A stretch of DNA of 64,000 nucleotides from Casimicrobium huifangae (lineage in GTDB: Bacteria > Pseudomonadota > Gammaproteobacteria > Burkholderiales > Casimicrobiaceae): NCBI RefSeq assembly GCF_009746125.1, contig NZ_CP041352.1, positions 399,847 through 463,846 on the forward strand, read 5' to 3'. The notes under the pieces are model-generated. The model was not told the origin of the DNA. It saw only the letters and a program-made list of their open reading frames with translations, and searched no databases. Numbering within the stretch: the stretch's first letter is position 1; each line of letters starts with the position of its first letter. The translations under genes and the position numbers were made by a program. This document shows, piece after piece, positions 1 through 64,000 of this stretch.

Positions 1-1
1 T

Positions 2-1339
2 GCCGCCGCTAAGGCCGCCTTCCCGGCGTGGGCGTCACGTCCGGCCGTCGAGCGCGCCAACCTGATGCGCAAGCTGGGTGACCTCATCGCGAAGCACGTC
101 CCGGAAATTTCGCAGACGGAGACGAAAGACACCGGGCAGGTCATCGCACAAACCGGCAAGCAGTTGATCCCGCGCGCGGCCGACAACTTCTACTACTTCG
201 CCGAGATGTGCACCCGCGTGGATGGCCACACCTACCCGACGCCGACGCACCTGAACTACACCCTGTTCCACCCGGTCGGCGTCTGCGCGCTGATCTCGCC
301 GTGGAACGTGCCGTTCATGACGGCCACGTGGAAGACGGCGCCTTGCCTAGCTTTTGGCAATACGGCTGTGCTCAAGATGAGCGAACTGTCGCCGCTGACT
401 GCCGCGCGCCTGGGCGAGCTGGCGCTGGAGGCAGGCATCCCGGCAGGCGTGCTCAATGTGGTGCACGGCTACGGCAAGGAGGTGGGTGAACCGCTCTGCG
501 CCCATCCGGACGTGCGCGCCATCTCGTTCACTGGCTCCACCGTCACCGGCAACCGCATCGTGCAGGCGGCGGGTCTCAAGAAGTTCAGCATGGAGCTGGG
601 CGGCAAGAGCCCGTTCGTGATCTTCGACGATGCCAATCTCGACCGCGCGCTTGATGCCGCCGTGTTCATGATTTTCTCCAACAACGGCGAACGCTGCACG
701 GCAGGCAGTCGCATTCTGGTGCAGAAGTCGATCTATGCAGACTTTGTGCAGAAGTTTTCCGAGCGCGCGCGCCGTATCACCGTGGGCGATCCGCTCGACG
801 AGAAGACCATCGTCGGCCCCATGATCAGTCAGGCCCATCTGGCCAAGGTGAAGAGCTACATCGAGCTCGGCCCGAAAGAGGGCGCGACACTGGTCTGCGG
901 TGGTCTCGACCGGCCATCGTATGCACCGGAATTGCCTGCCACGATGGGCAAGGGCAACTTCGTGTGGCCCACCGTCTTCGCCGATGTCGACAACCGGATG
1001 AAGATCGCGCAGGACGAAATCTTCGGCCCTGTCGCTTGCCTGATCCCGTTCACCGACGAGGCCGAGGCGATCCGCCTTGCCAACGATATCCAGTATGGTT
1101 TGTCGAGCTACGTGTGGAGCGAGAACCTTGGCCGCGCTCACCGCGTCGCGGCGGCAATTGAGGCCGGCATGTGCTTCGTCAACAGCCAGAACGTGCGTGA
1201 CCTGCGTCAGCCCTTCGGTGGCACCAAGGCCAGTGGCACTGGCCGCGAAGGCGGCACCTGGAGCTACGAAGTCTTTCTTGAGCCAAAGAACGTAGCGGTC
1301 AGCCTCGGCAGTCACCACATTCCGCACTGGGGCGTGTGA
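2..1339 (+). CDS. hpaE: 5-carboxymethyl-2-hydroxymuconate semialdehyde dehydrogenase, 5'-partial
   Basis: NAD-dependent aldehyde dehydrogenase that oxidises the ring-cleavage product of homoprotocatechuate (CHMS) to the tricarboxylate. The frame is open from base 2, so the true start lies outside the window and roughly the first 40-60 residues are missing. Visible ALDH landmarks are the SPWNVPFM Rossmann segment, FTGSTVTG, the catalytic-site stretch MELGGKSP and the nucleophile region NNGERCTAGSR. The C-terminus ending in SHHIPxWGV resembles HpaE rather than a generic ALDH. hpaD, hpaF, hpaH and hpaI follow on the same strand. Its stop codon overlaps the ATG of the next gene, indicating one operon. 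Confidence 0.93.
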   Translation, partial: AAAKAAFPAWASRPAVERANLMRKLGDLIAKHVPEISQTETKDTGQVIAQTGKQLIPRAADNFYYFAEMCTRVDGHTYPTPTHLNYTLFHPVGVCALISPWNVPFMTATWKTAPCLAFGNTAVLKMSELSPLTAARLGELALEAGIPAGVLNVVHGYGKEVGEPLCAHPDVRAISFTGSTVTGNRIVQAAGLKKFSMELGGKSPFVIFDDANLDRALDAAVFMIFSNNGERCTAGSRILVQKSIYADFVQKFSERARRITVGDPLDEKTIVGPMISQAHLAKVKSYIELGPKEGATLVCGGLDRPSYAPELPATMGKGNFVWPTVFADVDNRMKIAQDEIFGPVACLIPFTDEAEAIRLANDIQYGLSSYVWSENLGRAHRVAAAIEAGMCFVNSQNVRDLRQPFGGTKASGTGREGGTWSYEVFLEPKNVAVSLGSHHIPHWGV

Positions 1340-2328
1340 TGGACCGTCGCGCTGCGCTCTCAGGTTTGTCGGCAATCGGCGCGCTGGCGGCCGCTGGTGT
1401 GTGGTCGCGCAGCGCCGCTGCACAGACGGCAGACTGGCCGGCAAAGCCGGTGCGCATCATCGTGCCATTTCCACCGGGCGGCACGACGGACCTCGTGACG
1501 CGACTGGTGGCAACCGAGCTCGCCAAGGCCATTGGTCAATCGGTGATCGTGGAAAACCGCCCCGGCGCCGGCACCGTGATCGGTGTTGATGTGGCGGCGA
1601 AAGCGCCTTCCGATGGCTACACGTTTGTCACCGTCGCCAACAGCTTCTGCGCCAATCACACGCTGGTGAAGAGCCTGCCTTACGACACGCTGCGCGATCT
1701 GCGACCGGTCGGCCTGATGGGTATGAGCGAGCATGTGCTGGCGGTGCATCCGGGCAGCGGGCTGCGTACGGTGGCCGACCTTGCCGCTGCGGCGAAAAAA
1801 TCACCCGGCAAACTCACCTATGCGTCGTTCGGCAATGGCACCTCGGCCCATCTTTCCGGCGCGATGCTGGAACACGCGCTCGGCGTGCAGTTGACGCATG
1901 TGCCTTACAAGGGGCAGGCGCCGGCCCTCAACGATCTGCTCGGCGGGCAAGTGACGATGATGTTCGGCAACTGGCCGGAATTCCGCCAGCACGTGAAAGC
2001 TGGGAAGCTGATCGCGCTCGGCATGGCCACAGCAAAACGTTCGGCGCAGGCGTCGGAGATCGCCACGCTGGCCGAGCAGGGCGTGGCGCTGGAATCCAAC
2101 TCATGGAGCGGCGTGCTGGCGCGCACGGGCACCTCGGACGCCGTCGTTGCGAGGGTGAACGCCGAGATCAACAAGGCACTGCTATCGCCAGCGGTGACCA
2201 AAGCGTTCGCCGATGGCGGCATCGTATCTCTCGCGGGATCGCCCGCACAGTTCGGTGCGTTCATTCGCAGCGAAATCGACAAATACGCCGACATCATTCG
2301 CCGCGCCAACATCACAGCGGACGCCTGA
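1339..2328 (+). CDS. Bug/TctC family tripartite tricarboxylate transporter substrate-binding protein
   Basis: Periplasmic solute receptor of the Bug family. The N-terminus has an RR pair then a hydrophobic, alanine-rich stretch ending near SAAAQT, a likely signal peptide (Sec or Tat-like). The mature start PAKPVRIIVPFPPGGTTD and the later NRPGAGTVIGVDVAAK segment are the Bug family signature. The ATG at 1339 overlaps the hpaE stop; an in-frame GTG at 1336 is possible. No TctA/TctB membrane partners are present here. Its position inside the hpa operon suggests it binds an aromatic acid or a pathway intermediate, which is inference only. Confidence 0.88.
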   Translation: MDRRAALSGLSAIGALAAAGVWSRSAAAQTADWPAKPVRIIVPFPPGGTTDLVTRLVATELAKAIGQSVIVENRPGAGTVIGVDVAAKAPSDGYTFVTVANSFCANHTLVKSLPYDTLRDLRPVGLMGMSEHVLAVHPGSGLRTVADLAAAAKKSPGKLTYASFGNGTSAHLSGAMLEHALGVQLTHVPYKGQAPALNDLLGGQVTMMFGNWPEFRQHVKAGKLIALGMATAKRSAQASEIATLAEQGVALESNSWSGVLARTGTSDAVVARVNAEINKALLSPAVTKAFADGGIVSLAGSPAQFGAFIRSEIDKYADIIRRANITADA

Positions 2329-2337
2329 GGAGCAAGT

Positions 2338-3261
2338 ATGGGAAAGCTGGCACTGGTCGCCAAGATCACGCACGTACCGTCAATCTATCTCTCCGAGCTG
2401 GACGGTCCGCGCAAGGGCACGCGGCAGGATGCGATCGACGGCCATCGCGAAATCGGTCGTCGCTGTCGTGAGCTGGGGGTGGACACGATCGTCGTGTTTG
2501 ACACGCACTGGCTGGTGAATGCCAACTACCACATCAACTGCGCGCCGCACTTCAAGGGCCTCTACACCAGCAACGAGCTGCCGCACTTCATCAGCAACCT
2601 GCCCTTTGAGTTTTCGGGCAATCCGGCACTGGGCAAGATTCTGGCGAAGACCTGCAACGAGATGGGGGTGGAGACGCTGGCGCATGACGCCACCACACTC
2701 GACCCGGAGTACGGCACTCTGGTGCCGATGCGCTACATGAACGCTGATCAGCACTTCAAGGTGGTGTCGGTCTCGGCGATGTGCACCGTGCACTACCTCA
2801 ACGACAGCGCACGTCTCGGCTGGGCCATGCGCCGAGCAGTGGAAGAGCACTACGACGGTACTGTCGCCTTTTTTGCCAGCGGCAGTCTCAGTCACCGCTT
2901 CGCGCAGAATGGCCTGGCGCCGGAGTACGCGTTCAAGATCTGGAGCCCGCTGCTCGAATCGCTCGATCACAGCGTGATTGACATGTGGAAGCGCGGCGAG
3001 TGGAAGAAGTTCTGCGAGATGCTGCCCGAATATGCGGTCAAGGGACACGGCGAAGGCTTCATGCACGATACTGCGATGATGCTGGGCGCGCTCGGCTGGT
3101 CCGGTTACGATGGACAGGCGGAGATCATCACGCCCTACTTCGGCGCCTCGGGCACTGGGCAGATGAACGCCGTGTTGCCGGTCACCGCGAACGACGGCAG
3201 CGCGATTCCAGCGGCGCAGGCCTCAGCGGCGCTAGGCTATCAGGCGGTCAGCCGACTTTGA
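2338..3261 (+). CDS. hpaD: 3,4-dihydroxyphenylacetate 2,3-dioxygenase (homoprotocatechuate extradiol dioxygenase)
   Basis: Fe(II)-dependent extradiol dioxygenase of the LigB superfamily that cleaves the homoprotocatechuate ring to CHMS. The 307-residue protein begins MGKLALVAKITHVPS and carries IDGHREI, VVFDTHW (His57), NELPHF, ASGSLSHRF and GEGFMHDT, closely matching the enterobacterial HpaD I remember. His12 and His57 are likely iron ligands. A GAGG-type Shine-Dalgarno lies just upstream, 9 bases after the stop of the solute-binding protein gene. hpaE before it supplies the next enzymatic step. Confidence 0.95.
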   Translation: MGKLALVAKITHVPSIYLSELDGPRKGTRQDAIDGHREIGRRCRELGVDTIVVFDTHWLVNANYHINCAPHFKGLYTSNELPHFISNLPFEFSGNPALGKILAKTCNEMGVETLAHDATTLDPEYGTLVPMRYMNADQHFKVVSVSAMCTVHYLNDSARLGWAMRRAVEEHYDGTVAFFASGSLSHRFAQNGLAPEYAFKIWSPLLESLDHSVIDMWKRGEWKKFCEMLPEYAVKGHGEGFMHDTAMMLGALGWSGYDGQAEIITPYFGASGTGQMNAVLPVTANDGSAIPAAQASAALGYQAVSRL

Positions 3262-3270
3262 CCGCTTGTA

Positions 3271-3388
3271 CCCCTCCCCCTTGAGGGGGGAGGGGCAGGG
3301 GAGAGGGTGAACGCAGCCGAAGAGCAATATCGATTTCTTCCGCAGCAGCCCCCTCTCCCCAACCCCTCCCCCACGAGGGGGGAGGGAC
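3271..3388. repeat. GC-rich palindromic repeat cluster between hpaD and hpaF
   Basis: Two G/C-only hairpins frame this spacer: CCCCTCCCCC-ttga-GGGGG at 3271-3295 and CCCTCCCCCcacgaGGGGG at about 3364-3387. Between them GGGGAGAGGG near 3298 can also pair with CCCTCTCCCC near 3351, so the whole spacer can fold as one large structure. A shorter hairpin with a similar loop (CCCCC-acga-GGGGG) occurs at 7259-7272 in the rpoH leader, suggesting a dispersed repeat. It might attenuate or stabilise the hpa mRNA within the operon; no function is shown. Confidence 0.7.
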
Positions 3389-3424
3389 TCACTTTGATAC
3401 TCAAACACCATCAGTCTTGTTGCA

Positions 3425-3874
3425 ATGCCTCACCTCGTCATCCTCTACACCGGCAACCTCGACCTGCCTGCCGCGCAGGGCGGTAGTGACATGAAAGCGC
3501 TCTGTCGTAAGCTTGCTGACACGATGCTGGCAGTGCGCGACGAACAGGGCAAACAGGTGTTCCCCACAGGGGGCACGCGCGTACTCGCGTTCCCGGCGGC
3601 ACACTATGCGGTGGCGGACGACGGCTCGGCCGGACGCAGCGCAGGTGGTGACGGCAACTACGCCTTTGTGTACCTGAATCTGCGCATGGCCAAAGGCCGC
3701 AGCGCCGCCGTGCATGAAGCGGTGGGCAAGGCAGTGGAGGCCACCACCAAAGCGCACTTCGCCGAGCATCTCGCCACACGCCACATCGGCATTACCTTGC
3801 AGATTGACGAAGGGCACGAAGTGTTCGATGCCAAGAACAGTTCGCTGCATCCGCTGTTTCAGCCGAAGGCTTGA
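3425..3874 (+). CDS. hpaF: 5-carboxymethyl-2-hydroxymuconate Delta-isomerase
   Basis: Tautomerase-superfamily enzyme that isomerises 5-carboxymethyl-2-hydroxymuconate in homoprotocatechuate breakdown. Proline follows the initiator Met ([12 protein letters not shown]), so processing would expose the catalytic N-terminal Pro typical of the family. The protein has 149 residues, slightly longer than the usual ~125, because of a Gly/Ser/Asp-rich insertion around residues 60-75. It lies downstream of hpaD across a repeat-filled 160-bp spacer and overlaps hpaH. Confidence 0.9.
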
Positions 3875-3876
3875 TC

Positions 3877-4680
3877 GTGCTGGCTTCTGACCTCACACAG
3901 TCGCTCGCGCGCCAGCTCTACGACGCACGCAAGTCGCGCACGCAACTCCGGCACTTTTCAAAGCAGTATCCGCAGATGACCATCGAGGATGGCTATGCCA
4001 TCCAGCGCGAGTGGGTGAAGCTTGAACTTGCCGATGGCCGCAGCATCAAGGGCCGCAAGATCGGCCTGACTTCACGCGCCATGCAGCAGGCCAGCCAGAT
4101 TGACGAGCCCGACTACGCGCCGCTGATGGACGACATGTTCTTTGCGGCGGATAGCGACCTGCCGCTAGAGCGTTTCATCGCGCCGCGCGTCGAAGTCGAG
4201 CTGGCGTTCCTGCTGGGTAAGCCGTTGAAGGGACCCGATGTCACGCTGGATGAGGTGCTGGCCGCGACCGAACACGTTGCTCCGGCAATCGAGATCATCG
4301 ACGCCCGCATCGAGCAGTTCGACCGCGAAACGAAGGCGATGCGCAAGGTGTTCGACACCATCAGCGACTTTGCCGCCAACGCTGGCATCATCGTTGGGCC
4401 CGGTCGCGCGCGGGTCAGCGAGATCGACTTGCGCTGGGCGGGCGCGATTCTCAGCAAGAATGGCGTCGTCGAGGAAACCGGCCTGGCCGCTGGCGTGCTC
4501 GGCCATCCCGCCATCGGCGTGGCGTGGCTCGCCAACAAGATCGCGCCCTATGGCGAGCAGTTGAACGCGGGCGATGTGGTACTCGCCGGTTCGTTCACGC
4601 GGCCGGTAAATGCTGTTCGCGGCGACTCGTTCGAGGCAGACTACGGCGCACTCGGCAGTTTCAGTTTCAGATTCGTATAG
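3877..4680 (+). CDS. hpaH: 2-oxo-hept-4-ene-1,7-dioate hydratase
   Basis: Hydratase of the fumarylacetoacetate-hydrolase-like/MhpD family that adds water to 2-oxo-hept-4-ene-1,7-dioate before the HpaI aldolase step. The protein is about 267 residues. Family segments seen include [26 protein letters not shown] (metal-binding acidic residues), AIEIIDARI and ANAGIIVGP. Start choice is uncertain: TTG at 3871 overlaps the hpaF stop and GTG at 3877 follows it directly; GTG is the more likely. It sits between hpaF and hpaI in pathway order. Confidence 0.92.
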
Positions 4681-4703
4681 ATCCGTTTCAAGGAGGACCC
4701 CGC

Positions 4704-5474
4704 ATGATCCCGACGTCCAACCCGTTCAAGGAAGCCATCAAGGCCGGCAAGCCGCAGATCGGCTTCTGGCTCATGCTGGCGAGCCCCTATGCCACCGAGA
4801 TCTGCGCGAGCTGCGGGTTCGACTGGGTGCTGATTGACGGCGAACATTGCCCCAATGACGTTCCCCTGATGGCGGCAAGCCTGCAAAGTGTTGCGGGCTA
4901 TGGCCCGCAGGCGGTGGCGCGGGTGCCGATTGGCGACTCGACGCTGATCAAGCAGTACCTCGACATCGGCGCGCAAACCATTCTGGTGCCGATGGTTGAC
5001 ACCGCCGAGCAGGCGGCCGACATGGTGCGCGCGATGCGCTATCCGCCACACGGCATCCGCGGCGTCGGTGCCGGCAGCGCCCGTGCGTCGCGCTGGGGCG
5101 CCATCCCGGACTATGTGAAGAAGGCGAACGACCAGGTCTGCCTGCTGGTGCAGGCCGAGTCCAAGACGGCGATCGACAACCTCGACGCGATTCTCGCGGT
5201 GGAAGGCGTTGATGGCGTGTTCTTTGGCCCGTCCGATCTCTCGGCGTCGTTGGGCTACATCGGCAATGCGGCGCATCCCGAAGTGCAAAAGGTGATTGAG
5301 GACGGCATCCGTCGCGTGCGCGCCGCGGGCAAGGCGCCCGGCATCCTCACCGCCGACGAAACACTGGCGAAGCGCTATCTCGAACTCGGCGCGCTGTTTG
5401 TCGCAGTTGGCATTGACGTCAACCTGCTGACCAAGAACGCCCGCGCACTGGCGCAGCGCTTCAAGACGGCCTGA
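4704..5474 (+). CDS. hpaI: 4-hydroxy-2-oxoheptanedioate aldolase
   Basis: Class II (divalent-metal) pyruvate aldolase of the HpcH/HpaI family that splits 4-hydroxy-2-oxoheptane-1,7-dioate into pyruvate and succinate semialdehyde. Motifs are IDGEHCPND, the metal-ligand QAES (near residue 150) and [12 protein letters not shown]. The frame stays open upstream, but AGGAGG at 4691-4696 fixes the start at ATG 4704, giving 256 residues, normal for HpaI. It is the terminal step of the cluster. No succinate-semialdehyde dehydrogenase or hpaG decarboxylase is seen within the window. Confidence 0.94.
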
Positions 5475-5489
5475 GTCGCCTGCCAGTCG

Positions 5490-6254
5490 ATGACGACCCT
5501 TTCATTCACGCGCCCGTCACGCTTTGGTGCCGAGGAGTGGGACGCCCGCGTGCAGCTCGCGGCCGCCTATCGCATCTTCGCGATGCTGGGCTGGAACGAG
5601 CTGATCTACAACCACATCTCGCTGCGCGTTCCCGGTGAGCCGCGGCACTTTCTGGTCAACCCGTTCGGGCTGCATTACACCGAGGTCACGGCATCCAATC
5701 TGGTGAAGGTGGACGTTGACGGCAACATCATCGGCCACAGTGACTGGCCGATCAACCCGGCCGGATTCACCTTCCACGGTGCCATCCACGCCACGCACCC
5801 GAGCGCGCACTGCGTGATTCACGTGCACACCACGCCAACGATGGCGGTGTGCTGCAGCGAAGACGGCCTCTCGTTCACCAATTTCTATGCCGCGCATCTG
5901 TGGGGCAAGATCGCGTATCACGATTTTGAGGGCATCACCGTGCATCGCGATGAGGGCGCGCGCATTCTCGCCAGTGCGGGTGACAAGCCGGTGCTGCTGC
6001 TGCGCAACCACGGCCCGGTCGCGATCGGGCAGACGCTGCCGATGGCGTTCAGCTACATGTGGGTGCTGCAACGCGCCTGCGAAGTGCAGCTCGCCTCGTC
6101 ACAACTGGGCAAGCTGCGCGCAATCCCCGAGCCGGTGCTGGAGAAATGCGTCCGCGACGCACTGAACTTTGACCCGAAGTACGGCGCCGGAGCAGACTCG
6201 TTTGCCGCGCTGCAGCGCCTCGTGGATCGCATTGACCCGGGATATCGGGCGTAG
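5490..6254 (+). CDS. class II aldolase/adducin family protein
   Basis: Cytoplasmic metal-dependent enzyme of the class II aldolase/adducin family, 254 residues. HAIHATHPSAHCVIHVHTTP carries the HxH metal-binding pair, and LLLRNHGPVAIG supplies the third conserved His. It follows hpaI by 15 bp and is the last gene before a bidirectional terminator, so it is probably cotranscribed with the hpa genes. Substrate is unknown: it could be an auxiliary aldolase or decarboxylase acting on a side product, but the sequence does not show which. Confidence 0.85.
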   Translation: MTTLSFTRPSRFGAEEWDARVQLAAAYRIFAMLGWNELIYNHISLRVPGEPRHFLVNPFGLHYTEVTASNLVKVDVDGNIIGHSDWPINPAGFTFHGAIHATHPSAHCVIHVHTTPTMAVCCSEDGLSFTNFYAAHLWGKIAYHDFEGITVHRDEGARILASAGDKPVLLLRNHGPVAIGQTLPMAFSYMWVLQRACEVQLASSQLGKLRAIPEPVLEKCVRDALNFDPKYGAGADSFAALQRLVDRIDPGYRA

Positions 6255-6273
6255 CGACGTTTGCCCAAAAACA

Positions 6274-6297
6274 AAACGGCCGGATAACCGGCCGTTT
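6274..6297. terminator. bidirectional rho-independent terminator
   Basis: Perfect 10-bp stem AAACGGCCGG / CCGGCCGTTT with an ATAA loop. The A/T ends supply the U-tract in both directions. It lies between the convergent class II aldolase gene and rpoH. Confidence 0.9.
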
Positions 6298-6327
6298 GTC
6301 TTTGCGCTACCAGAGCAACCGGGGCGA

Positions 6328-7194
6328 TCAGCCCTCGATCTCTTTGCGCATCTGCTTCATCGCCTTTACTTCAATCTGGCGGATACGCTCAGCGCTTACG
6401 CCGTATTTGTCGGCGAGCTGCTGCAGGGTTTCTTCCTGATCTTCAGCCAGCCAGCGGCGGGTGATGATGTCGCGTGAGCGGTCGTCGAGCTTGACGAGCG
6501 CGCGCTTGAGGCCTTCGCTATGTACGCGGCCCACTTCTTCGGCCTCGATCACTTTGGCCGGGTCAGCAACATCGCTGTCGGCCGCCAGATAGGCGACTGG
6601 CGCGACGGCTTCGCTTTCGCTGTCATCCGGCGTACCGTCCATCGCGATGTCGCGACCGGACAGCCGCATGTTCATCTCGAACACTTCTTCCGGCTTGACG
6701 TTCAGCTCTTTCGCGATGCGCTTGGCTTCGGCTTGGGTGAGCGGATGCTCGCCCGAGCGCATGGCGCGCAGGTTGAAGAACAACTTGCGCTGCGCCTTGG
6801 TCGTTGCGACCTTGACCAGACGCCAGTTCTTCAGGATGTATTCGTGGATTTCGGCGCGGATCCAGTGCAGCGCAAAGCTCACCAGACGCACGCCGCGCTC
6901 CGGGTCAAAGCGGCGCACGGCTTTCATCAGGCCGACGTTGCCTTCCTGAATCAGGTCACCCTGCGGCAGGCCGTAGCCCATGTAGTTGCGGCTGACGCTG
7001 ACCACCAGGCGCAGATGGCTCATCACCAGCTGGCGGGCGGAATCGACGTCCTGCATGTACTTCCAGCGCAGGCCGAGCTCCTGCTCCTGCTCGGGTGTGA
7101 GCAGCGGGTATTTGTTGACGGCGGTCACGTACTGGTCAATGGTGCCCAGCGCGGACGGAACCGGAAAATTCAAAGTGGCGGTCGGGTTGGACAT
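6328..7194 (-). CDS. rpoH: RNA polymerase heat-shock sigma factor RpoH (sigma-32)
   Basis: Sigma-70 family factor directing transcription of heat-shock genes. The 288-residue protein has region 2 (LRLVVSVSRNYMGYGLPQGDLIQEGNVGLMKA), a region 2.4-like segment ending in WRLVK, the RpoH box QRKLFFNLR, and region 4 with YGVSAERIRQIEVKAMKQ. AGGGGAA about 9 bases upstream supports this ATG. A perfect CIRCE site lies roughly 180 bp upstream, implying HrcA control of the sigma-32 gene itself. It is monocistronic between two minus-strand spacers. Confidence 0.97.
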   Translation of the reverse strand: MSNPTATLNFPVPSALGTIDQYVTAVNKYPLLTPEQEQELGLRWKYMQDVDSARQLVMSHLRLVVSVSRNYMGYGLPQGDLIQEGNVGLMKAVRRFDPERGVRLVSFALHWIRAEIHEYILKNWRLVKVATTKAQRKLFFNLRAMRSGEHPLTQAEAKRIAKELNVKPEEVFEMNMRLSGRDIAMDGTPDDSESEAVAPVAYLAADSDVADPAKVIEAEEVGRVHSEGLKRALVKLDDRSRDIITRRWLAEDQEETLQQLADKYGVSAERIRQIEVKAMKQMRKEIEG

Positions 7195-7258
7195 TGCAAA
7201 ATTCCCCTAAACAAGTGCCGTCTGCCTGATTGCGCGGACGGCGCGCCGTGTATCTCTA

Positions 7259-7272
7259 CCCCCACGAGGGGG
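7259..7272. repeat. short GC hairpin in the rpoH leader
   Basis: CCCCC-acga-GGGGG, a 5-bp stem with a 4-base loop, lies 65 bp upstream of the rpoH start. It resembles the second hairpin of the hpaD-hpaF spacer. It could be a repeat remnant or a folded element of the rpoH 5' leader; nothing in the sequence decides between these. Confidence 0.5.
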
Positions 7273-7372
7273 CGGTCGTGCAAGCAACGATCGCTTGCCG
7301 AGCCCGCCGAGCCGAACCGGTGTCTCCACCGGCGTCGCCCGAGTGCATCAGGTGACTGATTTGCACACCATA

Positions 7373-7399
7373 TTAGCACTCACCATATGAGAGTGCTAA
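7373..7399. promoter_or_regulatory. CIRCE operator (HrcA-binding site) upstream of rpoH
   Basis: TTAGCACTC-N9-GAGTGCTAA, a perfect match to the CIRCE consensus with the canonical 9-base spacer. On the minus strand a weak promoter-like pair overlaps it: TTAGCA, 18 bases, TAATAT. HrcA bound here would therefore block rpoH transcription. CIRCE is established as the HrcA operator, classically at groESL and dnaK loci; that it acts on rpoH here is inferred from position. The nearest minus-strand gene is rpoH, 179 bp away. Confidence 0.93.
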
Positions 7400-7413
7400 C
7401 AATTGTATTTAGT

Positions 7414-7434
7414 TCCCGACTTTTTTGCTCGGGA
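7414..7434. other. small inverted repeat next to CIRCE
   Basis: TCCCGA - nine bases - TCGGGA, 15 bp from the CIRCE site on the side upstream of rpoH. It may be a terminator-like or protein-binding palindrome. The following bases to about 7610 hold no gene or motif that I recognise. Confidence 0.35.
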
Positions 7435-7610
7435 TTACAAAATATTCCGGTGTGAGCGCACGCTGACGTCGTGAAGGCTACATGGCGGGCGAGACACATG
7501 CCCCTTTGACGCCGGAGGAGGCAAGCTCATTACACCGATTCATCGGCGCGGTCGTCGTTTCGTCGCAGAAATCCGGCCTGGTCGGTCTGATCGAGGCTCG
7601 CCTGAGCATT

Positions 7611-7735
7611 GGCTTTTCTTGGAAAGCCCTATGTAAATAGGGCTCGAAGCCTCAAATCATCGAAAGTCGATAACTGCCTGAATCAGCACTTGAGCCCAAC
7701 ACCGGCAGGGGCTACGTCAAAAAGCTGCTCCTGCC
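7611..7735 (+). repeat. structured intergenic repeat, copy A
   Basis: First of five related elements. In order: hairpin GGCTTT/AAAGCC (7611-7628), GCCCTAT-GTAA-ATAGGGC, the box AAAGTCGA at 7663-7670 (itself inside ATCGA-AAG-TCGAT), GAGCCC at 7692-7697 able to pair with GGGCTC at 7640-7645, then AAAAAGC starting at 7719, inside an outer GGCAGG/CCTGCC stem (7704-7735). The box-to-A-tract distance is 56 nt. It lies between the S9 peptidase gene and rpoH, both on the minus strand. With 7441-7610 it fills a 550-bp stretch without genes. Confidence 0.7.
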
Positions 7736-7742
7736 AAGCGCG

Positions 7743-9725
7743 TCAATTCCGCCGCTGCAGGTAGCGATCGAGAAACAGCGTCTGTGCGGCGAACAGGTAG
7801 TCCACGTTCGACTTTTTGGTGAAACCGTGCCCTTCGTCCTCGGCCAGCACGTACCAGACCGGCGTGCCATTGCCGCGCACCTTGCGCACGATCTGCTCCG
7901 CCTCGGTGACAGGCACCCGCGGATCGTTGCGGCCGTGGCTTACCAGCAGCGGCACCCGGATCTTCTCGGCGTGGCTCAGCGGCGAGATGGCATCGAGGTA
8001 GCGCCGCATGTCAGGCTCGCGCTCGTCGCCGTACTCGGCACGCGCCAGATCGCGGCGATAGGTTTCGGTGCCTTCCAGTAGCGTCACAAAATGCGAAATG
8101 CCCGCAGAATCGATCGCCGCCACCAGTCGTGGCGCATAGGCCACGCTGCTGGCCAGCGCCATGTAACCGCCATAACTGGCCCCGACCACGGCAACGCGGG
8201 TGGGATCAAGATCGGGCTGGGCGTGAATCCAGTCGAGCAGCGCGCCGATGTCCTTCACCGAGTCTTCGCGCTTCTTCTGGTTGTCGGCTTCCATGAAGCG
8301 GCGCCCGAAGCCGGCCGAGCCACGCACGTTCGGGTAAATCAGCGCATAGCCGCGCTCGTTGATCCAGAAATTGGCGCGGCCCCGGAACCCCGGACGCGCC
8401 AGCGATTCCGGCCCACCGTGAATGGAAATGATGACCGGACGCTTGCCGGGAAACTCGCGCGGATTGGGCCGGTGCAGGAAGCCGGTAATGATCATGCTGT
8501 CGAAGCTGCGCCAGGAGATCGCCTCCGCCTCGACAAACGGCCGCCTGACGCCACCGACCGCCGAATGCCCGGTCCAGCGGGTCACGATGTTGTGATCGGT
8601 ATCGAGGGCAAACACCTCGCCGGGCGAATCGGCCGATTCGATCGACAGCGCCAGATCGCGCCCGTTGCGGTGCCAGCTCACTGCGGTGATGACACCCGGC
8701 GGCAGCGCCGGCACCGTCAGCGGCTTCAGATCGCTATCGTAAAGCTTCAGTTTGGTGCTGCCGGCGACGTTGGCCAGCACAGCGATGCGCTTGCCGCCCT
8801 TGGCCACCGACCAGCTCTCGATGTCGAAATCAAAGTCGCGGGTGATCCACTGCCGGTCGCCACTGCGAACGTCAACACGGGTCAGGCGCGCGAAGTCACC
8901 GTCAAAGCGCTTGCGGTAAAGCCAGCGGTCGGACGCGTTCTCATCACCGCTCTCGTAGTCGCTGAGCTCACTGCGCTTGCCGGTCGCCATGTCCAGCGAC
9001 CACAGCTTGGCGCGGGTGCCGGACGCAACCTCGGAGAGGATCAGGCGGTTCTCACGGTCCAGCCAGCGCAGCACCCGCCAGCCGGCGCCGGCGAGCGTTG
9101 CCAGCTTGAAGCGCGCCTCCGGCTGCATCGGATCAATGGCGTAGACATCGACCACCGCCTGCGCGCGACGGCCATTGCGGTCGAGCGGGCGCGAGGTCAC
9201 GACCATTTTGTCCTGCGCGCTATTCCACGGCCCCGGCGAGTAGAACTCGCCAGCGGGGGTCAGCGGCGTCTCGGCCAGCGTCTTCGGGTCCAGTCGGTAA
9301 AGCTGGGTCGCCTCGTCGCCCGAAGAATCGCGGGTGAACAGGATGTAGTCTCCGCGCCGCGGCTCGAACAGCGCATCGCGCACCGGATCGCGACCGCGGG
9401 TGAGCTGGTGCGGCTTGCCCATCGGATCGGTGAGCAGGAACAGTTGCGCGGTATTCCCCGCGCGTCGCATCACCAGCATCTCCGGCGCGGACGGATGCCA
9501 GCTCACAAAGCGGGTGATCGAAAAATCGCCATAGGGGGCGATCTCGCTCGCCAGTGAGGCCGGCACCGGCGGCAAGCCATCGACCCGCAGCGCAGCGGGC
9601 GGCGCCAGCACGGCAGTGGGCGTGCCATTACCGGCGGGTGGGGGCTGCGGCGGTTGCGCCTGTGAGCCGCCTGGCGCAAACAGCAACGCACCGACCGCGA
9701 GTGCGGGGGCCAAAATCAGCCGCAT
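7743..9725 (-). CDS. S9 family (prolyl oligopeptidase-like) serine peptidase, exported
   Basis: Two-domain S9 peptidase: an N-terminal beta-propeller-like region (about residues 60-390) and a C-terminal alpha/beta-hydrolase domain. The catalytic serine lies in VVGASYGGYMAL, the Asp in SHGRNDPRVP and the His in AEDEGHGF. The frame is open further upstream, but Met at 9725 begins MRLILAPALAVGALLF, a signal peptide ending near GSQAQ, and is the sensible start (660 residues). It probably degrades peptides in the periplasm. It is divergent from mutL; the mutL -10-like TACAAT overlaps this start codon. Confidence 0.88.
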   Translation of the reverse strand: MRLILAPALAVGALLFAPGGSQAQPPQPPPAGNGTPTAVLAPPAALRVDGLPPVPASLASEIAPYGDFSITRFVSWHPSAPEMLVMRRAGNTAQLFLLTDPMGKPHQLTRGRDPVRDALFEPRRGDYILFTRDSSGDEATQLYRLDPKTLAETPLTPAGEFYSPGPWNSAQDKMVVTSRPLDRNGRRAQAVVDVYAIDPMQPEARFKLATLAGAGWRVLRWLDRENRLILSEVASGTRAKLWSLDMATGKRSELSDYESGDENASDRWLYRKRFDGDFARLTRVDVRSGDRQWITRDFDFDIESWSVAKGGKRIAVLANVAGSTKLKLYDSDLKPLTVPALPPGVITAVSWHRNGRDLALSIESADSPGEVFALDTDHNIVTRWTGHSAVGGVRRPFVEAEAISWRSFDSMIITGFLHRPNPREFPGKRPVIISIHGGPESLARPGFRGRANFWINERGYALIYPNVRGSAGFGRRFMEADNQKKREDSVKDIGALLDWIHAQPDLDPTRVAVVGASYGGYMALASSVAYAPRLVAAIDSAGISHFVTLLEGTETYRRDLARAEYGDEREPDMRRYLDAISPLSHAEKIRVPLLVSHGRNDPRVPVTEAEQIVRKVRGNGTPVWYVLAEDEGHGFTKKSNVDYLFAAQTLFLDRYLQRRN

Positions 9726-9845
9726 ACAATGGTTCGCGTGAACGACGCGCCCGTACCTCCTGAGTTCAAGACCGCCGCACCTGCGGGCGATCCGTTCCCG
9801 TCTACTGGCGGGTTGCTCAAAACGAGCGCGATTGTGCCAGAACCC

Positions 9846-11738
9846 ATGCCGGACGGGGCTTCCCGCGCGAAAGCTGTCGCCAGTTTGCGACAAATCCGGA
9901 CCTTGCCGGATCATCTGGTCAATCAGATCGCCGCCGGCGAAGTGATCGAACGGCCCGCAGCGGCACTGAAAGAATTGCTGGAGAACGCGGTCGACGGCGG
10001 CGCACGTGCCATCGACATCGAGCTCGCGGGCGGCGGCGCTACCCTTATTCAGGTCAGCGACGACGGTCGCGGCATCGAGCCCGAGCAGCTGCCGCTGGCC
10101 ATCGCGCGGCATGCGACATCCAAGATCGCCAGCTTTGACGATCTCGAATCAGTCGCCAGCTTTGGTTTTCGCGGTGAAGCACTGGCTTCAATTGCCTCGG
10201 TCGCGCGGCTGGCGATCACCAGTCGCACCCAGCGCGGTCACAGCGCCTTCCGGCTGAAGACGGAGGGCGGCACCAGCGATGCAGCAGAACCGGTCAGCGC
10301 GCGACTCGGCACCACCGTCACCGTCGCCGAGCTGTTCTTCAACACGCCGGCGCGGCGCCGCTTCCTGAAATCCGAATCCACCGAATACGCGCATTGCCTC
10401 GACGCCGTGCGCCGCCTCGGTCTGGCGCGCAGCGACATCGCCATCCAGCTCAGTCATAACAATCGCGCCGTGCTGCGCTGGCCGGTGCAGGCGTGGCCGG
10501 CGCGGGTGGCGGCAGTGCTGGGCGATGAGTGGCTGGCGGCGGCGACTGCCGTCGAGGCCGACGGCGGTGTGCTGGCGGTACAGGGCTTCGTGCTGAAGCC
10601 CAACAGCGCGGTGCCCAACCGCGACGCGCAGCATCTGTTCGTGAACGGCCGCTGGGTGCGCGACAAGGTGGTACTGCACGCTATCCGCGATGCCTTGCGC
10701 GACCAGATGCACGGGGCATCAGCACCGGCCTTCGTGTTGAAGCTGACGCTCGACCCGCGTGCGGTGGACGTCAACGTGCATCCCGCCAAGACCGAGGTGC
10801 GCTTCCGCGACTCTCAGGCGGTGCATCAGTTTGTGCGGCGAGCGGTGGAACGTGCCATGAGTGGGGCAGCGGGGAGTCACGCCACCAGCGCTGATGCACC
10901 CGTGGCAGAGGGCGCCGCGTCAGTATCGGCGGCAGCACAAAAACTGTTTGGCGATCGCGTTGCGGCGGCGTTCGCGCGCGCCGCTGACGGCGCCGAGGCC
11001 GCGTCGCGACCGTACCCAACGCGGCCCACTGCGTTCGACTTTGGTGTTGCCGAACGAGCAACGCAATATTTCTTTGCGCCGCCGGAACCGGCAGCCGCAT
11101 CAAGCGTGACGGCGCGGTTGCCTGCAACGGAAAACGCACCGACGCTGCCAGCGATCGAACATCCGCTCGGCTTCGCGCTGGCGCAACTGCACGGCGTCTA
11201 CATCCTCGCGCAAAACAGCAACGGTCTCATCCTCGTCGACATGCATGCCGCGCATGAGCGCATCGTCTACGAAGGCCTGAAAGCGCAGGCCGGTGCGGCG
11301 ATGGCAACGCAGCGGCTGCTGATTCCGAGCGTGGTCAGCGCCAGCGAGAAGGAAGTCGCCGCCGCCGAGACGCATCGCGAAACGCTGCAACAACTGGGCT
11401 TCGATGTCAGCTTGGGCGGCCCGCGTTCACTGACCCTGCGCAGCGTGCCCACGTTGCTGGCTGATGCGGCGCCGGAGGCGTTGCTGCACGGCGTGCTGGC
11501 GGAACTGGACGAACTTGGCGTCAGCGCTGCCATCGAATCGCGCCGCGACGAACTGCTGTCCACCATGGCCTGTCACGCCGCCGTGCGCGCCAATCGCGCG
11601 CTGACCATCGCCGAGATGAACGCCCTGCTGCGCGAAATGGAAGCCACCGAACGCGCCGGCTCCTGCAATCACGGCCGCCCGACGTGGTACCAGCTCACCC
11701 TGCGTGAGCTGGACGCGCTGTTCATGCGGGGACGCTAG
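9846..11738 (+). CDS. mutL: DNA mismatch repair protein MutL
   Basis: GHKL ATPase that couples MutS mismatch recognition to strand incision. N-terminal motifs: NQIAAGEVIERPAAALKELL, DDGRGI, ATSKI and GFRGEALASI. The C-terminal domain keeps the endonuclease motif as DMHAAHERIVYE plus ACHAAVRANR and CNHGRPT, so this MutL should nick DNA itself, consistent with MutH being absent in this group. ATG 9846 gives 630 residues. An upstream ATG at 9729 would leave 3 bp before the divergent gene and overlap a -10-like TACAAT at 9725-9730, and TTG 9885 is also possible. The 3' end overlaps the convergent gene by 17 bp. Confidence 0.93.
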   Translation: MPDGASRAKAVASLRQIRTLPDHLVNQIAAGEVIERPAAALKELLENAVDGGARAIDIELAGGGATLIQVSDDGRGIEPEQLPLAIARHATSKIASFDDLESVASFGFRGEALASIASVARLAITSRTQRGHSAFRLKTEGGTSDAAEPVSARLGTTVTVAELFFNTPARRRFLKSESTEYAHCLDAVRRLGLARSDIAIQLSHNNRAVLRWPVQAWPARVAAVLGDEWLAAATAVEADGGVLAVQGFVLKPNSAVPNRDAQHLFVNGRWVRDKVVLHAIRDALRDQMHGASAPAFVLKLTLDPRAVDVNVHPAKTEVRFRDSQAVHQFVRRAVERAMSGAAGSHATSADAPVAEGAASVSAAAQKLFGDRVAAAFARAADGAEAASRPYPTRPTAFDFGVAERATQYFFAPPEPAAASSVTARLPATENAPTLPAIEHPLGFALAQLHGVYILAQNSNGLILVDMHAAHERIVYEGLKAQAGAAMATQRLLIPSVVSASEKEVAAAETHRETLQQLGFDVSLGGPRSLTLRSVPTLLADAAPEALLHGVLAELDELGVSAAIESRRDELLSTMACHAAVRANRALTIAEMNALLREMEATERAGSCNHGRPTWYQLTLRELDALFMRGR

Positions 11739-12996
11739 TGGTCACGGCGGGCGCGTAGGCTGAAAGCTGCCTGACGGGCGGCAGCAATTGTTCAGCGGTG
11801 AGTACCGGGTAAGTCCACTGCGTGGATGAGACGATTTCCACCACACTCATGCCACACTCGAAGCAGGCTTGCCGATGCAGCAATTGCAGCGGATCAATGC
11901 GATGAGTGGTTACCCACTGTTGGCGCGTGCTGATGATGCGATTGAGCACCGGAGACACCGCGGCGCGGACCGCTGGCGTGCGCGCGCGGAAGAAAACAAT
12001 CGCGGCGGCCGTTGCATGCACGGGATCGAGAAGCTGTTCGCGAGCGGGCTCATGCCAAAGCGAAATCAAATGATCAGCACCCGACTCCGACGCTGCCAGC
12101 GCCGCTTTGCGCCAGAACGTTGTAGCGAAAGAACGGCGTTCACCGTGCCGCTTCAAGGACCGCACGCCAGCAGGCAATCTTGACGGTGAACTCATGTCAA
12201 GGTGGGGGCTTTGCAAGTCATGCGCGGCGAGCAGCAATGCGAAGTCGTCGCCGATCAAAGACGCTTGCGTCGACAACCGTTGTTCGACGTCGATCAGAAT
12301 CCCGCCCAGTCGCTCGCCGCAATCACTGTCGCGCGCAAGACCAGCCAACTGGCGAAACCATTCATGCAGGGCGGGCAATCCCACTGCCCGTGAATGATCG
12401 TAAGCGCCTTCACGTACAACCTGCTGGCACACTCGCCAGAGCACCGGGGACAGAAGCGCCAACGTATTCTGCTCGGCTTGCTCGCGCGCGACCACAGCAG
12501 CTGATTTCACCGGGGTGAACGCACGCAAGGTTGAAGTAGCCATCACATCGGCCGGCGGCAATGCGGTGGGGGCGTCGTAGCCCAGCGTGTGACGCAACAG
12601 CTCCGCGTAACGTATCAGCGTTGGGTCATCCGCCCGTCGGCCGAAGCCGCGCACGGTCGCCCACAAGTGAAGCAGCACGGTAGTGGATTTCAGCCCCAGC
12701 GATTGTTGCCAGCGGGTCATCCGCTTCTGCATCGCCTCGTAACCCAGGGACAACTCGAAACAGACGGCTTTAACGCTGTCGCCGCGTGCCACACGATCAA
12801 GCAACCGCTTGTCGTCGCCGGAGAGCCCGGAGGTGAATTTGCCCCAGCGGGCAGCCGCGCGCGCAAGCTCAATATCGGAAAGCATGGCGGGCGAAGACGT
12901 ATCTTGATGCGACCGGCTATACATGAATTGTTCGATTGCGAAAGGCGCTTGTTCCAAATTATGCGGTAAGCCCGTTGTCTGAAAACGGACAGTCAT
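11722..12996 (-). CDS. unrecognised HTH-containing protein, candidate regulator of the adjacent export locus
   Basis: 424 residues with no family I recognise. Residues about 55-108 (LSGDDKRLLDRVARGD ... LGYEAMQKRMTRWQQSLGL) resemble a LuxR/sigma-region-4-type helix-turn-helix. The rest is helical with many Leu/Ala/Arg and includes FxxxFWRKAAL-like stretches, no signal peptide and no membrane segments. The start is unclear: ATGs at 12996, 12924 and 12885 are in frame and none has a good ribosome-binding site. It is transcribed away from the HlyD gene and ends inside the mutL tail. A regulatory role over the neighbouring exporter is inference from divergence and the HTH-like region. Confidence 0.6.
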   Translation of the reverse strand: MTVRFQTTGLPHNLEQAPFAIEQFMYSRSHQDTSSPAMLSDIELARAAARWGKFTSGLSGDDKRLLDRVARGDSVKAVCFELSLGYEAMQKRMTRWQQSLGLKSTTVLLHLWATVRGFGRRADDPTLIRYAELLRHTLGYDAPTALPPADVMATSTLRAFTPVKSAAVVAREQAEQNTLALLSPVLWRVCQQVVREGAYDHSRAVGLPALHEWFRQLAGLARDSDCGERLGGILIDVEQRLSTQASLIGDDFALLLAAHDLQSPHLDMSSPSRLPAGVRSLKRHGERRSFATTFWRKAALAASESGADHLISLWHEPAREQLLDPVHATAAAIVFFRARTPAVRAAVSPVLNRIISTRQQWVTTHRIDPLQLLHRQACFECGMSVVEIVSSTQWTYPVLTAEQLLPPVRQLSAYAPAVTTSVPA

Positions 12997-13035
12997 GCGT
13001 CTGAAAAGAGACGCAGGAACGTCGCAAAACGGACA
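12982..13035. promoter_or_regulatory. repeats in the divergent spacer before the export locus
   Basis: AAAACGGACA occurs twice (12982-12991 and 13026-13035), 44 bp apart, about four helical turns. Between them lies a perfect 7-bp hairpin TGCGTCT-gaaaag-AGACGCA (12996-13015). The first copy overlaps the upstream-most start of the minus-strand HTH gene, which would fit one of the downstream starts. Candidate operator for the divergent pair. Confidence 0.4.
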
Positions 13036-13124
13036 TCACCGCCGGCACGAAACGCTCTAGATTCATCACTGTCGGCGCTTCGACGTGAAGCTGGCCACAC
13101 CGACCAGACGTAACGCCTTAGCTG

Positions 13125-14513
13125 ATGACGCCACTTTTCCGCCCCGAAGCCCTTGCCGCACGCCAGACGCAATGGCTCGGCAGCGTGCGGCTGTCGCAGC
13201 CGATTGGCTACAGCCTGACGGCAAGCGTTGGGCTGGCGGTTGCGGTCGGCATTGGGCTCTTCGCTGCCTTCGGCACCTACACCAAGAAAGCCACCGTACC
13301 CGGCCTGCTCGCGCCGGGATCAGGAGCGTTGCGCCTGACCGCCGCCACCGCTGGCACGCTGGTGGACCTGCGCGTGAGCGAGGGCGCACGCGTTGCGGCG
13401 GGTGATGTGCTGTTCGTCATCAGCGGCGAGCGCGTGAGTGAGCTGGGCGAAACGCAGGCGCTGATCGCCCGTGAGCTGAAGCGCCGGGCGGAATTGTCCG
13501 GACGTGACGTACTGCTCTCCAAAGCGCGCGCCGAGGAACGCATTCGAAGCCTCGGCGACCGCATTCGCGCCATTGACACCGAAATCAGCAGCTTCAGCCG
13601 CGACGCAGAGCTCTACGCCGCCCGAGAACGCATTGCCCGTGACGGCTTGACCCGCTTCGAGCAACTGGCGAACACCGGATTCATGTCCAGTGCGCAAACC
13701 GATGCCCAGCGCGAAACGCTGCTCGGCCTGCAGGCGCAGCAACAGGCACTAAACCGCAACAAGGCTGCGCTGGAGCGAGAACGACTCGCACTGGGTGCCC
13801 AGATCGACGAGGTTCGCCAGCAGCAGCAAAGTGAAGCAAGCGAACTGGCCAAGGCAGCAGCCTTGCTGGCGCAGGAAACCACCGAGAACCAGGCGCGTAC
13901 GCGGCTCGTGGTGACGGCGCCGACTCACGGCACGGTGACTGGCCTTGCCGTCCAGAGCGGGCAGGTGCTCCCGGCGGGTGGCCTGCTGGCGACGCTGATT
14001 CCGCACGAAGCCGTCACAGCAAAGGGAAACAAGGACGCACCCGCAAGCGGTGAACCACTACCGCTGGAGGCGCAGTTCTTTGCCACCACGCGGCAGGCGG
14101 GGTTTGTGGAGAAGGGGCAAACGGTACTGATCCGCTACGCCGCCTACCCATACCAAAAGTTTGGCATGGGCGAAGGCGAAGTGACCGAAGTCAGCAAGAG
14201 CCCGTACGCCGTTCAGGAACTGCCCACCCACGTGGCCGCCACCATGCAGGCGCTCGCGCAAGCGGGTGACCCGGTGTATCGCGTCACCGTCAGGCTGAAG
14301 GATCAGCGCATCAATGCCTATGGCACTCAACACGCGCTCAAGCCCGGCATGCTGGCCGAGGCCGACATCGTGCAGGACACCCGAAAGCTGTGGGAGTGGG
14401 CGCTGGAGCCGCTCTTTAGTGTCAGCGGGAAGGTGTTGGCGCACCGAGACGAATCGAGCAACAACATCTCCAGTCACGCATTGAACGAATCAACACGCAA
14501 AGGAAGCATCTGA
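13125..14513 (+). CDS. HlyD/CvaA-family membrane fusion (periplasmic adaptor) protein
   Basis: Periplasmic adaptor of a type I peptide exporter, 462 residues. One N-terminal membrane segment (about residues 28-48), a biotinyl-lipoyl-like half (GTLVDLRVSEGARVAAGDVLF, about 85-105), a long Arg/Glu/Ala/Gln coiled-coil hairpin (about 110-255), the second lipoyl half (VVTAPTHGTVTGLAVQSGQ) and a C-terminal barrel ending RDESS...RKGSI. It would bridge the C39 ABC exporter at 16.4-18.5 kb and an outer-membrane TolC-like channel, which is not encoded here. Its stop overlaps the ATG of the first small leader-peptide gene (TGATG), indicating translational coupling of adaptor and cargo. Confidence 0.9.
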   Translation: MTPLFRPEALAARQTQWLGSVRLSQPIGYSLTASVGLAVAVGIGLFAAFGTYTKKATVPGLLAPGSGALRLTAATAGTLVDLRVSEGARVAAGDVLFVISGERVSELGETQALIARELKRRAELSGRDVLLSKARAEERIRSLGDRIRAIDTEISSFSRDAELYAARERIARDGLTRFEQLANTGFMSSAQTDAQRETLLGLQAQQQALNRNKAALERERLALGAQIDEVRQQQQSEASELAKAAALLAQETTENQARTRLVVTAPTHGTVTGLAVQSGQVLPAGGLLATLIPHEAVTAKGNKDAPASGEPLPLEAQFFATTRQAGFVEKGQTVLIRYAAYPYQKFGMGEGEVTEVSKSPYAVQELPTHVAATMQALAQAGDPVYRVTVRLKDQRINAYGTQHALKPGMLAEADIVQDTRKLWEWALEPLFSVSGKVLAHRDESSNNISSHALNESTRKGSI

Positions 14514-14821
14514 TGAATCTACTCTCCCCTGAACACACGCTGCTGGTTACAGGTGGTGTCGGTCGCGCATCAAACATCCCTGACAAGGGTCGATTGGCCA
14601 TCCACTCCACGGTACAGGAGACGCTGTCGTCCGAATCGTGCGCGGCCGACGATCTGGGACGGTCCCTACCTGCTGCCCTGGTCATTGTCGCTGCCGACGA
14701 AGCCTCCTCAGGGCTGATTCATACCCAACGCTTCGTCCGCTTCGATGCCAATCGGTTGGCCCCGGGGGAACCGGATGTCGATGATTTCAATGGCTTTAAT
14801 GATCAAGGTTTGAGCGTCTGA
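14513..14821 (+). CDS. small double-glycine leader peptide 1 (putative exported cargo)
   Basis: 102-residue protein whose first 15 residues, MNLLSPEHTLLVTGG, fit the double-glycine leader pattern: Leu -12, Ser -11, a hydrophobic Val at -4 and GG at -2/-1. The expected Glu -8 and Leu -7 are replaced by His and Thr. Cleavage after GG would release about 87 residues, acidic towards the C-terminus (EPDVDDFNGFND), with one Cys. No known bacteriocin core is recognised. It is translationally coupled to the HlyD adaptor and in line with a C39-peptidase ABC exporter, the enzyme class that removes such leaders. Toxin, signal or other cargo cannot be distinguished. Confidence 0.65.
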   Translation: MNLLSPEHTLLVTGGVGRASNIPDKGRLAIHSTVQETLSSESCAADDLGRSLPAALVIVAADEASSGLIHTQRFVRFDANRLAPGEPDVDDFNGFNDQGLSV

Positions 14822-14892
14822 AAAAGGTTAGATGCTCAACCATGAACGAGGCGCCACGCTCGTCTTCAGTGGTATTTGCAGGACACTTTGAC

Positions 14893-15219
14893 ATGAGAGT
14901 ACTCACGATTCAAGAACGCGTAATCGCTGGCGGTGGCGAGACAATCGTCGACGTCGACGAAAATGGCCATACTTACATCGGGCCGGACACGGTCACGACG
15001 ACCTTCTATCCAGATGGATGCTATGTAAATGGTGACACGCCGAACACGGCTGTATGCACAGGAACAGATGGTTCCGTTACGATAACGAATATCGGCGTAC
15101 TTGGAGGTGATTCCTCCACAACTACAAATTCATGGACTGGCACCGGCGTGGATTTGAGCAATCCAAGCTCTCCGGGGCTGGATCTCTCTCGGCCAGGTGG
15201 TATCGGTTTGCGTTTATGA
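14893..15219 (+). CDS. small double-glycine leader peptide 2 (putative exported cargo)
   Basis: 108 residues from ATG 14893 (the frame is open back to ATG 14842). The start MRVLTIQERVIAGGG matches a double-glycine leader: Leu -12, Thr -11, Glu -8 and GG, if cleaved after the third Gly. This is why the downstream ATG is preferred. The predicted mature part is about 93 residues, Thr/Gly/Asp-rich (DVDENGHTYIGPD, GGDSSTTTNSWTGTG), has two Cys that could pair, and ends in GIGLRL. It is not similar in sequence to leader peptide 1 beyond the leader. GC content falls from here to about 16.3 kb. Function is unknown; export by the neighbouring transporter is inferred. Confidence 0.6.
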   Translation: MRVLTIQERVIAGGGETIVDVDENGHTYIGPDTVTTTFYPDGCYVNGDTPNTAVCTGTDGSVTITNIGVLGGDSSTTTNSWTGTGVDLSNPSSPGLDLSRPGGIGLRL

Positions 15220-15292
15220 CTTGCTGGGTGAGACCTCGACTGGACTAGCTTTGCACGCTCAATCGAGGGATGCCGCACAAATATGCATTCGC

Positions 15293-15358
15293 GCGCTACT
15301 TGTTGCCAGTGCTGACTGAAATCGAATCGACAAGGCGGCTAGCACTGGCAAGTAGCGC
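15293..15358. other. long imperfect hairpin after the leader-peptide genes
   Basis: Left arm GCGCTACTTG + TTG bulge + CCAGTGCT pairs with AGCACTGG CAAGTAGCGC at 15341-15358, an 18-bp stem with a 3-base bulge and a 27-base loop. No T-run follows, so it is not a standard terminator. It could separate high cargo expression from the downstream genes or be a mobile-element remnant. Confidence 0.6.
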
Positions 15359-15461
15359 TATGTGCGTTTGCGAGCTTGTGCCTTGTCCGCCGAGTCGCCT
15401 TTCGATTTCGATTTAGCCGTAGCCTAGCTCATTGGCGAAATATGTAGTCGTTGGTTTCGAA

Positions 15462-16307
15462 ATGGAAATTATGCACAGGATTTGTCCGCTTGCTGCAGCG
15501 TCAATTTTGTCTTTCCTGTCGTTTACGCAAGCAAATGCCAGAGAGACAGTTACTTCAGCCGTAACGAACTGCGAAGTTATTGATTACAACGCTGATGCGC
15601 AAACTATGGCTAACGTGCGGAAAAATGGTGTTGTCCTTGCATTTAACGGTCCAAGCGTCAACTTGACGGCGGTTGTCCGATGTAGCAGTACCGCAGGGCG
15701 ACCAGTTCGAGTGGGTTGGGTACAGTTCGTTGACGGATGGATTCTTCGCCGCCAATATGGTCATGGCGAGATTGTTATTGACGCACCTCATGCGCCAATT
15801 TGGGACGGTTACTTAGCGCCGTACCCATGGTATGACCATGGGTACAAAACACTAGATGGCGGTGAGCGCCTTGTTGCAACCGTCTCACTTGTTGATTCGC
15901 CGGGTGGTCGTGCGCCGCTCGTCGCGTGGGCAAAAAAAAGGGACGAGGGTGCACACCAAACACCACTTCTCAAGGTACACGACGAAAATTGGTTCACGAG
16001 CGCCCTTGTTGCTCAGGATGTCACGACAAACGAACTACGCGTTCTCGGCATAACGCGCTGGCATCGCCAATTGGTTTTGGCGGTAAGCCATAGCACTAGT
16101 GAACGACCTCAGGTTGAGGTGCAGTCCGAGTGGATCAAGCTGCCTGCTGATTTGGACAAGTCGCAGTTGGCTATTGAAAGTTACAGAATTCCAGATTCAC
16201 CAAAGCTGAACTTCACAAAAGCGCAATTCGCGACATGGATTTCACAGGATCCACTATATGTTTCACCGTTGCGGATGGTCGCAGCGGGAAGCGGCCGCGC
16301 ACAATAA
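15462..16307 (+). CDS. exported protein of unknown function in the export locus
   Basis: About 281 residues; no family recognised. ATG 15462 or 15471 precedes a signal peptide (HRICPLAAASILSFLSFTQANA-R, residues about 6-28); an upstream TTG 15432 is less likely. The mature protein is rich in aromatic residues and beta-prone sequence (VRVGWVQFVDGWILRRQYGHG, DGYLAPYPWYDHGYKT) with two Cys near residues 34 and 70 that could form a disulfide. GC content is near 48-50% against 60-65% around it, a sign of transfer. Sitting between the leader-peptide genes and the exporter, it may be an immunity, maturation or partner protein; this is only context-based. Confidence 0.55.
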   Translation: MEIMHRICPLAAASILSFLSFTQANARETVTSAVTNCEVIDYNADAQTMANVRKNGVVLAFNGPSVNLTAVVRCSSTAGRPVRVGWVQFVDGWILRRQYGHGEIVIDAPHAPIWDGYLAPYPWYDHGYKTLDGGERLVATVSLVDSPGGRAPLVAWAKKRDEGAHQTPLLKVHDENWFTSALVAQDVTTNELRVLGITRWHRQLVLAVSHSTSERPQVEVQSEWIKLPADLDKSQLAIESYRIPDSPKLNFTKAQFATWISQDPLYVSPLRMVAAGSGRAQ

Positions 16308-16439
16308 TTTCCCCACTAAGACTCCCCACAATATTTCCTGTTACTTCGCAAGCGAGTTTTCAAGTGCGAGTGACCCAGTATTTCGCCGAACTTCTTGCCG
16401 TTTTGCGAGTGGTGCAAGTCATGAAGAGTGATGCATCTA

Positions 16440-18521
16440 ATGGTCAAATCCCAACTCCAAAGCGAAGCCGCAGAATGCGGTTTGGCGTGTCTGGCGATGT
16501 TGTCCAGTGCACACGGGCTGCGCATTGATCTGGCCGAGCTACGGCAACGCTTCTCGATCTCGCTCAAAGGCGCCAATCTCGCGCAACTGATCCGTCACGC
16601 TGAAGCGCTGGGCTTTGCCACCCGGCCGCTGCGCCTTGAACTTGATGAGATGAACCAGTTGCAACTGCCCTGCATGTTGCACTGGGATTTGAACCATTTT
16701 GTCGTGCTGACCAAAGTCTCCACATCGGGTGGCGGCAAGATCACTATTCTCGACCCCGCCGTTGGCAAGCGTGTGCTGCCGATGAATGAGGTCAGCAAGC
16801 ACTTCACGGGTGTCGCGCTGGAATTGACGCCCACGCCGGAGTTCAAACCAGCGGACCTGCGCCGCAAGGTGCGCCTGCGTGATTTGGTCGGCAAAATCTT
16901 CGGACTCAAGCGCGCCCTTATCAACATCCTCCTGCTCGCGGTCGGGCTGGAGGCGGTGGCGCTGGTCTCACCACTGGTGACGCAATGGGTGGTGGATGGC
17001 GCGCTGGTGAGCGGCGACCGGGATTTGCTGCTGCTCACGGTGCTTGGCGGTGGCCTGCTGATGATTGTGCAGTTCCTGCTCTCGATGGCGCGGGGCTGGA
17101 TATCGCTGCGCATGAACCAGCAGCTCTCGATCCAGTTTACGGCTAATCTCTTCGCCCATCTCCTGCGGCTGCCACTCGCCTTCTTCGAGAAGCGGCACGT
17201 GGGCGACATCACTTCACGCTTTGGTTCGCTGGCCGCCATTCGCGGCGTGCTGACCCAGAGTAGCGTCTCGGCGGCACTGGATGGCGTGATGGCGATCGTC
17301 ACGCTGGCGATGATGCTGCTCTACAGCCCCAAGCTCTCGGTGGTCGTGCTGGTGGCGCTCGGGCTCTATCTGTTGCTGCGCTGGGCGAGCTTCGCGGCGT
17401 TTCGCGCCGCCAATGAGGAGCGCATTGTCCTCTCCGCCAGGGAGCAGAGCTACTTCCTCGAAACTATCCGTGCCGTTCAACCCCTGAAGCTCTTCAACCG
17501 CACGCCGGAACGGCTGGCGCGCTGGCAGAACCTGATGGTGGATGTGCAGAACCGTGACCTCACCACCCAGAAGATGGACTTGTGGTTCAGCTCGGCCAAT
17601 ACATTGATCTTTGGTGTTGAGGGCATGCTGATTCTCTATCTGGGCGGTACCGCCGTGCTGGAGCGCAGCATGACGCTGGGCATGCTGCTCGCCTTCATGG
17701 CCTACAAGGGGCAGTTCGCCGGACGGGCATCATCGCTGATCAATCTGGTGATGCAGGTAAAAATGCTCGGGTTGCACGCCGAGCGACTGGCCGATATTGC
17801 ACTGGAGGCACCGGAGGACGACCGGACGAGGGAGACCGATACCAGCCGGCTGCTGCCCAAGGTAGAAGTGCGTAACGTGAGCTTTCGCTACGCCGAGGGC
17901 GAGCCCTGGGTACTGCGCGACTGCACATTGACCATTGAACCGGGCGAGCATGTGGCGATCTGTGGCCCAAGTGGTTGCGGCAAGAGCACACTGCTGAAAC
18001 TGATGCTTGGACTGCTGAAGCCGGATGAGGGAGACATTCGCATCGGCGGAGTCAGCCTAAAGCAACTGGGGCCGTCACAGTATCGCGCGCTGATCGGCAC
18101 GGTGATGCAGAACGACGCCTTGATGGCGGGCTCATTGGCTGAGAACATTGCCTGCTTCGACCCGGTGCTGGATCAGGCGCGTGTCGAGGCGGTGGCCGCG
18201 CTGGCGCAAATCCACGAGGAAATCGTCGCCATGCCGATGGGCTATCAGACACTGGTGGGTGATATGGGCAGTACTCTCTCTGGCGGGCAACGGCAACGCA
18301 TCCTGCTGGCGCGAGCGCTTTACAAGCAGCCCATGATTCTGGCGCTGGATGAGGCGACAAGCAGCCTGGACGCAGACAATGAGCGGCATGTCAATCAGGC
18401 CGTGAAGACACTGCCGTTGACCCGCATCACCATCGCCCACCGGCAGGAGACCATCAACGCCGCGCAACGGGTGATTGTGCTCGGGCGCGGGCAGGTGGAG
18501 CGGGAGATGCGGGCGGCCTAA
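16440..18521 (+). CDS. peptidase C39-containing ABC exporter (bacteriocin/peptide transporter-processing protease)
   Basis: About 693 residues combining three modules. N-terminal C39 protease: QSEAAECGLACLAM with the catalytic Cys (17 in the longest form), HWDLNHFVVL (His90) and ILDPAVG (Asp109), a complete triad. A middle six-helix ABC membrane domain (about 165-440). C-terminal ATPase with Walker A GPSGCGKST, signature LSGGQRQR and Walker B MILALDEATSSLD. The C39 domain would cut double-glycine leaders, two of which are encoded upstream. GTG 16428 and ATG 16431 are alternative starts; ATG 16440 gives the usual MVKSQLQSEAAECG beginning. It works with the HlyD protein at 13.1 kb. Confidence 0.93.
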   Translation: MVKSQLQSEAAECGLACLAMLSSAHGLRIDLAELRQRFSISLKGANLAQLIRHAEALGFATRPLRLELDEMNQLQLPCMLHWDLNHFVVLTKVSTSGGGKITILDPAVGKRVLPMNEVSKHFTGVALELTPTPEFKPADLRRKVRLRDLVGKIFGLKRALINILLLAVGLEAVALVSPLVTQWVVDGALVSGDRDLLLLTVLGGGLLMIVQFLLSMARGWISLRMNQQLSIQFTANLFAHLLRLPLAFFEKRHVGDITSRFGSLAAIRGVLTQSSVSAALDGVMAIVTLAMMLLYSPKLSVVVLVALGLYLLLRWASFAAFRAANEERIVLSAREQSYFLETIRAVQPLKLFNRTPERLARWQNLMVDVQNRDLTTQKMDLWFSSANTLIFGVEGMLILYLGGTAVLERSMTLGMLLAFMAYKGQFAGRASSLINLVMQVKMLGLHAERLADIALEAPEDDRTRETDTSRLLPKVEVRNVSFRYAEGEPWVLRDCTLTIEPGEHVAICGPSGCGKSTLLKLMLGLLKPDEGDIRIGGVSLKQLGPSQYRALIGTVMQNDALMAGSLAENIACFDPVLDQARVEAVAALAQIHEEIVAMPMGYQTLVGDMGSTLSGGQRQRILLARALYKQPMILALDEATSSLDADNERHVNQAVKTLPLTRITIAHRQETINAAQRVIVLGRGQVEREMRAA

Positions 18522-18591
18522 AGACTCTGGGTTGCCGCGTTTGTAGCGACGTCGCACGAATTGGTGTGACCGGCATCGGCATAATCGCTTG

Positions 18592-19569
18592 ATGCCGTTT
18601 GAGGAACCGAACATTCCGCGTAGTCCGCCCGTCGTCGTGCTCGTCGGCCCCACCGCGTCGGGCAAGAGCGCGGCGGCGCTGGCGCTGGCGCGGCAATTTG
18701 GCGGCGAAATCGTCAGCATCGACTCGGCACTGGTCTACCGCGACATGAATATCGGTACTGCCAAACCAACCGCTGCCGAGCGTGCCGAGGTGCCGCATCA
18801 TCTGATTGATCTGATCGCGCCGACTGAGTCTTATTCCGTGGCACGGTTTGCGTCCGATTGCCGGGCCGCCATCGACAGCGTTCATGCTCGTGGCCATCTG
18901 CCTCTGCTGGTGGGCGGCACCATGATGTACGCCAACGTGCTGGTACATGGCATGAGCGATCTGCCGCCCACCGACGCGGTGGTGCGGGCGCAAGTGCAGG
19001 CGCGGTGCGCGGCGGAAGGCATCGCGGCACTGCATGCGGAGCTGGCACGGGTTGATCCGGTCACGGCCGCGCGGCTGCCGGCGACTGATACCCAGCGCAT
19101 CGAACGTGCGCTGGAAGTCTGGCTGCTCACCGGCAAGCCCCTGTCCAGCTTGCAGGGGCAGCGGCGCTCAGTGCTCGCCGATCTCGACCTCTTCATCATC
19201 CGCTGGTTGCCGCAGACCCGTGCCTGGCTGCATCTGCGCTGCGAGGAGCGGCTGAACACCATGTTTGCACAGGGCTTCGTCGCCGAAGTGGAAAGCCTGC
19301 GCAGCCACTATCCCCTGCATCCCGATTTGCCGGCCATGCGTTGCGTCGGCTACCGGCAGGTGCTTGACGTGCTTGAACAGCGCTCGCCACGCGAGCAGAT
19401 GTTCGACCGCGCGCTGTTTGCCACCCGGCAACTGGCCAAGCGCCAGCTTACTTGGCTGCGCAGCTTCCCTGGCGTTGAGGTCGCCTGCGATGCGCCAGAT
19501 GCGTTGGTGAAGGCGCAGGCGCTATTGCAAAGCTGGTTGCACCGGTCAGGCATGGCAGGCCAGGCATGA
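18592..19569 (+). CDS. miaA: tRNA dimethylallyltransferase
   Basis: Transfers a dimethylallyl group to N6 of A37 in tRNAs reading UNN codons. P-loop GPTASGKS (residues 18-25), SIDSALVYRDMNIGTAKP with the catalytic Asp region, LVGGTMMYANVL and TDTQRIERALEV are all present. The protein is 325 residues from ATG 18592; an in-frame TTG sits directly before it. A -10-like CATAAT only 7 bases upstream suggests a very short leader, or transcription from further up. It overlaps plsB by four bases (ATGA), so the two are coupled. Confidence 0.95.
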   Translation: MPFEEPNIPRSPPVVVLVGPTASGKSAAALALARQFGGEIVSIDSALVYRDMNIGTAKPTAAERAEVPHHLIDLIAPTESYSVARFASDCRAAIDSVHARGHLPLLVGGTMMYANVLVHGMSDLPPTDAVVRAQVQARCAAEGIAALHAELARVDPVTAARLPATDTQRIERALEVWLLTGKPLSSLQGQRRSVLADLDLFIIRWLPQTRAWLHLRCEERLNTMFAQGFVAEVESLRSHYPLHPDLPAMRCVGYRQVLDVLEQRSPREQMFDRALFATRQLAKRQLTWLRSFPGVEVACDAPDALVKAQALLQSWLHRSGMAGQA

Positions 19570-22127
19570 CCGGCGGCGATCTGCTGAGCTTTCCTGAACG
19601 CTCGCTGCGCGTCGCGCTGCGCCGCCTGCTGTCGCTCTGGGTGCAGGTACAGGTGTTCCCTGAACCCTTGGCAATCACCGGCGATGCGCCGGTTTGCTAT
19701 GTGATGCCGCGACCGTCGGTGACCGATGCCGCGATGCTCGATGCGCTGACCCGAAAGCATCCGGTGCCCGCCTCACACGATCCGATGCCACTGCTGGCCG
19801 AACGCTACTCGGTCTTCGCCCTGCACGATGACCGAAGTCGCGACGCGGCCAGCCGGCTCACCCGACTGGTGGACGCGGTACTGGAGCAACGTAATAGCGA
19901 AGTGCGGCTGATCCCGGTGAGCATTTTCTGGGGACGGGCGCCGGAGCGCGAGGAGCGCGAAGATTCGCCGCTGCGCGGTATCCGCCTGCTGCGGCTGTGG
20001 GCGGCCGAAGGCTGGGGCGGCCGCTCGCGACTGCGCAAGCTGCTGTCGATCATCTTTTACCGCCGCGCGGTGGTGGCCAAGTTCGGGGCGCCCATCTCGT
20101 TGCACGAGGTGATTCACGTTGCCCAGGTGGAGGGTCTTGATCGCGAACGCATTCTCCGTCGCGTGGCACGGCTGCTGCGCACCGAGTTTCGCAATGAACG
20201 TGAGGCCGCCATTGGTCCTGATCTCTCGCACCGGCGCACGCTGATCGGTGCCATGATGCGCGAGCCACGCGTGCAGGCTGCCATCGCGCAGGAGGCGATC
20301 GAAAAGAAACTGCCGGTGCCCAGGGTCGAGCGCCGCGCCGAGGCCATCGGCCGCGAAATCGCCGCTGACTATTCGTATCTGGTGGTACGCCTCGGTGAGC
20401 AGTTGCTCGGTCGTTTGTGGAACCGTATCTACGACGGCGTCGCGGTGCGCGGCGCTGATCGCCTGCAGGCGCTGGCGAAGGACAACACGCTGGTTTACGT
20501 GCCCTGTCATCGCAGCCACATCGACTATCTGCTGCTCTCTTACGTTGTGTATCGCGTGGGGCTGACGGTGCCGCATATCGCAGCGGGTGCCAATCTAAAC
20601 CTGCCCCTCGTGGGTGGCATCCTGCGTCGTGGCGGCGCTTTCTTCCTGCGCCGCTCGATCAAGGGCGACGAACTCTACGGTGAAGTCTTTGCCGCGTACG
20701 TGCACGAGGTGCTCCGGCGCGGCTTCCCGATGGAGTATTTCGTCGAGGGCGGCCGCTCGCGCACCGGCCGCATGTTGCCGCCCAAGGCTGGCCTGATCTC
20801 GATGACGGTGCAGAGCTACCTGCGCGAACACTCGCGGCCATTGCTGTTTGTGCCGGTCTACATCGGCTACGAGAAGCTGATCGAGGGTGGCAGCTACACG
20901 CAGGAGCTGGCCGGCGCCGCCAAGCGCAAGGAGTCGGTGTGGGGCTTGCTCGGTGCCATCCGCGACCTCCGCCACGAGCACTACGGCGAGGTCGGCGTCA
21001 GCTTCGCGCGGCCCATTGCCTTGGGCGAGCTGCTCGACGCCGAGGGCGTGCGCGACATGGACAACTGGCTTGCCGACAAGAACCTGCGTCGCCGGACGCT
21101 GACCGAACTGTCGCGGCAGATTGCCGAGCGAATCAACGGTGCGGTGCATCTGAACCCGGTTGCGGTGGTGGCCACGGCTCTGCTGGCAACGCCCAAGCAC
21201 GCGGCCGACGCTGCCCAGCTCGCCGATATCGTCGAGCGGCTGCTACGGCTGGCCGCGCAGGCGCGCACTGCACCGGAGGCCGTCGCCACTACGGTAAGCG
21301 GCGTCGAAGCCATCACTCACACGGCGCGGCTGGGTTACCTGCAGCGGCAAAGCCATGCGCTCGGCGACGTGGTGATGGCCAGCGACGACGCGGCCGTTGC
21401 GCTCACCTACTTCCGCAACAACGTGCTGCACTGTTTTGCGCTGCCGGGGCTGATTGCCTGCCTCATTGTGCAGCATGGCGTGATCGGCAAGACCAAGCTG
21501 GCGCGGCTTGCGCGAGAACTTTATGTGCTGCTCGAATCCGAGTTGTATCTGCCGCCCTGGCGGGCCGAGACTGTTGCGGCAACGCATGACGATGTTGAAC
21601 CGGTAGCGACCGCCGCCGAGCGCCCCGATGCGACACTGTTCCCGCCGTTTGAACGCACGCTCGCCACGATGGCCAGTGATGGCTGGGTAAGCATGGAAGC
21701 CGACGCCGCTGTGGTCAGCGCCTCGCCTGCCGGCACCGACGCCGCGATGCATCTCGAACTGCTCGCTGCCACCATCCGCCCGGCGCTGACCCGCCACGCG
21801 CTGATGCTGGCGCTCGCCGGGCGCGCCCCCAGCGGCGAGCAAAGCCGCGAAGCCGTGGAAGCGCTGTGCCAGCAGGCAGCGCAGCATCTGGCCATGACCC
21901 ATGTATTCAACGCGCCGGAGTTTTCGGATCGCAGCCAGTTCCGCTCCGCGTTCGATGCCCTGTTGCGCGTCGGTCTGCTGCAGGTCGACTCGGCGGATTC
22001 CGTGCATTACGGGCCTGAACTCAAGGCTCGCGCGGATGAGGCGGCTTTCCTGTTACCGCCGGACACCCGTGCTGCCGTGTTGCGCGCAGCGCAACGGCGG
22101 CCGGGGCAAATTGCTGCAACCGCATAA
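19566..22127 (+). CDS. plsB: glycerol-3-phosphate 1-O-acyltransferase
   Basis: Membrane-associated acyltransferase that starts phospholipid synthesis by acylating sn-glycerol-3-phosphate. The 853-residue length fits the PlsB family (about 800-850). The four acyltransferase motifs occur in order in the middle: [14 protein letters not shown] (HX4D), [31 protein letters not shown] and [12 protein letters not shown]. The start overlaps the miaA stop. Many beta-proteobacteria rely on PlsX/PlsY, so the presence of PlsB is worth noting. Confidence 0.94.
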
Positions 22128-22183
22128 AATCAGGGTTCGCGCATCGGGCGCGGCAAGATTTCCGGTTTCGTTTCAGGGTTCTC

Positions 22184-23593
22184 ATGGCTGGCCGCACGCT
22201 TTACGACAAACTTTTTGACGCACACGTCGTCCGTACCGAAAGCGACGGCACGGCGCTGCTCTACATCGACCGCCATCTGGTGCACGAAGTCACCAGCCCG
22301 CAGGCGTTCGAGGGGCTGAAGCTGGCCGGCCGCCAGCCGTGGCGCAAGGCCAGCATGATTGCGGTGCCCGACCACAACACACCGACCACGCCGGGGTTCA
22401 AGACGATTCTCGATCCGGTGTCGCGCACCCAGGTGGACACGCTTGACGCCAACGCCCGCGAGCAGGGCCTCGTCTACTTCCCGGTGGGCGACGTCCGTCG
22501 CGGCATCGTGCATGTGATCGGCCCGGAGCAGGGCGCCACCTTGCCCGGCATGACGGTTGTCTGCGGCGATTCGCACACCTCCACGCACGGTGCCTTCGCG
22601 GCGCTCGCGTTCGGCATCGGTACCAGCGAAGTCGAGCATGTGATGGCAACGCAATGCCTGCCGCAGAAGCGCTCGAAATCGCTGCTGGTGCGCTGCGACG
22701 GCCGCCTGCCGACGGGCGTGACCGCGAAGGATCTGGTGCTCGCCGTCATTGGCAAGATTGGTACCGCTGGCGGCACCGGCTACGCCATGGAGTTCGGCGG
22801 CGAGGCGGTGCGCTCGTTGTCGATGGAAGGCCGCATGACCTTGTGCAACATGGCGATTGAGGCCGGCGCCCGCGCCGGCATGGTGGCCTACGACGAAGTG
22901 ACCGAAACCTACGTGAAGGGCCGTCCTTTCGCGCCGAAAACCAGCGAACAATGGGAAGCCGCGACCAAATACTGGCGCACGCTCAAGAGCGATGATGATG
23001 CGGCGTTCGACCGCACGGCGGTGCTTGATGCCAGCTCGCTGATCCCTTACGTCACCTGGGGCACCTCGCCCGAGATGGTGATCACGGTGGACGACCGCGT
23101 ACCCGATCCGGATAGCGAAAAGGACGCCGTCAAGCGTGAAGGCATCGCCCGCGCGCTTGCCTACATGGGCCTGACGCCGAACACACCGGTCAACGAAATC
23201 AAGATCGACAAGGTGTTCATTGGTTCCTGCACCAATTCGCGCATCGAGGATTTGCGCGCTGCGGCGGCCGTGGTCAAGGGCCGTCGCCGTGCCGACAACG
23301 TGAAGCTGGCGTTGGTGGTGCCGGGCTCCGGCCTGGTGAAGGCGCAGGCCGAACAGGAAGGCCTCGACAAGATTTTCCTCGCCGCCGGTTTCGAATGGCG
23401 CGAGCCGGGCTGCTCAATGTGTCTCGCGATGAACGACGACCGGCTGGAGCCGGGCGAGCGCTGCGCCTCTACCTCGAACCGCAATTTCGAAGGCCGTCAG
23501 GGCGCTGGTGGCCGCACCCATCTGGTGAGCCCGGCGATGGCGGCAGCGGCGGGCATCGCCGGTCACTTCGTTGATGTTCGCCGCCTCGGCTAG
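22184..23593 (+). CDS. leuC: 3-isopropylmalate dehydratase large subunit
   Basis: Aconitase-family [4Fe-4S] subunit of isopropylmalate isomerase in leucine biosynthesis. The 469-residue protein has [41 protein letters not shown], the cluster ligands in [14 protein letters not shown] and [11 protein letters not shown], and the C-terminal [13 protein letters not shown]. Its partner leuD lies 280 bp downstream, with a small lipoprotein gene between them. TAAAAT just after the plsB stop could be a -10 element, but no matching -35 is evident. Confidence 0.97.
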
Positions 23594-23652
23594 CGCAGCG
23601 ACAGTTTTTGTTCCTTACGTTCCCATCACCTTCCAGTAACAAGGAGTCAATC

Positions 23653-23787
23653 ATGAAACGTATCCTCGGTGTTGTCGCGCTGGTTCTGTTCGCAACCTCG
23701 CTCGTTGCTTGCAACACGGTTCAGGGTGTCGGCAAGGATGTGCAGAAGGCGGGCGAAAAGCTCGAAGACGCGGCCAAGAAGAAATAG
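23653..23787 (+). CDS. entericidin-like small lipoprotein
   Basis: 44-residue protein too short for most gene finders: MKRILGVVALVLFATSLVAC followed by a short polar tail ending in AAKKK. The lipobox LVAC predicts cleavage before Cys20 and lipidation; the tail GVGKDVQKAGEKLEDAAKK is the typical entericidin A/B helix. AAGGAG at 23641-23646 gives a good ribosome-binding site. A gene of this kind between leuC and leuD is common in beta-proteobacteria. In enteric bacteria entericidins are an antidote/toxin lipoprotein pair; only one member is present here. Confidence 0.85.
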   Translation: MKRILGVVALVLFATSLVACNTVQGVGKDVQKAGEKLEDAAKKK

Positions 23788-23871
23788 TCACTCAAGCGCT
23801 GCGCGGCCGCATGTCTGCGGCTTGCAGCGTCATCGGCGCGCGCGGCGACGTGTGCGCCACCGGAGCATGTT

Positions 23872-24510
23872 ATGGATAAGTTCACCGTTCACACCGGTCT
23901 CGTCGCGCCAATGGATCGCGCCAATGTCGACACCGATGCGATCATCCCGAAGCAGTTCCTGAAGTCGATCAAGCGCACCGGCTACGGGCCGAACTGCTTT
24001 GACGAATGGCGCTATCTTGATGTTGGCCAGCCGGGCATGGACAACAGCAAGCGCCCGCTCAACCCGCAATTCGTGCTCAATGAGCAGCGTTTTCAGGGCG
24101 CCTCGATCCTGCTGGCGCGGCAAAACTTCGGCTGCGGCTCGTCGCGCGAACATGCGCCGTGGGCATTGCAGCAGAACGGCTATCGCGTTGTGATCGCACC
24201 GTCGTTCGGCGACATCTTCTACAACAACTCGCTCAACAATGGCCTGCTGGTGATCCGCTTGCCGGACGCGCAGGTTGATCGCCTGTTTCACGACTGCGCC
24301 GCGTTCCCCGGCTTCCAGTTGACGGTCGATCTCGACCAGCAGGTAGTGCGCGCCACCGATGGCAGCTTTGCGTTTGCCTTCGACATCGATGCCTCGCGCC
24401 GCGAGCGTCTGCTCAACGGCTGGGACGACATCAGCCTCACGCTCAAGAACAGCGACGCTATCCGCGCGTTCGAGGCGAAGCACTACGCGGCGCAGCCGTG
24501 GCTGGCGTAG
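23872..24510 (+). CDS. leuD: 3-isopropylmalate dehydratase small subunit
   Basis: Swivel-domain subunit that completes isopropylmalate isomerase with LeuC. The 212-residue protein shows [20 protein letters not shown] near the start, the conserved [18 protein letters not shown] and [18 protein letters not shown]. It lies downstream of leuC and the entericidin-like gene, and is separated from leuB by a repeat-bearing spacer. Confidence 0.97.
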
Positions 24511-24567
24511 CGCGGGACTTCCTGCCATCGTTGAAGCACTGACTTGCCAACAGCTCCGCTCGTAAAC

Positions 24568-24669
24568 GCCCATTTCATGTGGGCTTTATGCGGAAAATTC
24601 GGACAAGTCGATAACCGGCCATTTATGGCTTTAAGCCCTGATTGAACGGGGCTTTCAGCAAAAAGCTGA
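24568..24669 (+). repeat. structured intergenic repeat, copy B
   Basis: Same layout as copy A: GCCCA/TGGGC hairpin (24568-24584), box CAAGTCGA at 24604-24611, GGCCAT/ATGGCT hairpin, AGCCC at 24634-24638 able to pair back to GGGCT at 24581 or forward to GGGGCT near 24648, and the terminal hairpin TCAGC-aaaaa-GCTGA (24655-24669). The box-to-A-tract distance is 56 nt. It lies between leuD and leuB, both plus strand. Confidence 0.7.
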
Positions 24670-24748
24670 TGCGCACGGCGAGCGCGCAGATGGCTTCCAG
24701 TCCTGACGCCCGCCGCCATGTTCACTGCGCAATCACCACAACCACACC

Positions 24749-25813
24749 ATGAAGATCCTCATCCTCCCCGGCGACGGTATTGGCCCTGAAATTGTTGGCC
24801 AGGCCGTTCGTGTGCTCGAAAAATTCAAGGCGGAAGGGGTGCCGATCGAGCTGTCGCACGGTCTGCTCGGCGGCGCGGCGCACGACGCGCATGGTCACCC
24901 GTATCCCGAGGTGACGCAGCAGCAGGCGCGCGCGGCGGACGCCATCCTGCTCGGCTGCGTCGGCGGTCCGCAGTACGACACGCTGCCGCGTGCTGTACGG
25001 CCAGAGCAGGGCCTGCTCGGCATCCGCAAGGATCTCAAGCTGTTCGCCAATCTGCGCCCGGCAATGCTCTATCCCGAGCTGGCCGCGTCGTCGTCGTTGA
25101 AGCCCGAAGTGGTGGCCGGCCTCGACATCATGATCATCCGCGAATTGACGGGTGACATCTACTTCGGCCAGCCGCGCGGTCGCCGCACCAATGCAGCGGG
25201 CGAGGACGAAGGCTTCGACACCATGCACTACGCGAAGAGCGAGGTGGAGCGCATTGCGCACGTCGGTTTCCGTACGGCGATGAAGCGCAACAAAAAGCTG
25301 TGCAGCGTCGACAAGGCCAACGTGCTCGACACCTCGATCCTGTGGCGCGAAGTGGTCACCGAGATCGGCAAGCAGTACCCGGAAGTTCAGCTCTCGCACA
25401 TGTATGTCGACAACGCGGCGATGCAGCTGGTGCGCGCGCCGAAGCAGTTCGACGTGATTGTCACTGGCAACATCTTCGGCGACATCCTCTCCGACGAAGC
25501 CTCGATGCTGGCGGGCTCCATCGGCATGCTGCCTTCGGCGTCGCTCGACGCCAGCAACAAGGGGTTATACGAACCGATCCACGGCTCGGCGCCGGACATC
25601 GCCGGCCAGAACAAGGCCAACCCGATCGCCACGGTACTTTCGCTGGCGATGATGATGCGCTATTCGTTCAGCCGGGAAGATCTCGCACAACGCATTGAAA
25701 CCGGCGTCCGGAAAGTGCTGGCGAGTGGCGCGCGAACCGGCGATATCGCCCTGCCGGGTGAGGCCGTCATCGGCACCAAGGCGATGGGCGACGCACTGGT
25801 TGCCGCCGTGTAG
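24749..25813 (+). CDS. leuB: 3-isopropylmalate dehydrogenase
   Basis: NAD-dependent oxidative decarboxylase of leucine biosynthesis. The 354-residue protein contains [10 protein letters not shown] at the start, [11 protein letters not shown], the substrate loop [52 protein letters not shown] and [18 protein letters not shown]. It is the last leu gene here. In many relatives asd follows leuB; here the next gene is fimV. Confidence 0.97.
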
Positions 25814-25846
25814 CGAAATTTCAACATTTCTGTTGCATGACGCTGA

Positions 25847-25870
25847 CATGGCGCTCACAATGGCGCCATG
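25847..25870. other. perfect 8-bp hairpin downstream of leuB
   Basis: CATGGCGC-tcacaatg-GCGCCATG, 34 bp after the leuB stop, with no T-tract. Possibly a terminator or mRNA 3'-end stabiliser. The rest of this 234-bp spacer up to fimV shows no clear element, although fimV must be transcribed from it or from leuB. Confidence 0.45.
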
Positions 25871-26047
25871 CACAAGATGTGGTGTCTGGCTACCGCATCA
25901 AACACAACATATTGGGGCCAATCCCGCCATTTTTCTGTCGTAAGTGAGCGCACACTCATCCATGCCAACACTTAAAGTTGGTTCTGAGCTTGCGGCGGCA
26001 ACCCCATGATGTTATTTTTCTTCTAGTTTCAGAAATCAGAGGGCGGC

Positions 26048-28795
26048 ATGCTGCGCCAAAAACCACTCGTCGTATCACTCGTCCTGGCTGGTCTTATCGC
26101 GGCCTCAGATGTTTCCGCGCTAGGGCTCGGACGCCTCAATGTGACGACCGCGCTTGGCCAGCCGCTCGTCGCTGAAGTCGACCTCTCGGTCGCACCGGGT
26201 GACGACGTCGATTCGATTCGCGTCAATGTTGCTTCACCAGCGGTGTACCGCGCTGCCAACGTTGAGTATCAGGGCGTGCTGCAGACAGTGCGCGCGCAGG
26301 TGCTCCGGCGGCCGAATGGCACGCCGTATGTGCGCCTCGCCAGCAGCCAGTCAATCAACGATCCTTATCTGGACATCCTGCTCGAAGTGAACTCGAGCAC
26401 CGGGCGCCTGGTTCGCGAATATGTGTTCCTGCTGGACCCTCCCGGGGCGGCAGCGGCACAAACCATTGAGCCGGCGCAACCCGCGCGGCCGCCGATGGCG
26501 CCATTGTCCGCCCCCACTCCGGCACCCGCTCCGACCGGGCGTCCTGCGCCCGCCTCTGCGCCTGCAACGGTTGCCCCGGTTAACGCTTCGCGCAGCAGTG
26601 ACGGTGGCAGTTACACAGTGAAATCCGGCGATACGCTGTCCGGCATCGCCGGTCGCAACAGCCTGCCAGGGGTGTCGGTTGAGCAGTTGATGATCGCCAT
26701 CCAGCGCGCCAATCCCGACGCCTTTTCCGGTGGCAATATCAATCGTCTCCGTGCCGGCGCCACGCTGAGCCTGCCCCCTGCGTCCGACGCGCAGGGCATC
26801 ACCCAGAACAATGCGGTCAGCGAGGTGCGCGCCCAGGCGGCCAGCTGGCGCGGTTATGTTGCACGCGTCGCCGATTCCGTGCCGAACGTAGCCGCTGATC
26901 GCCCGACGGCGCGCGCCAGTGGCCGCGTGTCCGGCGCAGTTGCCGATACGGGTACAAACGCAGCCAGCGGCGACAAGCTGAAGCTGTCGCAGGGCGAGCG
27001 CGGCAAACAGGCCAATACCGAATCGAAGGTTGCTGCTACCAAGGCGCTCAAGGAAGAGCAGTCGCGTGCGGCGCAACTTGAAAAGACCAAACAGGATCTT
27101 GAAAAGGCGCTGACGCTCAAGAGCAATACGATGGCTGACGCGCAGGCGAAGGCCAAGGAGGCAGCCAAGGCGCCGCCAGCGCCGCCTCCGGCACCCGCTG
27201 TTGCGGCGAAGGTTGAGCCACCGAAAGCCGTTGCGGTGGCACCTGCCGCGCCGCCGAAGCCGGAACCGGCCAAGGTCGAACCGCCGAAACCTGCTCCGGC
27301 GCCAGCTCCCGCTCCGGTAGTTGCGCCGCCGCCCCCGCCGCCTGCACCGGCTCCGGCGCCAGTCGCGCCGCCACCGCCGCCGCCACCAACGCCGGTAGCA
27401 CCACCACCTGCGCCCGTCGCAGCGCCGACGTCCGCTCCCGAGCCGGCGCCAGCCACTGCGCCTGCGCCAGTCACCCCGCCGCCGGCACCGGTGGCGCCGC
27501 CGGTCGCCAAGGCTGCACCGAAGGCACCGCCGCCCCCGCCGGCTGACGATGGCATCATGGGTTTTGTCGGTGAGAACCCGATTCCCGTGGCTGCTGCCGG
27601 CCTCGGCGTGCTTGGATTGGGCGCCTATTTCCTGTTCGGTCGCCGCCGCAAGAACGACGTGCCGACGGTCACCTCGAAGATCGCCGAGCCGGTGGTCAAC
27701 ACGATGAATCCGGACACCGTCTTCGGCACCTCGGGCCTCGGCGTGGTCAAGACCAATGACGTGCCAGTGCAGAGCCAGTTCAGCCGCTCTGGCATGGGCA
27801 CCATCGATTCCGGTGAGGTTGATCCGGTGGCCGAAGCCGAGGTGTACATCGCCTACGGTCGCGAAGCGCAGGCCGAAGAAATCCTGCGTGAAGCCCTGCT
27901 GCGCGATTCCAGCCGTGCCGACGTGGCCACCAAGCTGGCCGAGATTTGCGCAGCGCAAGGCAAGCGAGACGCTTTCGACAAGCTCGCCAACGACATTACC
28001 GCGATGGATTCCAGTGGCGAATATCGCGCCAAGCTGGCAGATATCGCCTCAACACACTTCCCGGGCCATCCTCTGGCAGGTGGCGGTAGCAGTGCTGCCG
28101 CGCCGGTCAGCGCTCCGGTGGCCGCACCCGCGCCCTCGCCAGTGGTCGCTGCGGCCCCCGTCGTTGCTGCCACAGCCGCTGTGGCCAGCATGGCTGCGCT
28201 CGATACACCGACGGCTCCGGGCTTGCGTGCCGCAGGCCCTGACTTGGCCTCAGCGCCGAGCGCCAGCTCGCTGGACTTCGTGCTTGATGGCATGACCATC
28301 GCCAAGCCGTCCAGTTCGCCCGCACCGGCGCCGGCCCCCGCGTTTGTTGCCGCACCGGCAGCGGCACCGGTGGTGCCTGAAGTGGCGCAACCGGTCGCAC
28401 TGGGCAGCGGCAAGAAGTCGCTGGAGCAGGATCTTGCCGAGCTCGAAGCATCGTTGAAGAAGGCAACGTCGTCGGGTCAGCTCCCGGAATCGGCGATGGA
28501 CTTCACCGACTTCTCGACTGCGACGCCGACCAACCTCGGTACGGTCGGCCCGTCGATGCGTCCGGAAATGCTCGACCTCAGCTTTGATGCTGGCCGCCAG
28601 GGCTTCGTTGACCCGACGCCGTCGATCCTTGACGGTCAGTGGCACGATGCCTCGACCAAGCTTGACCTTGCCCGCGCCTATGAAGAGATGGGCGATCGCG
28701 AGGGTGCCCGCGAAATCCTGCGTGAAGTCATTCACGACGGTGACGAGGCGCAGCAGGCCGAAGCGAAGTCAATGCTGGCCAAACTGGGCGGCTAA
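26048..28795 (+). CDS. fimV: FimV-family cell-pole/pilus assembly protein with LysM domain
   Basis: Inner-membrane polar hub protein associated with type IV pili and twitching. 915 residues: signal peptide (about 1-24), the conserved FimV N-terminal domain (LGLGRLNVTTALGQPLVAEVDLS ... YVRLASSQSINDPYLDILLEV, about 25-135), LysM (YTVKSGDTLSGIAGRN, about 195-245), a coiled coil (about 320-365), a very proline/alanine-rich linker (about 375-500), a single membrane span (VAAAGLGVLGLGAYFLFGRRRK, about 513-535) and a C-terminal TPR-like FimV domain (LDLARAYEEMGDREGAREIL). It lies between leuB and truA, standard for beta-proteobacteria. Confidence 0.93.
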   Translation: MLRQKPLVVSLVLAGLIAASDVSALGLGRLNVTTALGQPLVAEVDLSVAPGDDVDSIRVNVASPAVYRAANVEYQGVLQTVRAQVLRRPNGTPYVRLASSQSINDPYLDILLEVNSSTGRLVREYVFLLDPPGAAAAQTIEPAQPARPPMAPLSAPTPAPAPTGRPAPASAPATVAPVNASRSSDGGSYTVKSGDTLSGIAGRNSLPGVSVEQLMIAIQRANPDAFSGGNINRLRAGATLSLPPASDAQGITQNNAVSEVRAQAASWRGYVARVADSVPNVAADRPTARASGRVSGAVADTGTNAASGDKLKLSQGERGKQANTESKVAATKALKEEQSRAAQLEKTKQDLEKALTLKSNTMADAQAKAKEAAKAPPAPPPAPAVAAKVEPPKAVAVAPAAPPKPEPAKVEPPKPAPAPAPAPVVAPPPPPPAPAPAPVAPPPPPPPTPVAPPPAPVAAPTSAPEPAPATAPAPVTPPPAPVAPPVAKAAPKAPPPPPADDGIMGFVGENPIPVAAAGLGVLGLGAYFLFGRRRKNDVPTVTSKIAEPVVNTMNPDTVFGTSGLGVVKTNDVPVQSQFSRSGMGTIDSGEVDPVAEAEVYIAYGREAQAEEILREALLRDSSRADVATKLAEICAAQGKRDAFDKLANDITAMDSSGEYRAKLADIASTHFPGHPLAGGGSSAAAPVSAPVAAPAPSPVVAAAPVVAATAAVASMAALDTPTAPGLRAAGPDLASAPSASSLDFVLDGMTIAKPSSSPAPAPAPAFVAAPAAAPVVPEVAQPVALGSGKKSLEQDLAELEASLKKATSSGQLPESAMDFTDFSTATPTNLGTVGPSMRPEMLDLSFDAGRQGFVDPTPSILDGQWHDASTKLDLARAYEEMGDREGAREILREVIHDGDEAQQAEAKSMLAKLGG

Positions 28796-28825
28796 CCCCA
28801 CCCGGCAAACCACGCACTGAGTCCC

Positions 28826-29626
28826 ATGGAACCACCCCAGCGCGCCACTCAGCGCTGGGCGCTGGGGCTTGAGTATCGCGGCACTGCATTCTGCGGCTGG
28901 CAGCGCCAGGTCGCGCAGCCGTCGGTACAGCGGGCGCTCGAACTGGCGCTGTCACAGATCGCGCAGACCGAGACCACCGTCATCGCCGCGGGCCGCACCG
29001 ATACCGGTGTGCATGCGTCACTGCAGGTCGTTCACTTCGACACCACCGCCGCGCGCGAGCCGACAGCCTGGGTGCGCGGCGGTAACCAGTTCTTGCCGGA
29101 CGATGTCGCGATCCGCTGGGCGGCGCCCGTGGACGAGCAGTTCCATGCGCGCTTCGCGGCGCGCTCGCGCCGCTACGTCTATCTGCTGACCTCAGCGCCG
29201 CAGCGGCCCGGGCTGCATGCCGGCCGCGTCGGCTGGACGCACTGGCCGCTCGATCTCGCGCGCATCGAGGCAGCGCTGCCCGCGTTGTGGGGCACGCACG
29301 ACTTCACGAGCTTTCGCGCCGCCGAATGCCAGGCCAAGTCGCCGGTCAAGACCATCCATTCGGCCGTCGTACAGCAGCGCGGCGCGGTGCTGCGCTTCGA
29401 CTTTCATGCCGACGCCTTCCTGCATCACATGATCCGCAATATCGTCGGCGCGCTGGTCTACATCGGTAGCGGCCGCCAGCCAAGTGGCTGGCTGCGCGAA
29501 CTGATCGCCCAACGCGACCGCAAGCTGGCGGCGCCGACCTTCGCGCCGGACGGACTGTATCTCGCTGGAATTGAGTACGATCGCGAGCATCAGCTACCCG
29601 AGCAATTCGTCGATCCATGTCTCTGA
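28826..29626 (+). CDS. truA: tRNA pseudouridine(38-40) synthase
   Basis: Modifies U38-U40 of the tRNA anticodon arm. The 266-residue protein has LEYRGTAFCGWQRQ, the catalytic Asp in AGRTDTGVHA, RYVYLLTSAPQRPGLHAGRVGWTHW, FTSFRAAECQAKSPVK and HHMIRNIVGALVYIG. It follows fimV by 30 bp. Its stop codon lies next to the left arm of the inverted repeat that reaches into trpF. Confidence 0.96.
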   Translation: MEPPQRATQRWALGLEYRGTAFCGWQRQVAQPSVQRALELALSQIAQTETTVIAAGRTDTGVHASLQVVHFDTTAAREPTAWVRGGNQFLPDDVAIRWAAPVDEQFHARFAARSRRYVYLLTSAPQRPGLHAGRVGWTHWPLDLARIEAALPALWGTHDFTSFRAAECQAKSPVKTIHSAVVQQRGAVLRFDFHADAFLHHMIRNIVGALVYIGSGRQPSGWLRELIAQRDRKLAAPTFAPDGLYLAGIEYDREHQLPEQFVDPCL

Positions 29627-29728
29627 TTCCTTTTCCAATTCAATCCGATACGTCGTTGCTCCTCCTTGCCGTGCAGCAGCACTGTCTGCGTCGTCGCGTC
29701 TAGTCTCGAATTGAATTGGAAAAGGAAT
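29626..29728. promoter_or_regulatory. 19-bp perfect inverted repeat burying the trpF ribosome-binding site and start
   Basis: ATTCCTTTTCCAATTCAAT at 29626-29644 is exactly complementary to 29710-29728, with a 65-base loop. The right arm contains the purine-rich Shine-Dalgarno (GGAAAAGG) and the first two bases of the trpF ATG; the left arm begins on the last base of the truA stop codon. In a truA-trpF transcript the pairing would mask trpF initiation unless ribosomes ending truA open it. It may be a translational-coupling switch or a repeat insertion; the sequence alone does not decide. Confidence 0.75.
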
Positions 29729-30392
29729 GAGCTCACTCGCCTCGCAAGCACGGACCCGCATCAAGATCTGCGGGCTGCGTGAAGAAGAGCACGTCGACGC
29801 GGCCGTTGAATCGGGCGCGGACGCAATCGGCTTTGTGCTGTATCCGCCCAGCGTACGCGCGATCACGCTCGCCCATTGCGCTGCGCTTGCGCGCCGGGTG
29901 CCGGCGTTTGTGAGCACGGTCGCGCTGTTCGTGAACCCGACGCGTGACGAGGTCTCGACGGCGCTCGCGACGGCGCGCATCGACCTGCTGCAGTTTCACG
30001 GCAGCGAGCCCGAGGACTTCTGCGCGAGCTTCGGACGGCCCTATCTCAAGGCATTCGCGGTCTGCGAGGGCTTCGATTTACTACAATCGGCAGTTCAGTA
30101 CGCCTCCGCATCGGCCCTCCTGCTGGACACGCCGAGCGCTGGACACGGCGGCAGTGGAAAGACCTTCGATTGGCAGCTAGTCAACACTCCAAACATCGCA
30201 AACGCGCCCGTGCCTCGGGTCGTTTTGTCTGGTGGCTTGACTGCTGCAAATGTGGCCGACGCGCTTAGCGCGGTCCGTCCCTTCGCGGTGGATGTCTCGA
30301 GCGGCGTAGAAGTCTCGCGCGGCCAGAAGTCCACCGATCTCATCAAGCAGTTTTGCCGCGCCGTACACGCGGCTGATGTCACCAGCCCTTGA
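29727..30392 (+). CDS. trpF: phosphoribosylanthranilate isomerase
   Basis: TIM-barrel enzyme of tryptophan synthesis, 221 residues. Motifs: IKICGLREEEHVDAAVESGADAIGFVLYPPSVRAI, VALFVNP, LQFHGSEPEDFC and LSGGLTAANVADAL with VDVSSGVE at the phosphate-binding end. Translation initiation lies inside the right arm of a long inverted repeat. trpB and trpA follow. Confidence 0.96.
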   Translation: MSSLASQARTRIKICGLREEEHVDAAVESGADAIGFVLYPPSVRAITLAHCAALARRVPAFVSTVALFVNPTRDEVSTALATARIDLLQFHGSEPEDFCASFGRPYLKAFAVCEGFDLLQSAVQYASASALLLDTPSAGHGGSGKTFDWQLVNTPNIANAPVPRVVLSGGLTAANVADALSAVRPFAVDVSSGVEVSRGQKSTDLIKQFCRAVHAADVTSP

Positions 30393-30487
30393 CGCAGATT
30401 GCCGCAGATTTCGCGCTGACTAGCGCTGATTTCCGTCGGGTTTGAATCTGTTGTCACCTGCGTGACGTCAGCGCAAATCTGCGTCAA
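30389..30487. repeat. extended inverted repeat between trpF and trpB
   Basis: TTGACGCAGATT (30389-30400, overlapping the trpF stop) pairs with AATCTGCGTCAA (30476-30487), and GCGCTGAC (30413-30420) with GTCAGCGC (30467-30474), giving about 20 bp of stem with an extra near-repeat unit GCCGCAGATTTC on the left side. The right arm ends just before the trpB Shine-Dalgarno AAAGGAAG. It may be a dispersed repeat or an mRNA structure tuning trpB. Confidence 0.7.
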
Positions 30488-30498
30488 AAGGAAGATTC

Positions 30499-31701
30499 AT
30501 GAAACCCTACGACCTGCCCGATAGCCACGGCCACTTCGGCCCATACGGCGGCACTTTCGTTGCCGAAACCCTGATTGCCGCGCTCGAAGAGCTCAAGGCG
30601 CAGTACGCGAAATACCAGCACGACCCGGCGTTCAAGGCCGAGTTCGAGCACGAGCTGAAATACTTCGTCGGCCGTCCCAGCCCCGTTTACCACGCCAAAC
30701 GCTGGAGCGACATGCTCGGCGGCGCGCAGATCTACTTCAAGCGCGAAGACCTCAATCACACTGGCGCCCACAAGATCAACAACTGCATCGGCCAGGCGCT
30801 TCTGGCGAAGCGCCTCGGCAAACCGCGGGTGATCGCCGAAACCGGCGCCGGCCAGCACGGCGTAGCGACCGCCACGATCGCCGCGCGCTATGGCCTCGAA
30901 TGCGTTGTCTACATGGGCAGCGAGGACGTCAAGCGCCAGGCGCAGAACGTCTATCGCATGAAGCTGCTGGGCGCGAGCGTGGTGCCCGTCGAGAGCGGAT
31001 CGAAGACGCTGAAAGACGCGCTGAACGAAGCGCTGCGCGACTGGGTGACCAACGTCGACAACACCTTCTACATCATCGGCACCGTTGCCGGTCCGCACCC
31101 GTATCCGATGATGGTGCGCGACTTCCAGTCAGTGATCGGCACCGAATGCATCGCGCAAATGCCCGAAGTCGCCGGTCGCCAGCCCGACGCGGTGATCGCC
31201 TGCGTCGGCGGAGGCTCCAACGCGATGGGCATCTTCTATCCGTACATCCCGTACGAGAAGACGCGCCTGATCGGCGTCGAGGCGGCGGGTGAGGGTATCG
31301 CCACCGGCAAGCACTCGGCGTCGCTCACGCAGGGCGTGCCCGGCGTGCTGCACGGCAATCGCACCTATCTGCTGCAGGACGAAGACGGCCAGATTATCGA
31401 GACGCATTCGGTCAGCGCGGGCCTCGACTATCCGGGCGTCGGCCCCGAGCATGCCTATCTCAAGGACAGCCACCGCGCCGAGTACGTGAGCATCACCGAC
31501 GACGAAGCACTGAAGGCATTCCACGACTGTTGCCGCATCGAGGGCATCATCCCCGCCCTCGAATCGAGCCACGCGATCGCGCACGCAACGCGCATCGCGC
31601 CAACGATGGCGAAAGACCAGATCCTGCTGGTGAACCTTTCAGGTCGCGGCGACAAGGACATGCATACCGTGGCGCAACGCTCCGGACTGGAGTGGAAGTA
31701 A
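30499..31701 (+). CDS. trpB: tryptophan synthase beta subunit
   Basis: PLP enzyme that joins indole and serine. The 400-residue protein has [12 protein letters not shown], the PLP-lysine motif [27 protein letters not shown], the phosphate-binding [15 protein letters not shown] and [12 protein letters not shown]. It overlaps trpA by one base (TAATG), as usual for coupled trpBA. Confidence 0.98.
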
Positions 31702-32513
31702 TGAGTACCAGCAACAGCAACCGCATCGACGCAACCTTTGCTGCGCTCAAGGCAAGCAACAGAAAGGCGCTGATCCCGTTCATCACCGCCGGCGACCCCT
31801 CGCTGGATAGCACCTTGCCGACCATGCACGCACTTGCCATGGCGGGTGCGGATGTGATCGAACTGGGTGTGCCATTCTCCGACCCGATGGCCGACGGCCC
31901 GGTGATCCAGCGCTCGTCCGAACGCGCGCTGGCCAAAGGGATGTCGTTGCGCAAGGTGCTCGCGATCGTCACCGAGTTCCGCAAGACGAACAGCAAGACA
32001 CCCGTGGTGCTGATGGGCTACGCCAATCCGATTGAAGCGATCGGGCAGGCGAAGTTTGTCGATGCCGCCGCTGCCGCAGGTGTTGATGGCGTGTTGGTGG
32101 TGGACTATCCACCCGAAGAAGCCGACGACTTCTCGGCGTTGCTGCAAGGCAAGGGACTGGCGCCGATCTTCCTGCTCGCGCCGACGTCCACGCCGGAACG
32201 CATCGCGCATGTCGCACGCCTCGCACGTGGCTACGTGTACTACGTGAGCTTGCGTGGCGTTACTGGCGCTGGTCATCTCGACGTTGACGAGGTGGCCGGC
32301 AAGGTAGCGGCGATCAAGGCGGCCGTGCCGGTGCCAGTCGGTGTTGGTTTCGGCATTCGTGATGGTGCCACCGCCAAACGCATCGGCGCGTTCGCTGACG
32401 CCGTGGTGATCGGTTCCGCGCTGGTACAGACGATGTTCGATGCACCGGCGGATCAGGTCGCCAACGCTGGCGGCGCGTGGCTGGGTGAAGTGCGCAAAGC
32501 AATGGATGCCTGA
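31701..32513 (+). CDS. trpA: tryptophan synthase alpha subunit
   Basis: TIM-barrel subunit that releases indole from indole-3-glycerol phosphate for TrpB. ATG 31701, overlapping the trpB stop, gives 270 residues; the frame is open further upstream inside trpB, but that part is not TrpA-like. Motifs: [31 protein letters not shown] (catalytic Glu and Asp), [13 protein letters not shown] and [16 protein letters not shown]. accD, which often follows trpA in this group, is not here. Confidence 0.97.
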
Positions 32514-32522
32514 TAGCGGGGC

Positions 32523-32557
32523 GAGTCTCGTGCTGAACCTGCTTCAGGACGAGACTC
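32523..32557. terminator. long hairpin downstream of trpA, possible terminator
   Basis: GAGTCTCGT / ACGAGACTC plus, past a G-G mismatch, CTGAA / TTCAG around a CCTGC loop: 14 paired bases. No T-run follows, so termination is uncertain. The sequence type (CTGAACCTGCTTCAG) resembles dispersed palindromic repeats seen in other genomes. Confidence 0.55.
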
Positions 32558-32609
32558 CGCATCGTTCACTGCCTGTCAAGCCGGTACCATCACGGCAAAG
32601 GAGAACGGC

Positions 32610-33353
32610 ATGCGATTGAAAAACAAGGTTGCCATCGTCACCGGTGGCGCACAGGGGTTCGGGCTCGGCATCGTTGAGCGCTTCGCTGCTGAAGGCGCGA
32701 AGATCATGATCGTCGATGTGCAGGGGGACGCGGCGATTGCGGCCGCAGCCAAATGCCCGGACGCGCACGGCATGCGGGCGGACGTGTCGAAGTCGGCGGA
32801 CTGGGCCGACATCGCGCAGTCAACGCTCGACGCTTTTGGCCGCATCGACATCGTGGTCAACAACGCCGGCGTGTCGCACCGTAACCAGCCGATGCTGGAA
32901 GTCGACGAGGCTGAATTCGACCGTGTTTACGCGGTCAACGTGAAGTCGATCTATCTCTCGGCGCAGCATTGCGTGCCGGTGTTTCGCCAGCAGGGCGCCG
33001 GCTGCTTCGTGCAGATCGCGTCCACGGCTGGCGTTCGCCCACGCCCCGGTCTCACGTGGTACAACGGCTCGAAGGGTGCGGTGATCCTCACCAGCAAGTC
33101 GATGGCGGTGGAGCTGGCGAAGGACAACATCCGCGTCAACTGCATCAATCCGGTGGCGGGCGAGACGCCGCTGCTGGCCACCTTCATGGGTGAGGACACG
33201 CCCGAGAAACGCGCTCTGTTCCGCGCTTCCATCCCGCTCGGTCGTCTTTCCACTCCGAAAGACATTGCCAACGCGGCGCTGTTTCTCGCCAGCGACGAGG
33301 CGGAATTCATCACGGGTGCCTGCCTTGAGGTGGATGGCGGGCGCTGCGTCTAG
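32610..33353 (+). CDS. SDR family NAD(P)-dependent oxidoreductase
   Basis: Classical short-chain dehydrogenase, 247 residues, cytoplasmic. Cofactor motif VTGGAQGFGLG (residues about 10-20), NNAGVSH, the catalytic Ser in QIASTAG and the YNGSK Tyr/Lys pair, then NCINPVAGETPLL. An acidic residue after beta-2 (IVDVQ) suggests NAD(H) preference. A GGAG ribosome-binding site is present. Substrate unknown; 3-oxoacyl-ACP reductase-like or alcohol/glucose dehydrogenase-like roles are possible. Confidence 0.9.
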   Translation: MRLKNKVAIVTGGAQGFGLGIVERFAAEGAKIMIVDVQGDAAIAAAAKCPDAHGMRADVSKSADWADIAQSTLDAFGRIDIVVNNAGVSHRNQPMLEVDEAEFDRVYAVNVKSIYLSAQHCVPVFRQQGAGCFVQIASTAGVRPRPGLTWYNGSKGAVILTSKSMAVELAKDNIRVNCINPVAGETPLLATFMGEDTPEKRALFRASIPLGRLSTPKDIANAALFLASDEAEFITGACLEVDGGRCV

Positions 33354-33389
33354 CGTCCCCGCTTTCCGGGGCTGACAGAGTTTTCGTCT

Positions 33390-33417
33390 ATCCTCCTCCT
33401 TGAGGAATCAGGAGGAT
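33390..33417 (+). promoter_or_regulatory. hairpin masking the Shine-Dalgarno of the WS/DGAT gene
   Basis: ATCCTCCT at 33390-33397 is perfectly complementary to AGGAGGAT at 33410-33417, with a further CCT-tg-AGG pairing inside the 12-base loop. The right arm contains the only Shine-Dalgarno (GGAGG 33411-33415) for the ATG at 33424. Stable pairing would block translation; melting or a ligand or protein would allow it. This is a candidate RNA thermometer or other translational switch. Confidence 0.6.
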
Positions 33418-33423
33418 TGCAAC

Positions 33424-35148
33424 ATGGCGACGCGCAACAAGGGCGAGGGCAACGGCCGCGCCGGACTGTCCGGGCTCGACGCATCGTTTCTCTACCTGGA
33501 GACGCCGGAACAACCGATGCACGTCTCCAGCCTGTGCATCTACGAAATCCCTGACGCACTCCGACGCAATTTCCCGAAAGCCGTCACCGAGCATCTGAAG
33601 AAGCGGCTGCACCTGGCGCCGATCTTCACCAATGTGCTGGCTTACGCACCATACGGCCTTGGGCACCCGCACTGGGAGCATGCCGATGAACTGGACTTTG
33701 ACTATCACGTCCGCGTGATCGAGCTGCCGAAGCCGGGCACCATGCGCCAACTCGAAGCTGCCGTCGCGAAGGCGCATGCCGAACTGATGGACCGCTCGCG
33801 GCCGCTGTGGCAGTTCACCCTGTTCACCGGCCTCAAGAGTGGTGAAGTCGGCCTCTACGGCAAGGTGCATCACGCGGCGCTCGACGGCAAGGGCGGCACT
33901 GTGCTGGCCAATTCGATTCTCGATTTGACGGCCACGCCGCGCGAAGTGCCGCCACCACCGCAACACGCCAAACCGGCCGCCGAAAAACCTGCCAGGGCCG
34001 ACACCAAAATCGGCGACATGATCGGCGCCGTGTTCTCCAATTCGCTGGCGCAATACGCCAAGATCGTGAAGTCGCTCCCGAGCGTTGCCGGCGCGGTGAT
34101 CGAAGCCGCCGCGCCGGTGCTCAAGAAATCGGTCGCCGAACGCGAGACGCCGTTTCACTTCGCGCCGCGCACGCCGTTCAACGTCAACATTTCGACCAAG
34201 CGCAACTTTGCCACCGCCACGCTCTCGTTCGCCGAGGTCCGCAACGCGGCGCGCACGCTGGGAGGCTCGGTCAACGACGGCGTGCTGTTCATTTGCGCCT
34301 CGGCACTGCGCACTTACCTCAAGCAGCATAACGCGCTGCCCAAGCGCACACTGGTTGCCGCCATGCCGGTGAGCCTGCGCGAGGAGAGCAACAAGGATCT
34401 GAACAACCAGGCCTCGATGGTGCTGGCCGAACTGGGCACCAATCATGGCGACGCCGCCGTGCGCTGGCAGGCCATCCTCACCTCCACTGGCAAGATCAAG
34501 GAGTCGCTCAAAAGCCTGAAGAGCGTGCTGCCGACCGACTACCCCGGTCTGCTGGCGCCGCTGCTGGTGTCCCGCCTCAACGCCGCCGTGGCCAGCACCA
34601 AGCTGATGGAGCGCATGCCACCGGTGGCTAATGTGGTCATCAGCAACGTGCCCGGCCCGCAGGTGCCGCTGTATCTCGCCGGCGCGCAGATGAAGACCTT
34701 CTTTCCGGTCTCCATCGTGGTGCATGGCATGGCGCTCAACATCACCGTGCAGACTTACTGTGGCCGCATCGACTTTGGGCTGATCGCCTGTCGTGAAGCG
34801 ATGCCCGACCTCAACGATCTCGGCACCGCGATCGAGGGTGGTTTCGACGAGTTGGTCGCACTGGCGACGGTGCGCGCCGAGATCGACCGCGAACGTGCCG
34901 GCGAGGCCGCTCGTAGCGAGGCGGCAGACGCAGCCGCCGCAGTGAAGGCCGTGAAAAAGTCCGCCGCCAAGCGGGCAGCCACGACGGCAGCAAGCAAGAA
35001 ACCGGCGGCGAAGAAACCTGCTGCGAAGAAGCTCGCTGCCAAGAAGCCCGCTGCCAAGAAGCCCGCGGTGAAAGAGCCAGCAACCAAAACGGCTGCTGCA
35101 ACTGACGCAACAGGCCGGTCGAGCAAACACTCCAGCACCCGCCGCTAA
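33424..35148 (+). CDS. wax ester synthase/diacylglycerol acyltransferase with histone-H1-like tail
   Basis: WS/DGAT enzyme (574 residues) that esterifies fatty alcohols or diacylglycerol with acyl-CoA, making storage lipid. The condensing-enzyme motif HHAALDG is at residues 149-155; the C-terminal domain has NVVISNVPGPQVPLYLAGA and the FGLIACREAMPDL segment. ATG 33424 is fixed by GGAGG just upstream; an in-frame TTG at 33400 is disregarded. Odd feature: about 75 C-terminal residues (from about 500) form an Ala/Lys/Pro-rich tail with AAKKPAAKK-type repeats like histone H1 or PHA-granule-associated DNA-binding proteins. Two alpha/beta hydrolases follow and may act on the lipid. Confidence 0.92.
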   Translation: MATRNKGEGNGRAGLSGLDASFLYLETPEQPMHVSSLCIYEIPDALRRNFPKAVTEHLKKRLHLAPIFTNVLAYAPYGLGHPHWEHADELDFDYHVRVIELPKPGTMRQLEAAVAKAHAELMDRSRPLWQFTLFTGLKSGEVGLYGKVHHAALDGKGGTVLANSILDLTATPREVPPPPQHAKPAAEKPARADTKIGDMIGAVFSNSLAQYAKIVKSLPSVAGAVIEAAAPVLKKSVAERETPFHFAPRTPFNVNISTKRNFATATLSFAEVRNAARTLGGSVNDGVLFICASALRTYLKQHNALPKRTLVAAMPVSLREESNKDLNNQASMVLAELGTNHGDAAVRWQAILTSTGKIKESLKSLKSVLPTDYPGLLAPLLVSRLNAAVASTKLMERMPPVANVVISNVPGPQVPLYLAGAQMKTFFPVSIVVHGMALNITVQTYCGRIDFGLIACREAMPDLNDLGTAIEGGFDELVALATVRAEIDRERAGEAARSEAADAAAAVKAVKKSAAKRAATTAASKKPAAKKPAAKKLAAKKPAAKKPAVKEPATKTAAATDATGRSSKHSSTRR

Positions 35149-35207
35149 ACTGATTCGCGCTATGCGCCCGTCGCTGTCGCGTTGGCGGCGTCGAGCAGGA
35201 GAACACA

Positions 35208-35999
35208 TTGACCCAGCACCCGAGCCACGACAACCGCGAGAGAGCGCCCAATCCCTTCCTGATGGCAATGGAGGCGCGCGCACCGTGGGAGTGGGGCGCC
35301 GCACTTGCCGCCTGGCCGATGCTGCGCATGGCTGGCATGTGGCCGCGGCCCACGCACGACACACCGCACCACGTCATCGTCTACCCCGGCCTCGCTGCGG
35401 GTGACGGTTCCACTGGCCCGCTGCGCGGCTTTCTGAAAGACCTTGGCTACGAAGTGCACGGCTGGTATCAAGGCGTCAATCGCGGCCCGCGCAAAGGCGT
35501 GCTTGAGCGCATGCGTGAGCAGCTCGTGGCCGTGCATCGTGACTATGGCGAGCCGGTGTCGCTGATTGGCTGGAGCCTCGGCGGTGTCTACGCACGCGAG
35601 ATCGCGAAGGAGGTGCCGCACGCGGTACGCAACGTGATCACGCTCGGCACCCCGTTTGCCCAGAGCCCGCGCGCCACCAACGCCTGGCGTGTGTACTCGA
35701 TGCTCTCCGGCGAAACGCTGCCTGACGAACTGATGCTGCACAAGCTCACCGCGCCGCCGCCGGTGCCTTTCACCAGCCTCTATTCCAAAACTGATGGCGT
35801 GGTGGCGTGGCCGGCCAGCATCCAGAAGCAGCCGCACGATCATCCGCACGGCATCGAGAACATCGAAGTGTTCGCCAGCCACCTCGGCATTGGCGCCAAC
35901 CCGGCTGCGTGGTACGCCATTGCCGACCGGCTGGCGCAGAAGCATGGCGAGTGGGCGCCCTTCGTGCCGCCGCTCGGGGCACGCTTCCTTTACGGCTAG
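35208..35999 (+). CDS. alpha/beta hydrolase (lipase/esterase-like)
   Basis: 263-residue cytoplasmic hydrolase. Nucleophile elbow GWSLGG with catalytic Ser, Asp candidate in SKTDGVVAW, His candidate in FASHLGIG; HHVIVYPGLAAGD holds the oxyanion region. TTG 35208 is the likely start because GCAGGAG lies about 8 bases upstream and the next ATG (35263) would cut into the conserved part. It starts 60 bp after the WS/DGAT gene and 7 bp before the next hydrolase gene, so a lipid ester turnover role is plausible. Confidence 0.85.
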   Translation: MTQHPSHDNRERAPNPFLMAMEARAPWEWGAALAAWPMLRMAGMWPRPTHDTPHHVIVYPGLAAGDGSTGPLRGFLKDLGYEVHGWYQGVNRGPRKGVLERMREQLVAVHRDYGEPVSLIGWSLGGVYAREIAKEVPHAVRNVITLGTPFAQSPRATNAWRVYSMLSGETLPDELMLHKLTAPPPVPFTSLYSKTDGVVAWPASIQKQPHDHPHGIENIEVFASHLGIGANPAAWYAIADRLAQKHGEWAPFVPPLGARFLYG

Positions 36000-36005
36000 T
36001 CCACG

Positions 36006-36923
36006 ATGCGCGTCGCTGCCAATGGCCTCGAATTCGAGGTCGAGATTGACGAGCCTGCGCCCGCTACGCTGCGCGAGGGCGTCGAGCCCGCCAGCGTGTT
36101 GCTGATCATGGGCCTGGGTATGCAGCTGATTGCTTGGCCGGAGGCGCTGGTGAGCGCGCTGACCGGCGCTGGCTACCGCGTGATCCGCTTTGACAACCGC
36201 GATATCGGCCTGTCGTCGCACACACCGGGCAAGGCGCCGAATCTGGCGCTGATGACCATCAAATACCGTCTCGGTGTGAACATCCGCACCGCCTACACGC
36301 TGCGGCACATGGTCGACGACACCGCTGGCGTGCTCGATGCGCTGGGCGTGACGCGCTGCCACGTTGTCGGTGTCTCGATGGGCGGCATGATTGCGCAGGG
36401 GCTGGCCAGCCGATACCCCGATCGCGTGCAGTCGCTGGTCAGCATCATGAGCACCACTGGCGCGCGGCATCTGCCCAAGGCAACGTCCAAGGCCTCGTTC
36501 GCCTTCATCGCCCGCCCGCGCAGCCGCGAGCGCGATGTGGTCGTCGAGCATCTGGCCAAGGTGATGCGGGTGATCGGCAGCCCGAAATACCCGACGCCGC
36601 TGCCCGAGCTGCGAGAGCGCATCGGCGCCGCTTATGACCGCGCCTACTATCCGGCGGGCATGATCAAGCAGCTCGCCGCCATCGTCGCCTCCGGCGACCG
36701 CACGGATGAAGTGCGCGCCATCAAGGCGCCCACGCTGGTGATCCACGGTCGCGACGACCCGCTGGTGCCGGTGCAAAACGGCGAGGAAACCGCGCGGCGA
36801 ATCCCGGGCAGCGAAATCGTCACCATCATCGGCATGGGCCACGACTTCGGCCCGCTGCCGCAGATCACGCAGAAAGTGCTGGCGTTTCTCGCCAAACACG
36901 CGGGCAAAACAGCATCAGCTTGA
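36006..36923 (+). CDS. alpha/beta hydrolase
   Basis: 305-residue alpha/beta-fold hydrolase of the esterase/haloperoxidase type. LLIMGLGMQLIAWPEAL carries the oxyanion segment, VVGVSMGGMIAQ the catalytic Ser, IHGRDDPLVPV the Asp and GMGHDF the His. The insertion SSHTPGKAPNLALMTIKYRLG is typical of proteins annotated as lipid or polyketide hydrolases. It is in the same transcription unit as the preceding hydrolase and WS/DGAT. No signal peptide; substrate unknown. Confidence 0.88.
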   Translation: MRVAANGLEFEVEIDEPAPATLREGVEPASVLLIMGLGMQLIAWPEALVSALTGAGYRVIRFDNRDIGLSSHTPGKAPNLALMTIKYRLGVNIRTAYTLRHMVDDTAGVLDALGVTRCHVVGVSMGGMIAQGLASRYPDRVQSLVSIMSTTGARHLPKATSKASFAFIARPRSRERDVVVEHLAKVMRVIGSPKYPTPLPELRERIGAAYDRAYYPAGMIKQLAAIVASGDRTDEVRAIKAPTLVIHGRDDPLVPVQNGEETARRIPGSEIVTIIGMGHDFGPLPQITQKVLAFLAKHAGKTASA

Positions 36924-36940
36924 GCGTCAAATGGCGTCAG

Positions 36941-37033
36941 CGCTGGGCTCAATGCATGATTCGACCAAAAGTCGACAAAGCATCATTTACGGTGATTAGC
37001 CCAGCGCGGATGCGGCTTTCAACGAAAAGCCGC
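36941..37033 (+). repeat. structured intergenic repeat, copy C
   Basis: Clearest copy. A 9-bp stem CGCTGGGCT (36941-36949) / AGCCCAGCG (36998-37006) encloses TCGAC-caaaa-GTCGA with the box AAAGTCGA at 36968-36975, followed by the terminal hairpin GCGGCTTT-caacga-AAAGCCGC (37012-37033). The box-to-A-tract alignment offset is 56 nt. It lies between the convergent hydrolase and azlD genes and reaches the azlD stop codon, so it may also serve as a terminator. Confidence 0.75.
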
Positions 37034-37374
37034 TAACCCGCCAGCCACAAAATCGCGTGCAGCGACCCCATGCCGACGATCAGCGGCACCAGCATGCCGC
37101 CGCGCCACCAGGCGTAGATGCCGGTGAGGATGGCCGCCACCACGTGCGGCCAGCGAGCGTGCAGGTCAAACGCGCCGCCGTTGAGCAGGATCAGCGGCAG
37201 CACCAGCGCCGCAAAGATCGCTGGCACAGCCAGTTGCAGCGCCCGCTCAAAGCGCGGCGGCAGCTTCTTGCCAGCCAGCAGGCCGATGAACGAATAGCGG
37301 ATCGCAAACGTGCCCACCGCCAGCAGTGCAATCGCCAGCCAGCCGCTCGGTGTGCCAAAACTGCCCCAGTTCAT
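37033..37374 (-). CDS. azlD: AzlD family branched-chain amino acid exporter subunit
   Basis: Small membrane subunit (113 residues) of the AzlCD exporter for branched-chain amino acids. It has about four hydrophobic segments (WLAIALLAVGTFAIRYSFIGLL, AVPAIFAALVLPLILL, HVVAAILTGIYAWW, VGMGSLHAILWL). The TFAIRYSF motif near the N-terminus is typical of AzlD. The frame is open much further upstream across azlC; the start is ATG 37374, which overlaps the azlC stop by four bases. Confidence 0.9.
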   Translation of the reverse strand: MNWGSFGTPSGWLAIALLAVGTFAIRYSFIGLLAGKKLPPRFERALQLAVPAIFAALVLPLILLNGGAFDLHARWPHVVAAILTGIYAWWRGGMLVPLIVGMGSLHAILWLAG

Positions 37375-38126
37375 GGCGCCGCTCCCGCCTGCGCACGGCG
37401 CGCGAGGAGCGCATCCACCGCGAGGCCCACGGTGGTGCCCACCGCGCAGGCCACAATCAGGCCCAGCTTCAGCGGCAGCGCGTAGAGCACCACGCCCGCG
37501 GCGCCGCCCGCCAGCGCCGCCACCACCTGCGGCCTCGATTTCAACAGTGGCACCACCAGCGCCACGAATGAAAGCGGAATGGTGAAGTCCAGTTGCCACG
37601 AGGCGGGCAGCTTGGCCCCGGCAAACGCGCCGACCACGTTCATCAAAATCCACCACGGCCACAGCACCGCCGCGCAGCCCAGATAGAAGGCAAAAGCGTG
37701 CTCGTTGTGCTCGCCGCGCTGGTGCCGTGCTTCGTTCGAGATGAAGGTCTGATCCACCAGAAACGCCGCCCACAGCAGCCGCTCCTTGCGTGTGGCGCCA
37801 GCAATGCGCGGCGCGATGGCGGCGCTGTAAACGGCCATGCGCAGGTTCACCACCAGACCGGATGCCACCGCGATCAACAGCGGCGCGCCGCTGGAGAGAA
37901 ACTGCGTCAGCACCGCCTGCGACGAGCCGGCGAAGGCAAACGCCGCCAGCGCTACCGCACCCCATTCGCCGAGGCCCGCCTGCACGGCCGCCACGCCGCA
38001 CACCAGACCGAACGGCATGTAGGACGGCAGCAACTGTCCGCACTCCAGCGCCCCGGCGCGAAACGCTGCGCGCCGCGCCGCGTGGTCATCGGCGTTGCGC
38101 GGCGTGGGGTCAGCGCCGCCGCTCAT
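37371..38126 (-). CDS. azlC: AzlC family branched-chain amino acid exporter
   Basis: Large subunit of the AzlCD exporter, 251 residues, with roughly six to seven membrane segments. Family landmarks are LPSYMPFGLVCGVAAVQAGL, AFAFAGSSQAVLTQFL, the conserved NLRMAVYSAAIAP and LVDQTFISNEARH. It overlaps folA upstream by four bases and azlD downstream by four, making a tight minus-strand operon folA-azlC-azlD. Confidence 0.92.
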   Translation of the reverse strand: MSGGADPTPRNADDHAARRAAFRAGALECGQLLPSYMPFGLVCGVAAVQAGLGEWGAVALAAFAFAGSSQAVLTQFLSSGAPLLIAVASGLVVNLRMAVYSAAIAPRIAGATRKERLLWAAFLVDQTFISNEARHQRGEHNEHAFAFYLGCAAVLWPWWILMNVVGAFAGAKLPASWQLDFTIPLSFVALVVPLLKSRPQVVAALAGGAAGVVLYALPLKLGLIVACAVGTTVGLAVDALLARRAQAGAAP

Positions 38127-38641
38127 CGCAGCCGCTCGTAGTGCACAAATGCGTACTGCACCGGCGCCGCATCAGCGGCCAACGGCCCGCTTTGCACATC
38201 GCGCGACACTTCACGGAACTGCGCGCGGTCCCACGCAGGAAAGTGCGTGTCGCCCGGCACATCGGCATCAATCTCGGTCAGAAACAAATCGTCCGCCAGC
38301 GCCAGCGCCTCGGCATACATCGCGTAGCCACCAATCACCAGCACCGGTTGCTCCGCAGGCGCGGGCAGCGCCAGTGCCTCGGTAAGCGTGCGCACCTGCG
38401 TGACATCCGCCGGCAGCGCGAGCGCCCGTGACGACACCACCACGTGCTCGCGATTCGGCAACTGCTTCGGGAGCGATTCCCACGTGCGCCGCCCCATCAC
38501 AATGCGCTTGCCGCTGGTCAGCGCCTTGAAATATTTGAGATCTGCAGAAAGATGCCAGGGCATGGTGCCATCACGGCCGATCACGCCATTGCGCGCCACC
38601 GCTGCGATCAAAGCCAGCCGCGGTTGGAGAGGGGTTGTCAT
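38123..38641 (-). CDS. folA: dihydrofolate reductase
   Basis: NADPH-dependent reduction of dihydrofolate, 172 residues. ALIAAVARNGVIGRDGTMPWHLSADLKYFKALT carries the Met20-type loop, Trp and the active-site Asp; GRRTWESLPKQLPNREHVVVSS and VIGGYAMYAEAL are the cofactor-binding segments. First gene of the folA-azlC-azlD group. Its usual partner thyA is not in the window. Confidence 0.96.
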   Translation of the reverse strand: MTTPLQPRLALIAAVARNGVIGRDGTMPWHLSADLKYFKALTSGKRIVMGRRTWESLPKQLPNREHVVVSSRALALPADVTQVRTLTEALALPAPAEQPVLVIGGYAMYAEALALADDLFLTEIDADVPGDTHFPAWDRAQFREVSRDVQSGPLAADAAPVQYAFVHYERLR

Positions 38642-38977
38642 AGGGAGAGATTGTAAGAGCCCGCTCGGATATTCGCGTTGCGTGAGCTACGTTTAACCTT
38701 GTCACCTAATGTGCAGCACCACGAAAAAGAGGGAAGCACGCCGCGAGTGCATTCTGCAAGTTGCGACGTGCAACGGACCGTAGGCACATGAATGCATTCG
38801 TATGCGTCACATACGTTCTGTCGCATTAACTTCGCAGCAGCCCCAGCGCAGTAAATAATGTGGGGAGACGGCATACGATACAGGGTTCAAAATTCTGCTG
38901 ATTCGGCCCTAAGCCAAATTGGCCAGTGTGCGCAAGTCGCAAATGTGAGTAGTTGAGCTTAAGCTTAAGAATGCCAA
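38642..38977. other. gene-free spacer with small palindromes
   Basis: 336 bp of lower-GC sequence between divergent folA and the split ATPase gene. It contains CGTATG-cgtca-CATACG (38799-38815) and a perfect 12-base palindrome CTTAAGCTTAAG (38958-38969) 8 bp before the ATPase start, which could be an operator. I see no gene, RNA or repeat-family member in it. Confidence 0.5.
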
Positions 38978-39333
38978 ATGACTGATCTATCAAAGAAACT
39001 AGCCGAGCAATTCGCCGTGAAGAATCGGTACGCGAACTTTGGCCCCTGTTTGCGTCAGTTGCAGGTCCATGGATTCCGCGGTATTCGGGGGATGTCAGTG
39101 GACTTGGAATTTCCGATAACCGCCATTTCTGGATTGAACGGCGCCGGAAAAAGCACACTGGGGCAATTGGCAATTTGTGCTTATCGCAAACCGATGACGT
39201 CAGGGAGCTACAAGCGGCATTACATCAAAGACTTTTTTCCTGTATCGCCCGCTGATCCCAAGCCGATTTCCGACGATGCGAAATCAGTCTACATTTTTGA
39301 AACGAGAAGTGGCCCCACATTTCAAGACAGCAG
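38978..39333 (+). pseudogene. AAA/OLD-family ATPase, N-terminal fragment cut by IS
   Basis: N-terminal part of an SMC/OLD-like AAA ATPase. LRQLQVHGFRGIRG and the Walker A GLNGAGKST (residues about 51-59) are intact. The native sequence stops at about residue 118, where the IS3-family element enters; the frame then runs 9 codons into the IS to a stop at 39361. The C-terminal two-thirds continue beyond the IS at 40728 in the same phase, so one insertion explains the split. GC is lower than flanking housekeeping genes. Proteins of this type are often phage-defence nucleases. Confidence 0.8.
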
Positions 39334-39351
39334 GATAAGTGGAAACTCGGA
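39334..39351 (+). repeat. IS3 element left terminal inverted repeat
   Basis: GATAAGTGGAAACTCGGA; pairs with the right end at 40711-40727 apart from a single-base indel in the A run. Confidence 0.8.
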
Positions 39352-39391
39352 TAGCAAATGACGCGGCGGAAGCCGCGAGAAAGACTATTCG

Positions 39392-39721
39392 ATGTCAACG
39401 AAGAAGAGCAGCGCAATTCGGCGCCAGCGGCGCAAGCTCACACCGGAATTCAAAGCCAGGGTTGCCCTGGCAGCGCTGCGGGAGGACGCAACGACAGCCG
39501 AGTTGGTGGCACGTTTTGACGTTCACGCCAACCAGATCAGCGAATGGAAGAAGCTATTGCTGGAGCGCGCCACACTCGCCTTTGGCGGGAGCACGACGCT
39601 GGCCGCTGGCGACGACGAAGCGCTCGTCAAGGCCCAGACCAAGATTGGGCAACAAGCCTTGGAGATTGATTTTTTAGAACGCGCGCTCACCAAGGTCGGA
39701 TTGCTGAGCGCCGGGAAATGA
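39392..39721 (+). CDS. IS3-family transposase OrfA
   Basis: 109-residue HTH DNA-binding subunit of the transposase. [40 protein letters not shown] is the IS3 OrfA helix-turn-helix, and a leucine-rich helix follows ([10 protein letters not shown]). The stop overlaps the orfB ATG by four bases (ATGA), in the -1 phase, so OrfB can be made by coupling or frameshifting. Confidence 0.92.
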
Positions 39722-40602
39722 TCGACCGGACGCACAAACTATCGCTGACGCGGCAGGCCACGCTGGTTGGCATCAGCCGCTCGGCGGTGTACTACCAGGC
39801 CGTGGCGGTCTCCGAGCGCGATCTGGCGCTGATGCGGCGCATCGATGAGCTGCATCTGGAGCAGCCGTTCTGGGGCTCGCGGGGCCTCTTGCGCATGCTC
39901 AGGCGCGACGCATCGATCAAGCCCTGGATCGAGCAACAACCCTTGGGGCGCAAGCACGTCGCCACCCTCATGCGGCGCATGGGGATTGAGGCGCAGTGTC
40001 CAAAGCCCGGCACCAGCAAGCGAGGGCGTGGCCCCCGGCACAAGGTGTTCCCCTACCTGCTCGGCAGCATCAACTTCGAACAGATGGACGCCAACACGGT
40101 CTGGGCGCTCGACACCACCTACATCCCGATGCGTCACGGCTTCGCCTACCTCACCGCCGTGATCGACGTGGCCAGCCGCCGAGTGCTCGCGCACAAGCTC
40201 TGCACCACGCTGGAGGCGTATCACGCCGTCGAGATCGTCGAGCAGGCGATCCATCGCTTCGGTACGCCCGAGATCGTCAACACCGATCAGGGCAGCCAGT
40301 TCACCGCGCTCAAATTCGTTGAGGCGATCACGACGCGCAACATCAAGCTATCGATGGACGGTAGGGGGGCGTGGCGCGACAACGTCTTCGTCGAACGCTT
40401 CTGGCGAACAATCAAATACGAGCGCATCTACAAGCGTGCCTACGATACGGTGAGCCAGGCACGCGCCGACGTGGCTGAGTACATCGACTGGTACAACGAG
40501 CAGCGACCGCACACTTCCAACGAAATGGAGCAGACGCCGAAACAAGCCTACGACAATTCACGGGAGAAACTGGCGGCACGGAGCTTGAAGGCGGCTGCGT
40601 AG
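39718..40602 (+). CDS. IS3-family transposase OrfB (DDE integrase domain)
   Basis: 294-residue catalytic subunit. N-terminal helical part ([19 protein letters not shown]), then an rve/DDE core with Asp in WALDTTYIP, Asp in [10 protein letters not shown] and Glu in [14 protein letters not shown]. It appears full length and undamaged, so the element may be active. Confidence 0.93.
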
Positions 40603-40710
40603 AATGAAGCGAACCGGCGTGCTCCGCGTTACCCACGGCGCGCGCGAAACGTGCTCTATACGACGAGTTTTCGCGCGCGCCGTGGATAACGCTACGCTCT
40701 CAACCCACCC

Positions 40711-40727
40711 TCCGAGTTCCACTTATC
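40711..40727 (-). repeat. IS3 element right terminal inverted repeat
   Basis: TCCGAGTTCCACTTATC, the complement of the left terminal repeat at 39334-39351 with one base less. Confidence 0.8.
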
Positions 40728-41896
40728 TTTCGGGGTTTGTTGTCTTGACGAATGGGGCCACTTCTACGGATGACTACAAAAAGCCGCAAGAGGTAACTAT
40801 TTCGCGCGTGAATTCTGCATGGTCAGGATACAAACGCCAACCAGAGCGGCACTGCTATTACGTCGGTTTTACTGTCTACATACCTAAGGTCGAACGTCGA
40901 GACCTAAGTGTGTACGGTGGCGCCAACCTACTATTTACAGAGCAGCGTAAGATCGACGCGAACGTTATATCGAGAATGGCCAGAATCATCGGCCATCAGT
41001 ACGACGAAGTGTCCTTTCAGGGAATCTCTCACAAGGACAAGACATCTGAAATCGGCATCGCCGTCCGACTTGGCTACTCCTACTCGGAAAATAATATGGG
41101 CTTTGGTGAAGGTAGAGTGCTGTACACAGTTGATTTGCTGGAGACGTCACCCGAACAAAGTCTGTTTATCTTGGAGGAGCCGGAAACGTCGCTTCACGAA
41201 AGCGCGCAGTACGAGTTTGCAAAGTATCTCCTCGACGTATGTGCGAGACGTCATCACCAAATCATCTTGTCAACGCACTCGAGTGTCATCCTGAAAGCAT
41301 TGCCTTCGCAAGCTCGTAAGCTGATTGTGCGAGATTCGAACGGCGTGGAAATCCGGAATGGCATATCTGCCGACCAGATACGTTCGATCCTGTCACGTGG
41401 ACGTGAGGGCCAGCTGCACATCTGCGTGGAAGACGTATTCGCGCGGGTGCTTCTTACTGAAGCAGTTCGCGTCAAACGCCCGAACCTGTTGATCGCAATT
41501 TCCGTACACGCTATCGGTGACAAAGGTGCAGTTCGCGAGGCAGTAGGCGTTTTACGACGCGCCGGTTTGAAGGCCATAGGCGTTCGAGATGCCGACGTCG
41601 GTCCGGCACCGAAGGAATGGTTGTACTCATTTCCCGGTACGCTTCCGCCTGAACGAGAAGTGTTTGACAACACCGCCGTCAAGGATTTTGTCGCGAAAAA
41701 GTATGACGTCGACCTTGATTGGCTGCTTGCCCGCGATGAAATTTCCGATCACCACAAAATCGCTGAGCACATTGCGCGTGAAGCAAAAGTAGATGAAGAG
41801 TTCGTTCGAGCGTTGGTTATCGAGAAATATATTGACGCGATTGGTACAGAATTCGATGACCTTATGGTGAAGATTGATGCTGCTGTAGCGTCCTAA
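40728..41896 (+). pseudogene. AAA/OLD-family ATPase-nuclease, C-terminal fragment
   Basis: Remaining 389 residues of the gene interrupted at 39.33 kb. They hold the Walker B LFILEEPETSLHESAQ and HQIILSTHSSVILKAL of an ABC/SMC-type ATPase, then a TOPRIM-like nuclease half: CVEDVFARVLLTEAV with an acidic residue, AIGDKGAVREAVGVL, and the DxD-like GVRDADVG. That arrangement is characteristic of OLD-type overcoming-lysogenization nucleases. The open frame begins inside the IS at 40604, so a truncated product could still be made, but without Walker A it should not bind ATP normally. GC is about 50%. Confidence 0.78.
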
Positions 41897-41935
41897 CGAG
41901 GCGATACTATCGGCAATTGTTGCTGGGAGCTCAAC

Positions 41936-42511
41936 ATGGCAACTGTACGATCCGTGGAAAAACTCGTATTGATGGTCGTGGACGTGCAGGCGGGCGTGAT
42001 GCAGGAATGCGAGAACGCCGCGCAGACCATCGCCAATGTGGCCCGCACGGTGGAGCGCGCCCGCGCGGCGCAAGTGCCGGTGATCTGGGTGCAGCACGAG
42101 AGCGATGAACTGAAGCGCGACAGCGATGCCTGGCAGTGGGTGCCCGCGCTGGTGCCGGCAGCGGGCGAGGCGCGCGTGTACAAGCAGTTCAACTCGTCGT
42201 TCGAACAGACCAACACTGACGAACTGCTCGCGCAGGCGGGCGTGTCGCACATCGTGCTGGCGGGCGCGCAGAGCAACTGGTGCATCCGCGCTACCGCATA
42301 CGGCGCACTGGAGCGCGGCTACGACCTCACGCTGGTGAAGGACGCACACACCACCTCAGACCTTGATCTCGGCAATGGCACCAGGATCGACGCTGCAACC
42401 ATCGTGCGCGATCTCAACGTCACGATGAAGTGGCTGCAGTATCCGGGGCGACGCAACGCTGTTGCAGCGGCGGAAGAGGTGGTGTTTGGTGGAACCGGGG
42501 GAAACAGCTAG
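41936..42511 (+). CDS. cysteine hydrolase, isochorismatase family
   Basis: 191-residue isochorismatase-like hydrolase. Catalytic triad by position: Asp16 (VVDVQAGV), Lys83 (VYKQFNSSF) and Cys116 (AQSNWCIRAT). The family covers nicotinamidases, pyrazinamidases and carbamoyl hydrolases; the substrate cannot be told from sequence. It starts 39 bp after the split nuclease gene and converges on the nitroreductase gene. GC returns to the chromosomal level here. Confidence 0.9.
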   Translation: MATVRSVEKLVLMVVDVQAGVMQECENAAQTIANVARTVERARAAQVPVIWVQHESDELKRDSDAWQWVPALVPAAGEARVYKQFNSSFEQTNTDELLAQAGVSHIVLAGAQSNWCIRATAYGALERGYDLTLVKDAHTTSDLDLGNGTRIDAATIVRDLNVTMKWLQYPGRRNAVAAAEEVVFGGTGGNS

Positions 42512-42543
42512 CCAGGCAGGATTGACTGCGAGCCCAAGCGTTT

Positions 42544-42571
42544 TGTAGGCTGGGTCATGACCCAGCCTACA
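42544..42571. terminator. 28-base perfect palindrome between convergent genes
   Basis: TGTAGGCTGGGTCA followed directly by its exact reverse complement, no loop. Preceded by TTT on the plus strand, and preceded by short A/T on the other. Likely a bidirectional terminator for the cysteine hydrolase and nitroreductase genes; the GGCTGGGT/ACCCAGCC core also resembles dispersed palindromic repeats. Confidence 0.75.
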
Positions 42572-42588
42572 TAGTAGGTAGCGGTTGG

Positions 42589-43314
42589 TCAGCCCACCCA
42601 GCGGGTGAAATCCTCGGCCGCCACCCGTGGCGTGTGAAAGGTGTTCACCTTCGCGCTTTCATCGGCATGACCGAGCGACATGCCGCACACCATCAGCTCG
42701 CCCTCGCCCATGCCGATGATTGGTGCGATGATCTTCGCGAAGCCGTTCCACGCCGCCTGCGGGCAGGTGTGCAAACCGCGGGCGCGGGCAGCGACCATCA
42801 CGTTCTGGATGAACATGCCGCAATCGACCAGGCTGCCGCGGCCCATCACGCGATCAATGGTGAAGAACAGTCCGACCGGCGCATCGAAGAACTTGAAATT
42901 GCGCTGGTGCTGCGCGTGCATCGCATCCTTGTCGCCCTTGGTAATGCCGAGCAGCCCATAAAGCCCCCAGCCGTTTTCGCGACGACGATCGATGTACGGC
43001 GACACCCATTGCTCGGGGTAGTAGTCGTAGCTTTCGCGGTAGTCGCCCGCCAGCGCCGGGTTGGCGCGAATGGCATCGTGCGCAGCGCACACTTCACGTT
43101 CGATGCGCTGACGCGGTTCGCCTTCGACCACGTACACATGCCACGGCTGCGTGTTGGTGCCGCTGGGCGCGCGGGCTGCCACGCGCAGGATGTCGGCAAT
43201 CGTCTCGCGCGGTACCGGTGTGGGCAAAAAGGCGCGCGCCGAAAAGCGGCTTTCAATGGCGGCGTCCACGCTTGCCGGGTCATGGATGCGAGTGGTTACC
43301 TGAAGTTGACTCAT
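42589..43314 (-). CDS. nitroreductase family protein
   Basis: FMN-dependent nitroreductase, 241 residues from ATG 43314 (an in-frame ATG at 43368 would add 18 residues without similarity to the family). The signature SRFSARAFLPTPVPRETIADIL and AARAPSGTNTQPWHVYVVEG, which contact FMN, and the C-terminal half with QNVMVAARARGLHTCPQAAW and VCGMSLGHADESAKVNTF match the family. Physiological substrate unknown. Confidence 0.9.
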   Translation of the reverse strand: MSQLQVTTRIHDPASVDAAIESRFSARAFLPTPVPRETIADILRVAARAPSGTNTQPWHVYVVEGEPRQRIEREVCAAHDAIRANPALAGDYRESYDYYPEQWVSPYIDRRRENGWGLYGLLGITKGDKDAMHAQHQRNFKFFDAPVGLFFTIDRVMGRGSLVDCGMFIQNVMVAARARGLHTCPQAAWNGFAKIIAPIIGMGEGELMVCGMSLGHADESAKVNTFHTPRVAAEDFTRWVG

Positions 43315-43423
43315 GCGGTTTGACTGTATGCGTGTCTGTAAAGATGGCGATCTGCCGATGAGCCGCAATCGTAGCGAGGAACGTGGCGAAGCAGGACATT
43401 GGGGCGTGTGTTCGGCGCAGCAC

Positions 43424-43445
43424 GACGTATATACTTGACGTATAT
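43424..43445. promoter_or_regulatory. tandem operator-like repeat upstream of vapBC
   Basis: GACGTATAT occurs twice in direct orientation (43424-43432 and 43437-43445), 13 bp apart, and includes the palindrome GTATATAC (43427-43434). A -10-like TATACT lies at 43430-43435. It sits 19 bp before the vapB start, where VapB/VapBC autorepression normally acts. Confidence 0.6.
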
Positions 43446-43463
43446 CCTTGCTCGGAGGCCGCC

Positions 43464-43694
43464 ATGACCATCGCTCGCATCTTCCAGTCTGGCAACAGTC
43501 AGGCGGTGCGTTTGCCGAAGGAATTCCGGTTCAAGTCGGATCGCGTTGAGATTTTCCGAAAAGGCGACGACATCATCTTGCGCGAACGGCCCGCTACTGG
43601 GGCCGTGATATTCGATGCGCTGGCTGAGTTCCCAGACGACTTCATGGCCGATGGGCGCGCGGATACGCCGCCGCAGACGCGCGAGGGGCTGTAG
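43464..43694 (+). CDS. vapB: VapB-type antitoxin (AbrB/SpoVT fold)
   Basis: 76 residues; ATG 43464 follows a GGAGG ribosome-binding site (about 43455). MTIARIFQSGNSQAVRLPKEFRF is the swapped-hairpin AbrB-like DNA-binding domain, and the C-terminal acidic part (DALAEFPDDFMADG) should wrap the toxin. The next gene, vapC, starts at the very next base. Confidence 0.92.
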   Translation: MTIARIFQSGNSQAVRLPKEFRFKSDRVEIFRKGDDIILRERPATGAVIFDALAEFPDDFMADGRADTPPQTREGL

Positions 43695-44102
43695 ATGGGT
43701 GTTCGCTACCTGCTGGACACCAATATCTGCATTTACATCGCGAAGCACAATCCCCCGAATGTTCGAGCGCGCTTCGCAGCGCATGCGGCTGATGCGCTCG
43801 CAATGTCGGTCATTACATTCGGCGAACTTCAGCACGGCGCAGAAAAGAGCCAGATCCGAACGCGATCACTCGACGCACTCCATCAGCTGGTGACGCTGAT
43901 TCAGGTGATGCCACTCACTGAGGCAGCCGGCCGGCACTATGGCGAGATTCGCGTCGCGCTGGAGCGGGCCGGGCAGCCAATCGGCAACAACGATCTGTGG
44001 ATCGCCGCCCATGCTCGTGCGGAGGGCTGGGTACTGGTGACCAACAACGAGCGCGAATTTCGCCGGGTTGAAGGTCTGGCGGTGGAGAACTGGGCCGCTT
44101 AG
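43695..44102 (+). CDS. vapC: VapC-type PIN-domain toxin ribonuclease
   Basis: 135-residue PIN nuclease. Acidic metal ligands: Asp8 (LLDTNICIY), Glu44 (TFGELQHG) and Asp100 (GNNDLWIAAHA), with VTNNEREF at the fourth position. Complete and in tandem with vapB, so the module should be functional. VapC enzymes typically cut initiator or other tRNAs; the target here is unknown. Confidence 0.93.
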   Translation: MGVRYLLDTNICIYIAKHNPPNVRARFAAHAADALAMSVITFGELQHGAEKSQIRTRSLDALHQLVTLIQVMPLTEAAGRHYGEIRVALERAGQPIGNNDLWIAAHARAEGWVLVTNNEREFRRVEGLAVENWAA

Positions 44103-44111
44103 GTTTGTTTT

Positions 44112-44138
44112 GTAGCGCGGCGAGTCACGCTGCGCTAC
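44112..44138. terminator. hairpin between vapC and the gamma-glutamyltransferase gene
   Basis: GTAGCGC-G-GCG / CGC-T-GCGCTAC around an AGTCA loop: 11 paired positions including one G-T. It lies between convergent genes; the T-rich side is upstream on the plus strand, so termination efficiency is uncertain. Confidence 0.55.
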
Positions 44139-44180
44139 TGATTTCGCGGGTGGGACAGAAGTGGGCTTTTCGGAAACCGG

Positions 44181-45767
44181 TCAGAACCCCACCGCACAAC
44201 CGTCGCGGCGCGGGTCGCTGCCGGTGATGTAACCGTCGGCCGTTTTCCAGATGATCTGGCCGGAGCCGAAATCCATGTAGCTGTCCTTGTTCTCTTTCAG
44301 CTTGTGGCCGCGCGCGGCGAGCTCGGCGCGAACGTCAGCGGGCGTCCACGGCTCAAGGTCCACTTCCAGGCCCTGCTCGACTCGGAAGCGCGGCCCGTCG
44401 AGCGCGGCCTGCGGGTTCTCGCCGAAGTCGATCATGCGGATCGCCGTCTGCATATGCCCTTGCGGCTGCATGTGGCCGCCCATCACGCCGAATGGCCCCA
44501 CCGGCTGGCCATCCTTCAGGATGAAGCCGGGGATGATGGTGTGGAACGGCCGCTTGCCACCGGCGACGCAGTTCGGGTGTGCTGGGTCCAGCGTGAAGCC
44601 GTAGGCGCGGTTCTGCAGCGAGATGCCGTCCACGACGACGCCGGAGCCGAAGCCGTAGTAGTTCGACTGGATCAGCGACACCATCAGACCGCTCTCGTCG
44701 GCCGCGTTGAGGTAAACGGTGCCGCCGCGCAGCTCGGCGCTCGGCGAGAAATCCTGCGCGCGCTTCAGGTCGATCAGCTTCGCGCGGCTCTTCAGGAAGT
44801 CGCGATCAAGCATCGCGCTGGCGGAGACGTTCATGTACTCCGGGTCGGCCACCTGCGCGTGCACGTCGCGGAAGGCGAGCTTCATCGCTTCAATCGAAAG
44901 ATGCCAATAGTCGGGGTGATTCGGGCCGAGTGCCTTGAGGTCGAAATCGTCCAGCATGCCCAGTGCCATCAGTGCTGCGATACCCTGGCCATTCGGCGGG
45001 ATTTCGGCAACTTCGTAGCCACGATAGCCCATGCGGATCGGCTCCACCCAGTCAGCCACATGGGCTGCGAGGTCGATCCCCGTCATCAAGCCACCATGCG
45101 CCTTGGCATGAGCGACGATGCGCGCGGCGAGTTGGCCACGATAGAAAGACTCGCCCTCGCTCTCGGCGATCAGCCGCAGCGATTCCGCCTGCGCCGGGTT
45201 GCGGAACAGTTCGCCCGGCAGCGGTGCGCGACCATGTGGCATGAAGTGCTCGGCATAACCGGGCTGGATCTGCAGGATCGGCACGGCGCGCGCCCACTGG
45301 CTGGCGATGATCGGCGTGACCATGTAGCCGCGCTCGGCGATATCGATGGCGGGGGCGAGCAGATCGGCGAACGGCAGCTTGCCGTAACGCTTCGACAGCG
45401 CCACCCAACCGGCAATGGCGCCGGGGACGGACACGCTCATCCAGCCGCGCATCGGCACGCTGTCCATGCCCTTGAACGTGTCTGGCGTCCATGCCTGCGG
45501 CGATCGGCCCGACGAGTTGAGGCCATGCAAAGCCTTGTCCTGCGGGCTCCAGATCAGCGCAAAGAGATCACTGCCGAGGCCGTTGCTGCAAGGCTCCACC
45601 ACGGTGAGCACTGCAGCGGTGGCGATGATGGCGTCGATGGCATTGCCCCCCGCCCGCAGCATCTGCAGGCCTGCCTGTGCAGCCAGCGGATGCGTCGTTG
45701 CGACGGCGTTGCGGGTCATCAGCGGCGAACGGCCACCGGGGTACGGGCGGGTGTAGTTGAACGACAT
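44181..45767 (-). CDS. gamma-glutamyltransferase family protein
   Basis: Ntn-hydrolase of the GGT family, 528 residues, expected to self-cleave before the Thr of GGTVYLNAADESG to give large and small subunits. N-terminal landmarks: NAVATTHPLAAQAGLQMLRAGGNAIDA and VEPCSNGLGSDLF; the small subunit ends in GSDPRRDGCAVGF. There is no signal peptide, so it is probably cytoplasmic. Related proteins act on glutathione conjugates or glutaryl-7-ACA-like substrates; specificity is not evident. Confidence 0.9.
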   Translation of the reverse strand: MSFNYTRPYPGGRSPLMTRNAVATTHPLAAQAGLQMLRAGGNAIDAIIATAAVLTVVEPCSNGLGSDLFALIWSPQDKALHGLNSSGRSPQAWTPDTFKGMDSVPMRGWMSVSVPGAIAGWVALSKRYGKLPFADLLAPAIDIAERGYMVTPIIASQWARAVPILQIQPGYAEHFMPHGRAPLPGELFRNPAQAESLRLIAESEGESFYRGQLAARIVAHAKAHGGLMTGIDLAAHVADWVEPIRMGYRGYEVAEIPPNGQGIAALMALGMLDDFDLKALGPNHPDYWHLSIEAMKLAFRDVHAQVADPEYMNVSASAMLDRDFLKSRAKLIDLKRAQDFSPSAELRGGTVYLNAADESGLMVSLIQSNYYGFGSGVVVDGISLQNRAYGFTLDPAHPNCVAGGKRPFHTIIPGFILKDGQPVGPFGVMGGHMQPQGHMQTAIRMIDFGENPQAALDGPRFRVEQGLEVDLEPWTPADVRAELAARGHKLKENKDSYMDFGSGQIIWKTADGYITGSDPRRDGCAVGF

Positions 45768-45876
45768 GAAGTTCGGTGATCTGGGCGTCAGCCATGATTA
45801 TCGTCGGCGTAGCGGTGCCGTCGCTGCCTGTCTCGTTTTCAAGGCCCCGGCTTTGCGCCTGCGTGCCTGTGACTCC

Positions 45877-47799
45877 TCAGCTTGCCGGCTTTGCGCGCGG
45901 CAGCAGCAGGGATAGCGTCATGGCCGACGGCGCGCGCTGCCATGTGAGTTCCGCTCCGATCCGTCGGGCACGGCTTTGCAGCGTCCCCATGCCGCGCCCG
46001 TGCCGTACCGTTGACGGGTCAAAACCGGAGCCGTTGTCAGCAATCTGGATGAGGGTGCCGTCAGCGGTTGGGCCGAGCGACATGGTAACCACCGATGCGC
46101 CGCTGTGCTTAAGCGCATTGCCCAGCGCCTCCTGCACAAGGCGCAGCAGATGCAGCGCCGAGGACGGGTCAAGCACCGGCAGTTCACGAAGGTCATCAGC
46201 GACTTTCCAGTCCAGCCGCACGCCGAGCGCTTCGAAGCGGGGTGCCATGCGAAAGCGCAGGGAACCGAGCAAAGCCAGCGGATCCCGCTCGTGCTCGTCA
46301 AGGGAATCGACGGCAACGCGCAATTCGTCCATGCAATCCTGCAGGGTGCTGGCCAGCACATCCCGAGGCGCATCCTGCGCGCGCGCCTGCCGCAGTGCGG
46401 TCGCGAGATGCATGCCGAGGCCATCGTGCAGATCCCCCATCACGCGGGCGCGCTCCTGGGTACGCGCCTGCTCCCGCTCAGCCTCGCGCAGTTGCTCGAA
46501 GCTGCGCTCAAGTTGCAGACGCTGCGCGTCCACTTGCGATTGCAGCGACGCGGCGAGGTCACGGGTGCGCTGCAGCGAGCGCATGTAGCGCTGCGCGAAG
46601 GTTGCCGTGATGGCAAAGAACAGCGGCAACGACGCGTACTGACGGAGGAAGATCTCGCCCAGACTGCTGCTGTTGGTGCCGATCTCGTAGTCGTTGAGCA
46701 AAAACACGAGGTAGATCAAGGCACCGCAGGCAACCGCTGCCATGTCGGCCGACGGTCGCGCAATGGCGAGCAGCACCAGCCGCAACATGCTCCAGGCCGT
46801 GAGCGCAACGCCGACCGCCGCAAGCGCTGCAAAGCCTGCGTTGGCGCGGCCGTAGTCGGCAGCGGATACAAAGTAGAGGGTTGCCACCACTGCGTAGACG
46901 AGTGCAGTCTTGGGTAGCCAGCGCGGCCCCCGGTAGCCGGGCTGATTGGCCTCCGCGAAGCGCAGCGCGAAGATCGCAAACAGTGCCGTGAACCAGGCCG
47001 CGCCGCTGACGCAAAGCTCGGCGAACAGCAGATCGGGAATCGCGGGGTTGGTCACCCAGTAGTTGAGGTTGCGCAGCGCCCACACCAGCGCGGCCGCACC
47101 GAACCAGACGTAAGCCCTGTGCTCCCGGTCACGCCAACCGATCACCAGCACGAACACCGCAATCGTGATGTTGACGATAATGGTGGCCGCATTGCCTTCG
47201 GTCTGCCAGAAGCGACGCATCCGGAAGGCGTCGTACAGATCGTCGTGCTCACCCAGCCATACTGGCGCCAGGCCGCTGCGATAACCAGGGTATCCGGCGA
47301 GCAGCACCAGCAGTTGGCCATCTCCGGCACCTGCCATCGCAGAACGTGGCAACTCGATCAGTTGCGGTGTGTAGAAATGACGCGACACTGGCATGCTCAT
47401 ATGCCCGGCGCCGCCGACACGCTCGCCATTGAGCCAAAGCTCGGCGTTCATGCCAGCCGCTGGCAAATAGACCGCCGGTCGTTGCCACTGTCGTGCCGAG
47501 GGAGGCAACGCGAATCGATACCAGACATAACCGCGATAGTCTGGTCGGCGTCCATCCCAGTTGTCGGGAAGTGTGATTGAGTGCCATGAACCCGTGGGCG
47601 GCGGCATCTCCGGGCGCGCGGCTCCGGCCTCAAGCACCTCGGCCGTGACGACCGACACCGCAGCGGAAGCGGACACTTCGAGGCCACGGTGCAGACGCGA
47701 GGCGATGATGATGATCAGGGCTACCAGCAGACAGGCAGCAAGTGCCAGCAGCACACGGCGGCGGCCAGTCACGCGGTCGGGGGCAGGCGAAGATGTCAA
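45877..47799 (-). CDS. sensor histidine kinase, 7TMR-DISM type with HisKA_3 core
   Basis: 640-residue membrane sensor. An N-terminal membrane segment (about 15-35) is followed by an extracytoplasmic jelly-roll-like DISM domain (GSWHSITLPDNWDGRRPDYRGYVWYRFALP, about 70-190), about seven membrane helices (about 205-410), a coiled coil (about 415-460), then HisKA_3 with the phospho-His in RVMGDLHDGLGMHL and an HATPase with QEALGNALKHSG, ADNGSGFD and GRGMGTLQSRA. The NarX-like core matches the NarL-type regulator encoded just upstream, with a four-base overlap. The signal is unknown; the DISM domain hints at a carbohydrate or other small ligand. Confidence 0.93.
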   Translation of the reverse strand: MTSSPAPDRVTGRRRVLLALAACLLVALIIIIASRLHRGLEVSASAAVSVVTAEVLEAGAARPEMPPPTGSWHSITLPDNWDGRRPDYRGYVWYRFALPPSARQWQRPAVYLPAAGMNAELWLNGERVGGAGHMSMPVSRHFYTPQLIELPRSAMAGAGDGQLLVLLAGYPGYRSGLAPVWLGEHDDLYDAFRMRRFWQTEGNAATIIVNITIAVFVLVIGWRDREHRAYVWFGAAALVWALRNLNYWVTNPAIPDLLFAELCVSGAAWFTALFAIFALRFAEANQPGYRGPRWLPKTALVYAVVATLYFVSAADYGRANAGFAALAAVGVALTAWSMLRLVLLAIARPSADMAAVACGALIYLVFLLNDYEIGTNSSSLGEIFLRQYASLPLFFAITATFAQRYMRSLQRTRDLAASLQSQVDAQRLQLERSFEQLREAEREQARTQERARVMGDLHDGLGMHLATALRQARAQDAPRDVLASTLQDCMDELRVAVDSLDEHERDPLALLGSLRFRMAPRFEALGVRLDWKVADDLRELPVLDPSSALHLLRLVQEALGNALKHSGASVVTMSLGPTADGTLIQIADNGSGFDPSTVRHGRGMGTLQSRARRIGAELTWQRAPSAMTLSLLLPRAKPAS

Positions 47800-48467
47800 C
47801 GGATGGTGGGCCGGCCCTGCTCGGTCATGCGCCGGTTGTATTCGTAGAGTGCTTCCACCCGCGAGTTTACTGACAGCTTTTCATAGATGCGCCGCACATG
47901 AGTGCGCACCGTGTTGGTGGTGATCTTGAGTGCATCGGCCACCTCGGCATAGCTGAAGCCCTTGCCGATACCGGTGAGCACTTCGCGCTCACGTTCAGAA
48001 AGCAGCTCCGGGCCTTCGCCCGTGGGCGCGACGCTGCTCGTGGGTGGGACGGCGCGGGCGCGCCGAATCAGGGTGCGGGCGATACGCGGTGACAGCGGCG
48101 AACCGCCACTGCGCAGGCATTGCAGATGTTCGCGAATGGAATCAAGGCTGCCGTCCTTCAGCAGGTAGCCGCCTGCGCCGGCGTCGATCGCGGCCAGCAC
48201 ATTGGTCTCGTCGCCGAAGATCGACAGCACCAGCACCTCTCGCCCCGGCTGGCGCACGGCCTCGCGGATGACATCAAGACCGCTGCCATCGGGCAAACCC
48301 AGATCGGTGAGCACGATGTCCGCGGGCTTGCCGCTGCGCAACCAGTTCAGCGCCTCACGCACGCTGCCACAGGCGTGAGCGAGCTGTGGCTCACCACCGG
48401 CCGACAGCACCTCTGCCAGCCATTCGCGGGTGGGAACGTCGTCTTCGACAAGCAGCACCTGATCCAT
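47796..48467 (-). CDS. NarL/FixJ-family response regulator
   Basis: 223 residues: receiver domain with acidic pocket LVEDD, phospho-acceptor Asp55 in VLTDLGLPDGSG and Lys in GGYLLKDGSL, then a LuxR-type HTH (LLSEREREVLTGIGKGFSYAEVADALKITTNTVRTHVRRIYEKL). It overlaps the kinase gene and is divergent from a small exported-protein gene. The spacer between them carries paired repeats that could be its binding sites. Confidence 0.95.
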   Translation of the reverse strand: MDQVLLVEDDVPTREWLAEVLSAGGEPQLAHACGSVREALNWLRSGKPADIVLTDLGLPDGSGLDVIREAVRQPGREVLVLSIFGDETNVLAAIDAGAGGYLLKDGSLDSIREHLQCLRSGGSPLSPRIARTLIRRARAVPPTSSVAPTGEGPELLSEREREVLTGIGKGFSYAEVADALKITTNTVRTHVRRIYEKLSVNSRVEALYEYNRRMTEQGRPTIR

Positions 48468-48541
48468 GAGACGACCAGTTTAGTCCGCCGCTCGCCATCA
48501 ACGGGTCGCATTGTCATGCGATGCCCGGACCCGGTCGCGAC

Positions 48542-48594
48542 ACGAACGCTTCATCGCAATGAAACGTTCGTTACTGCATTCAGATGTTCGTTAC
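48542..48594. promoter_or_regulatory. candidate response-regulator binding region
   Basis: Near-perfect palindrome ACGAACG-c-TTCAT-cgca-ATGAA-a-CGTTCGT (48542-48571), and the direct repeat GTTCGTTAC at 48566-48574 and 48586-48594, exactly 20 bp (two helical turns) apart. Sits between the divergent NarL-type regulator and the small exported-protein gene, the position expected for autoregulation plus target control. Confidence 0.55.
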
Positions 48595-48697
48595 AAACGC
48601 TTACAGGCACCCTGTCGCCAACCTCACATTTGACTGCGTCCATTCCGATACCAGCATGTCGCTGCAACTGTCTTCACCACACATCCAGGAAAGCACC

Positions 48698-49024
48698 ATG
48701 AAATTTGCCAAACACATCATTACCACCGCTGTCGCAGCCTGCATCGGCTTTGCAGCCACCGCCGCGTTCGCGCAATCCACGCCGGTAGCTGACCAGCGTC
48801 AGGCTAACCAGAGCGCACGCATTGCCAACGGCGAAGCCAGCGGCGCACTGTCAAAGCGTGAAGCTGCACGCATGAAGGCGGGCCAGGCCAAGGTGCAGGG
48901 TATGGAGGCCGCTGCCAAGGCCGACGGCAAGGTGACTCGCGCTGAGCGCCAGGCGATCCAGAAAGAGCAGAACAAGCAAAGCCGCCGCATCTATCGCCAG
49001 AAGCACGACGGCAACAAGAAGTAA
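48698..49024 (+). CDS. small exported protein of unknown function
   Basis: 108 residues from ATG 48698 (MKFAKHII); AGGAAAG upstream supports it over the longer open frame from 48584. Signal peptide ends at AFA-QS (about residue 24). The mature part is charged and helical: DQRQANQSARIANGEASGALSKREAARMKAGQ ... QKHDGNKK. Proteins with RIANG-xxSG-xLxxREAAR repeats are common but uncharacterised in beta-proteobacteria. Divergent from a two-component system, so it is a likely target of that system. Confidence 0.8.
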   Translation: MKFAKHIITTAVAACIGFAATAAFAQSTPVADQRQANQSARIANGEASGALSKREAARMKAGQAKVQGMEAAAKADGKVTRAERQAIQKEQNKQSRRIYRQKHDGNKK

Positions 49025-49078
49025 CCATCCGCAGGTGCGCGCAACCGCCTGTGCGGTCGCGCACCGGTGCTGAACAAA

Positions 49079-49128
49079 GTCGCCATCCGCCTTTCTTGCT
49101 CAAGGTCCTCTCGGGTGGCGACCTTTTT
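49079..49128 (+). terminator. rho-independent terminator after the small exported protein
   Basis: GTCGCCATCCG (49079-49089) pairs with CGGGTGGCGAC (49112-49122) with one G-T, loop of 22 bases, followed by CTTTTTCC. Another GC-rich hairpin (GGTGCGC...GCGCACC) lies just before it at about 49034-49064. Confidence 0.75.
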
Positions 49129-49316
49129 CCGCATTCACGCATAGGTAGACCTTCCGGACTGGTGCTACTCGTACTCAGGCACGGGGAACCATCCTGCCTG
49201 CCCGCGGCTTCAATACGAAAACACATGCTTGAAGGGCGGTTGCTGGTGTGCCTCTTGTCCAATCGTGTGCGGGACTTCTCACCACCCAACAACAATTTCA
49301 TTCAGGGGATAAATAC

Positions 49317-50510
49317 ATGTTCATTGCAACGTACAAAGCACGATGGCGAGCATTGGCCACGATGATCAGCGTGCTGGGCATTGCTGCCTGCAGCGCAGCG
49401 ACTTTTACGGCGAACAATGTCGGCGCGATACCCGACGGCACGAGTTCGACCTGCCCGGCGCCGGGCGCACCGCTCAACATCACCTTTACCGCGAACGGGT
49501 TGACGTCAGCGGCGTTGACCGACATTCGCGTCAGCATGACGTTTGGGACGGCACACCCCTGGGGAGGCGACCTGACCGCAACGCTCGTTTCACCCACGGG
49601 TATCAGCTTTCCGTTGTTCGGACGCATCGGCGCCGTCTCGGTGTCTGCGGTCGGTAGCAGTGCCGATCTGTCCGGCAACTACGTGTTTGTCGATCCGGCA
49701 ATCACCAGCAACAACATCTGGACCGCCGCAACCAACGCGCCGAATCCCGGATCGATCATGGAAGGCACTTACGCGACGACGCCGGTGGGCGGTGCGGGCG
49801 CAGTGAATCCGCCCACGCCAACCGGTTTTCTGGCGGCCTACAGCACTCTGACCACGGCCGGGGTGCTTAACGGCACGTGGACTTTGCAGGTGATCGACAA
49901 TTGCGCTAACGACACCGGCGCGATCAGCGCGGCCTCACTCACGCTGGAGCAGGCGGCACCGGTCTTGCAATACTCGTCCGCCCCGTCGTTTATTCACTTC
50001 CCCACGATTCCGGCCAACACACCGAGTTACGCCTATCCCGTGGTGGTGTTCGCACCCGCGACCAATGCGCAGAACGTGGGCTTCGCGGCCAATGCCTGCG
50101 TGATGACGGGCGCCAACGCGGCTGACTTCATGCGATTGCCCGATGCGGTTAGCGTGGCACCCGGCAGCACCGGTCAGCTGCTTGTGCAATTCCGGCCGTC
50201 GAGCAATGGTTACAAGACGGCGACCATGACTTGCACCGCACAGCCGTCGGGCGTGACACCGGCGCAAATCATCGTACAGCTGGACGGGGCAGGCGGCGAT
50301 GCCTTGCCGCCACCGAATTGCTACGACGTCGATGGCGACGGCGTGATGAACCCGCTGGTGGATGGCCTGTTCATCACTCGCCTGCAGCTCGGATTGCCGC
50401 CGGGCGTTGCGGCGAACAATATCGCCTTCCAGTCGCCACGCAACAGCGCCAAAAAGGTGGTGGGCTTCATGCTCGAACGTTGCGGCTACGTGGTGCCGTC
50501 AACGCCGTAA
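49317..50510 (+). CDS. exported protein with P-domain, Ig-like (choice-of-anchor) domain and dockerin-like C-terminus
   Basis: 397 residues from ATG 49317 (AGGGG ribosome-binding site upstream; the frame is open earlier). The signal sequence ends in GIAAC, a possible lipobox, or in a normal cleavage site shortly after. Residues about 35-205 resemble the proprotein-convertase P domain (NITFTANGLTSAALTDIRVSMTFGTAHPWGGDLTATLVSPTG ... LNGTWTLQVIDNCANDTG). Residues about 210-340 are Ig-like (VSVAPGSTGQLLVQFRPSS). The C-terminus has a calcium-loop DVDGDGVMNPLVDGLFITR as in dockerin-like tails. Probably a cell-surface or secreted adhesion or scaffolding protein; no protease domain is attached. Confidence 0.8.
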   Translation: MFIATYKARWRALATMISVLGIAACSAATFTANNVGAIPDGTSSTCPAPGAPLNITFTANGLTSAALTDIRVSMTFGTAHPWGGDLTATLVSPTGISFPLFGRIGAVSVSAVGSSADLSGNYVFVDPAITSNNIWTAATNAPNPGSIMEGTYATTPVGGAGAVNPPTPTGFLAAYSTLTTAGVLNGTWTLQVIDNCANDTGAISAASLTLEQAAPVLQYSSAPSFIHFPTIPANTPSYAYPVVVFAPATNAQNVGFAANACVMTGANAADFMRLPDAVSVAPGSTGQLLVQFRPSSNGYKTATMTCTAQPSGVTPAQIIVQLDGAGGDALPPPNCYDVDGDGVMNPLVDGLFITRLQLGLPPGVAANNIAFQSPRNSAKKVVGFMLERCGYVVPSTP

Positions 50511-50557
50511 CCTGCGCCGCTGGTAGCAGCGTGGCACCGAGCCAATAAAATCGGCCG

Positions 50558-52123
50558 GTGCCACAGCTGATCCTCTCCACCCTCAACGCCCGCTACGCCC
50601 ACGCTTCGCTCGGGCTGCGCTACCTGTTTGCCAACCTTGACGACGACCTGCGTAACCAAACGAAGATCGTTGAATTTGTGATTGGCAGCAAGACCGAGAC
50701 ACTGGTCGAACAGTTGCTGGCGCTGTCGCCCACGGTGATCGGCTTCGGCGTCTACATCTGGAATGTCGAGGAGACGACCAAACTTGTCGCCATGCTGAAG
50801 ACGGTAGCGCCGGAGGTCAGGATCGTGATCGGTGGCCCCGAGGTGAGCTTCGAAACGAAGGAGCAGCGCATCGTTGCGCTGGCCGACCATGTGGTCACCG
50901 GTCAGGGCGATGTCACCTTCAACAAGCTCGCCCGCGCACTATTGCACGGGCCACGACCGTTGATGAAGGTGCACGTGGGTGAAGAGTTCGAACTCGACGA
51001 CCTGAAACTGCCTTACGAGCATTACACCGACGAAGATATCGCGCGTCGTCACCTATATGTCGAGGCCTCACGCGGTTGCCCGTTCAAGTGCGAGTTCTGT
51101 CTCTCCGCGCTGGACAAGACAGCGCTGCCATTCGATACGCAGCGCTTTCTTGCCGAGATGGCGAAGCTCTACGACCGTGGCGCACGCACCTTCAAATTCG
51201 TTGACCGCACATTCAATCTGAACGTCAAGACTTCGCAGGCGATTCTCGAATTTTTCCTCGAACGCATCGAGGCGAAACCGGACGACCCCTGCTTTGCGCA
51301 CTTTGAGCTGGTGCCAGACCATCTGCCCGACAAACTGAAAGACACCATCGCCCGGTTCCCGGCAGGCACTCTGCAATTCGAGATTGGCATCCAGACGTGG
51401 AACCCGACAGTGCAGGGTCACATCTCACGCAAGCAGAACAACGACAAGGCGAAAGACAACCTGCGCTGGCTGCATGCGAATACGCATGCGCATATGCACG
51501 TGGACCTCATCGCGGGCCTGCCGGGCGAGTCGCTCGCGAGTTTTGGTGAAGGATTCGATACCCTCGCGCGCCTCGGGCCACACGAGATTCAGGTAGGCGT
51601 GCTGAAGCGCCTGCGCGGTACGCCGATCATCCGTCATACCGATACGTTCGCGATGCGCTACAACCCGGAGCCACCGTACAACATCCTGTCGAACAATGAA
51701 CTCTCGTTCGCTGACGTACAACGCGTGAACCGCTTTGCACGCTTCTGGGACCTGATCGGCAATTCCGGGCGCTTCACAAACACGCTGCCACTGATCCTGC
51801 AGGAAGCGCCGACCAGCGCTTTTTCACGCTTCATGGCGCTCGCCGACTGGCTCTATGCCGAGACCGGTGCCACGCATCAGATTGCGCTGGAGCGGCTGTT
51901 CGATCTGGTCTATCGCTGGTTGCACACCGATGGCGCTGTTGCACCGGAAGCCGCGCAGCAGGCCATTTTGGCCGACTACGTGAGGAGCGGCAGCAAGGGC
52001 CGGCTCTCGTTCATGACGCGCGGGTTGACGGTTGCAGACGACTCGCGGCAGGCTGGGCGCCACGCTACACCGGCCCGGCAGCGAAGACATTTGATTCAAG
52101 CAGACACGCGAGATCATTCGTGA
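50558..52123 (+). CDS. B12-binding domain radical SAM protein
   Basis: 521-residue protein. N-terminal cobalamin-binding Rossmann-like domain (about 1-140, with VIGFGVYIWNVEETT and IVIGGPEVSFE), a radical SAM core with the [4Fe-4S] motif CPFKCEFC (about residues 177-184), and a C-terminal DUF4080-like region. The start is GTG 50558; a -10-like TAAAAT only 8 bases upstream suggests a near-leaderless mRNA. Reaction unknown; related enzymes do methylations or rearrangements on unactivated carbon. Confidence 0.9.
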   Translation: MPQLILSTLNARYAHASLGLRYLFANLDDDLRNQTKIVEFVIGSKTETLVEQLLALSPTVIGFGVYIWNVEETTKLVAMLKTVAPEVRIVIGGPEVSFETKEQRIVALADHVVTGQGDVTFNKLARALLHGPRPLMKVHVGEEFELDDLKLPYEHYTDEDIARRHLYVEASRGCPFKCEFCLSALDKTALPFDTQRFLAEMAKLYDRGARTFKFVDRTFNLNVKTSQAILEFFLERIEAKPDDPCFAHFELVPDHLPDKLKDTIARFPAGTLQFEIGIQTWNPTVQGHISRKQNNDKAKDNLRWLHANTHAHMHVDLIAGLPGESLASFGEGFDTLARLGPHEIQVGVLKRLRGTPIIRHTDTFAMRYNPEPPYNILSNNELSFADVQRVNRFARFWDLIGNSGRFTNTLPLILQEAPTSAFSRFMALADWLYAETGATHQIALERLFDLVYRWLHTDGAVAPEAAQQAILADYVRSGSKGRLSFMTRGLTVADDSRQAGRHATPARQRRHLIQADTRDHS

Positions 52124-52347
52124 GCGACTGGTAGTACTTTCAATCAGCAAAGTGCCGTTACATTCGACCTCTGGTTCCAGCTGGATGCAAAATTTGCTTC
52201 GACGGGGCATTCTCAACTTCGAGCAGTAGCCAATTGCCGGTTCTGGGGTGGCTCCAAGCGTGTTTATGTAGCGCAAATGCATCCTGTTGTCGCATACTCC
52301 GTACCACCAGCGTCTTAGTGAACACTTACATAGTCTGGGATATACAA

Positions 52348-53799
52348 ATGATCGCTCTCTCCTCAATAGCGCGCGCGGCTCTGATTGCAGGTGCGCTAGC
52401 TGCGCTACCCAGCGCAGCCGAGCAGCTCGTCAGCTGCGCGTTTTCCCCGGGCGCAGCGGTATCGGGCGACCTGATCAGCCGCGGTCTCTATCTGAACAAT
52501 TTCCGCGGGCAGAGCCTGCGTTCCATCAAGCTGCGGCATACCGCCAGCGTACCTGGCAGTTACAAAATCACGTTGACCGCGCGCCTCGGCGACTTCGCGG
52601 GCTCGGTAATTGGCGAACCTTTCACCGCCAGTGTCAATCTCGGCACGACTGTCGGCACCGATGTCACCTACGAATTGGGAGACATACCCGTTACCCCGGG
52701 CAGTACTGTCACATTCGCCATGACGGCGACGGGGCCGGGCGCTGTTTTTTATGACACCGGGACAGTGCTGTGCGCCGATGTATACGAAACCGAAGATACT
52801 TCGTTGCCGCTGAGCACCATCCGGCGTAACGGCATGGGACTGGAGGTGCGTGGACGCGCTGTGCCGCAGACGTTTTACGATTGTGCATTCGGATCCGGCG
52901 GCGATTTTGTTTCGCGGGGCATTTTTCTTGCGAACTACCCTGGCCAGACGCTACGCAAAGTAGCGTTGCGGTATGAGGCGTCGAGCGCCGGCGCGCGGAC
53001 GCTAAAGCTGACCGCTCGTCAGGATGGTTACGACGGCAGCGTCATTGGCGAGCCGCAGACGAAAATCCTCAACTTCGGGGTTCCTGGCGTTGGTGGTGGC
53101 CAGGTTGTGGAGTGGGATTTTGGTGGCGCGTTTGTAAAGCAGAACGGGACGATTACGTTTACCCACGAGCTTGTTCGTGGAGGCGATGTATTTCACTCCG
53201 GCACCACGCTCGCTACATGCCCTGACGTCATCGAAACGGAAGGTACTACAGGGACGTTGGATATCAATCGCGGCACGCGCGGCATACGCGTTACCGGGGA
53301 TCGCGAGGCTGGCTACCGCAAAGTGGTCGAATATTATCAACCCGGCTTGAGGCACTACTTTGTAACCGGCCGCCCCAGCGAACAGGCGCTGCTTGATCAG
53401 TACCCCGAGCTGTTTCAGCGCACTGGTGCAACTTTCCTGGCCTTCCCATCGCAGGGGGCTCCCTTGGGGAGCGTGCCGATCTGCCGTTTCTACCTTCCGC
53501 CAGCGCGAGGTGGATCGAACTCGCACTTCTATGGCCAGCCGGCAGATTGCAATGCGGTGATCGCCACAGGTAATCCCACATTCCAGTTTGAGGGCTATGA
53601 CTTTGCGCTCTACACGCCCATCTCAGGTAATTGCCCTGGCTATGCCCCAAACAAAATTTATCGGTCGTTCAACAACCGTGTCGCGCAGAACGACGGCAAC
53701 CACCGATACACCACGACGGTGGGCAACTACAACAGCATGACTGCATTGGGCTGGGTTGCGGAGGGCGCGGTGTTCTGCAGCGACACAACGGCGCCGTAA
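52348..53799 (+). CDS. secreted protein with tandem duplicated domain and DUF5648-like C-terminus
   Basis: 483 residues from ATG 52348. Signal peptide about 1-24 (AALIAGALAALPSAAEQ). Two homologous beta-rich domains in tandem, about 28-165 and 175-310: CAFSPGAAVSGDLISRGLYLNNFRGQSLR versus CAFGSGGDFVSRGIFLANYPGQTLR, each followed by LTAR...G.SVIGEP. The C-terminal 150 residues (VVEYYQPGLRHYFVTGRPSEQALLD ... YDFALYT) resemble DUF5648-type repeats of beta-proteobacterial surface proteins. It is followed by a strong terminator. Function unknown; secreted or surface location inferred. Confidence 0.75.
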   Translation: MIALSSIARAALIAGALAALPSAAEQLVSCAFSPGAAVSGDLISRGLYLNNFRGQSLRSIKLRHTASVPGSYKITLTARLGDFAGSVIGEPFTASVNLGTTVGTDVTYELGDIPVTPGSTVTFAMTATGPGAVFYDTGTVLCADVYETEDTSLPLSTIRRNGMGLEVRGRAVPQTFYDCAFGSGGDFVSRGIFLANYPGQTLRKVALRYEASSAGARTLKLTARQDGYDGSVIGEPQTKILNFGVPGVGGGQVVEWDFGGAFVKQNGTITFTHELVRGGDVFHSGTTLATCPDVIETEGTTGTLDINRGTRGIRVTGDREAGYRKVVEYYQPGLRHYFVTGRPSEQALLDQYPELFQRTGATFLAFPSQGAPLGSVPICRFYLPPARGGSNSHFYGQPADCNAVIATGNPTFQFEGYDFALYTPISGNCPGYAPNKIYRSFNNRVAQNDGNHRYTTTVGNYNSMTALGWVAEGAVFCSDTTAP

Positions 53800-53856
53800 G
53801 CGATGCAATCCTGATACGCCACGCTGGTGGATCAGACAGCTGATCGACCGCAATGA

Positions 53857-53880
53857 AAAGGGCCGCTTCTGCGGCCCTTT
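53857..53880. terminator. bidirectional rho-independent terminator
   Basis: AAAGGGCCGC-ttct-GCGGCCCTTT, a perfect 10-bp stem with A/T ends, followed by GTCTTTTC. Lies between the convergent secreted-protein gene and the S9 peptidase gene. Confidence 0.9.
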
Positions 53881-53901
53881 GTCTTTTCGGGTGTCGGAAC
53901 G

Positions 53902-55890
53902 TTACGGCTTGCCGAGGTGCCTGGCGAAGAACTGCTCAGTGCGCGTGTAGAAGTCAATCACGTTCCCGGGCGCATTGAAGCCATGTGCCTCGTCGAGGTA
54001 GACCTTGTAATCGAGTGGCTTGCCGGCTTTCTCCATCGCGTCGCGGAAGGTGGTGCCGTGGATCAGCGGAACGCGGATGTCCTGACCGCCCATCGTCAGC
54101 ATCACGGCGGCCTTGATCTTGTCGGCATTCTTGGCCGGTGAGGTGGCGTCGAAGCGGGCGCGATCGGCGCTGATATCGCCGATCCAGCGCTTGAAGTCGG
54201 TCTGGTAGTAGTCGCTGTAGCGTGCGGTGTCAGACCACGTCACGTTCTGTTTGAGCTCGATGTCGGTCACTGCCACGTAGGCATGGCTGCACTTCCAGAG
54301 ATCGGGGTCGCGCACCAGCCCCTGCAGCGCGGCGTAGCCGCCATAGCTGCCGCCGAATAGGCACATGCGGCTTTTGTCGACAATGCCCTGCGCCACCAGA
54401 TGCAGCGCGCCGTCGGTGATGTCGTCCTGCATCGTCAGGCCCCACTGCTTGAAGCTCGACTGATAGTGCTTCGAACCGAAGCCGGTGGACCCGCGCGGTT
54501 CCGGCTCCAGCACCGCGTAGCCGCGTGACGCGAAGAACTGTGCAGTTGGCCAGCGCCCCCACTGGATGCCGTGATAGCTGCGCACCCAGGGACCGCCATG
54601 AATGTGCACCACCAGCGGCAGGTTCTTCGCTTCGCTGCCGCGCGGCACCGTCAGCCATGCCGGGATATTGAGGCCGTCACGCGCCTTGTACATCACGAAG
54701 CGGCGTTCCGGCATCAGTGCCGATGGCAGCCACTCGCGGGTCGCAGCGATCTTGCCCAGCGAACGCTGCTGCGTGTCGAAGATGTAGTAGCTGCCTGCGT
54801 CCGTTGCCGAGCGCGCGAAGACGAGCGCATAACGTGCAGCATCGTCGCCCGGCGTAATGTGGTTGACGGTATCGGGCAGTGCCTTGTCAATGCCGGCCTG
54901 AACGGCGGCATAGCGCTCGTCGAACCAGCTGGTACCTGGCATCTCGGCGCTGTGGCGGATACCAAGTACTTTGCCGCTCGCAGGGTGAATTACCAGACCA
55001 TCATCGAGATCGAGCCAGGGATGCTGTGCAACCACCTCTCCCAGTTGCTTCTTCGCGATGTCATAGCGGTAGATGGCGCTGCGGTCGCCGCCGTGACGGC
55101 TGGCAACGAACAGTGTCTGGTCGTCGTCGAAGGCAAGCGGCCGCAGTCGGTCGAGATCGCCACTTAGTTCACCGATTTGCAGCCAGCTATCGGCGGCGGA
55201 TTGGCGGTGCCAGAGCGTGCGCTTGCGGGCCTTGTCGGCGGACTCACGTGGCTCCACTCGCATCGCGATGCGGGGCTCAAGGCGGTGATCAAGTACCCAG
55301 TCGGCCACGCGGCCGGGTGAATCAAACGTGAGCAGTTTGGTGCGGCCGGTTCGGGTGTCGTAGCGATAGACGTCCTCCGACTGGATGTCGCGCAGGTGCG
55401 TGCTGATGATCAACTCGCCGCTGCCGTCGCGGGTGCGGGCGAGGATGTCGAAGCTGCCGCGTACGTCCTGCGCGAGGTTGCGCGAATTCTTTCCATCAGT
55501 GTCGATGGCGATCATCGCCCCGCGTCGCCAGACGCCGGTTTCCAGTTCACGGTTTGACGCGCGGAAAATCAGCCTGCCATCGTCCACCCAGGTGAACCAG
55601 TTGACGTCCACCGTCTTGAAGTCAGTGACTGCGGTCGACTGTTTGCTGTCGAGATCGATGACGACGAGGTTTTCGCGACCGTTGACCGGCGCGACTGCTG
55701 CCAGCTTGCGGCCGTTCGGCGACATCGCCATTTGCGAATAGCGTGGCAGCCGGAAGAATTCACCGACCGGGATATCGGCGGCGGTCTTGTAGCCGCTGCC
55801 GGCTGTCGTAGCTTGCCCTTGAACCGCCAGAGGCACGCAAATGACAAGCCAGGTGAGCGCGAGGCGGGGCAAACGGGAGAGGATTTTCAT
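53902..55890 (-). CDS. S9 family (prolyl oligopeptidase-like) serine peptidase, exported
   Basis: 662 residues with a signal peptide (about 1-26, LALTWLVICVPLAVQGQA). Propeller-like N-terminal domain (about 35-390) and a C-terminal hydrolase domain with the Ser in LFGGSYGGYAAL, the Asp in GGQDIRVPL and the His in DEAHGF. Same family as the S9 protein at 7.7-9.7 kb but clearly different in sequence. A TonB-dependent receptor gene lies upstream on the same strand, suggesting linked peptide degradation and uptake, which is inference. Confidence 0.9.
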   Translation of the reverse strand: MKILSRLPRLALTWLVICVPLAVQGQATTAGSGYKTAADIPVGEFFRLPRYSQMAMSPNGRKLAAVAPVNGRENLVVIDLDSKQSTAVTDFKTVDVNWFTWVDDGRLIFRASNRELETGVWRRGAMIAIDTDGKNSRNLAQDVRGSFDILARTRDGSGELIISTHLRDIQSEDVYRYDTRTGRTKLLTFDSPGRVADWVLDHRLEPRIAMRVEPRESADKARKRTLWHRQSAADSWLQIGELSGDLDRLRPLAFDDDQTLFVASRHGGDRSAIYRYDIAKKQLGEVVAQHPWLDLDDGLVIHPASGKVLGIRHSAEMPGTSWFDERYAAVQAGIDKALPDTVNHITPGDDAARYALVFARSATDAGSYYIFDTQQRSLGKIAATREWLPSALMPERRFVMYKARDGLNIPAWLTVPRGSEAKNLPLVVHIHGGPWVRSYHGIQWGRWPTAQFFASRGYAVLEPEPRGSTGFGSKHYQSSFKQWGLTMQDDITDGALHLVAQGIVDKSRMCLFGGSYGGYAALQGLVRDPDLWKCSHAYVAVTDIELKQNVTWSDTARYSDYYQTDFKRWIGDISADRARFDATSPAKNADKIKAAVMLTMGGQDIRVPLIHGTTFRDAMEKAGKPLDYKVYLDEAHGFNAPGNVIDFYTRTEQFFARHLGKP

Positions 55891-55969
55891 CGGGTCATGG
55901 GCGTAACCTGAACGGCGCGCGAACCACGCGAAGCTACCGTTATCAGCTCTACGCTGGAATCCTTGTTTT

Positions 55970-56070
55970 AATGGGGCTCAGCGCGGAAAGGCGCTAAAGT
56001 CGACACAACGTCAAATCGGGCGCCACGCCCATTGAACTGGCGGTCTCGGCGAAAAGCCGTTAACCGCCAG
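55970..56070 (+). repeat. structured intergenic repeat, copy D
   Basis: AATGGG/CCCATT outer pairing (55970-55975 with 56028-56033), AGCGC-ggaaag-GCGCT, box AAAGTCGA at 55996-56003, GGGCG-cca-CGCCC, and a nested terminal hairpin CTGGCGGT...ACCGCCAG (56037-56070) with inner CGGC-gaaaa-GCCG. The box-to-A-tract offset is 55 nt. It lies between the TonB receptor gene and the S9 peptidase gene, both on the minus strand. Confidence 0.7.
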
Positions 56071-56083
56071 TTGCCTTGGATGG

Positions 56084-58495
56084 CTAGAACTTCTTCCAGA
56101 AGCGGATGAAGTAGCTGGCACCGTTGAGGCCGAACTGCACGCTGTCGTAGATGAAGCCGTTGTCGGTTTCGTTCGGGTCCTGTTTGCTCGGCTTCACGTT
56201 GAAGATGTTGTTGCCGCCAATGGTGACCTTGGTGTTCTTGTCGAACGCGTAGGTCAGCGCCAGATCGGCCGAGGTCTTCGGCGCGTAGCGCGCATTCGGT
56301 ACGCCTGCGGCAGTGCCCGAGAAGGTGCCGAGCGTCTGTGAGCCGAAGTGAATGACCTTGAGACTGGTCTCCCACGGGCCGAGTGCATGATCGAAGCCAA
56401 GCGTAGCCTTCATGCGCGGGCCGCCCTGCTCAATGAACAGGCGCTCGCGCTCAGACAGCAGCACATCTTCAAAGCCGGCCAGTGACGCTGGCGTCTTGAC
56501 GCCGGTGACGCGGGTCTTGCTGTAGTTGAACGCCAGGAAGGTATTCAGCTTGCCGCGACCCAGCTCGCCCTTGTGCGCGACGGTGAGATCGAGCCCCTGT
56601 GTGCGGGTGTTGACCGAGTTGACGAAGAACTGTGCCTGACCAACACCAAGCGCGGCGAGCGTGGCGCCGAGTGATGGGTAGTTGTCGGCGTCAAAGCGGC
56701 CGGAGAGCACGATGCGATCCTTGATGTCGATCTGGTAGAGATCGGCGGTCACCGCCAGCGCGCGCGACGGATTCCAGGTCATGCCCAGCGTGAAATTGTT
56801 CGACTTCTCTTCCTTCAATTTCGGGATGCCGGCGGCATTGGCGATTGCGCTGCCGTTGGGTGCCAGCACCACATCGAGTGGCTGGCCGCTGATGAAGTCG
56901 GTAAATGTCGACGAGAAGTAAACCTGCTGCAACGAAGGCGCGCGGAAGCCCGTGCTCGCCGAGCCGCGCAGCAGCACCTGATCGCTGGCCTTGAAGCTTG
57001 CTGCCACCTTGCCGGTGAGCGTGGAACCGAAGTCGCTGTAGCGCTCGCCGCGCAACGCGGTCGCGAGTTTGAGGCGCGTGGTGAGATCGGTTTCAACGTC
57101 CACATAGCCGGCAACGCTGTTGCGACTCTTGCTGGTGGCGTCGCCCGGCTGGAAGCCCGGGAAGCCCTGGCTGCCGGCGTTGCCGCCGAAGCCGACGCCG
57201 TCGGCGTCGTTGTAGGAGCCCAGTTCGCCAGCGAAGATCTGGTAATTCTCGCGCCGGTACTCGGCACCGAAGGCGACGTTCATGCCGTTGGCCACGCCCG
57301 GGAAGAAGCGGCTGAAGTCGGCGTTGGTGGTGAGCTGCGAGAACGAGAAACCACCGGCGTTGAATGCGGTTGGGCTGCGCCCCGCGCCGCCGTGCAGCAG
57401 GTCGTAGTTGGCGATGGAGGCGTTCAGCGTGTTGCTGATGTTGTACTTGAGTTTGTTGTAGCCATAGGTCTGCGAGAAATCGGCATTCCACTCGCCGATC
57501 TGCCGCTTGTAGCCGACAGTCATGTAGCGGTCTTCGATGTCGCCGTTGATGAACGGCACGAAGCCGTCCGGGTACATGGCCGCCGAGTTGCGCGAGGGGA
57601 TGTCATCACTGCCGATACCGCCGCGGGCGAACGCCGCCGAGGAGGCGTCGCGGGTTTGGTAGCCGAAGGTGTAGTAGAGCTTGGCGGCGCCGCTGACCGG
57701 CACTTCGCCGTTGACGTACAGCGTGGCGTTTTGCGTTTTGGTGTCGCCGATGATGCGCGGGTTGCCCGGCTCGGCGCGGTTGCTGCGGCCGCGGTCAAGG
57801 AATTCAGCGGTGATGCCGGTGGTGCCGCCGTTGCCGGTAGCGAAGCCGCAGTAGGCGGAGGCGAGATAGTTCTTGCCGTCACCCGCCGAATATTGGCCGT
57901 AACCGAGTACGGCCTCACAGCCGGCGCGCTTCTTGAGCGTGATGTCGATCACGCCGGCGATGGCGTCGGAGCCATATTGCGCCGCCGCGCCGTCGCGCAG
58001 CACCTGCACGCTGTCGATGGCCAGCATCGGGATGGTATTGAGGTCGGTGCCGGTATTGCCGCGGTTGCGGGCGCCGAACAGGTTGACCAGCGCCGTGGTG
58101 TGCTTGCGCTTGCCGTTGACCAGCACCAGCGTCTGGTCGGAGCCGAGTCCGCGCAGCGCGGCGGAGTCCACCAGGTCAGCGCCATCGGCGCCGGTCTGGC
58201 GCGTCGAGTTGAACGACGGCGAGATGTACTGCAGCGACTGCGCGAGGTCGAACTGCCCGCCCTGTTCGGCCGATTTCGACATCGGAATGAAATCCACCGG
58301 CACCACGGTGTCGGTGGCCGAAGCGTTGACGCGGCGGGTGCCGACGATGGTGACCGTTTCGACGACGGTGGTGTCCTTTTTCTCGGCAGCGGGCGCCGTT
58401 TGTGCCGTGGCGATGGTGGAGGAGAGACCAGTGGCGCTGGCGGCGCCGTAGAGGCTGAGCAGGATAGCCCGCCGCAGTGTTGTCGTTGTTGTCAT
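56084..58495 (-). CDS. TonB-dependent outer-membrane receptor
   Basis: 803 residues from ATG 58495 (the frame opens at 58603, but the signal peptide begins at TTTTTLRRAILLSLYGAASATG). N-terminal plug: TVTIVGTRRVNASATDTVVPVDFIP, DLAQSLQYISPSFN, ALRGLGSDQTLVLVNGKRKH and the VLRDGAAAQYGSDAIAGVIDI motif. Then a 22-stranded-type barrel with the RGSASTGFRAPSLQQVYF region and a C-terminal strand ending in Phe (SYFIRFWKKF) as needed for BAM. Ligand unknown; this subtype is often annotated for oligopeptides or oligosaccharides, and the adjacent S9 peptidase favours peptides. Confidence 0.93.
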   Translation of the reverse strand: MTTTTTLRRAILLSLYGAASATGLSSTIATAQTAPAAEKKDTTVVETVTIVGTRRVNASATDTVVPVDFIPMSKSAEQGGQFDLAQSLQYISPSFNSTRQTGADGADLVDSAALRGLGSDQTLVLVNGKRKHTTALVNLFGARNRGNTGTDLNTIPMLAIDSVQVLRDGAAAQYGSDAIAGVIDITLKKRAGCEAVLGYGQYSAGDGKNYLASAYCGFATGNGGTTGITAEFLDRGRSNRAEPGNPRIIGDTKTQNATLYVNGEVPVSGAAKLYYTFGYQTRDASSAAFARGGIGSDDIPSRNSAAMYPDGFVPFINGDIEDRYMTVGYKRQIGEWNADFSQTYGYNKLKYNISNTLNASIANYDLLHGGAGRSPTAFNAGGFSFSQLTTNADFSRFFPGVANGMNVAFGAEYRRENYQIFAGELGSYNDADGVGFGGNAGSQGFPGFQPGDATSKSRNSVAGYVDVETDLTTRLKLATALRGERYSDFGSTLTGKVAASFKASDQVLLRGSASTGFRAPSLQQVYFSSTFTDFISGQPLDVVLAPNGSAIANAAGIPKLKEEKSNNFTLGMTWNPSRALAVTADLYQIDIKDRIVLSGRFDADNYPSLGATLAALGVGQAQFFVNSVNTRTQGLDLTVAHKGELGRGKLNTFLAFNYSKTRVTGVKTPASLAGFEDVLLSERERLFIEQGGPRMKATLGFDHALGPWETSLKVIHFGSQTLGTFSGTAAGVPNARYAPKTSADLALTYAFDKNTKVTIGGNNIFNVKPSKQDPNETDNGFIYDSVQFGLNGASYFIRFWKKF

Positions 58496-58636
58496 TTCAG
58501 GGTACCCCGTGCAGGATGTGAGTGAGGTCGCGGCGGCCAACTGCACACATCGGGGCCGACGCTCGGAAAATTCAGTGTACGGGGCGCAAGTGGCTGCGGT
58601 CAACGATTTGCAACGGCAACAGCCTTTGCCGTCAAA

Positions 58637-58738
58637 GCCCGTCGCATAAGGGCATCGTCTCCAAATGGCAGAAAGTCGACTTTTCAGTTAATGAGAAAAA
58701 AGGCCGCAATCGGATGCGGGTTTCATCAAAAAGATGAA
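58637..58738 (+). repeat. structured intergenic repeat, copy E
   Basis: Most divergent copy. GCCC-N9-GGGC (58637-58653), box AAAGTCGA at 58672-58679 inside the palindrome AAGTCGACTT, and terminal hairpin TTCATC-aaaaa-GATGAA (58722-58738). The box-to-A-tract distance is 56 nt, as in copies A, B and C. It lies between the TonB receptor gene and the SAF oxidoreductase gene. The rest of this 281-bp spacer holds an ACGGCAA/TTGCCGT hairpin near 58612-58632 and nothing else I recognise. Confidence 0.6.
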
Positions 58739-58776
58739 TACACGAATCCGCCAAATGCTGGCGGGACAAACTGCGG

Positions 58777-60159
58777 TCAGGCCAGATGAGTTTCCATCGC
58801 TCGCCGGAATTCGATAGCGCGCTGCTGCAGCGCATGGGCGCTGTCGAATTCGATGTCGTCCCAGCGTACGGTTTCGTGCGCACCGACGTTGCGCTTGAGC
58901 CGACAGCCATGCGCGAGGCCCAACGGCAGCGCACCGGTATCGACTGATTCCCGCGCCGGCAGGATCTTGCCGTACACCGTGAAGCCGCCTTCGCCATCGA
59001 GCGCCTCGCCGTGCTTCAGATCGCGCTTGGCGGTGGCCACCACGTCGGCACGCCAACGCAAGTCGCCATCGTGCCACCAGGCCAGCGGCGCGCCCGTTGG
59101 TTCGCCACGCAGACCAGCGCTCGCCACACTGATGCCAAGCTCCAGCCCGATCAGGTGATAGGGCTTGTACATCGCCGTGTACTCGCCAGTCTTGTCGGTC
59201 ACCAGACCGTATTCCTTGAAGCAGCGGCGCACATACTCGCGCCCGGCGTCGCTGCCGGCGCGGAACACCACATATACGCCCCAGCGCAAATCGCGAAACA
59301 CCGGGCGACCGTCGCGCTCCACGCTCGAAACCACCTCCACCATGCCATGACCGTCGAGCAGGCCGCCGACGCCGCGTGGCCGCATCACATGCGCGAGGTC
59401 GTCGACGCCACAGGGAGGGAACAGCAGGCCACGCGGCGGCGTCAGGTCACAGGCATTGGCGATCGCGGTCATCTCGATGGCGCTCTTGGTGCCGTCGAGA
59501 AAACTGTTGAACATCTGCGGGTTCATGCCGCCTTTTGCAGCGTCCTCGGGCGCGATGCCGTAATGCGGCCACACGGTCGCCGGCGTGCTCTCGTGATACT
59601 GCGGCAGATACTTGGTGCCCTTGCCCGCAGCCACCACCTCGAAACCCGCTGCGCGGCACCAGTCCACCATCTCGCACACCAGCGCCGGCTGGTCGCCGTA
59701 GGCCAGCGAGTACACGATGCCAGCCTCGCGCGCCTTGCGTGCCAGCAGTGGCCCGGCCAGGGCATCGGCCTCGACGTTGACCATCACGATGTGCTTCTTC
59801 GCGTCACAGCAGGCCAGCACATGCGCGATGCCGTGTGCGGGTGAACCGGTGGCGTCGATGATGACATCCAGCTCTGGCGCGGTGATCATTGCAAAGGCAT
59901 CGTTGCCGACGAAGGTGTTGCCAGTGGCCTGGGCGTCACGGAATGATGTCGCTCCGAGCCTGGCTGCGTCCCAACCGACATTCAGGAGCGCCGCCTTCGC
60001 ACGCGCAGGGTCGAGATCGGCCACCGCCAGCAGATGAATGCCCGGCGTGTGCTTCACCTGCGACAGATACATCGAACCAAACTTGCCAGCGCCGATCAGG
60101 CCGACGCGGATGGGCTTGCCAGCGGTTTGACGCTGGTTGAGCAGAGCGTGCAGGTTCAT
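58777..60159 (-). CDS. NAD(P)-dependent oxidoreductase with C-terminal SAF domain
   Basis: 460 residues. N-terminal Rossmann fold (VGLIGAGKFGSMYLSQV, about 19-35; VADLDPARAK) of the homoserine-dehydrogenase/Gfo-Idh type, DVIIDATGSPAHG, a central catalytic part (LAYGDQPALVCEMVDWCRAAGFEVVAAGKGTKYLP) and a C-terminal SAF-like domain (LKHGEALDGEGGFTVYGKI ... LPLGLAHGCRLKRNV). Proteins of this architecture occur in sugar-acid catabolism. It is followed upstream in the same direction by an AEC carrier and an MFS transporter, which suggests a sugar-acid or organic-acid uptake and oxidation unit. Substrate is not determined. Confidence 0.85.
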   Translation of the reverse strand: MNLHALLNQRQTAGKPIRVGLIGAGKFGSMYLSQVKHTPGIHLLAVADLDPARAKAALLNVGWDAARLGATSFRDAQATGNTFVGNDAFAMITAPELDVIIDATGSPAHGIAHVLACCDAKKHIVMVNVEADALAGPLLARKAREAGIVYSLAYGDQPALVCEMVDWCRAAGFEVVAAGKGTKYLPQYHESTPATVWPHYGIAPEDAAKGGMNPQMFNSFLDGTKSAIEMTAIANACDLTPPRGLLFPPCGVDDLAHVMRPRGVGGLLDGHGMVEVVSSVERDGRPVFRDLRWGVYVVFRAGSDAGREYVRRCFKEYGLVTDKTGEYTAMYKPYHLIGLELGISVASAGLRGEPTGAPLAWWHDGDLRWRADVVATAKRDLKHGEALDGEGGFTVYGKILPARESVDTGALPLGLAHGCRLKRNVGAHETVRWDDIEFDSAHALQQRAIEFRRAMETHLA

Positions 60160-60169
60160 CGCAGTCTTT

Positions 60170-61054
60170 CTATTTCAAAGCAAACAACAAACCTAGCGGA
60201 ATGAACACTATGCTCGCAATATTGCCCACGAGCACGATTGAGGCCACCTTCTCCGGTTCCTGCTTGTAGTAGTCGGCCACCAGAAAGTTGAGCACGGCGG
60301 GCGGCAGCGCGCCGAAAAGATAGACGAGCCCGATCTGCTCCTTGCTCATCGGCAGATACTGCACGATGATGCCTGCCATCAACAGGCCGGTGAGCGGGCA
60401 CACGGCGGCGCCGAGCAGCGAATTGGAAAAGTCCTCGCGCTTGACGTCCAGCATGCGTACGCCCAGCGAGAGCAGCATCACCGGGATGGTGCAGTCGCCG
60501 ATCATCTTCATCGGCGCATGCACGCTGTCGGGCAAATGCGTGCCGGTAAGGCCCAGCGCAGCGCCGATCACGGTGGCCCACACCATCGGGCTTTTTGCCA
60601 GCAGCTTCAGTTCGGCGTGTTTATGCACGATGAAGGCCCCGAGCGTGAAATGCAGCAGGTTGGATGTGGTGAACAGCGCCACCATGCCGGCGACGCCAAT
60701 CGGCCCGAAGGCGAACAGCGCCAATGGCAACCCCATGTTGCCGCAGTTGTTGAACATCATCGGCGGCACAAAGGTGCGCGGGTCTTGCCGCGAGACTTTG
60801 GCAAACGGCCAGGCGATCAGCCCGGAGCCGATCACGATCACGATCGATGCCACCACCAGCGGCCACAGCGACACCAGATCCACGCTCTTGTCGGAAAGGT
60901 TTGCGAGCACCAGAAATGGCCCAAAGACATCGAGGTTGAGGCGATTCACCACCCGCATGTCGGGCTTGTTCCAGAGCCGCCCGATGGCATAGCCCATGAC
61001 GATGATCACCAGCACCGGCAGGACGATTTCAACGATCCGGAGCGCGATGTTCAC
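60170..61054 (-). CDS. AEC (auxin efflux carrier) family transporter
   Basis: 294 residues, about ten membrane segments in two inverted halves (LPVLVIIVMGYAIGRL ... VASIVIVIGSGLIAWPF; AVCPLTGLLMAGIIVQYL ... IASIVFIPLGLLFAL). The FNNCGNMGLPLALFAFG and IPVMLLSLG segments are conserved family positions. GTG 61054 overlaps the MFS stop (GTGA), a typical coupled start; the longer open frame is not AEC-like. Substrate unknown; AEC carriers move organic acids such as malate as well as auxin. Confidence 0.88.
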   Translation of the reverse strand: MNIALRIVEIVLPVLVIIVMGYAIGRLWNKPDMRVVNRLNLDVFGPFLVLANLSDKSVDLVSLWPLVVASIVIVIGSGLIAWPFAKVSRQDPRTFVPPMMFNNCGNMGLPLALFAFGPIGVAGMVALFTTSNLLHFTLGAFIVHKHAELKLLAKSPMVWATVIGAALGLTGTHLPDSVHAPMKMIGDCTIPVMLLSLGVRMLDVKREDFSNSLLGAAVCPLTGLLMAGIIVQYLPMSKEQIGLVYLFGALPPAVLNFLVADYYKQEPEKVASIVLVGNIASIVFIPLGLLFALK

Positions 61055-62355
61055 GGCTGCACCACCCCTTCGTTGCGCACCGCAGGGTTGCGCAGACGCA
61101 GCAGTGTCCACACCACACAAAGCGCCTGCAGCCCCCACAGCCACAGGAAGGCCTGTTCGTAACCAGCCGCCTCATAGCGGCCCGGCGTGCCGGTGGGATA
61201 GCGGTTCACGATCAGCCCGATGCCCCACTGCAGCGCGAAACCAAGACCGAACATGAGGAAGTTGATCAACGTCGAGACGCGTCCGTGAACCGATTTGCCG
61301 AAGCGCGTAAACAATGCGGCGAACAGCAGGTTCCCCGATACATGGGTTAGTCCGAAGATCGTCATCACCAGCGCCGGTGAACCACCCCACGAGTGCAGAA
61401 AGGCCCATTGACCGATGCCGGCAAACAAGCAGGCGACGAAGCAGAAGATGACCGGCGAGATACCGCGCTGCATCAGTCGCCCCATCACGTTGCCGAGCGC
61501 GATATTGGCCACCAGCATGCCGGCCGAGATCAGCAGCAGATCGCCACCGATGGCATTGGCTGGCAGTTTCGCCACATCGACCAGCCACGGCCCGGCCCAC
61601 AGGCCCTGCACGGCAAGGCCAATGGCATTGGTCAGGCAGGGCAACGGCACAATGGCCCAGAACAGCGGTGAGCGCAGCACAGCAGACCATCCGGCCGGTT
61701 GCGCTGAAGGGTTGCCGCTGGTGGCGGTCTTTGGCGCCGCCGGTGGATCGGGCACTGCAAACGCGAGCCAGAGCGCGACGACTACCGTCAGCACTGCCAC
61801 CGAGAGGAACAGTTGGCGCCAGGTGATCATGCCCAACAGCCAGAGCACTGGCGCGGTAGACAGGATGGCCCCCGCATTGCCTACGGCCAGCATCAGACCG
61901 TTGGTTGTCGGCAACTTGCTGGCATCAAGCCACAGGCCGAAGGTTCGCAGCGCCGCCATCAGGCAGGCCGCGACACCAATGCCAATCAGCGCGCGCCCGA
62001 GAATCAGTCCCCACGTCGCTTCTGCGGTCGCGAACACCACACAACCGGTGGCGCAAGAGATCAGCAGCGCAGCTTCGACGCGGCGCGGACGGAAGCGGTC
62101 AAGCATGCCCCCCAGCGGCAACTGAGTCAGCGCGAATGACAAAAAGTAGGCAGCCGTCAGCAGGCCGAGATCGGCAGCGTCGAGGCCAAACTCGCGCGTG
62201 AGCGTGGGCGCGATGGCCGCGTTAACCGTGCGCAACCCGTAGCTGATCAGATAGGCGATCGCCAGCGGCAGGCTGACGCGCAGCAGGAAGGGGCCGGTGG
62301 CGAGCGAAGGCACCGCCCCGGGGGTGGCGGTGTGGGTGGGGGCTGAGTTGGTCAA
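61051..62355 (-). CDS. major facilitator superfamily transporter
   Basis: 434 residues, twelve predicted membrane helices. [16 protein letters not shown] after helix 2 is the MFS motif A (GxxxDRxxxRR), and [30 protein letters not shown] is helix 1. The ATG overlaps the hslU stop by four bases and the stop overlaps the AEC gene by four, so hslU, MFS and AEC form one operon-like unit. Substrate unknown; possibly the same acid as the downstream oxidoreductase uses. Confidence 0.88.
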
Positions 62356-63683
62356 AGGATGAACTGCGAAAGGTTTTCGTCGCGGACGATGCCCGCAAGT
62401 TTGTCATCGACGAACGCGGCATCGATGTGCACCGTTTCACCGGTGAGTGAATCGGCGGTGTAGCTCACATCCTCCAGCAGCCGCTCCATGACCGTATGCA
62501 GGCGGCGGGCACCGATGTTCTCCTGCCGCTCGTTGACGGTGCAGGCGATCTCGGCGAGGCGGCGGATGGCATCCGGCTGGAAGTCCAGCGTCACCTGCTC
62601 GGTGGACAGCAGGCCGGCGTACTGTTGCGTCAGACTGGCATCGGTACTGGTCAGGATGCGCTCGAAATCCTGCACGGTCAGGGCGCTGAGCTCGACGCGG
62701 ATAGGAAAGCGGCCCTGCAGCTCGGGGATCAGATCGCTCGGCTTGCTCAGGTGAAAGGCACCGCTGGCGATGAACAGGATGTGATCAGTCTTGATTGCAC
62801 CGTACTTGGTGTTGACCGTGGTGCCCTCGACCAGCGGCAACAGGTCGCGCTGTACACCCTGGCGCGACACGTCGGCACCATGTGTGTCCTGGCGGGCGGC
62901 GATCTTGTCGATCTCGTCGAGGAAGACGATGCCGTTCTGCTCGGCGTTATCCAGTGCGGTCTGCTTGAGCTCTTCCTCGTTGACGAGCTTCGCCGCTTCT
63001 TCGTCCTGAAGCAGCTTCATCGCCTCATCGACACGCATCTTGCGCATCTTGCGTCGGCCCTGCTGCATGTTGGAGAACATGCCCTGGATCTGCTGCGTGA
63101 TTTCCTCCATGCCCGGTGGCGCCATCACTTCCATCTGCGGCGCGGCCACGGCGACTTCGATCTCGATTTCCTTGTCGTCGAACTGTCCCTCGCGCAGCAT
63201 CTTGCGGAATTTCTGCCGCGTTGCGTTATCGGTCGGCTTCAGGTCGTCGAAGTTGACCGCACTCGGCGGCGGCAGCAGCGCATCAAGCACCCGCTCCTCG
63301 GCGGCGTCGAGCGCGCGGTCACGCACCGCTTTCATCGCCTGTTCACGGGTCTGTTTGATCGCGACCTCGGCGAGATCGCGGATGATGGTGTCGACGTCGC
63401 GACCCACGTAGCCGACCTCGGTGAACTTGGTGGCCTCAACTTTTACGAAGGGCGCATTGGCCAGCCGCGCCAGCCGTCGTGCAATCTCGGTCTTGCCAAC
63501 GCCAGTCGGCCCGATCATCAGGATGTTCTTCGGCGTGATCTCGTGCCGCAGTGGCTCCGGCACCTGCTGCCGCCGCCAGCGGTTGCGCAGCGCGATGGCA
63601 ACCGCCTTCTTCGCCGCCGCCTGCCCGACGATATGCCGGTCCAGCTCGTGGACGATTTCTTTCGGGGTCATGGGGAGCGACAT
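62352..63683 (-). CDS. hslU: ATP-dependent protease ATPase subunit HslU (ClpY)
   Basis: AAA+ unfoldase that feeds substrates to the HslV protease. 443 residues; [33 protein letters not shown], Walker [31 protein letters not shown] with the pore-loop GYVG, the I domain (about 105-230), Walker [12 protein letters not shown] and sensor 2 region [20 protein letters not shown] 63683 or 63671 could be used. The usual partner hslV, normally immediately upstream, is absent: the next gene upstream is the divergent fabI. MFS and AEC genes follow instead. Confidence 0.95.
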
Positions 63684-63831
63684 GGAACGGCGGAGAAGAC
63701 GGCAATAGAGCGATTTTATGGGGCGGGCAGCCGCGCCGGCCGACCACAGGTCATCCGCCTACAATCGTTGTCAGTCAAAACGAAACTATTCGGGTGGCCG
63801 CGGCCAGCGGCGAACGAGAAAGAGGAGCGCC

Positions 63832-64000
63832 ATGCCCATCCTGCAAGACAAGAAAATCCTGTTGACCGGACTGCTGTCCAACCGCTCCATTGCGTACGGC
63901 ATTGGCAAGGCGCTGAAGCGCGAAGGCGCGACGCTGGCCTTCACGTACGCCGGTGAAGCAATGAAGGAGCGCGTGGAGAAGCTGGCGCCGGAGCTGGGCG
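63832..64000 (+). CDS. fabI: enoyl-[acyl-carrier-protein] reductase (NADH), 3'-partial
   Basis: First 56 codons of FabI, the last reduction step of fatty-acid elongation. LLTGLLSNRSIAYGIGKALKREGATLAFTYAGE is the characteristic FabI cofactor-binding start (GLLSxxSIAYG). AGAGGAG about 7 bases upstream fixes ATG 63832. A -10-like TACAAT at 63760-63765 in the divergent 148-bp spacer may drive it, although no good -35 is seen. The gene runs off the window. Confidence 0.93.
   Translation, partial: MPILQDKKILLTGLLSNRSIAYGIGKALKREGATLAFTYAGEAMKERVEKLAPELG

Follow-up and report, generated by a model that had tools for sequence, protein, structure and literature searches.

A rigid ~120-bp DNA dyad with species dialects, dispersed in one bacterial genus, as candidate site of an architectural DNA-binding complex

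A near-palindromic element of ~120 bp with almost fixed spacing is dispersed between the genes of the chromosome and recurs in related species, in which its inner repeat comes in two dialects. The element is constrained double-stranded DNA; what is conserved is the sequence and the spacing of the dyad, not a fold. Such a dyad is a candidate site for one multi-subunit, probably architectural DNA-binding complex and would not act as a transcript, a reading to which we give an even chance. A protein reader is suggested because purifying selection is seen without covariation, the A-tracts are selected for shape, and the dialects are found at orthologous sites.

Copies in the window

The window is the whole 64-kb stretch of DNA that was analysed. 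A sequence-only reading had described five copies of a structured intergenic element in it, all on the plus strand, and all five are present with the landmarks given. Their places are exactly those found on the plus strand (E 1e-22 to 4e-18) by R1, a sequence-only model whose training copies included these five. The locations given earlier hold, whereas the starts of four copies do not: the true left edge lies 17-26 nt further left, at 24551, 36917, 55944 and 58620 instead of 24568, 36941, 55970 and 58637. The features are as follows (R1 scores for the plus and the minus strand; no strand is assigned to the element itself).

7611..7729, no strand: copy 1, type A; 67.1 bits (+) and 38.4 bits (-); neighbours are a plus-strand ORF ending at 7359 (no Pfam match) and an S9 peptidase gene at 7743-10112 (-)
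7664..7670, +: central motif AAGTCGA of copy 1, with the dyad centre in GTCGAY
24551..24671, no strand: copy 2, type A; 75.8 bits (+) and 44.0 bits (-); neighbours are leuD (23872-24510) and leuB (24749-25813)
24605..24611, +: central motif of copy 2
36917..37036, no strand: copy 3, type A; 64.0 bits (+) and 34.2 bits (-); convergent neighbours, an alpha/beta hydrolase gene (+) and a gene for an AzlD-domain protein (-)
36969..36975, +: central motif of copy 3
55944..56062, no strand: copy 4, type A; 61.8 bits (+) and 28.2 bits (-); downstream of the TonB-dependent receptor gene 56084-58603 (-)
55997..56003, +: central motif of copy 4
58620..58738, no strand: copy 5, type A; 61.1 bits (+) and 37.3 bits (-); upstream of the same receptor gene
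58673..58679, +: central motif of copy 5

Each copy is also matched by R1 on the minus strand (E 9e-13 to 8e-8), because the element is a near-palindrome, and the plus strand always scores better. Of the common orientation described earlier, it stands that the better strand is plus in five of five copies; a polarity of the element does not, since this is a weak asymmetry only, with a chance of ~0.06. Genome-wide, the better strand is plus at 64 and minus at 50 places. The GC content of the five copies is 47-56% vs 62.8% for the window. The intergenic region between leuD and leuB is also occupied in G011, G004 and G001.

Anatomy and geometry

The pattern AAGTCGA N35-47 CNANRAAAAGNNG was matched 16 times in the genome (backward control 0); one match is a window copy and another, L004, was dropped as not being a copy. 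The 14 further matches were aligned with the five window copies (alignment A3, n=19), which revealed the leftward extension and the near-palindrome of the element, ~120 bp in length and longer than first described. From left to right, CAGCTTTT, an inverted repeat, an A-tract and AAAGTCGACTTT are followed by the mirror image. Around the central AAAGTCGACTTT, the parts occur in pairs: outer motifs (A.CAGCTTTT), inner inverted repeats and, at ~13 bp from the centre on each side, A-tracts.

A larger alignment of 139 copies was made from 93 own copies and 46 from relatives, mostly G011. The 93 are those of the 114 own places (see below) examined as aligned copies; L047 was dropped as a duplicate of L165, and L267 and L268 were left out of the analysis. 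The type A consensus of the 139 copies reads CAgCTTTT...tgaAA.cc.cATt..a..tGGGCT....gc...Aaat.gc..AAAGTCGActtt..gc.a.tt...gc..t.AGCCCa..t..aATGgg..TTTCa.caAAAAGcTG.T. Columns 54-60, which hold the central motif, carry 1.5-1.9 bits each. Insertions are absent in 137/139 copies, and internal deletions number zero in 97, one in 38 and two in four.

The A-tract triplets vary among AAA, AAT, ATT and TTT, and TpA is avoided. In one tract, 7/130 all-A/T triplets contain a TpA step vs 38 expected (lowest of 2000 shuffles 28), and in the other tract 3/130 vs 43 expected (lowest of 2000 shuffles 31). TpA-free A-tracts are a mark of a narrow-minor-groove shape.

Selection on sequence and spacing

Compensating stems had been claimed for the five copies, and with them selection on structure. 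Single-copy folds of the five do beat shuffles (z -2.2 to -4.7), as is expected of a near-palindrome. Neither RNAalifold, nor the pairing across the dyad, nor a covariation scan supports such stems or selection on an RNA or single-strand structure. RNAalifold on A3 (19 copies) gave four pairs with 0 compensatory changes. The dyad pairs of these 19 copies matched 498 times, compared with 523 matches expected from column composition. The all-pairs scan on 139 copies covers column pairs varying enough to test, near-invariant pairs being uninformative either way, and 0/5205 testable pairs covary beyond chance (z sd 1.01, maximum 3.48; zero pairs above 3.5, one below -3.5). For runs of neighbouring pairs, the best value was 3.7 over all diagonals and 2.6 on the dyad. 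It is the consensus that is symmetric, like the dyad of a protein-binding site, and compensation does not maintain this symmetry.

The statement that the element fits no RNA family agrees with the Rfam covariance models, of which none matched at gathering score: there were 0 matches in the window, and on 8 loci two weak matches were obtained at E<=0.1, neither overlapping a copy. The wider description, a multi-copy intergenic element of fixed geometry under selection, is supported.

Constraint at orthologous sites

For 18/40 distinct G011 copies, the flanks are homologous to those of an examined own copy. The set used for comparison comprised 17 pairs; leuD-leuB had been added, and L040/L189 and L241/L171, at which neighbouring segments did not bracket the site, had been dropped of 19. 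Both members of each pair had been chosen by score, and all were aligned in a single orientation. Identity in these pairs is 95% for the 33 most conserved columns and 31% for the freest 26, vs 29% for non-orthologues. Total matches were 1189 vs 1136 +/- 18 for shuffled pairs (highest shuffle 1205). The small excess of matches in orthologues over shuffled pairs means that saturation is incomplete.

The comparison was repeated by following the flanks, which gave 16 orthologous type-A elements at the sites S2, S3, S5, S6 and leuD-leuB in G011, G013, G015, G001, G004 and G005; S1 and S4 were left out. The 35 core columns match the consensus at 466/519 aligned positions (89.8%), a count which took in only sites with a recognisable element, and the value falls to 83% of 560 if unaligned ends are counted as lost. 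The 28 free columns match the own-genome orthologue at 30.5% and non-orthologues at 24.6%.

Single sites are dispensable, because the element is absent at leuD-leuB and at S2 of many genomes. Between leuD and leuB, it was found in 4/16 genomes, and the other 12 are without a match of either type (E<=1); at S2, none of ten genomes with both flanks exceeds 9.2 bits. S6 in G012 is empty, and decayed orthologues are found at S3 in G004 (16 bits) and at S6 in G013 (aligned at 19/35 core columns). Individual sites are gained and lost, but where a site persists its core is preserved.

Dialects of the inner repeat

The inner repeat is GCCCAT..AATTGGGCT in type A and AACGACC..GGTCGTT in type B, with a common centre position. 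G012, G003 and G007 keep the ends, the centre and the A/T tracts, and their inner repeat is of type B; the type B spacers are exactly 48 and 49 nt in 24/26 pattern matches from 28 loci of these species (two of the 26 matches are duplicates). For type B, the model R2 was used, with L331 and L332 removed as duplicates of L380 and L391. At E<=1e-6, R2 matches 150/150 scored candidates in each of G012, G007 and G003, which is a floor. At the same threshold, it matches 11 times in the own genome, 68 times in G011, 37 in G001, 33 in G015, 12 in G013, two each in G004 and G005, and 0 times in the other seven genus genomes. A type-B half-site pattern was found 72 times in G012, 92 in G007, 41 in G003, three in G011 and once in G008. 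The remaining 12 genus genomes, the own genome among them, had 0 matches, as had the backward control in all 17. Where a dialect-free pattern was applied, the halves contain GGGC in 46 of 50 own matches listed; in G012, 33 of 50 typed matches are of type B and two of type A.

The dialects were also compared at orthologous sites. Type B is present in G012 at S2, S3 (located by the left flank only) and S5, in G007 at S5 and S6, and in G003 at S6. These elements reach 55-80 bits with R2 and at most 15 bits with R1, L301, L305 and L381 belonging to the R2 training set and L274, L319 and L308 lying outside it. The type A species score in reverse at orthologous sites (R2 <=28.5), the own copies at S4, S5 and S6 being part of the R1 training set, and L321 (G001, S6) is ambiguous with 22.8 for R1 vs 25.8 for R2. 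The left junction at S5 is similar in one type B genome (G007) and two type A genomes (G015 and G001). The best R2 match of G011 (6e-17) lies seemingly above its 40 examined copies (<=32.8 bits), and G011 probably holds a few B-like copies. The dialects dominate whole genomes and also differ between species at orthologous sites; their purity is imperfect.

In a tree of eight concatenated proteins, G012 is placed with G000 and G011 (support 0.92), and G003 and G007 stand together elsewhere (1.00). As G012 is apart from G003/G007, either there were two or more changes of dialect or both dialects are ancestral.

Copy number and distribution among genomes

The sequence-only reading had asked for further copies in the genome and its relatives, and these were found. 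All 150 scored of 1026 first-look candidates are R1 matches in the own genome (E<=1); at least 150 is a floor because every scored candidate matched. They collapse to at least 114 places in the 4.47-Mb chromosome. A pattern without the inner motif gave at least 37 own places (50 of 55 matches listed), 15 of which were recognised by eye among the 114. Capture-recapture suggests a rough total of ~280 copies, and the window density of five in 64 kb suggests, equally roughly, ~350.

Among 40 relatives, own genome included, R1 matches in 10, all of the genus, and in 0/23 genomes of other genera. The pattern free of the inner motif is found in 11/17 genus genomes (backward control at most 1 per genome) and in 0/63 genomes of other genera. 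The element-bearing genomes are G000, G001, G003, G004, G005, G007, G008, G011, G012, G013 and G015; G002, G006, G009, G010, G014 and G016 are without any match, and five of these six element-free species form one clade in the eight-protein tree (1.00; G016 is not in the tree). A stricter pattern, applied to 399 genomes of the order, matched G000 and G008 only among the six genus genomes drawn and 0/393 non-genus genomes, a set that overlaps the 63; in viral contigs it had 0 matches. Among relatives of LeuB (<=74% identity, among the matches listed), 43/80 loci are without an R1 match, and likewise 18 of the genomes behind them. As far as searched, with patterns that are blind to elements with a different centre or different ends, the element appears restricted to the genus.

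Proposed explanation

In the reading preferred here, a protein would recognise the A-tracts by their minor-groove shape and contact the motifs through the major groove. Its complex with ~120 bp of DNA would be symmetric and either bent or wrapped, and some 280-350 intergenic places could be occupied. The specificity of the protein would have changed, and the sites would have followed. A difficulty for this reading is that a composite site of 120 bp is unlikely to arise unless copied, yet there is no similar pair among the 93 own copies. More tentatively, and on the doubtful side of even, these features may amount to a chromosome-wide nucleoprotein code, in which a rigid ~120-bp site is wrapped at ~300 intergenic places and two or more changes of the code have occurred in the genus (one in G012, one in the common ancestor of G003 and G007), the sites being re-encoded in place.

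MatS/MatP, SBS/SlmA and parS/ParB sites are 12-16 bp long, and Lrp wraps DNA as an octamer. The likeness to such systems may lie in the logic, in which dispersed dyad sites serve an architectural or chromosome protein; the element differs from matS, SBS and parS by its rigid ~120 bp with inner dialects, a combination that matches no nucleoid-protein system known to us. If true, this would be a large-site chromosome-organising system, of which we know no described counterpart, and a natural record of hundreds of sites and their protein changing specificity together. The dialects make the reader gene findable: it should follow the dialect, grouping G012 with G003 and G007, and should be missing or changed in element-free species. 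So far, interspersed bacterial palindromes have been interpreted variously as junk, as mobile DNA, as RNA elements or as protein sites, and the present family lets such readings be tested from sequence.

Alternative explanations

The main rival is an old ERIC/MITE-like family whose transposase-driven spread took place in the ancestor of some members of the genus and which is now immobile, its old recognition parts being kept by a domesticated transposase or repressor and the dialects being two subfamilies. We consider this unlikely, although several features speak for it. ERIC/IRU-type repeats of enterobacteria are ~120 bp long, palindromic, intergenic and present in many copies, and the element resembles them in size, palindromy, intergenic location and copy number. 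It is set apart from them by description, with ~57% identity between its copies, a constrained core, TpA-free A-tracts and species dialects. Presence at the same site varies between species. The edges are sharp (beyond A.CAG and CTG.T, no position has more than 0.23 bits), and terminal inverted repeats are present (CAGCTTTT / AAAAGCTG ends). Against mobility, no common target sequence or conserved flanking bases were found beyond these ends. Mean pairwise identity among the 93 own copies, about a third of the estimated total, is 0.57 with a maximum of 0.71, so that no two are alike, and no recent duplicates were found among them. Moreover, the free positions are near saturation while the core stays, which passive decay does not give; A and B copies occupy the same sites, with left junctions alike at S5; and RAYT transposases do not follow the element.

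An operator of one global transcription regulator is a rather improbable reading. It would agree with a dyad DNA site under constraint, and some neighbours may still be regulated. The gene context speaks against it. By simple ORF calls with overlaps of up to 60 bp allowed, 91/93 own copies are intergenic and the other two overlap an ORF call; the neighbours of the 91 are co-directional at 49, convergent at 26 and divergent at 16. The element is common between convergent genes and near gene 3' ends (median distance 28 nt, vs 65 nt to 5' ends) and has no orientation to transcription: among the 49 co-directional cases, it points the same way in 25 and the opposite way in 24.

The nearness to gene 3' ends and the 26/91 convergent settings would suit a bidirectional transcription terminator or an mRNA 3'-end stabiliser. 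This is nevertheless highly improbable, as 16/91 copies lie between divergent genes, hairpin covariation is absent, and the 3' outer motif bears an A-run, not a T-run, on either strand.

Just as little probability is given to a species-recognition watermark, by which a receptor for incoming DNA would read the dialects as species barriers. In having a conserved core and species dialects, the element resembles the DNA uptake sequences (DUS) of Neisseriaceae, which likewise occur genome-wide and for which PMC3630211 describes dialects around a conserved core. It differs from DUS in length, copy number and dyad architecture, being a ~120-bp composite dyad with A-tracts in ~300 copies vs DUS in thousands. 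Least probable is the structured small RNA or other RNA element of the sequence-only reading, for which the five folds speak (z as above) and against which stand the lack of covariation, of strand bias and of any Rfam match overlapping a copy.

Chromosomal placement

The ORF at contig position 1 resembles DnaA in its motifs and the next one resembles DnaN, so the replication origin is probably at the contig start. Neither co-directionality with the fork (65/114 places, p 0.16) nor an excess in the origin half (67/114, p 0.07; KS p 0.05) is convincing. The gaps between places have a CV of 0.86, inside the random range of 0.83-1.18. Nearness to 3' ends and the mild origin-side excess could be due to insertion or survival bias.

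Comparison with known systems

The element resembles ERIC-type repeats, DUS and nucleoid-protein sites in parts and is not assigned to any of these classes. Titles and abstract openings of the papers listed contained no description of it. RU-1 is a 127-bp intergenic repeat unit according to PMC2759123. REP/BIME/REPIN sequences with RAYT are, according to PMC3733652 and PMC8049555, high-copy palindromes mostly between co-directional and convergent genes, with REPs of 20-40 bp bearing GTAG or CGTC tags. The likeness lies in high-copy intergenic palindromes, and the difference in the constrained unit, which here is ~120 bp, not 20-40 bp; for GTAG/CGTC tags, only the consensus was inspected, by eye.

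A link to RAYT was rejected. PF01797 is present in 15/17 genus genomes regardless of the element, including the element-free G002, G006, G009, G010 and G014, and was not found in the element-bearing G008. One of 30 RAYT loci examined among the matches listed adjoins a weak element match (18 bits).

AttC sites have RYYYAAC/GTTRRRY boxes within a cassette array. Such boxes were not seen by eye in the consensus, and the copies lie singly between chromosomal genes, for example between leuD and leuB.

At 55944-58738 of the window, a gene for a TonB-dependent receptor has an element copy on each side. These two copies are 2.7 kb apart; of the 114 places listed for the element in its own genome, no other two lie nearer to each other.

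Other repeats were seen at sites that were followed into genomes of the genus. The leuD-leuB intergenic region of G009 (locus L145), G002 (L149) and G006 (L150), where the element is absent, contains a CATCCCGGCGAAGGCCGGGACCC-like palindromic repeat which is distinct from it. A GC-rich stretch related to this repeat is found alongside the element in the same region of G001 (L141). Short runs, e.g. ACGAATGACGAAGGACG or GTGAGCAGTGA, are present between leuD and leuB in G012 (L139), G014 (L144), G010 (L146) and G015 (L148), and are self-complementary in part. At element site S3 in G011 (L286), the sequence past the element includes an inverted repeat that is long, GC-rich and CTCCCCGGCTCGCCGGGGGAGG-like, and the spacer is longer (352 nt) owing to this repeat.

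Among 30 examined loci of RAYT, the transposase linked with REP/REPIN palindromes, a single weak match to the element was obtained (18.4 bits; G001, L350, positions 1263-1339).
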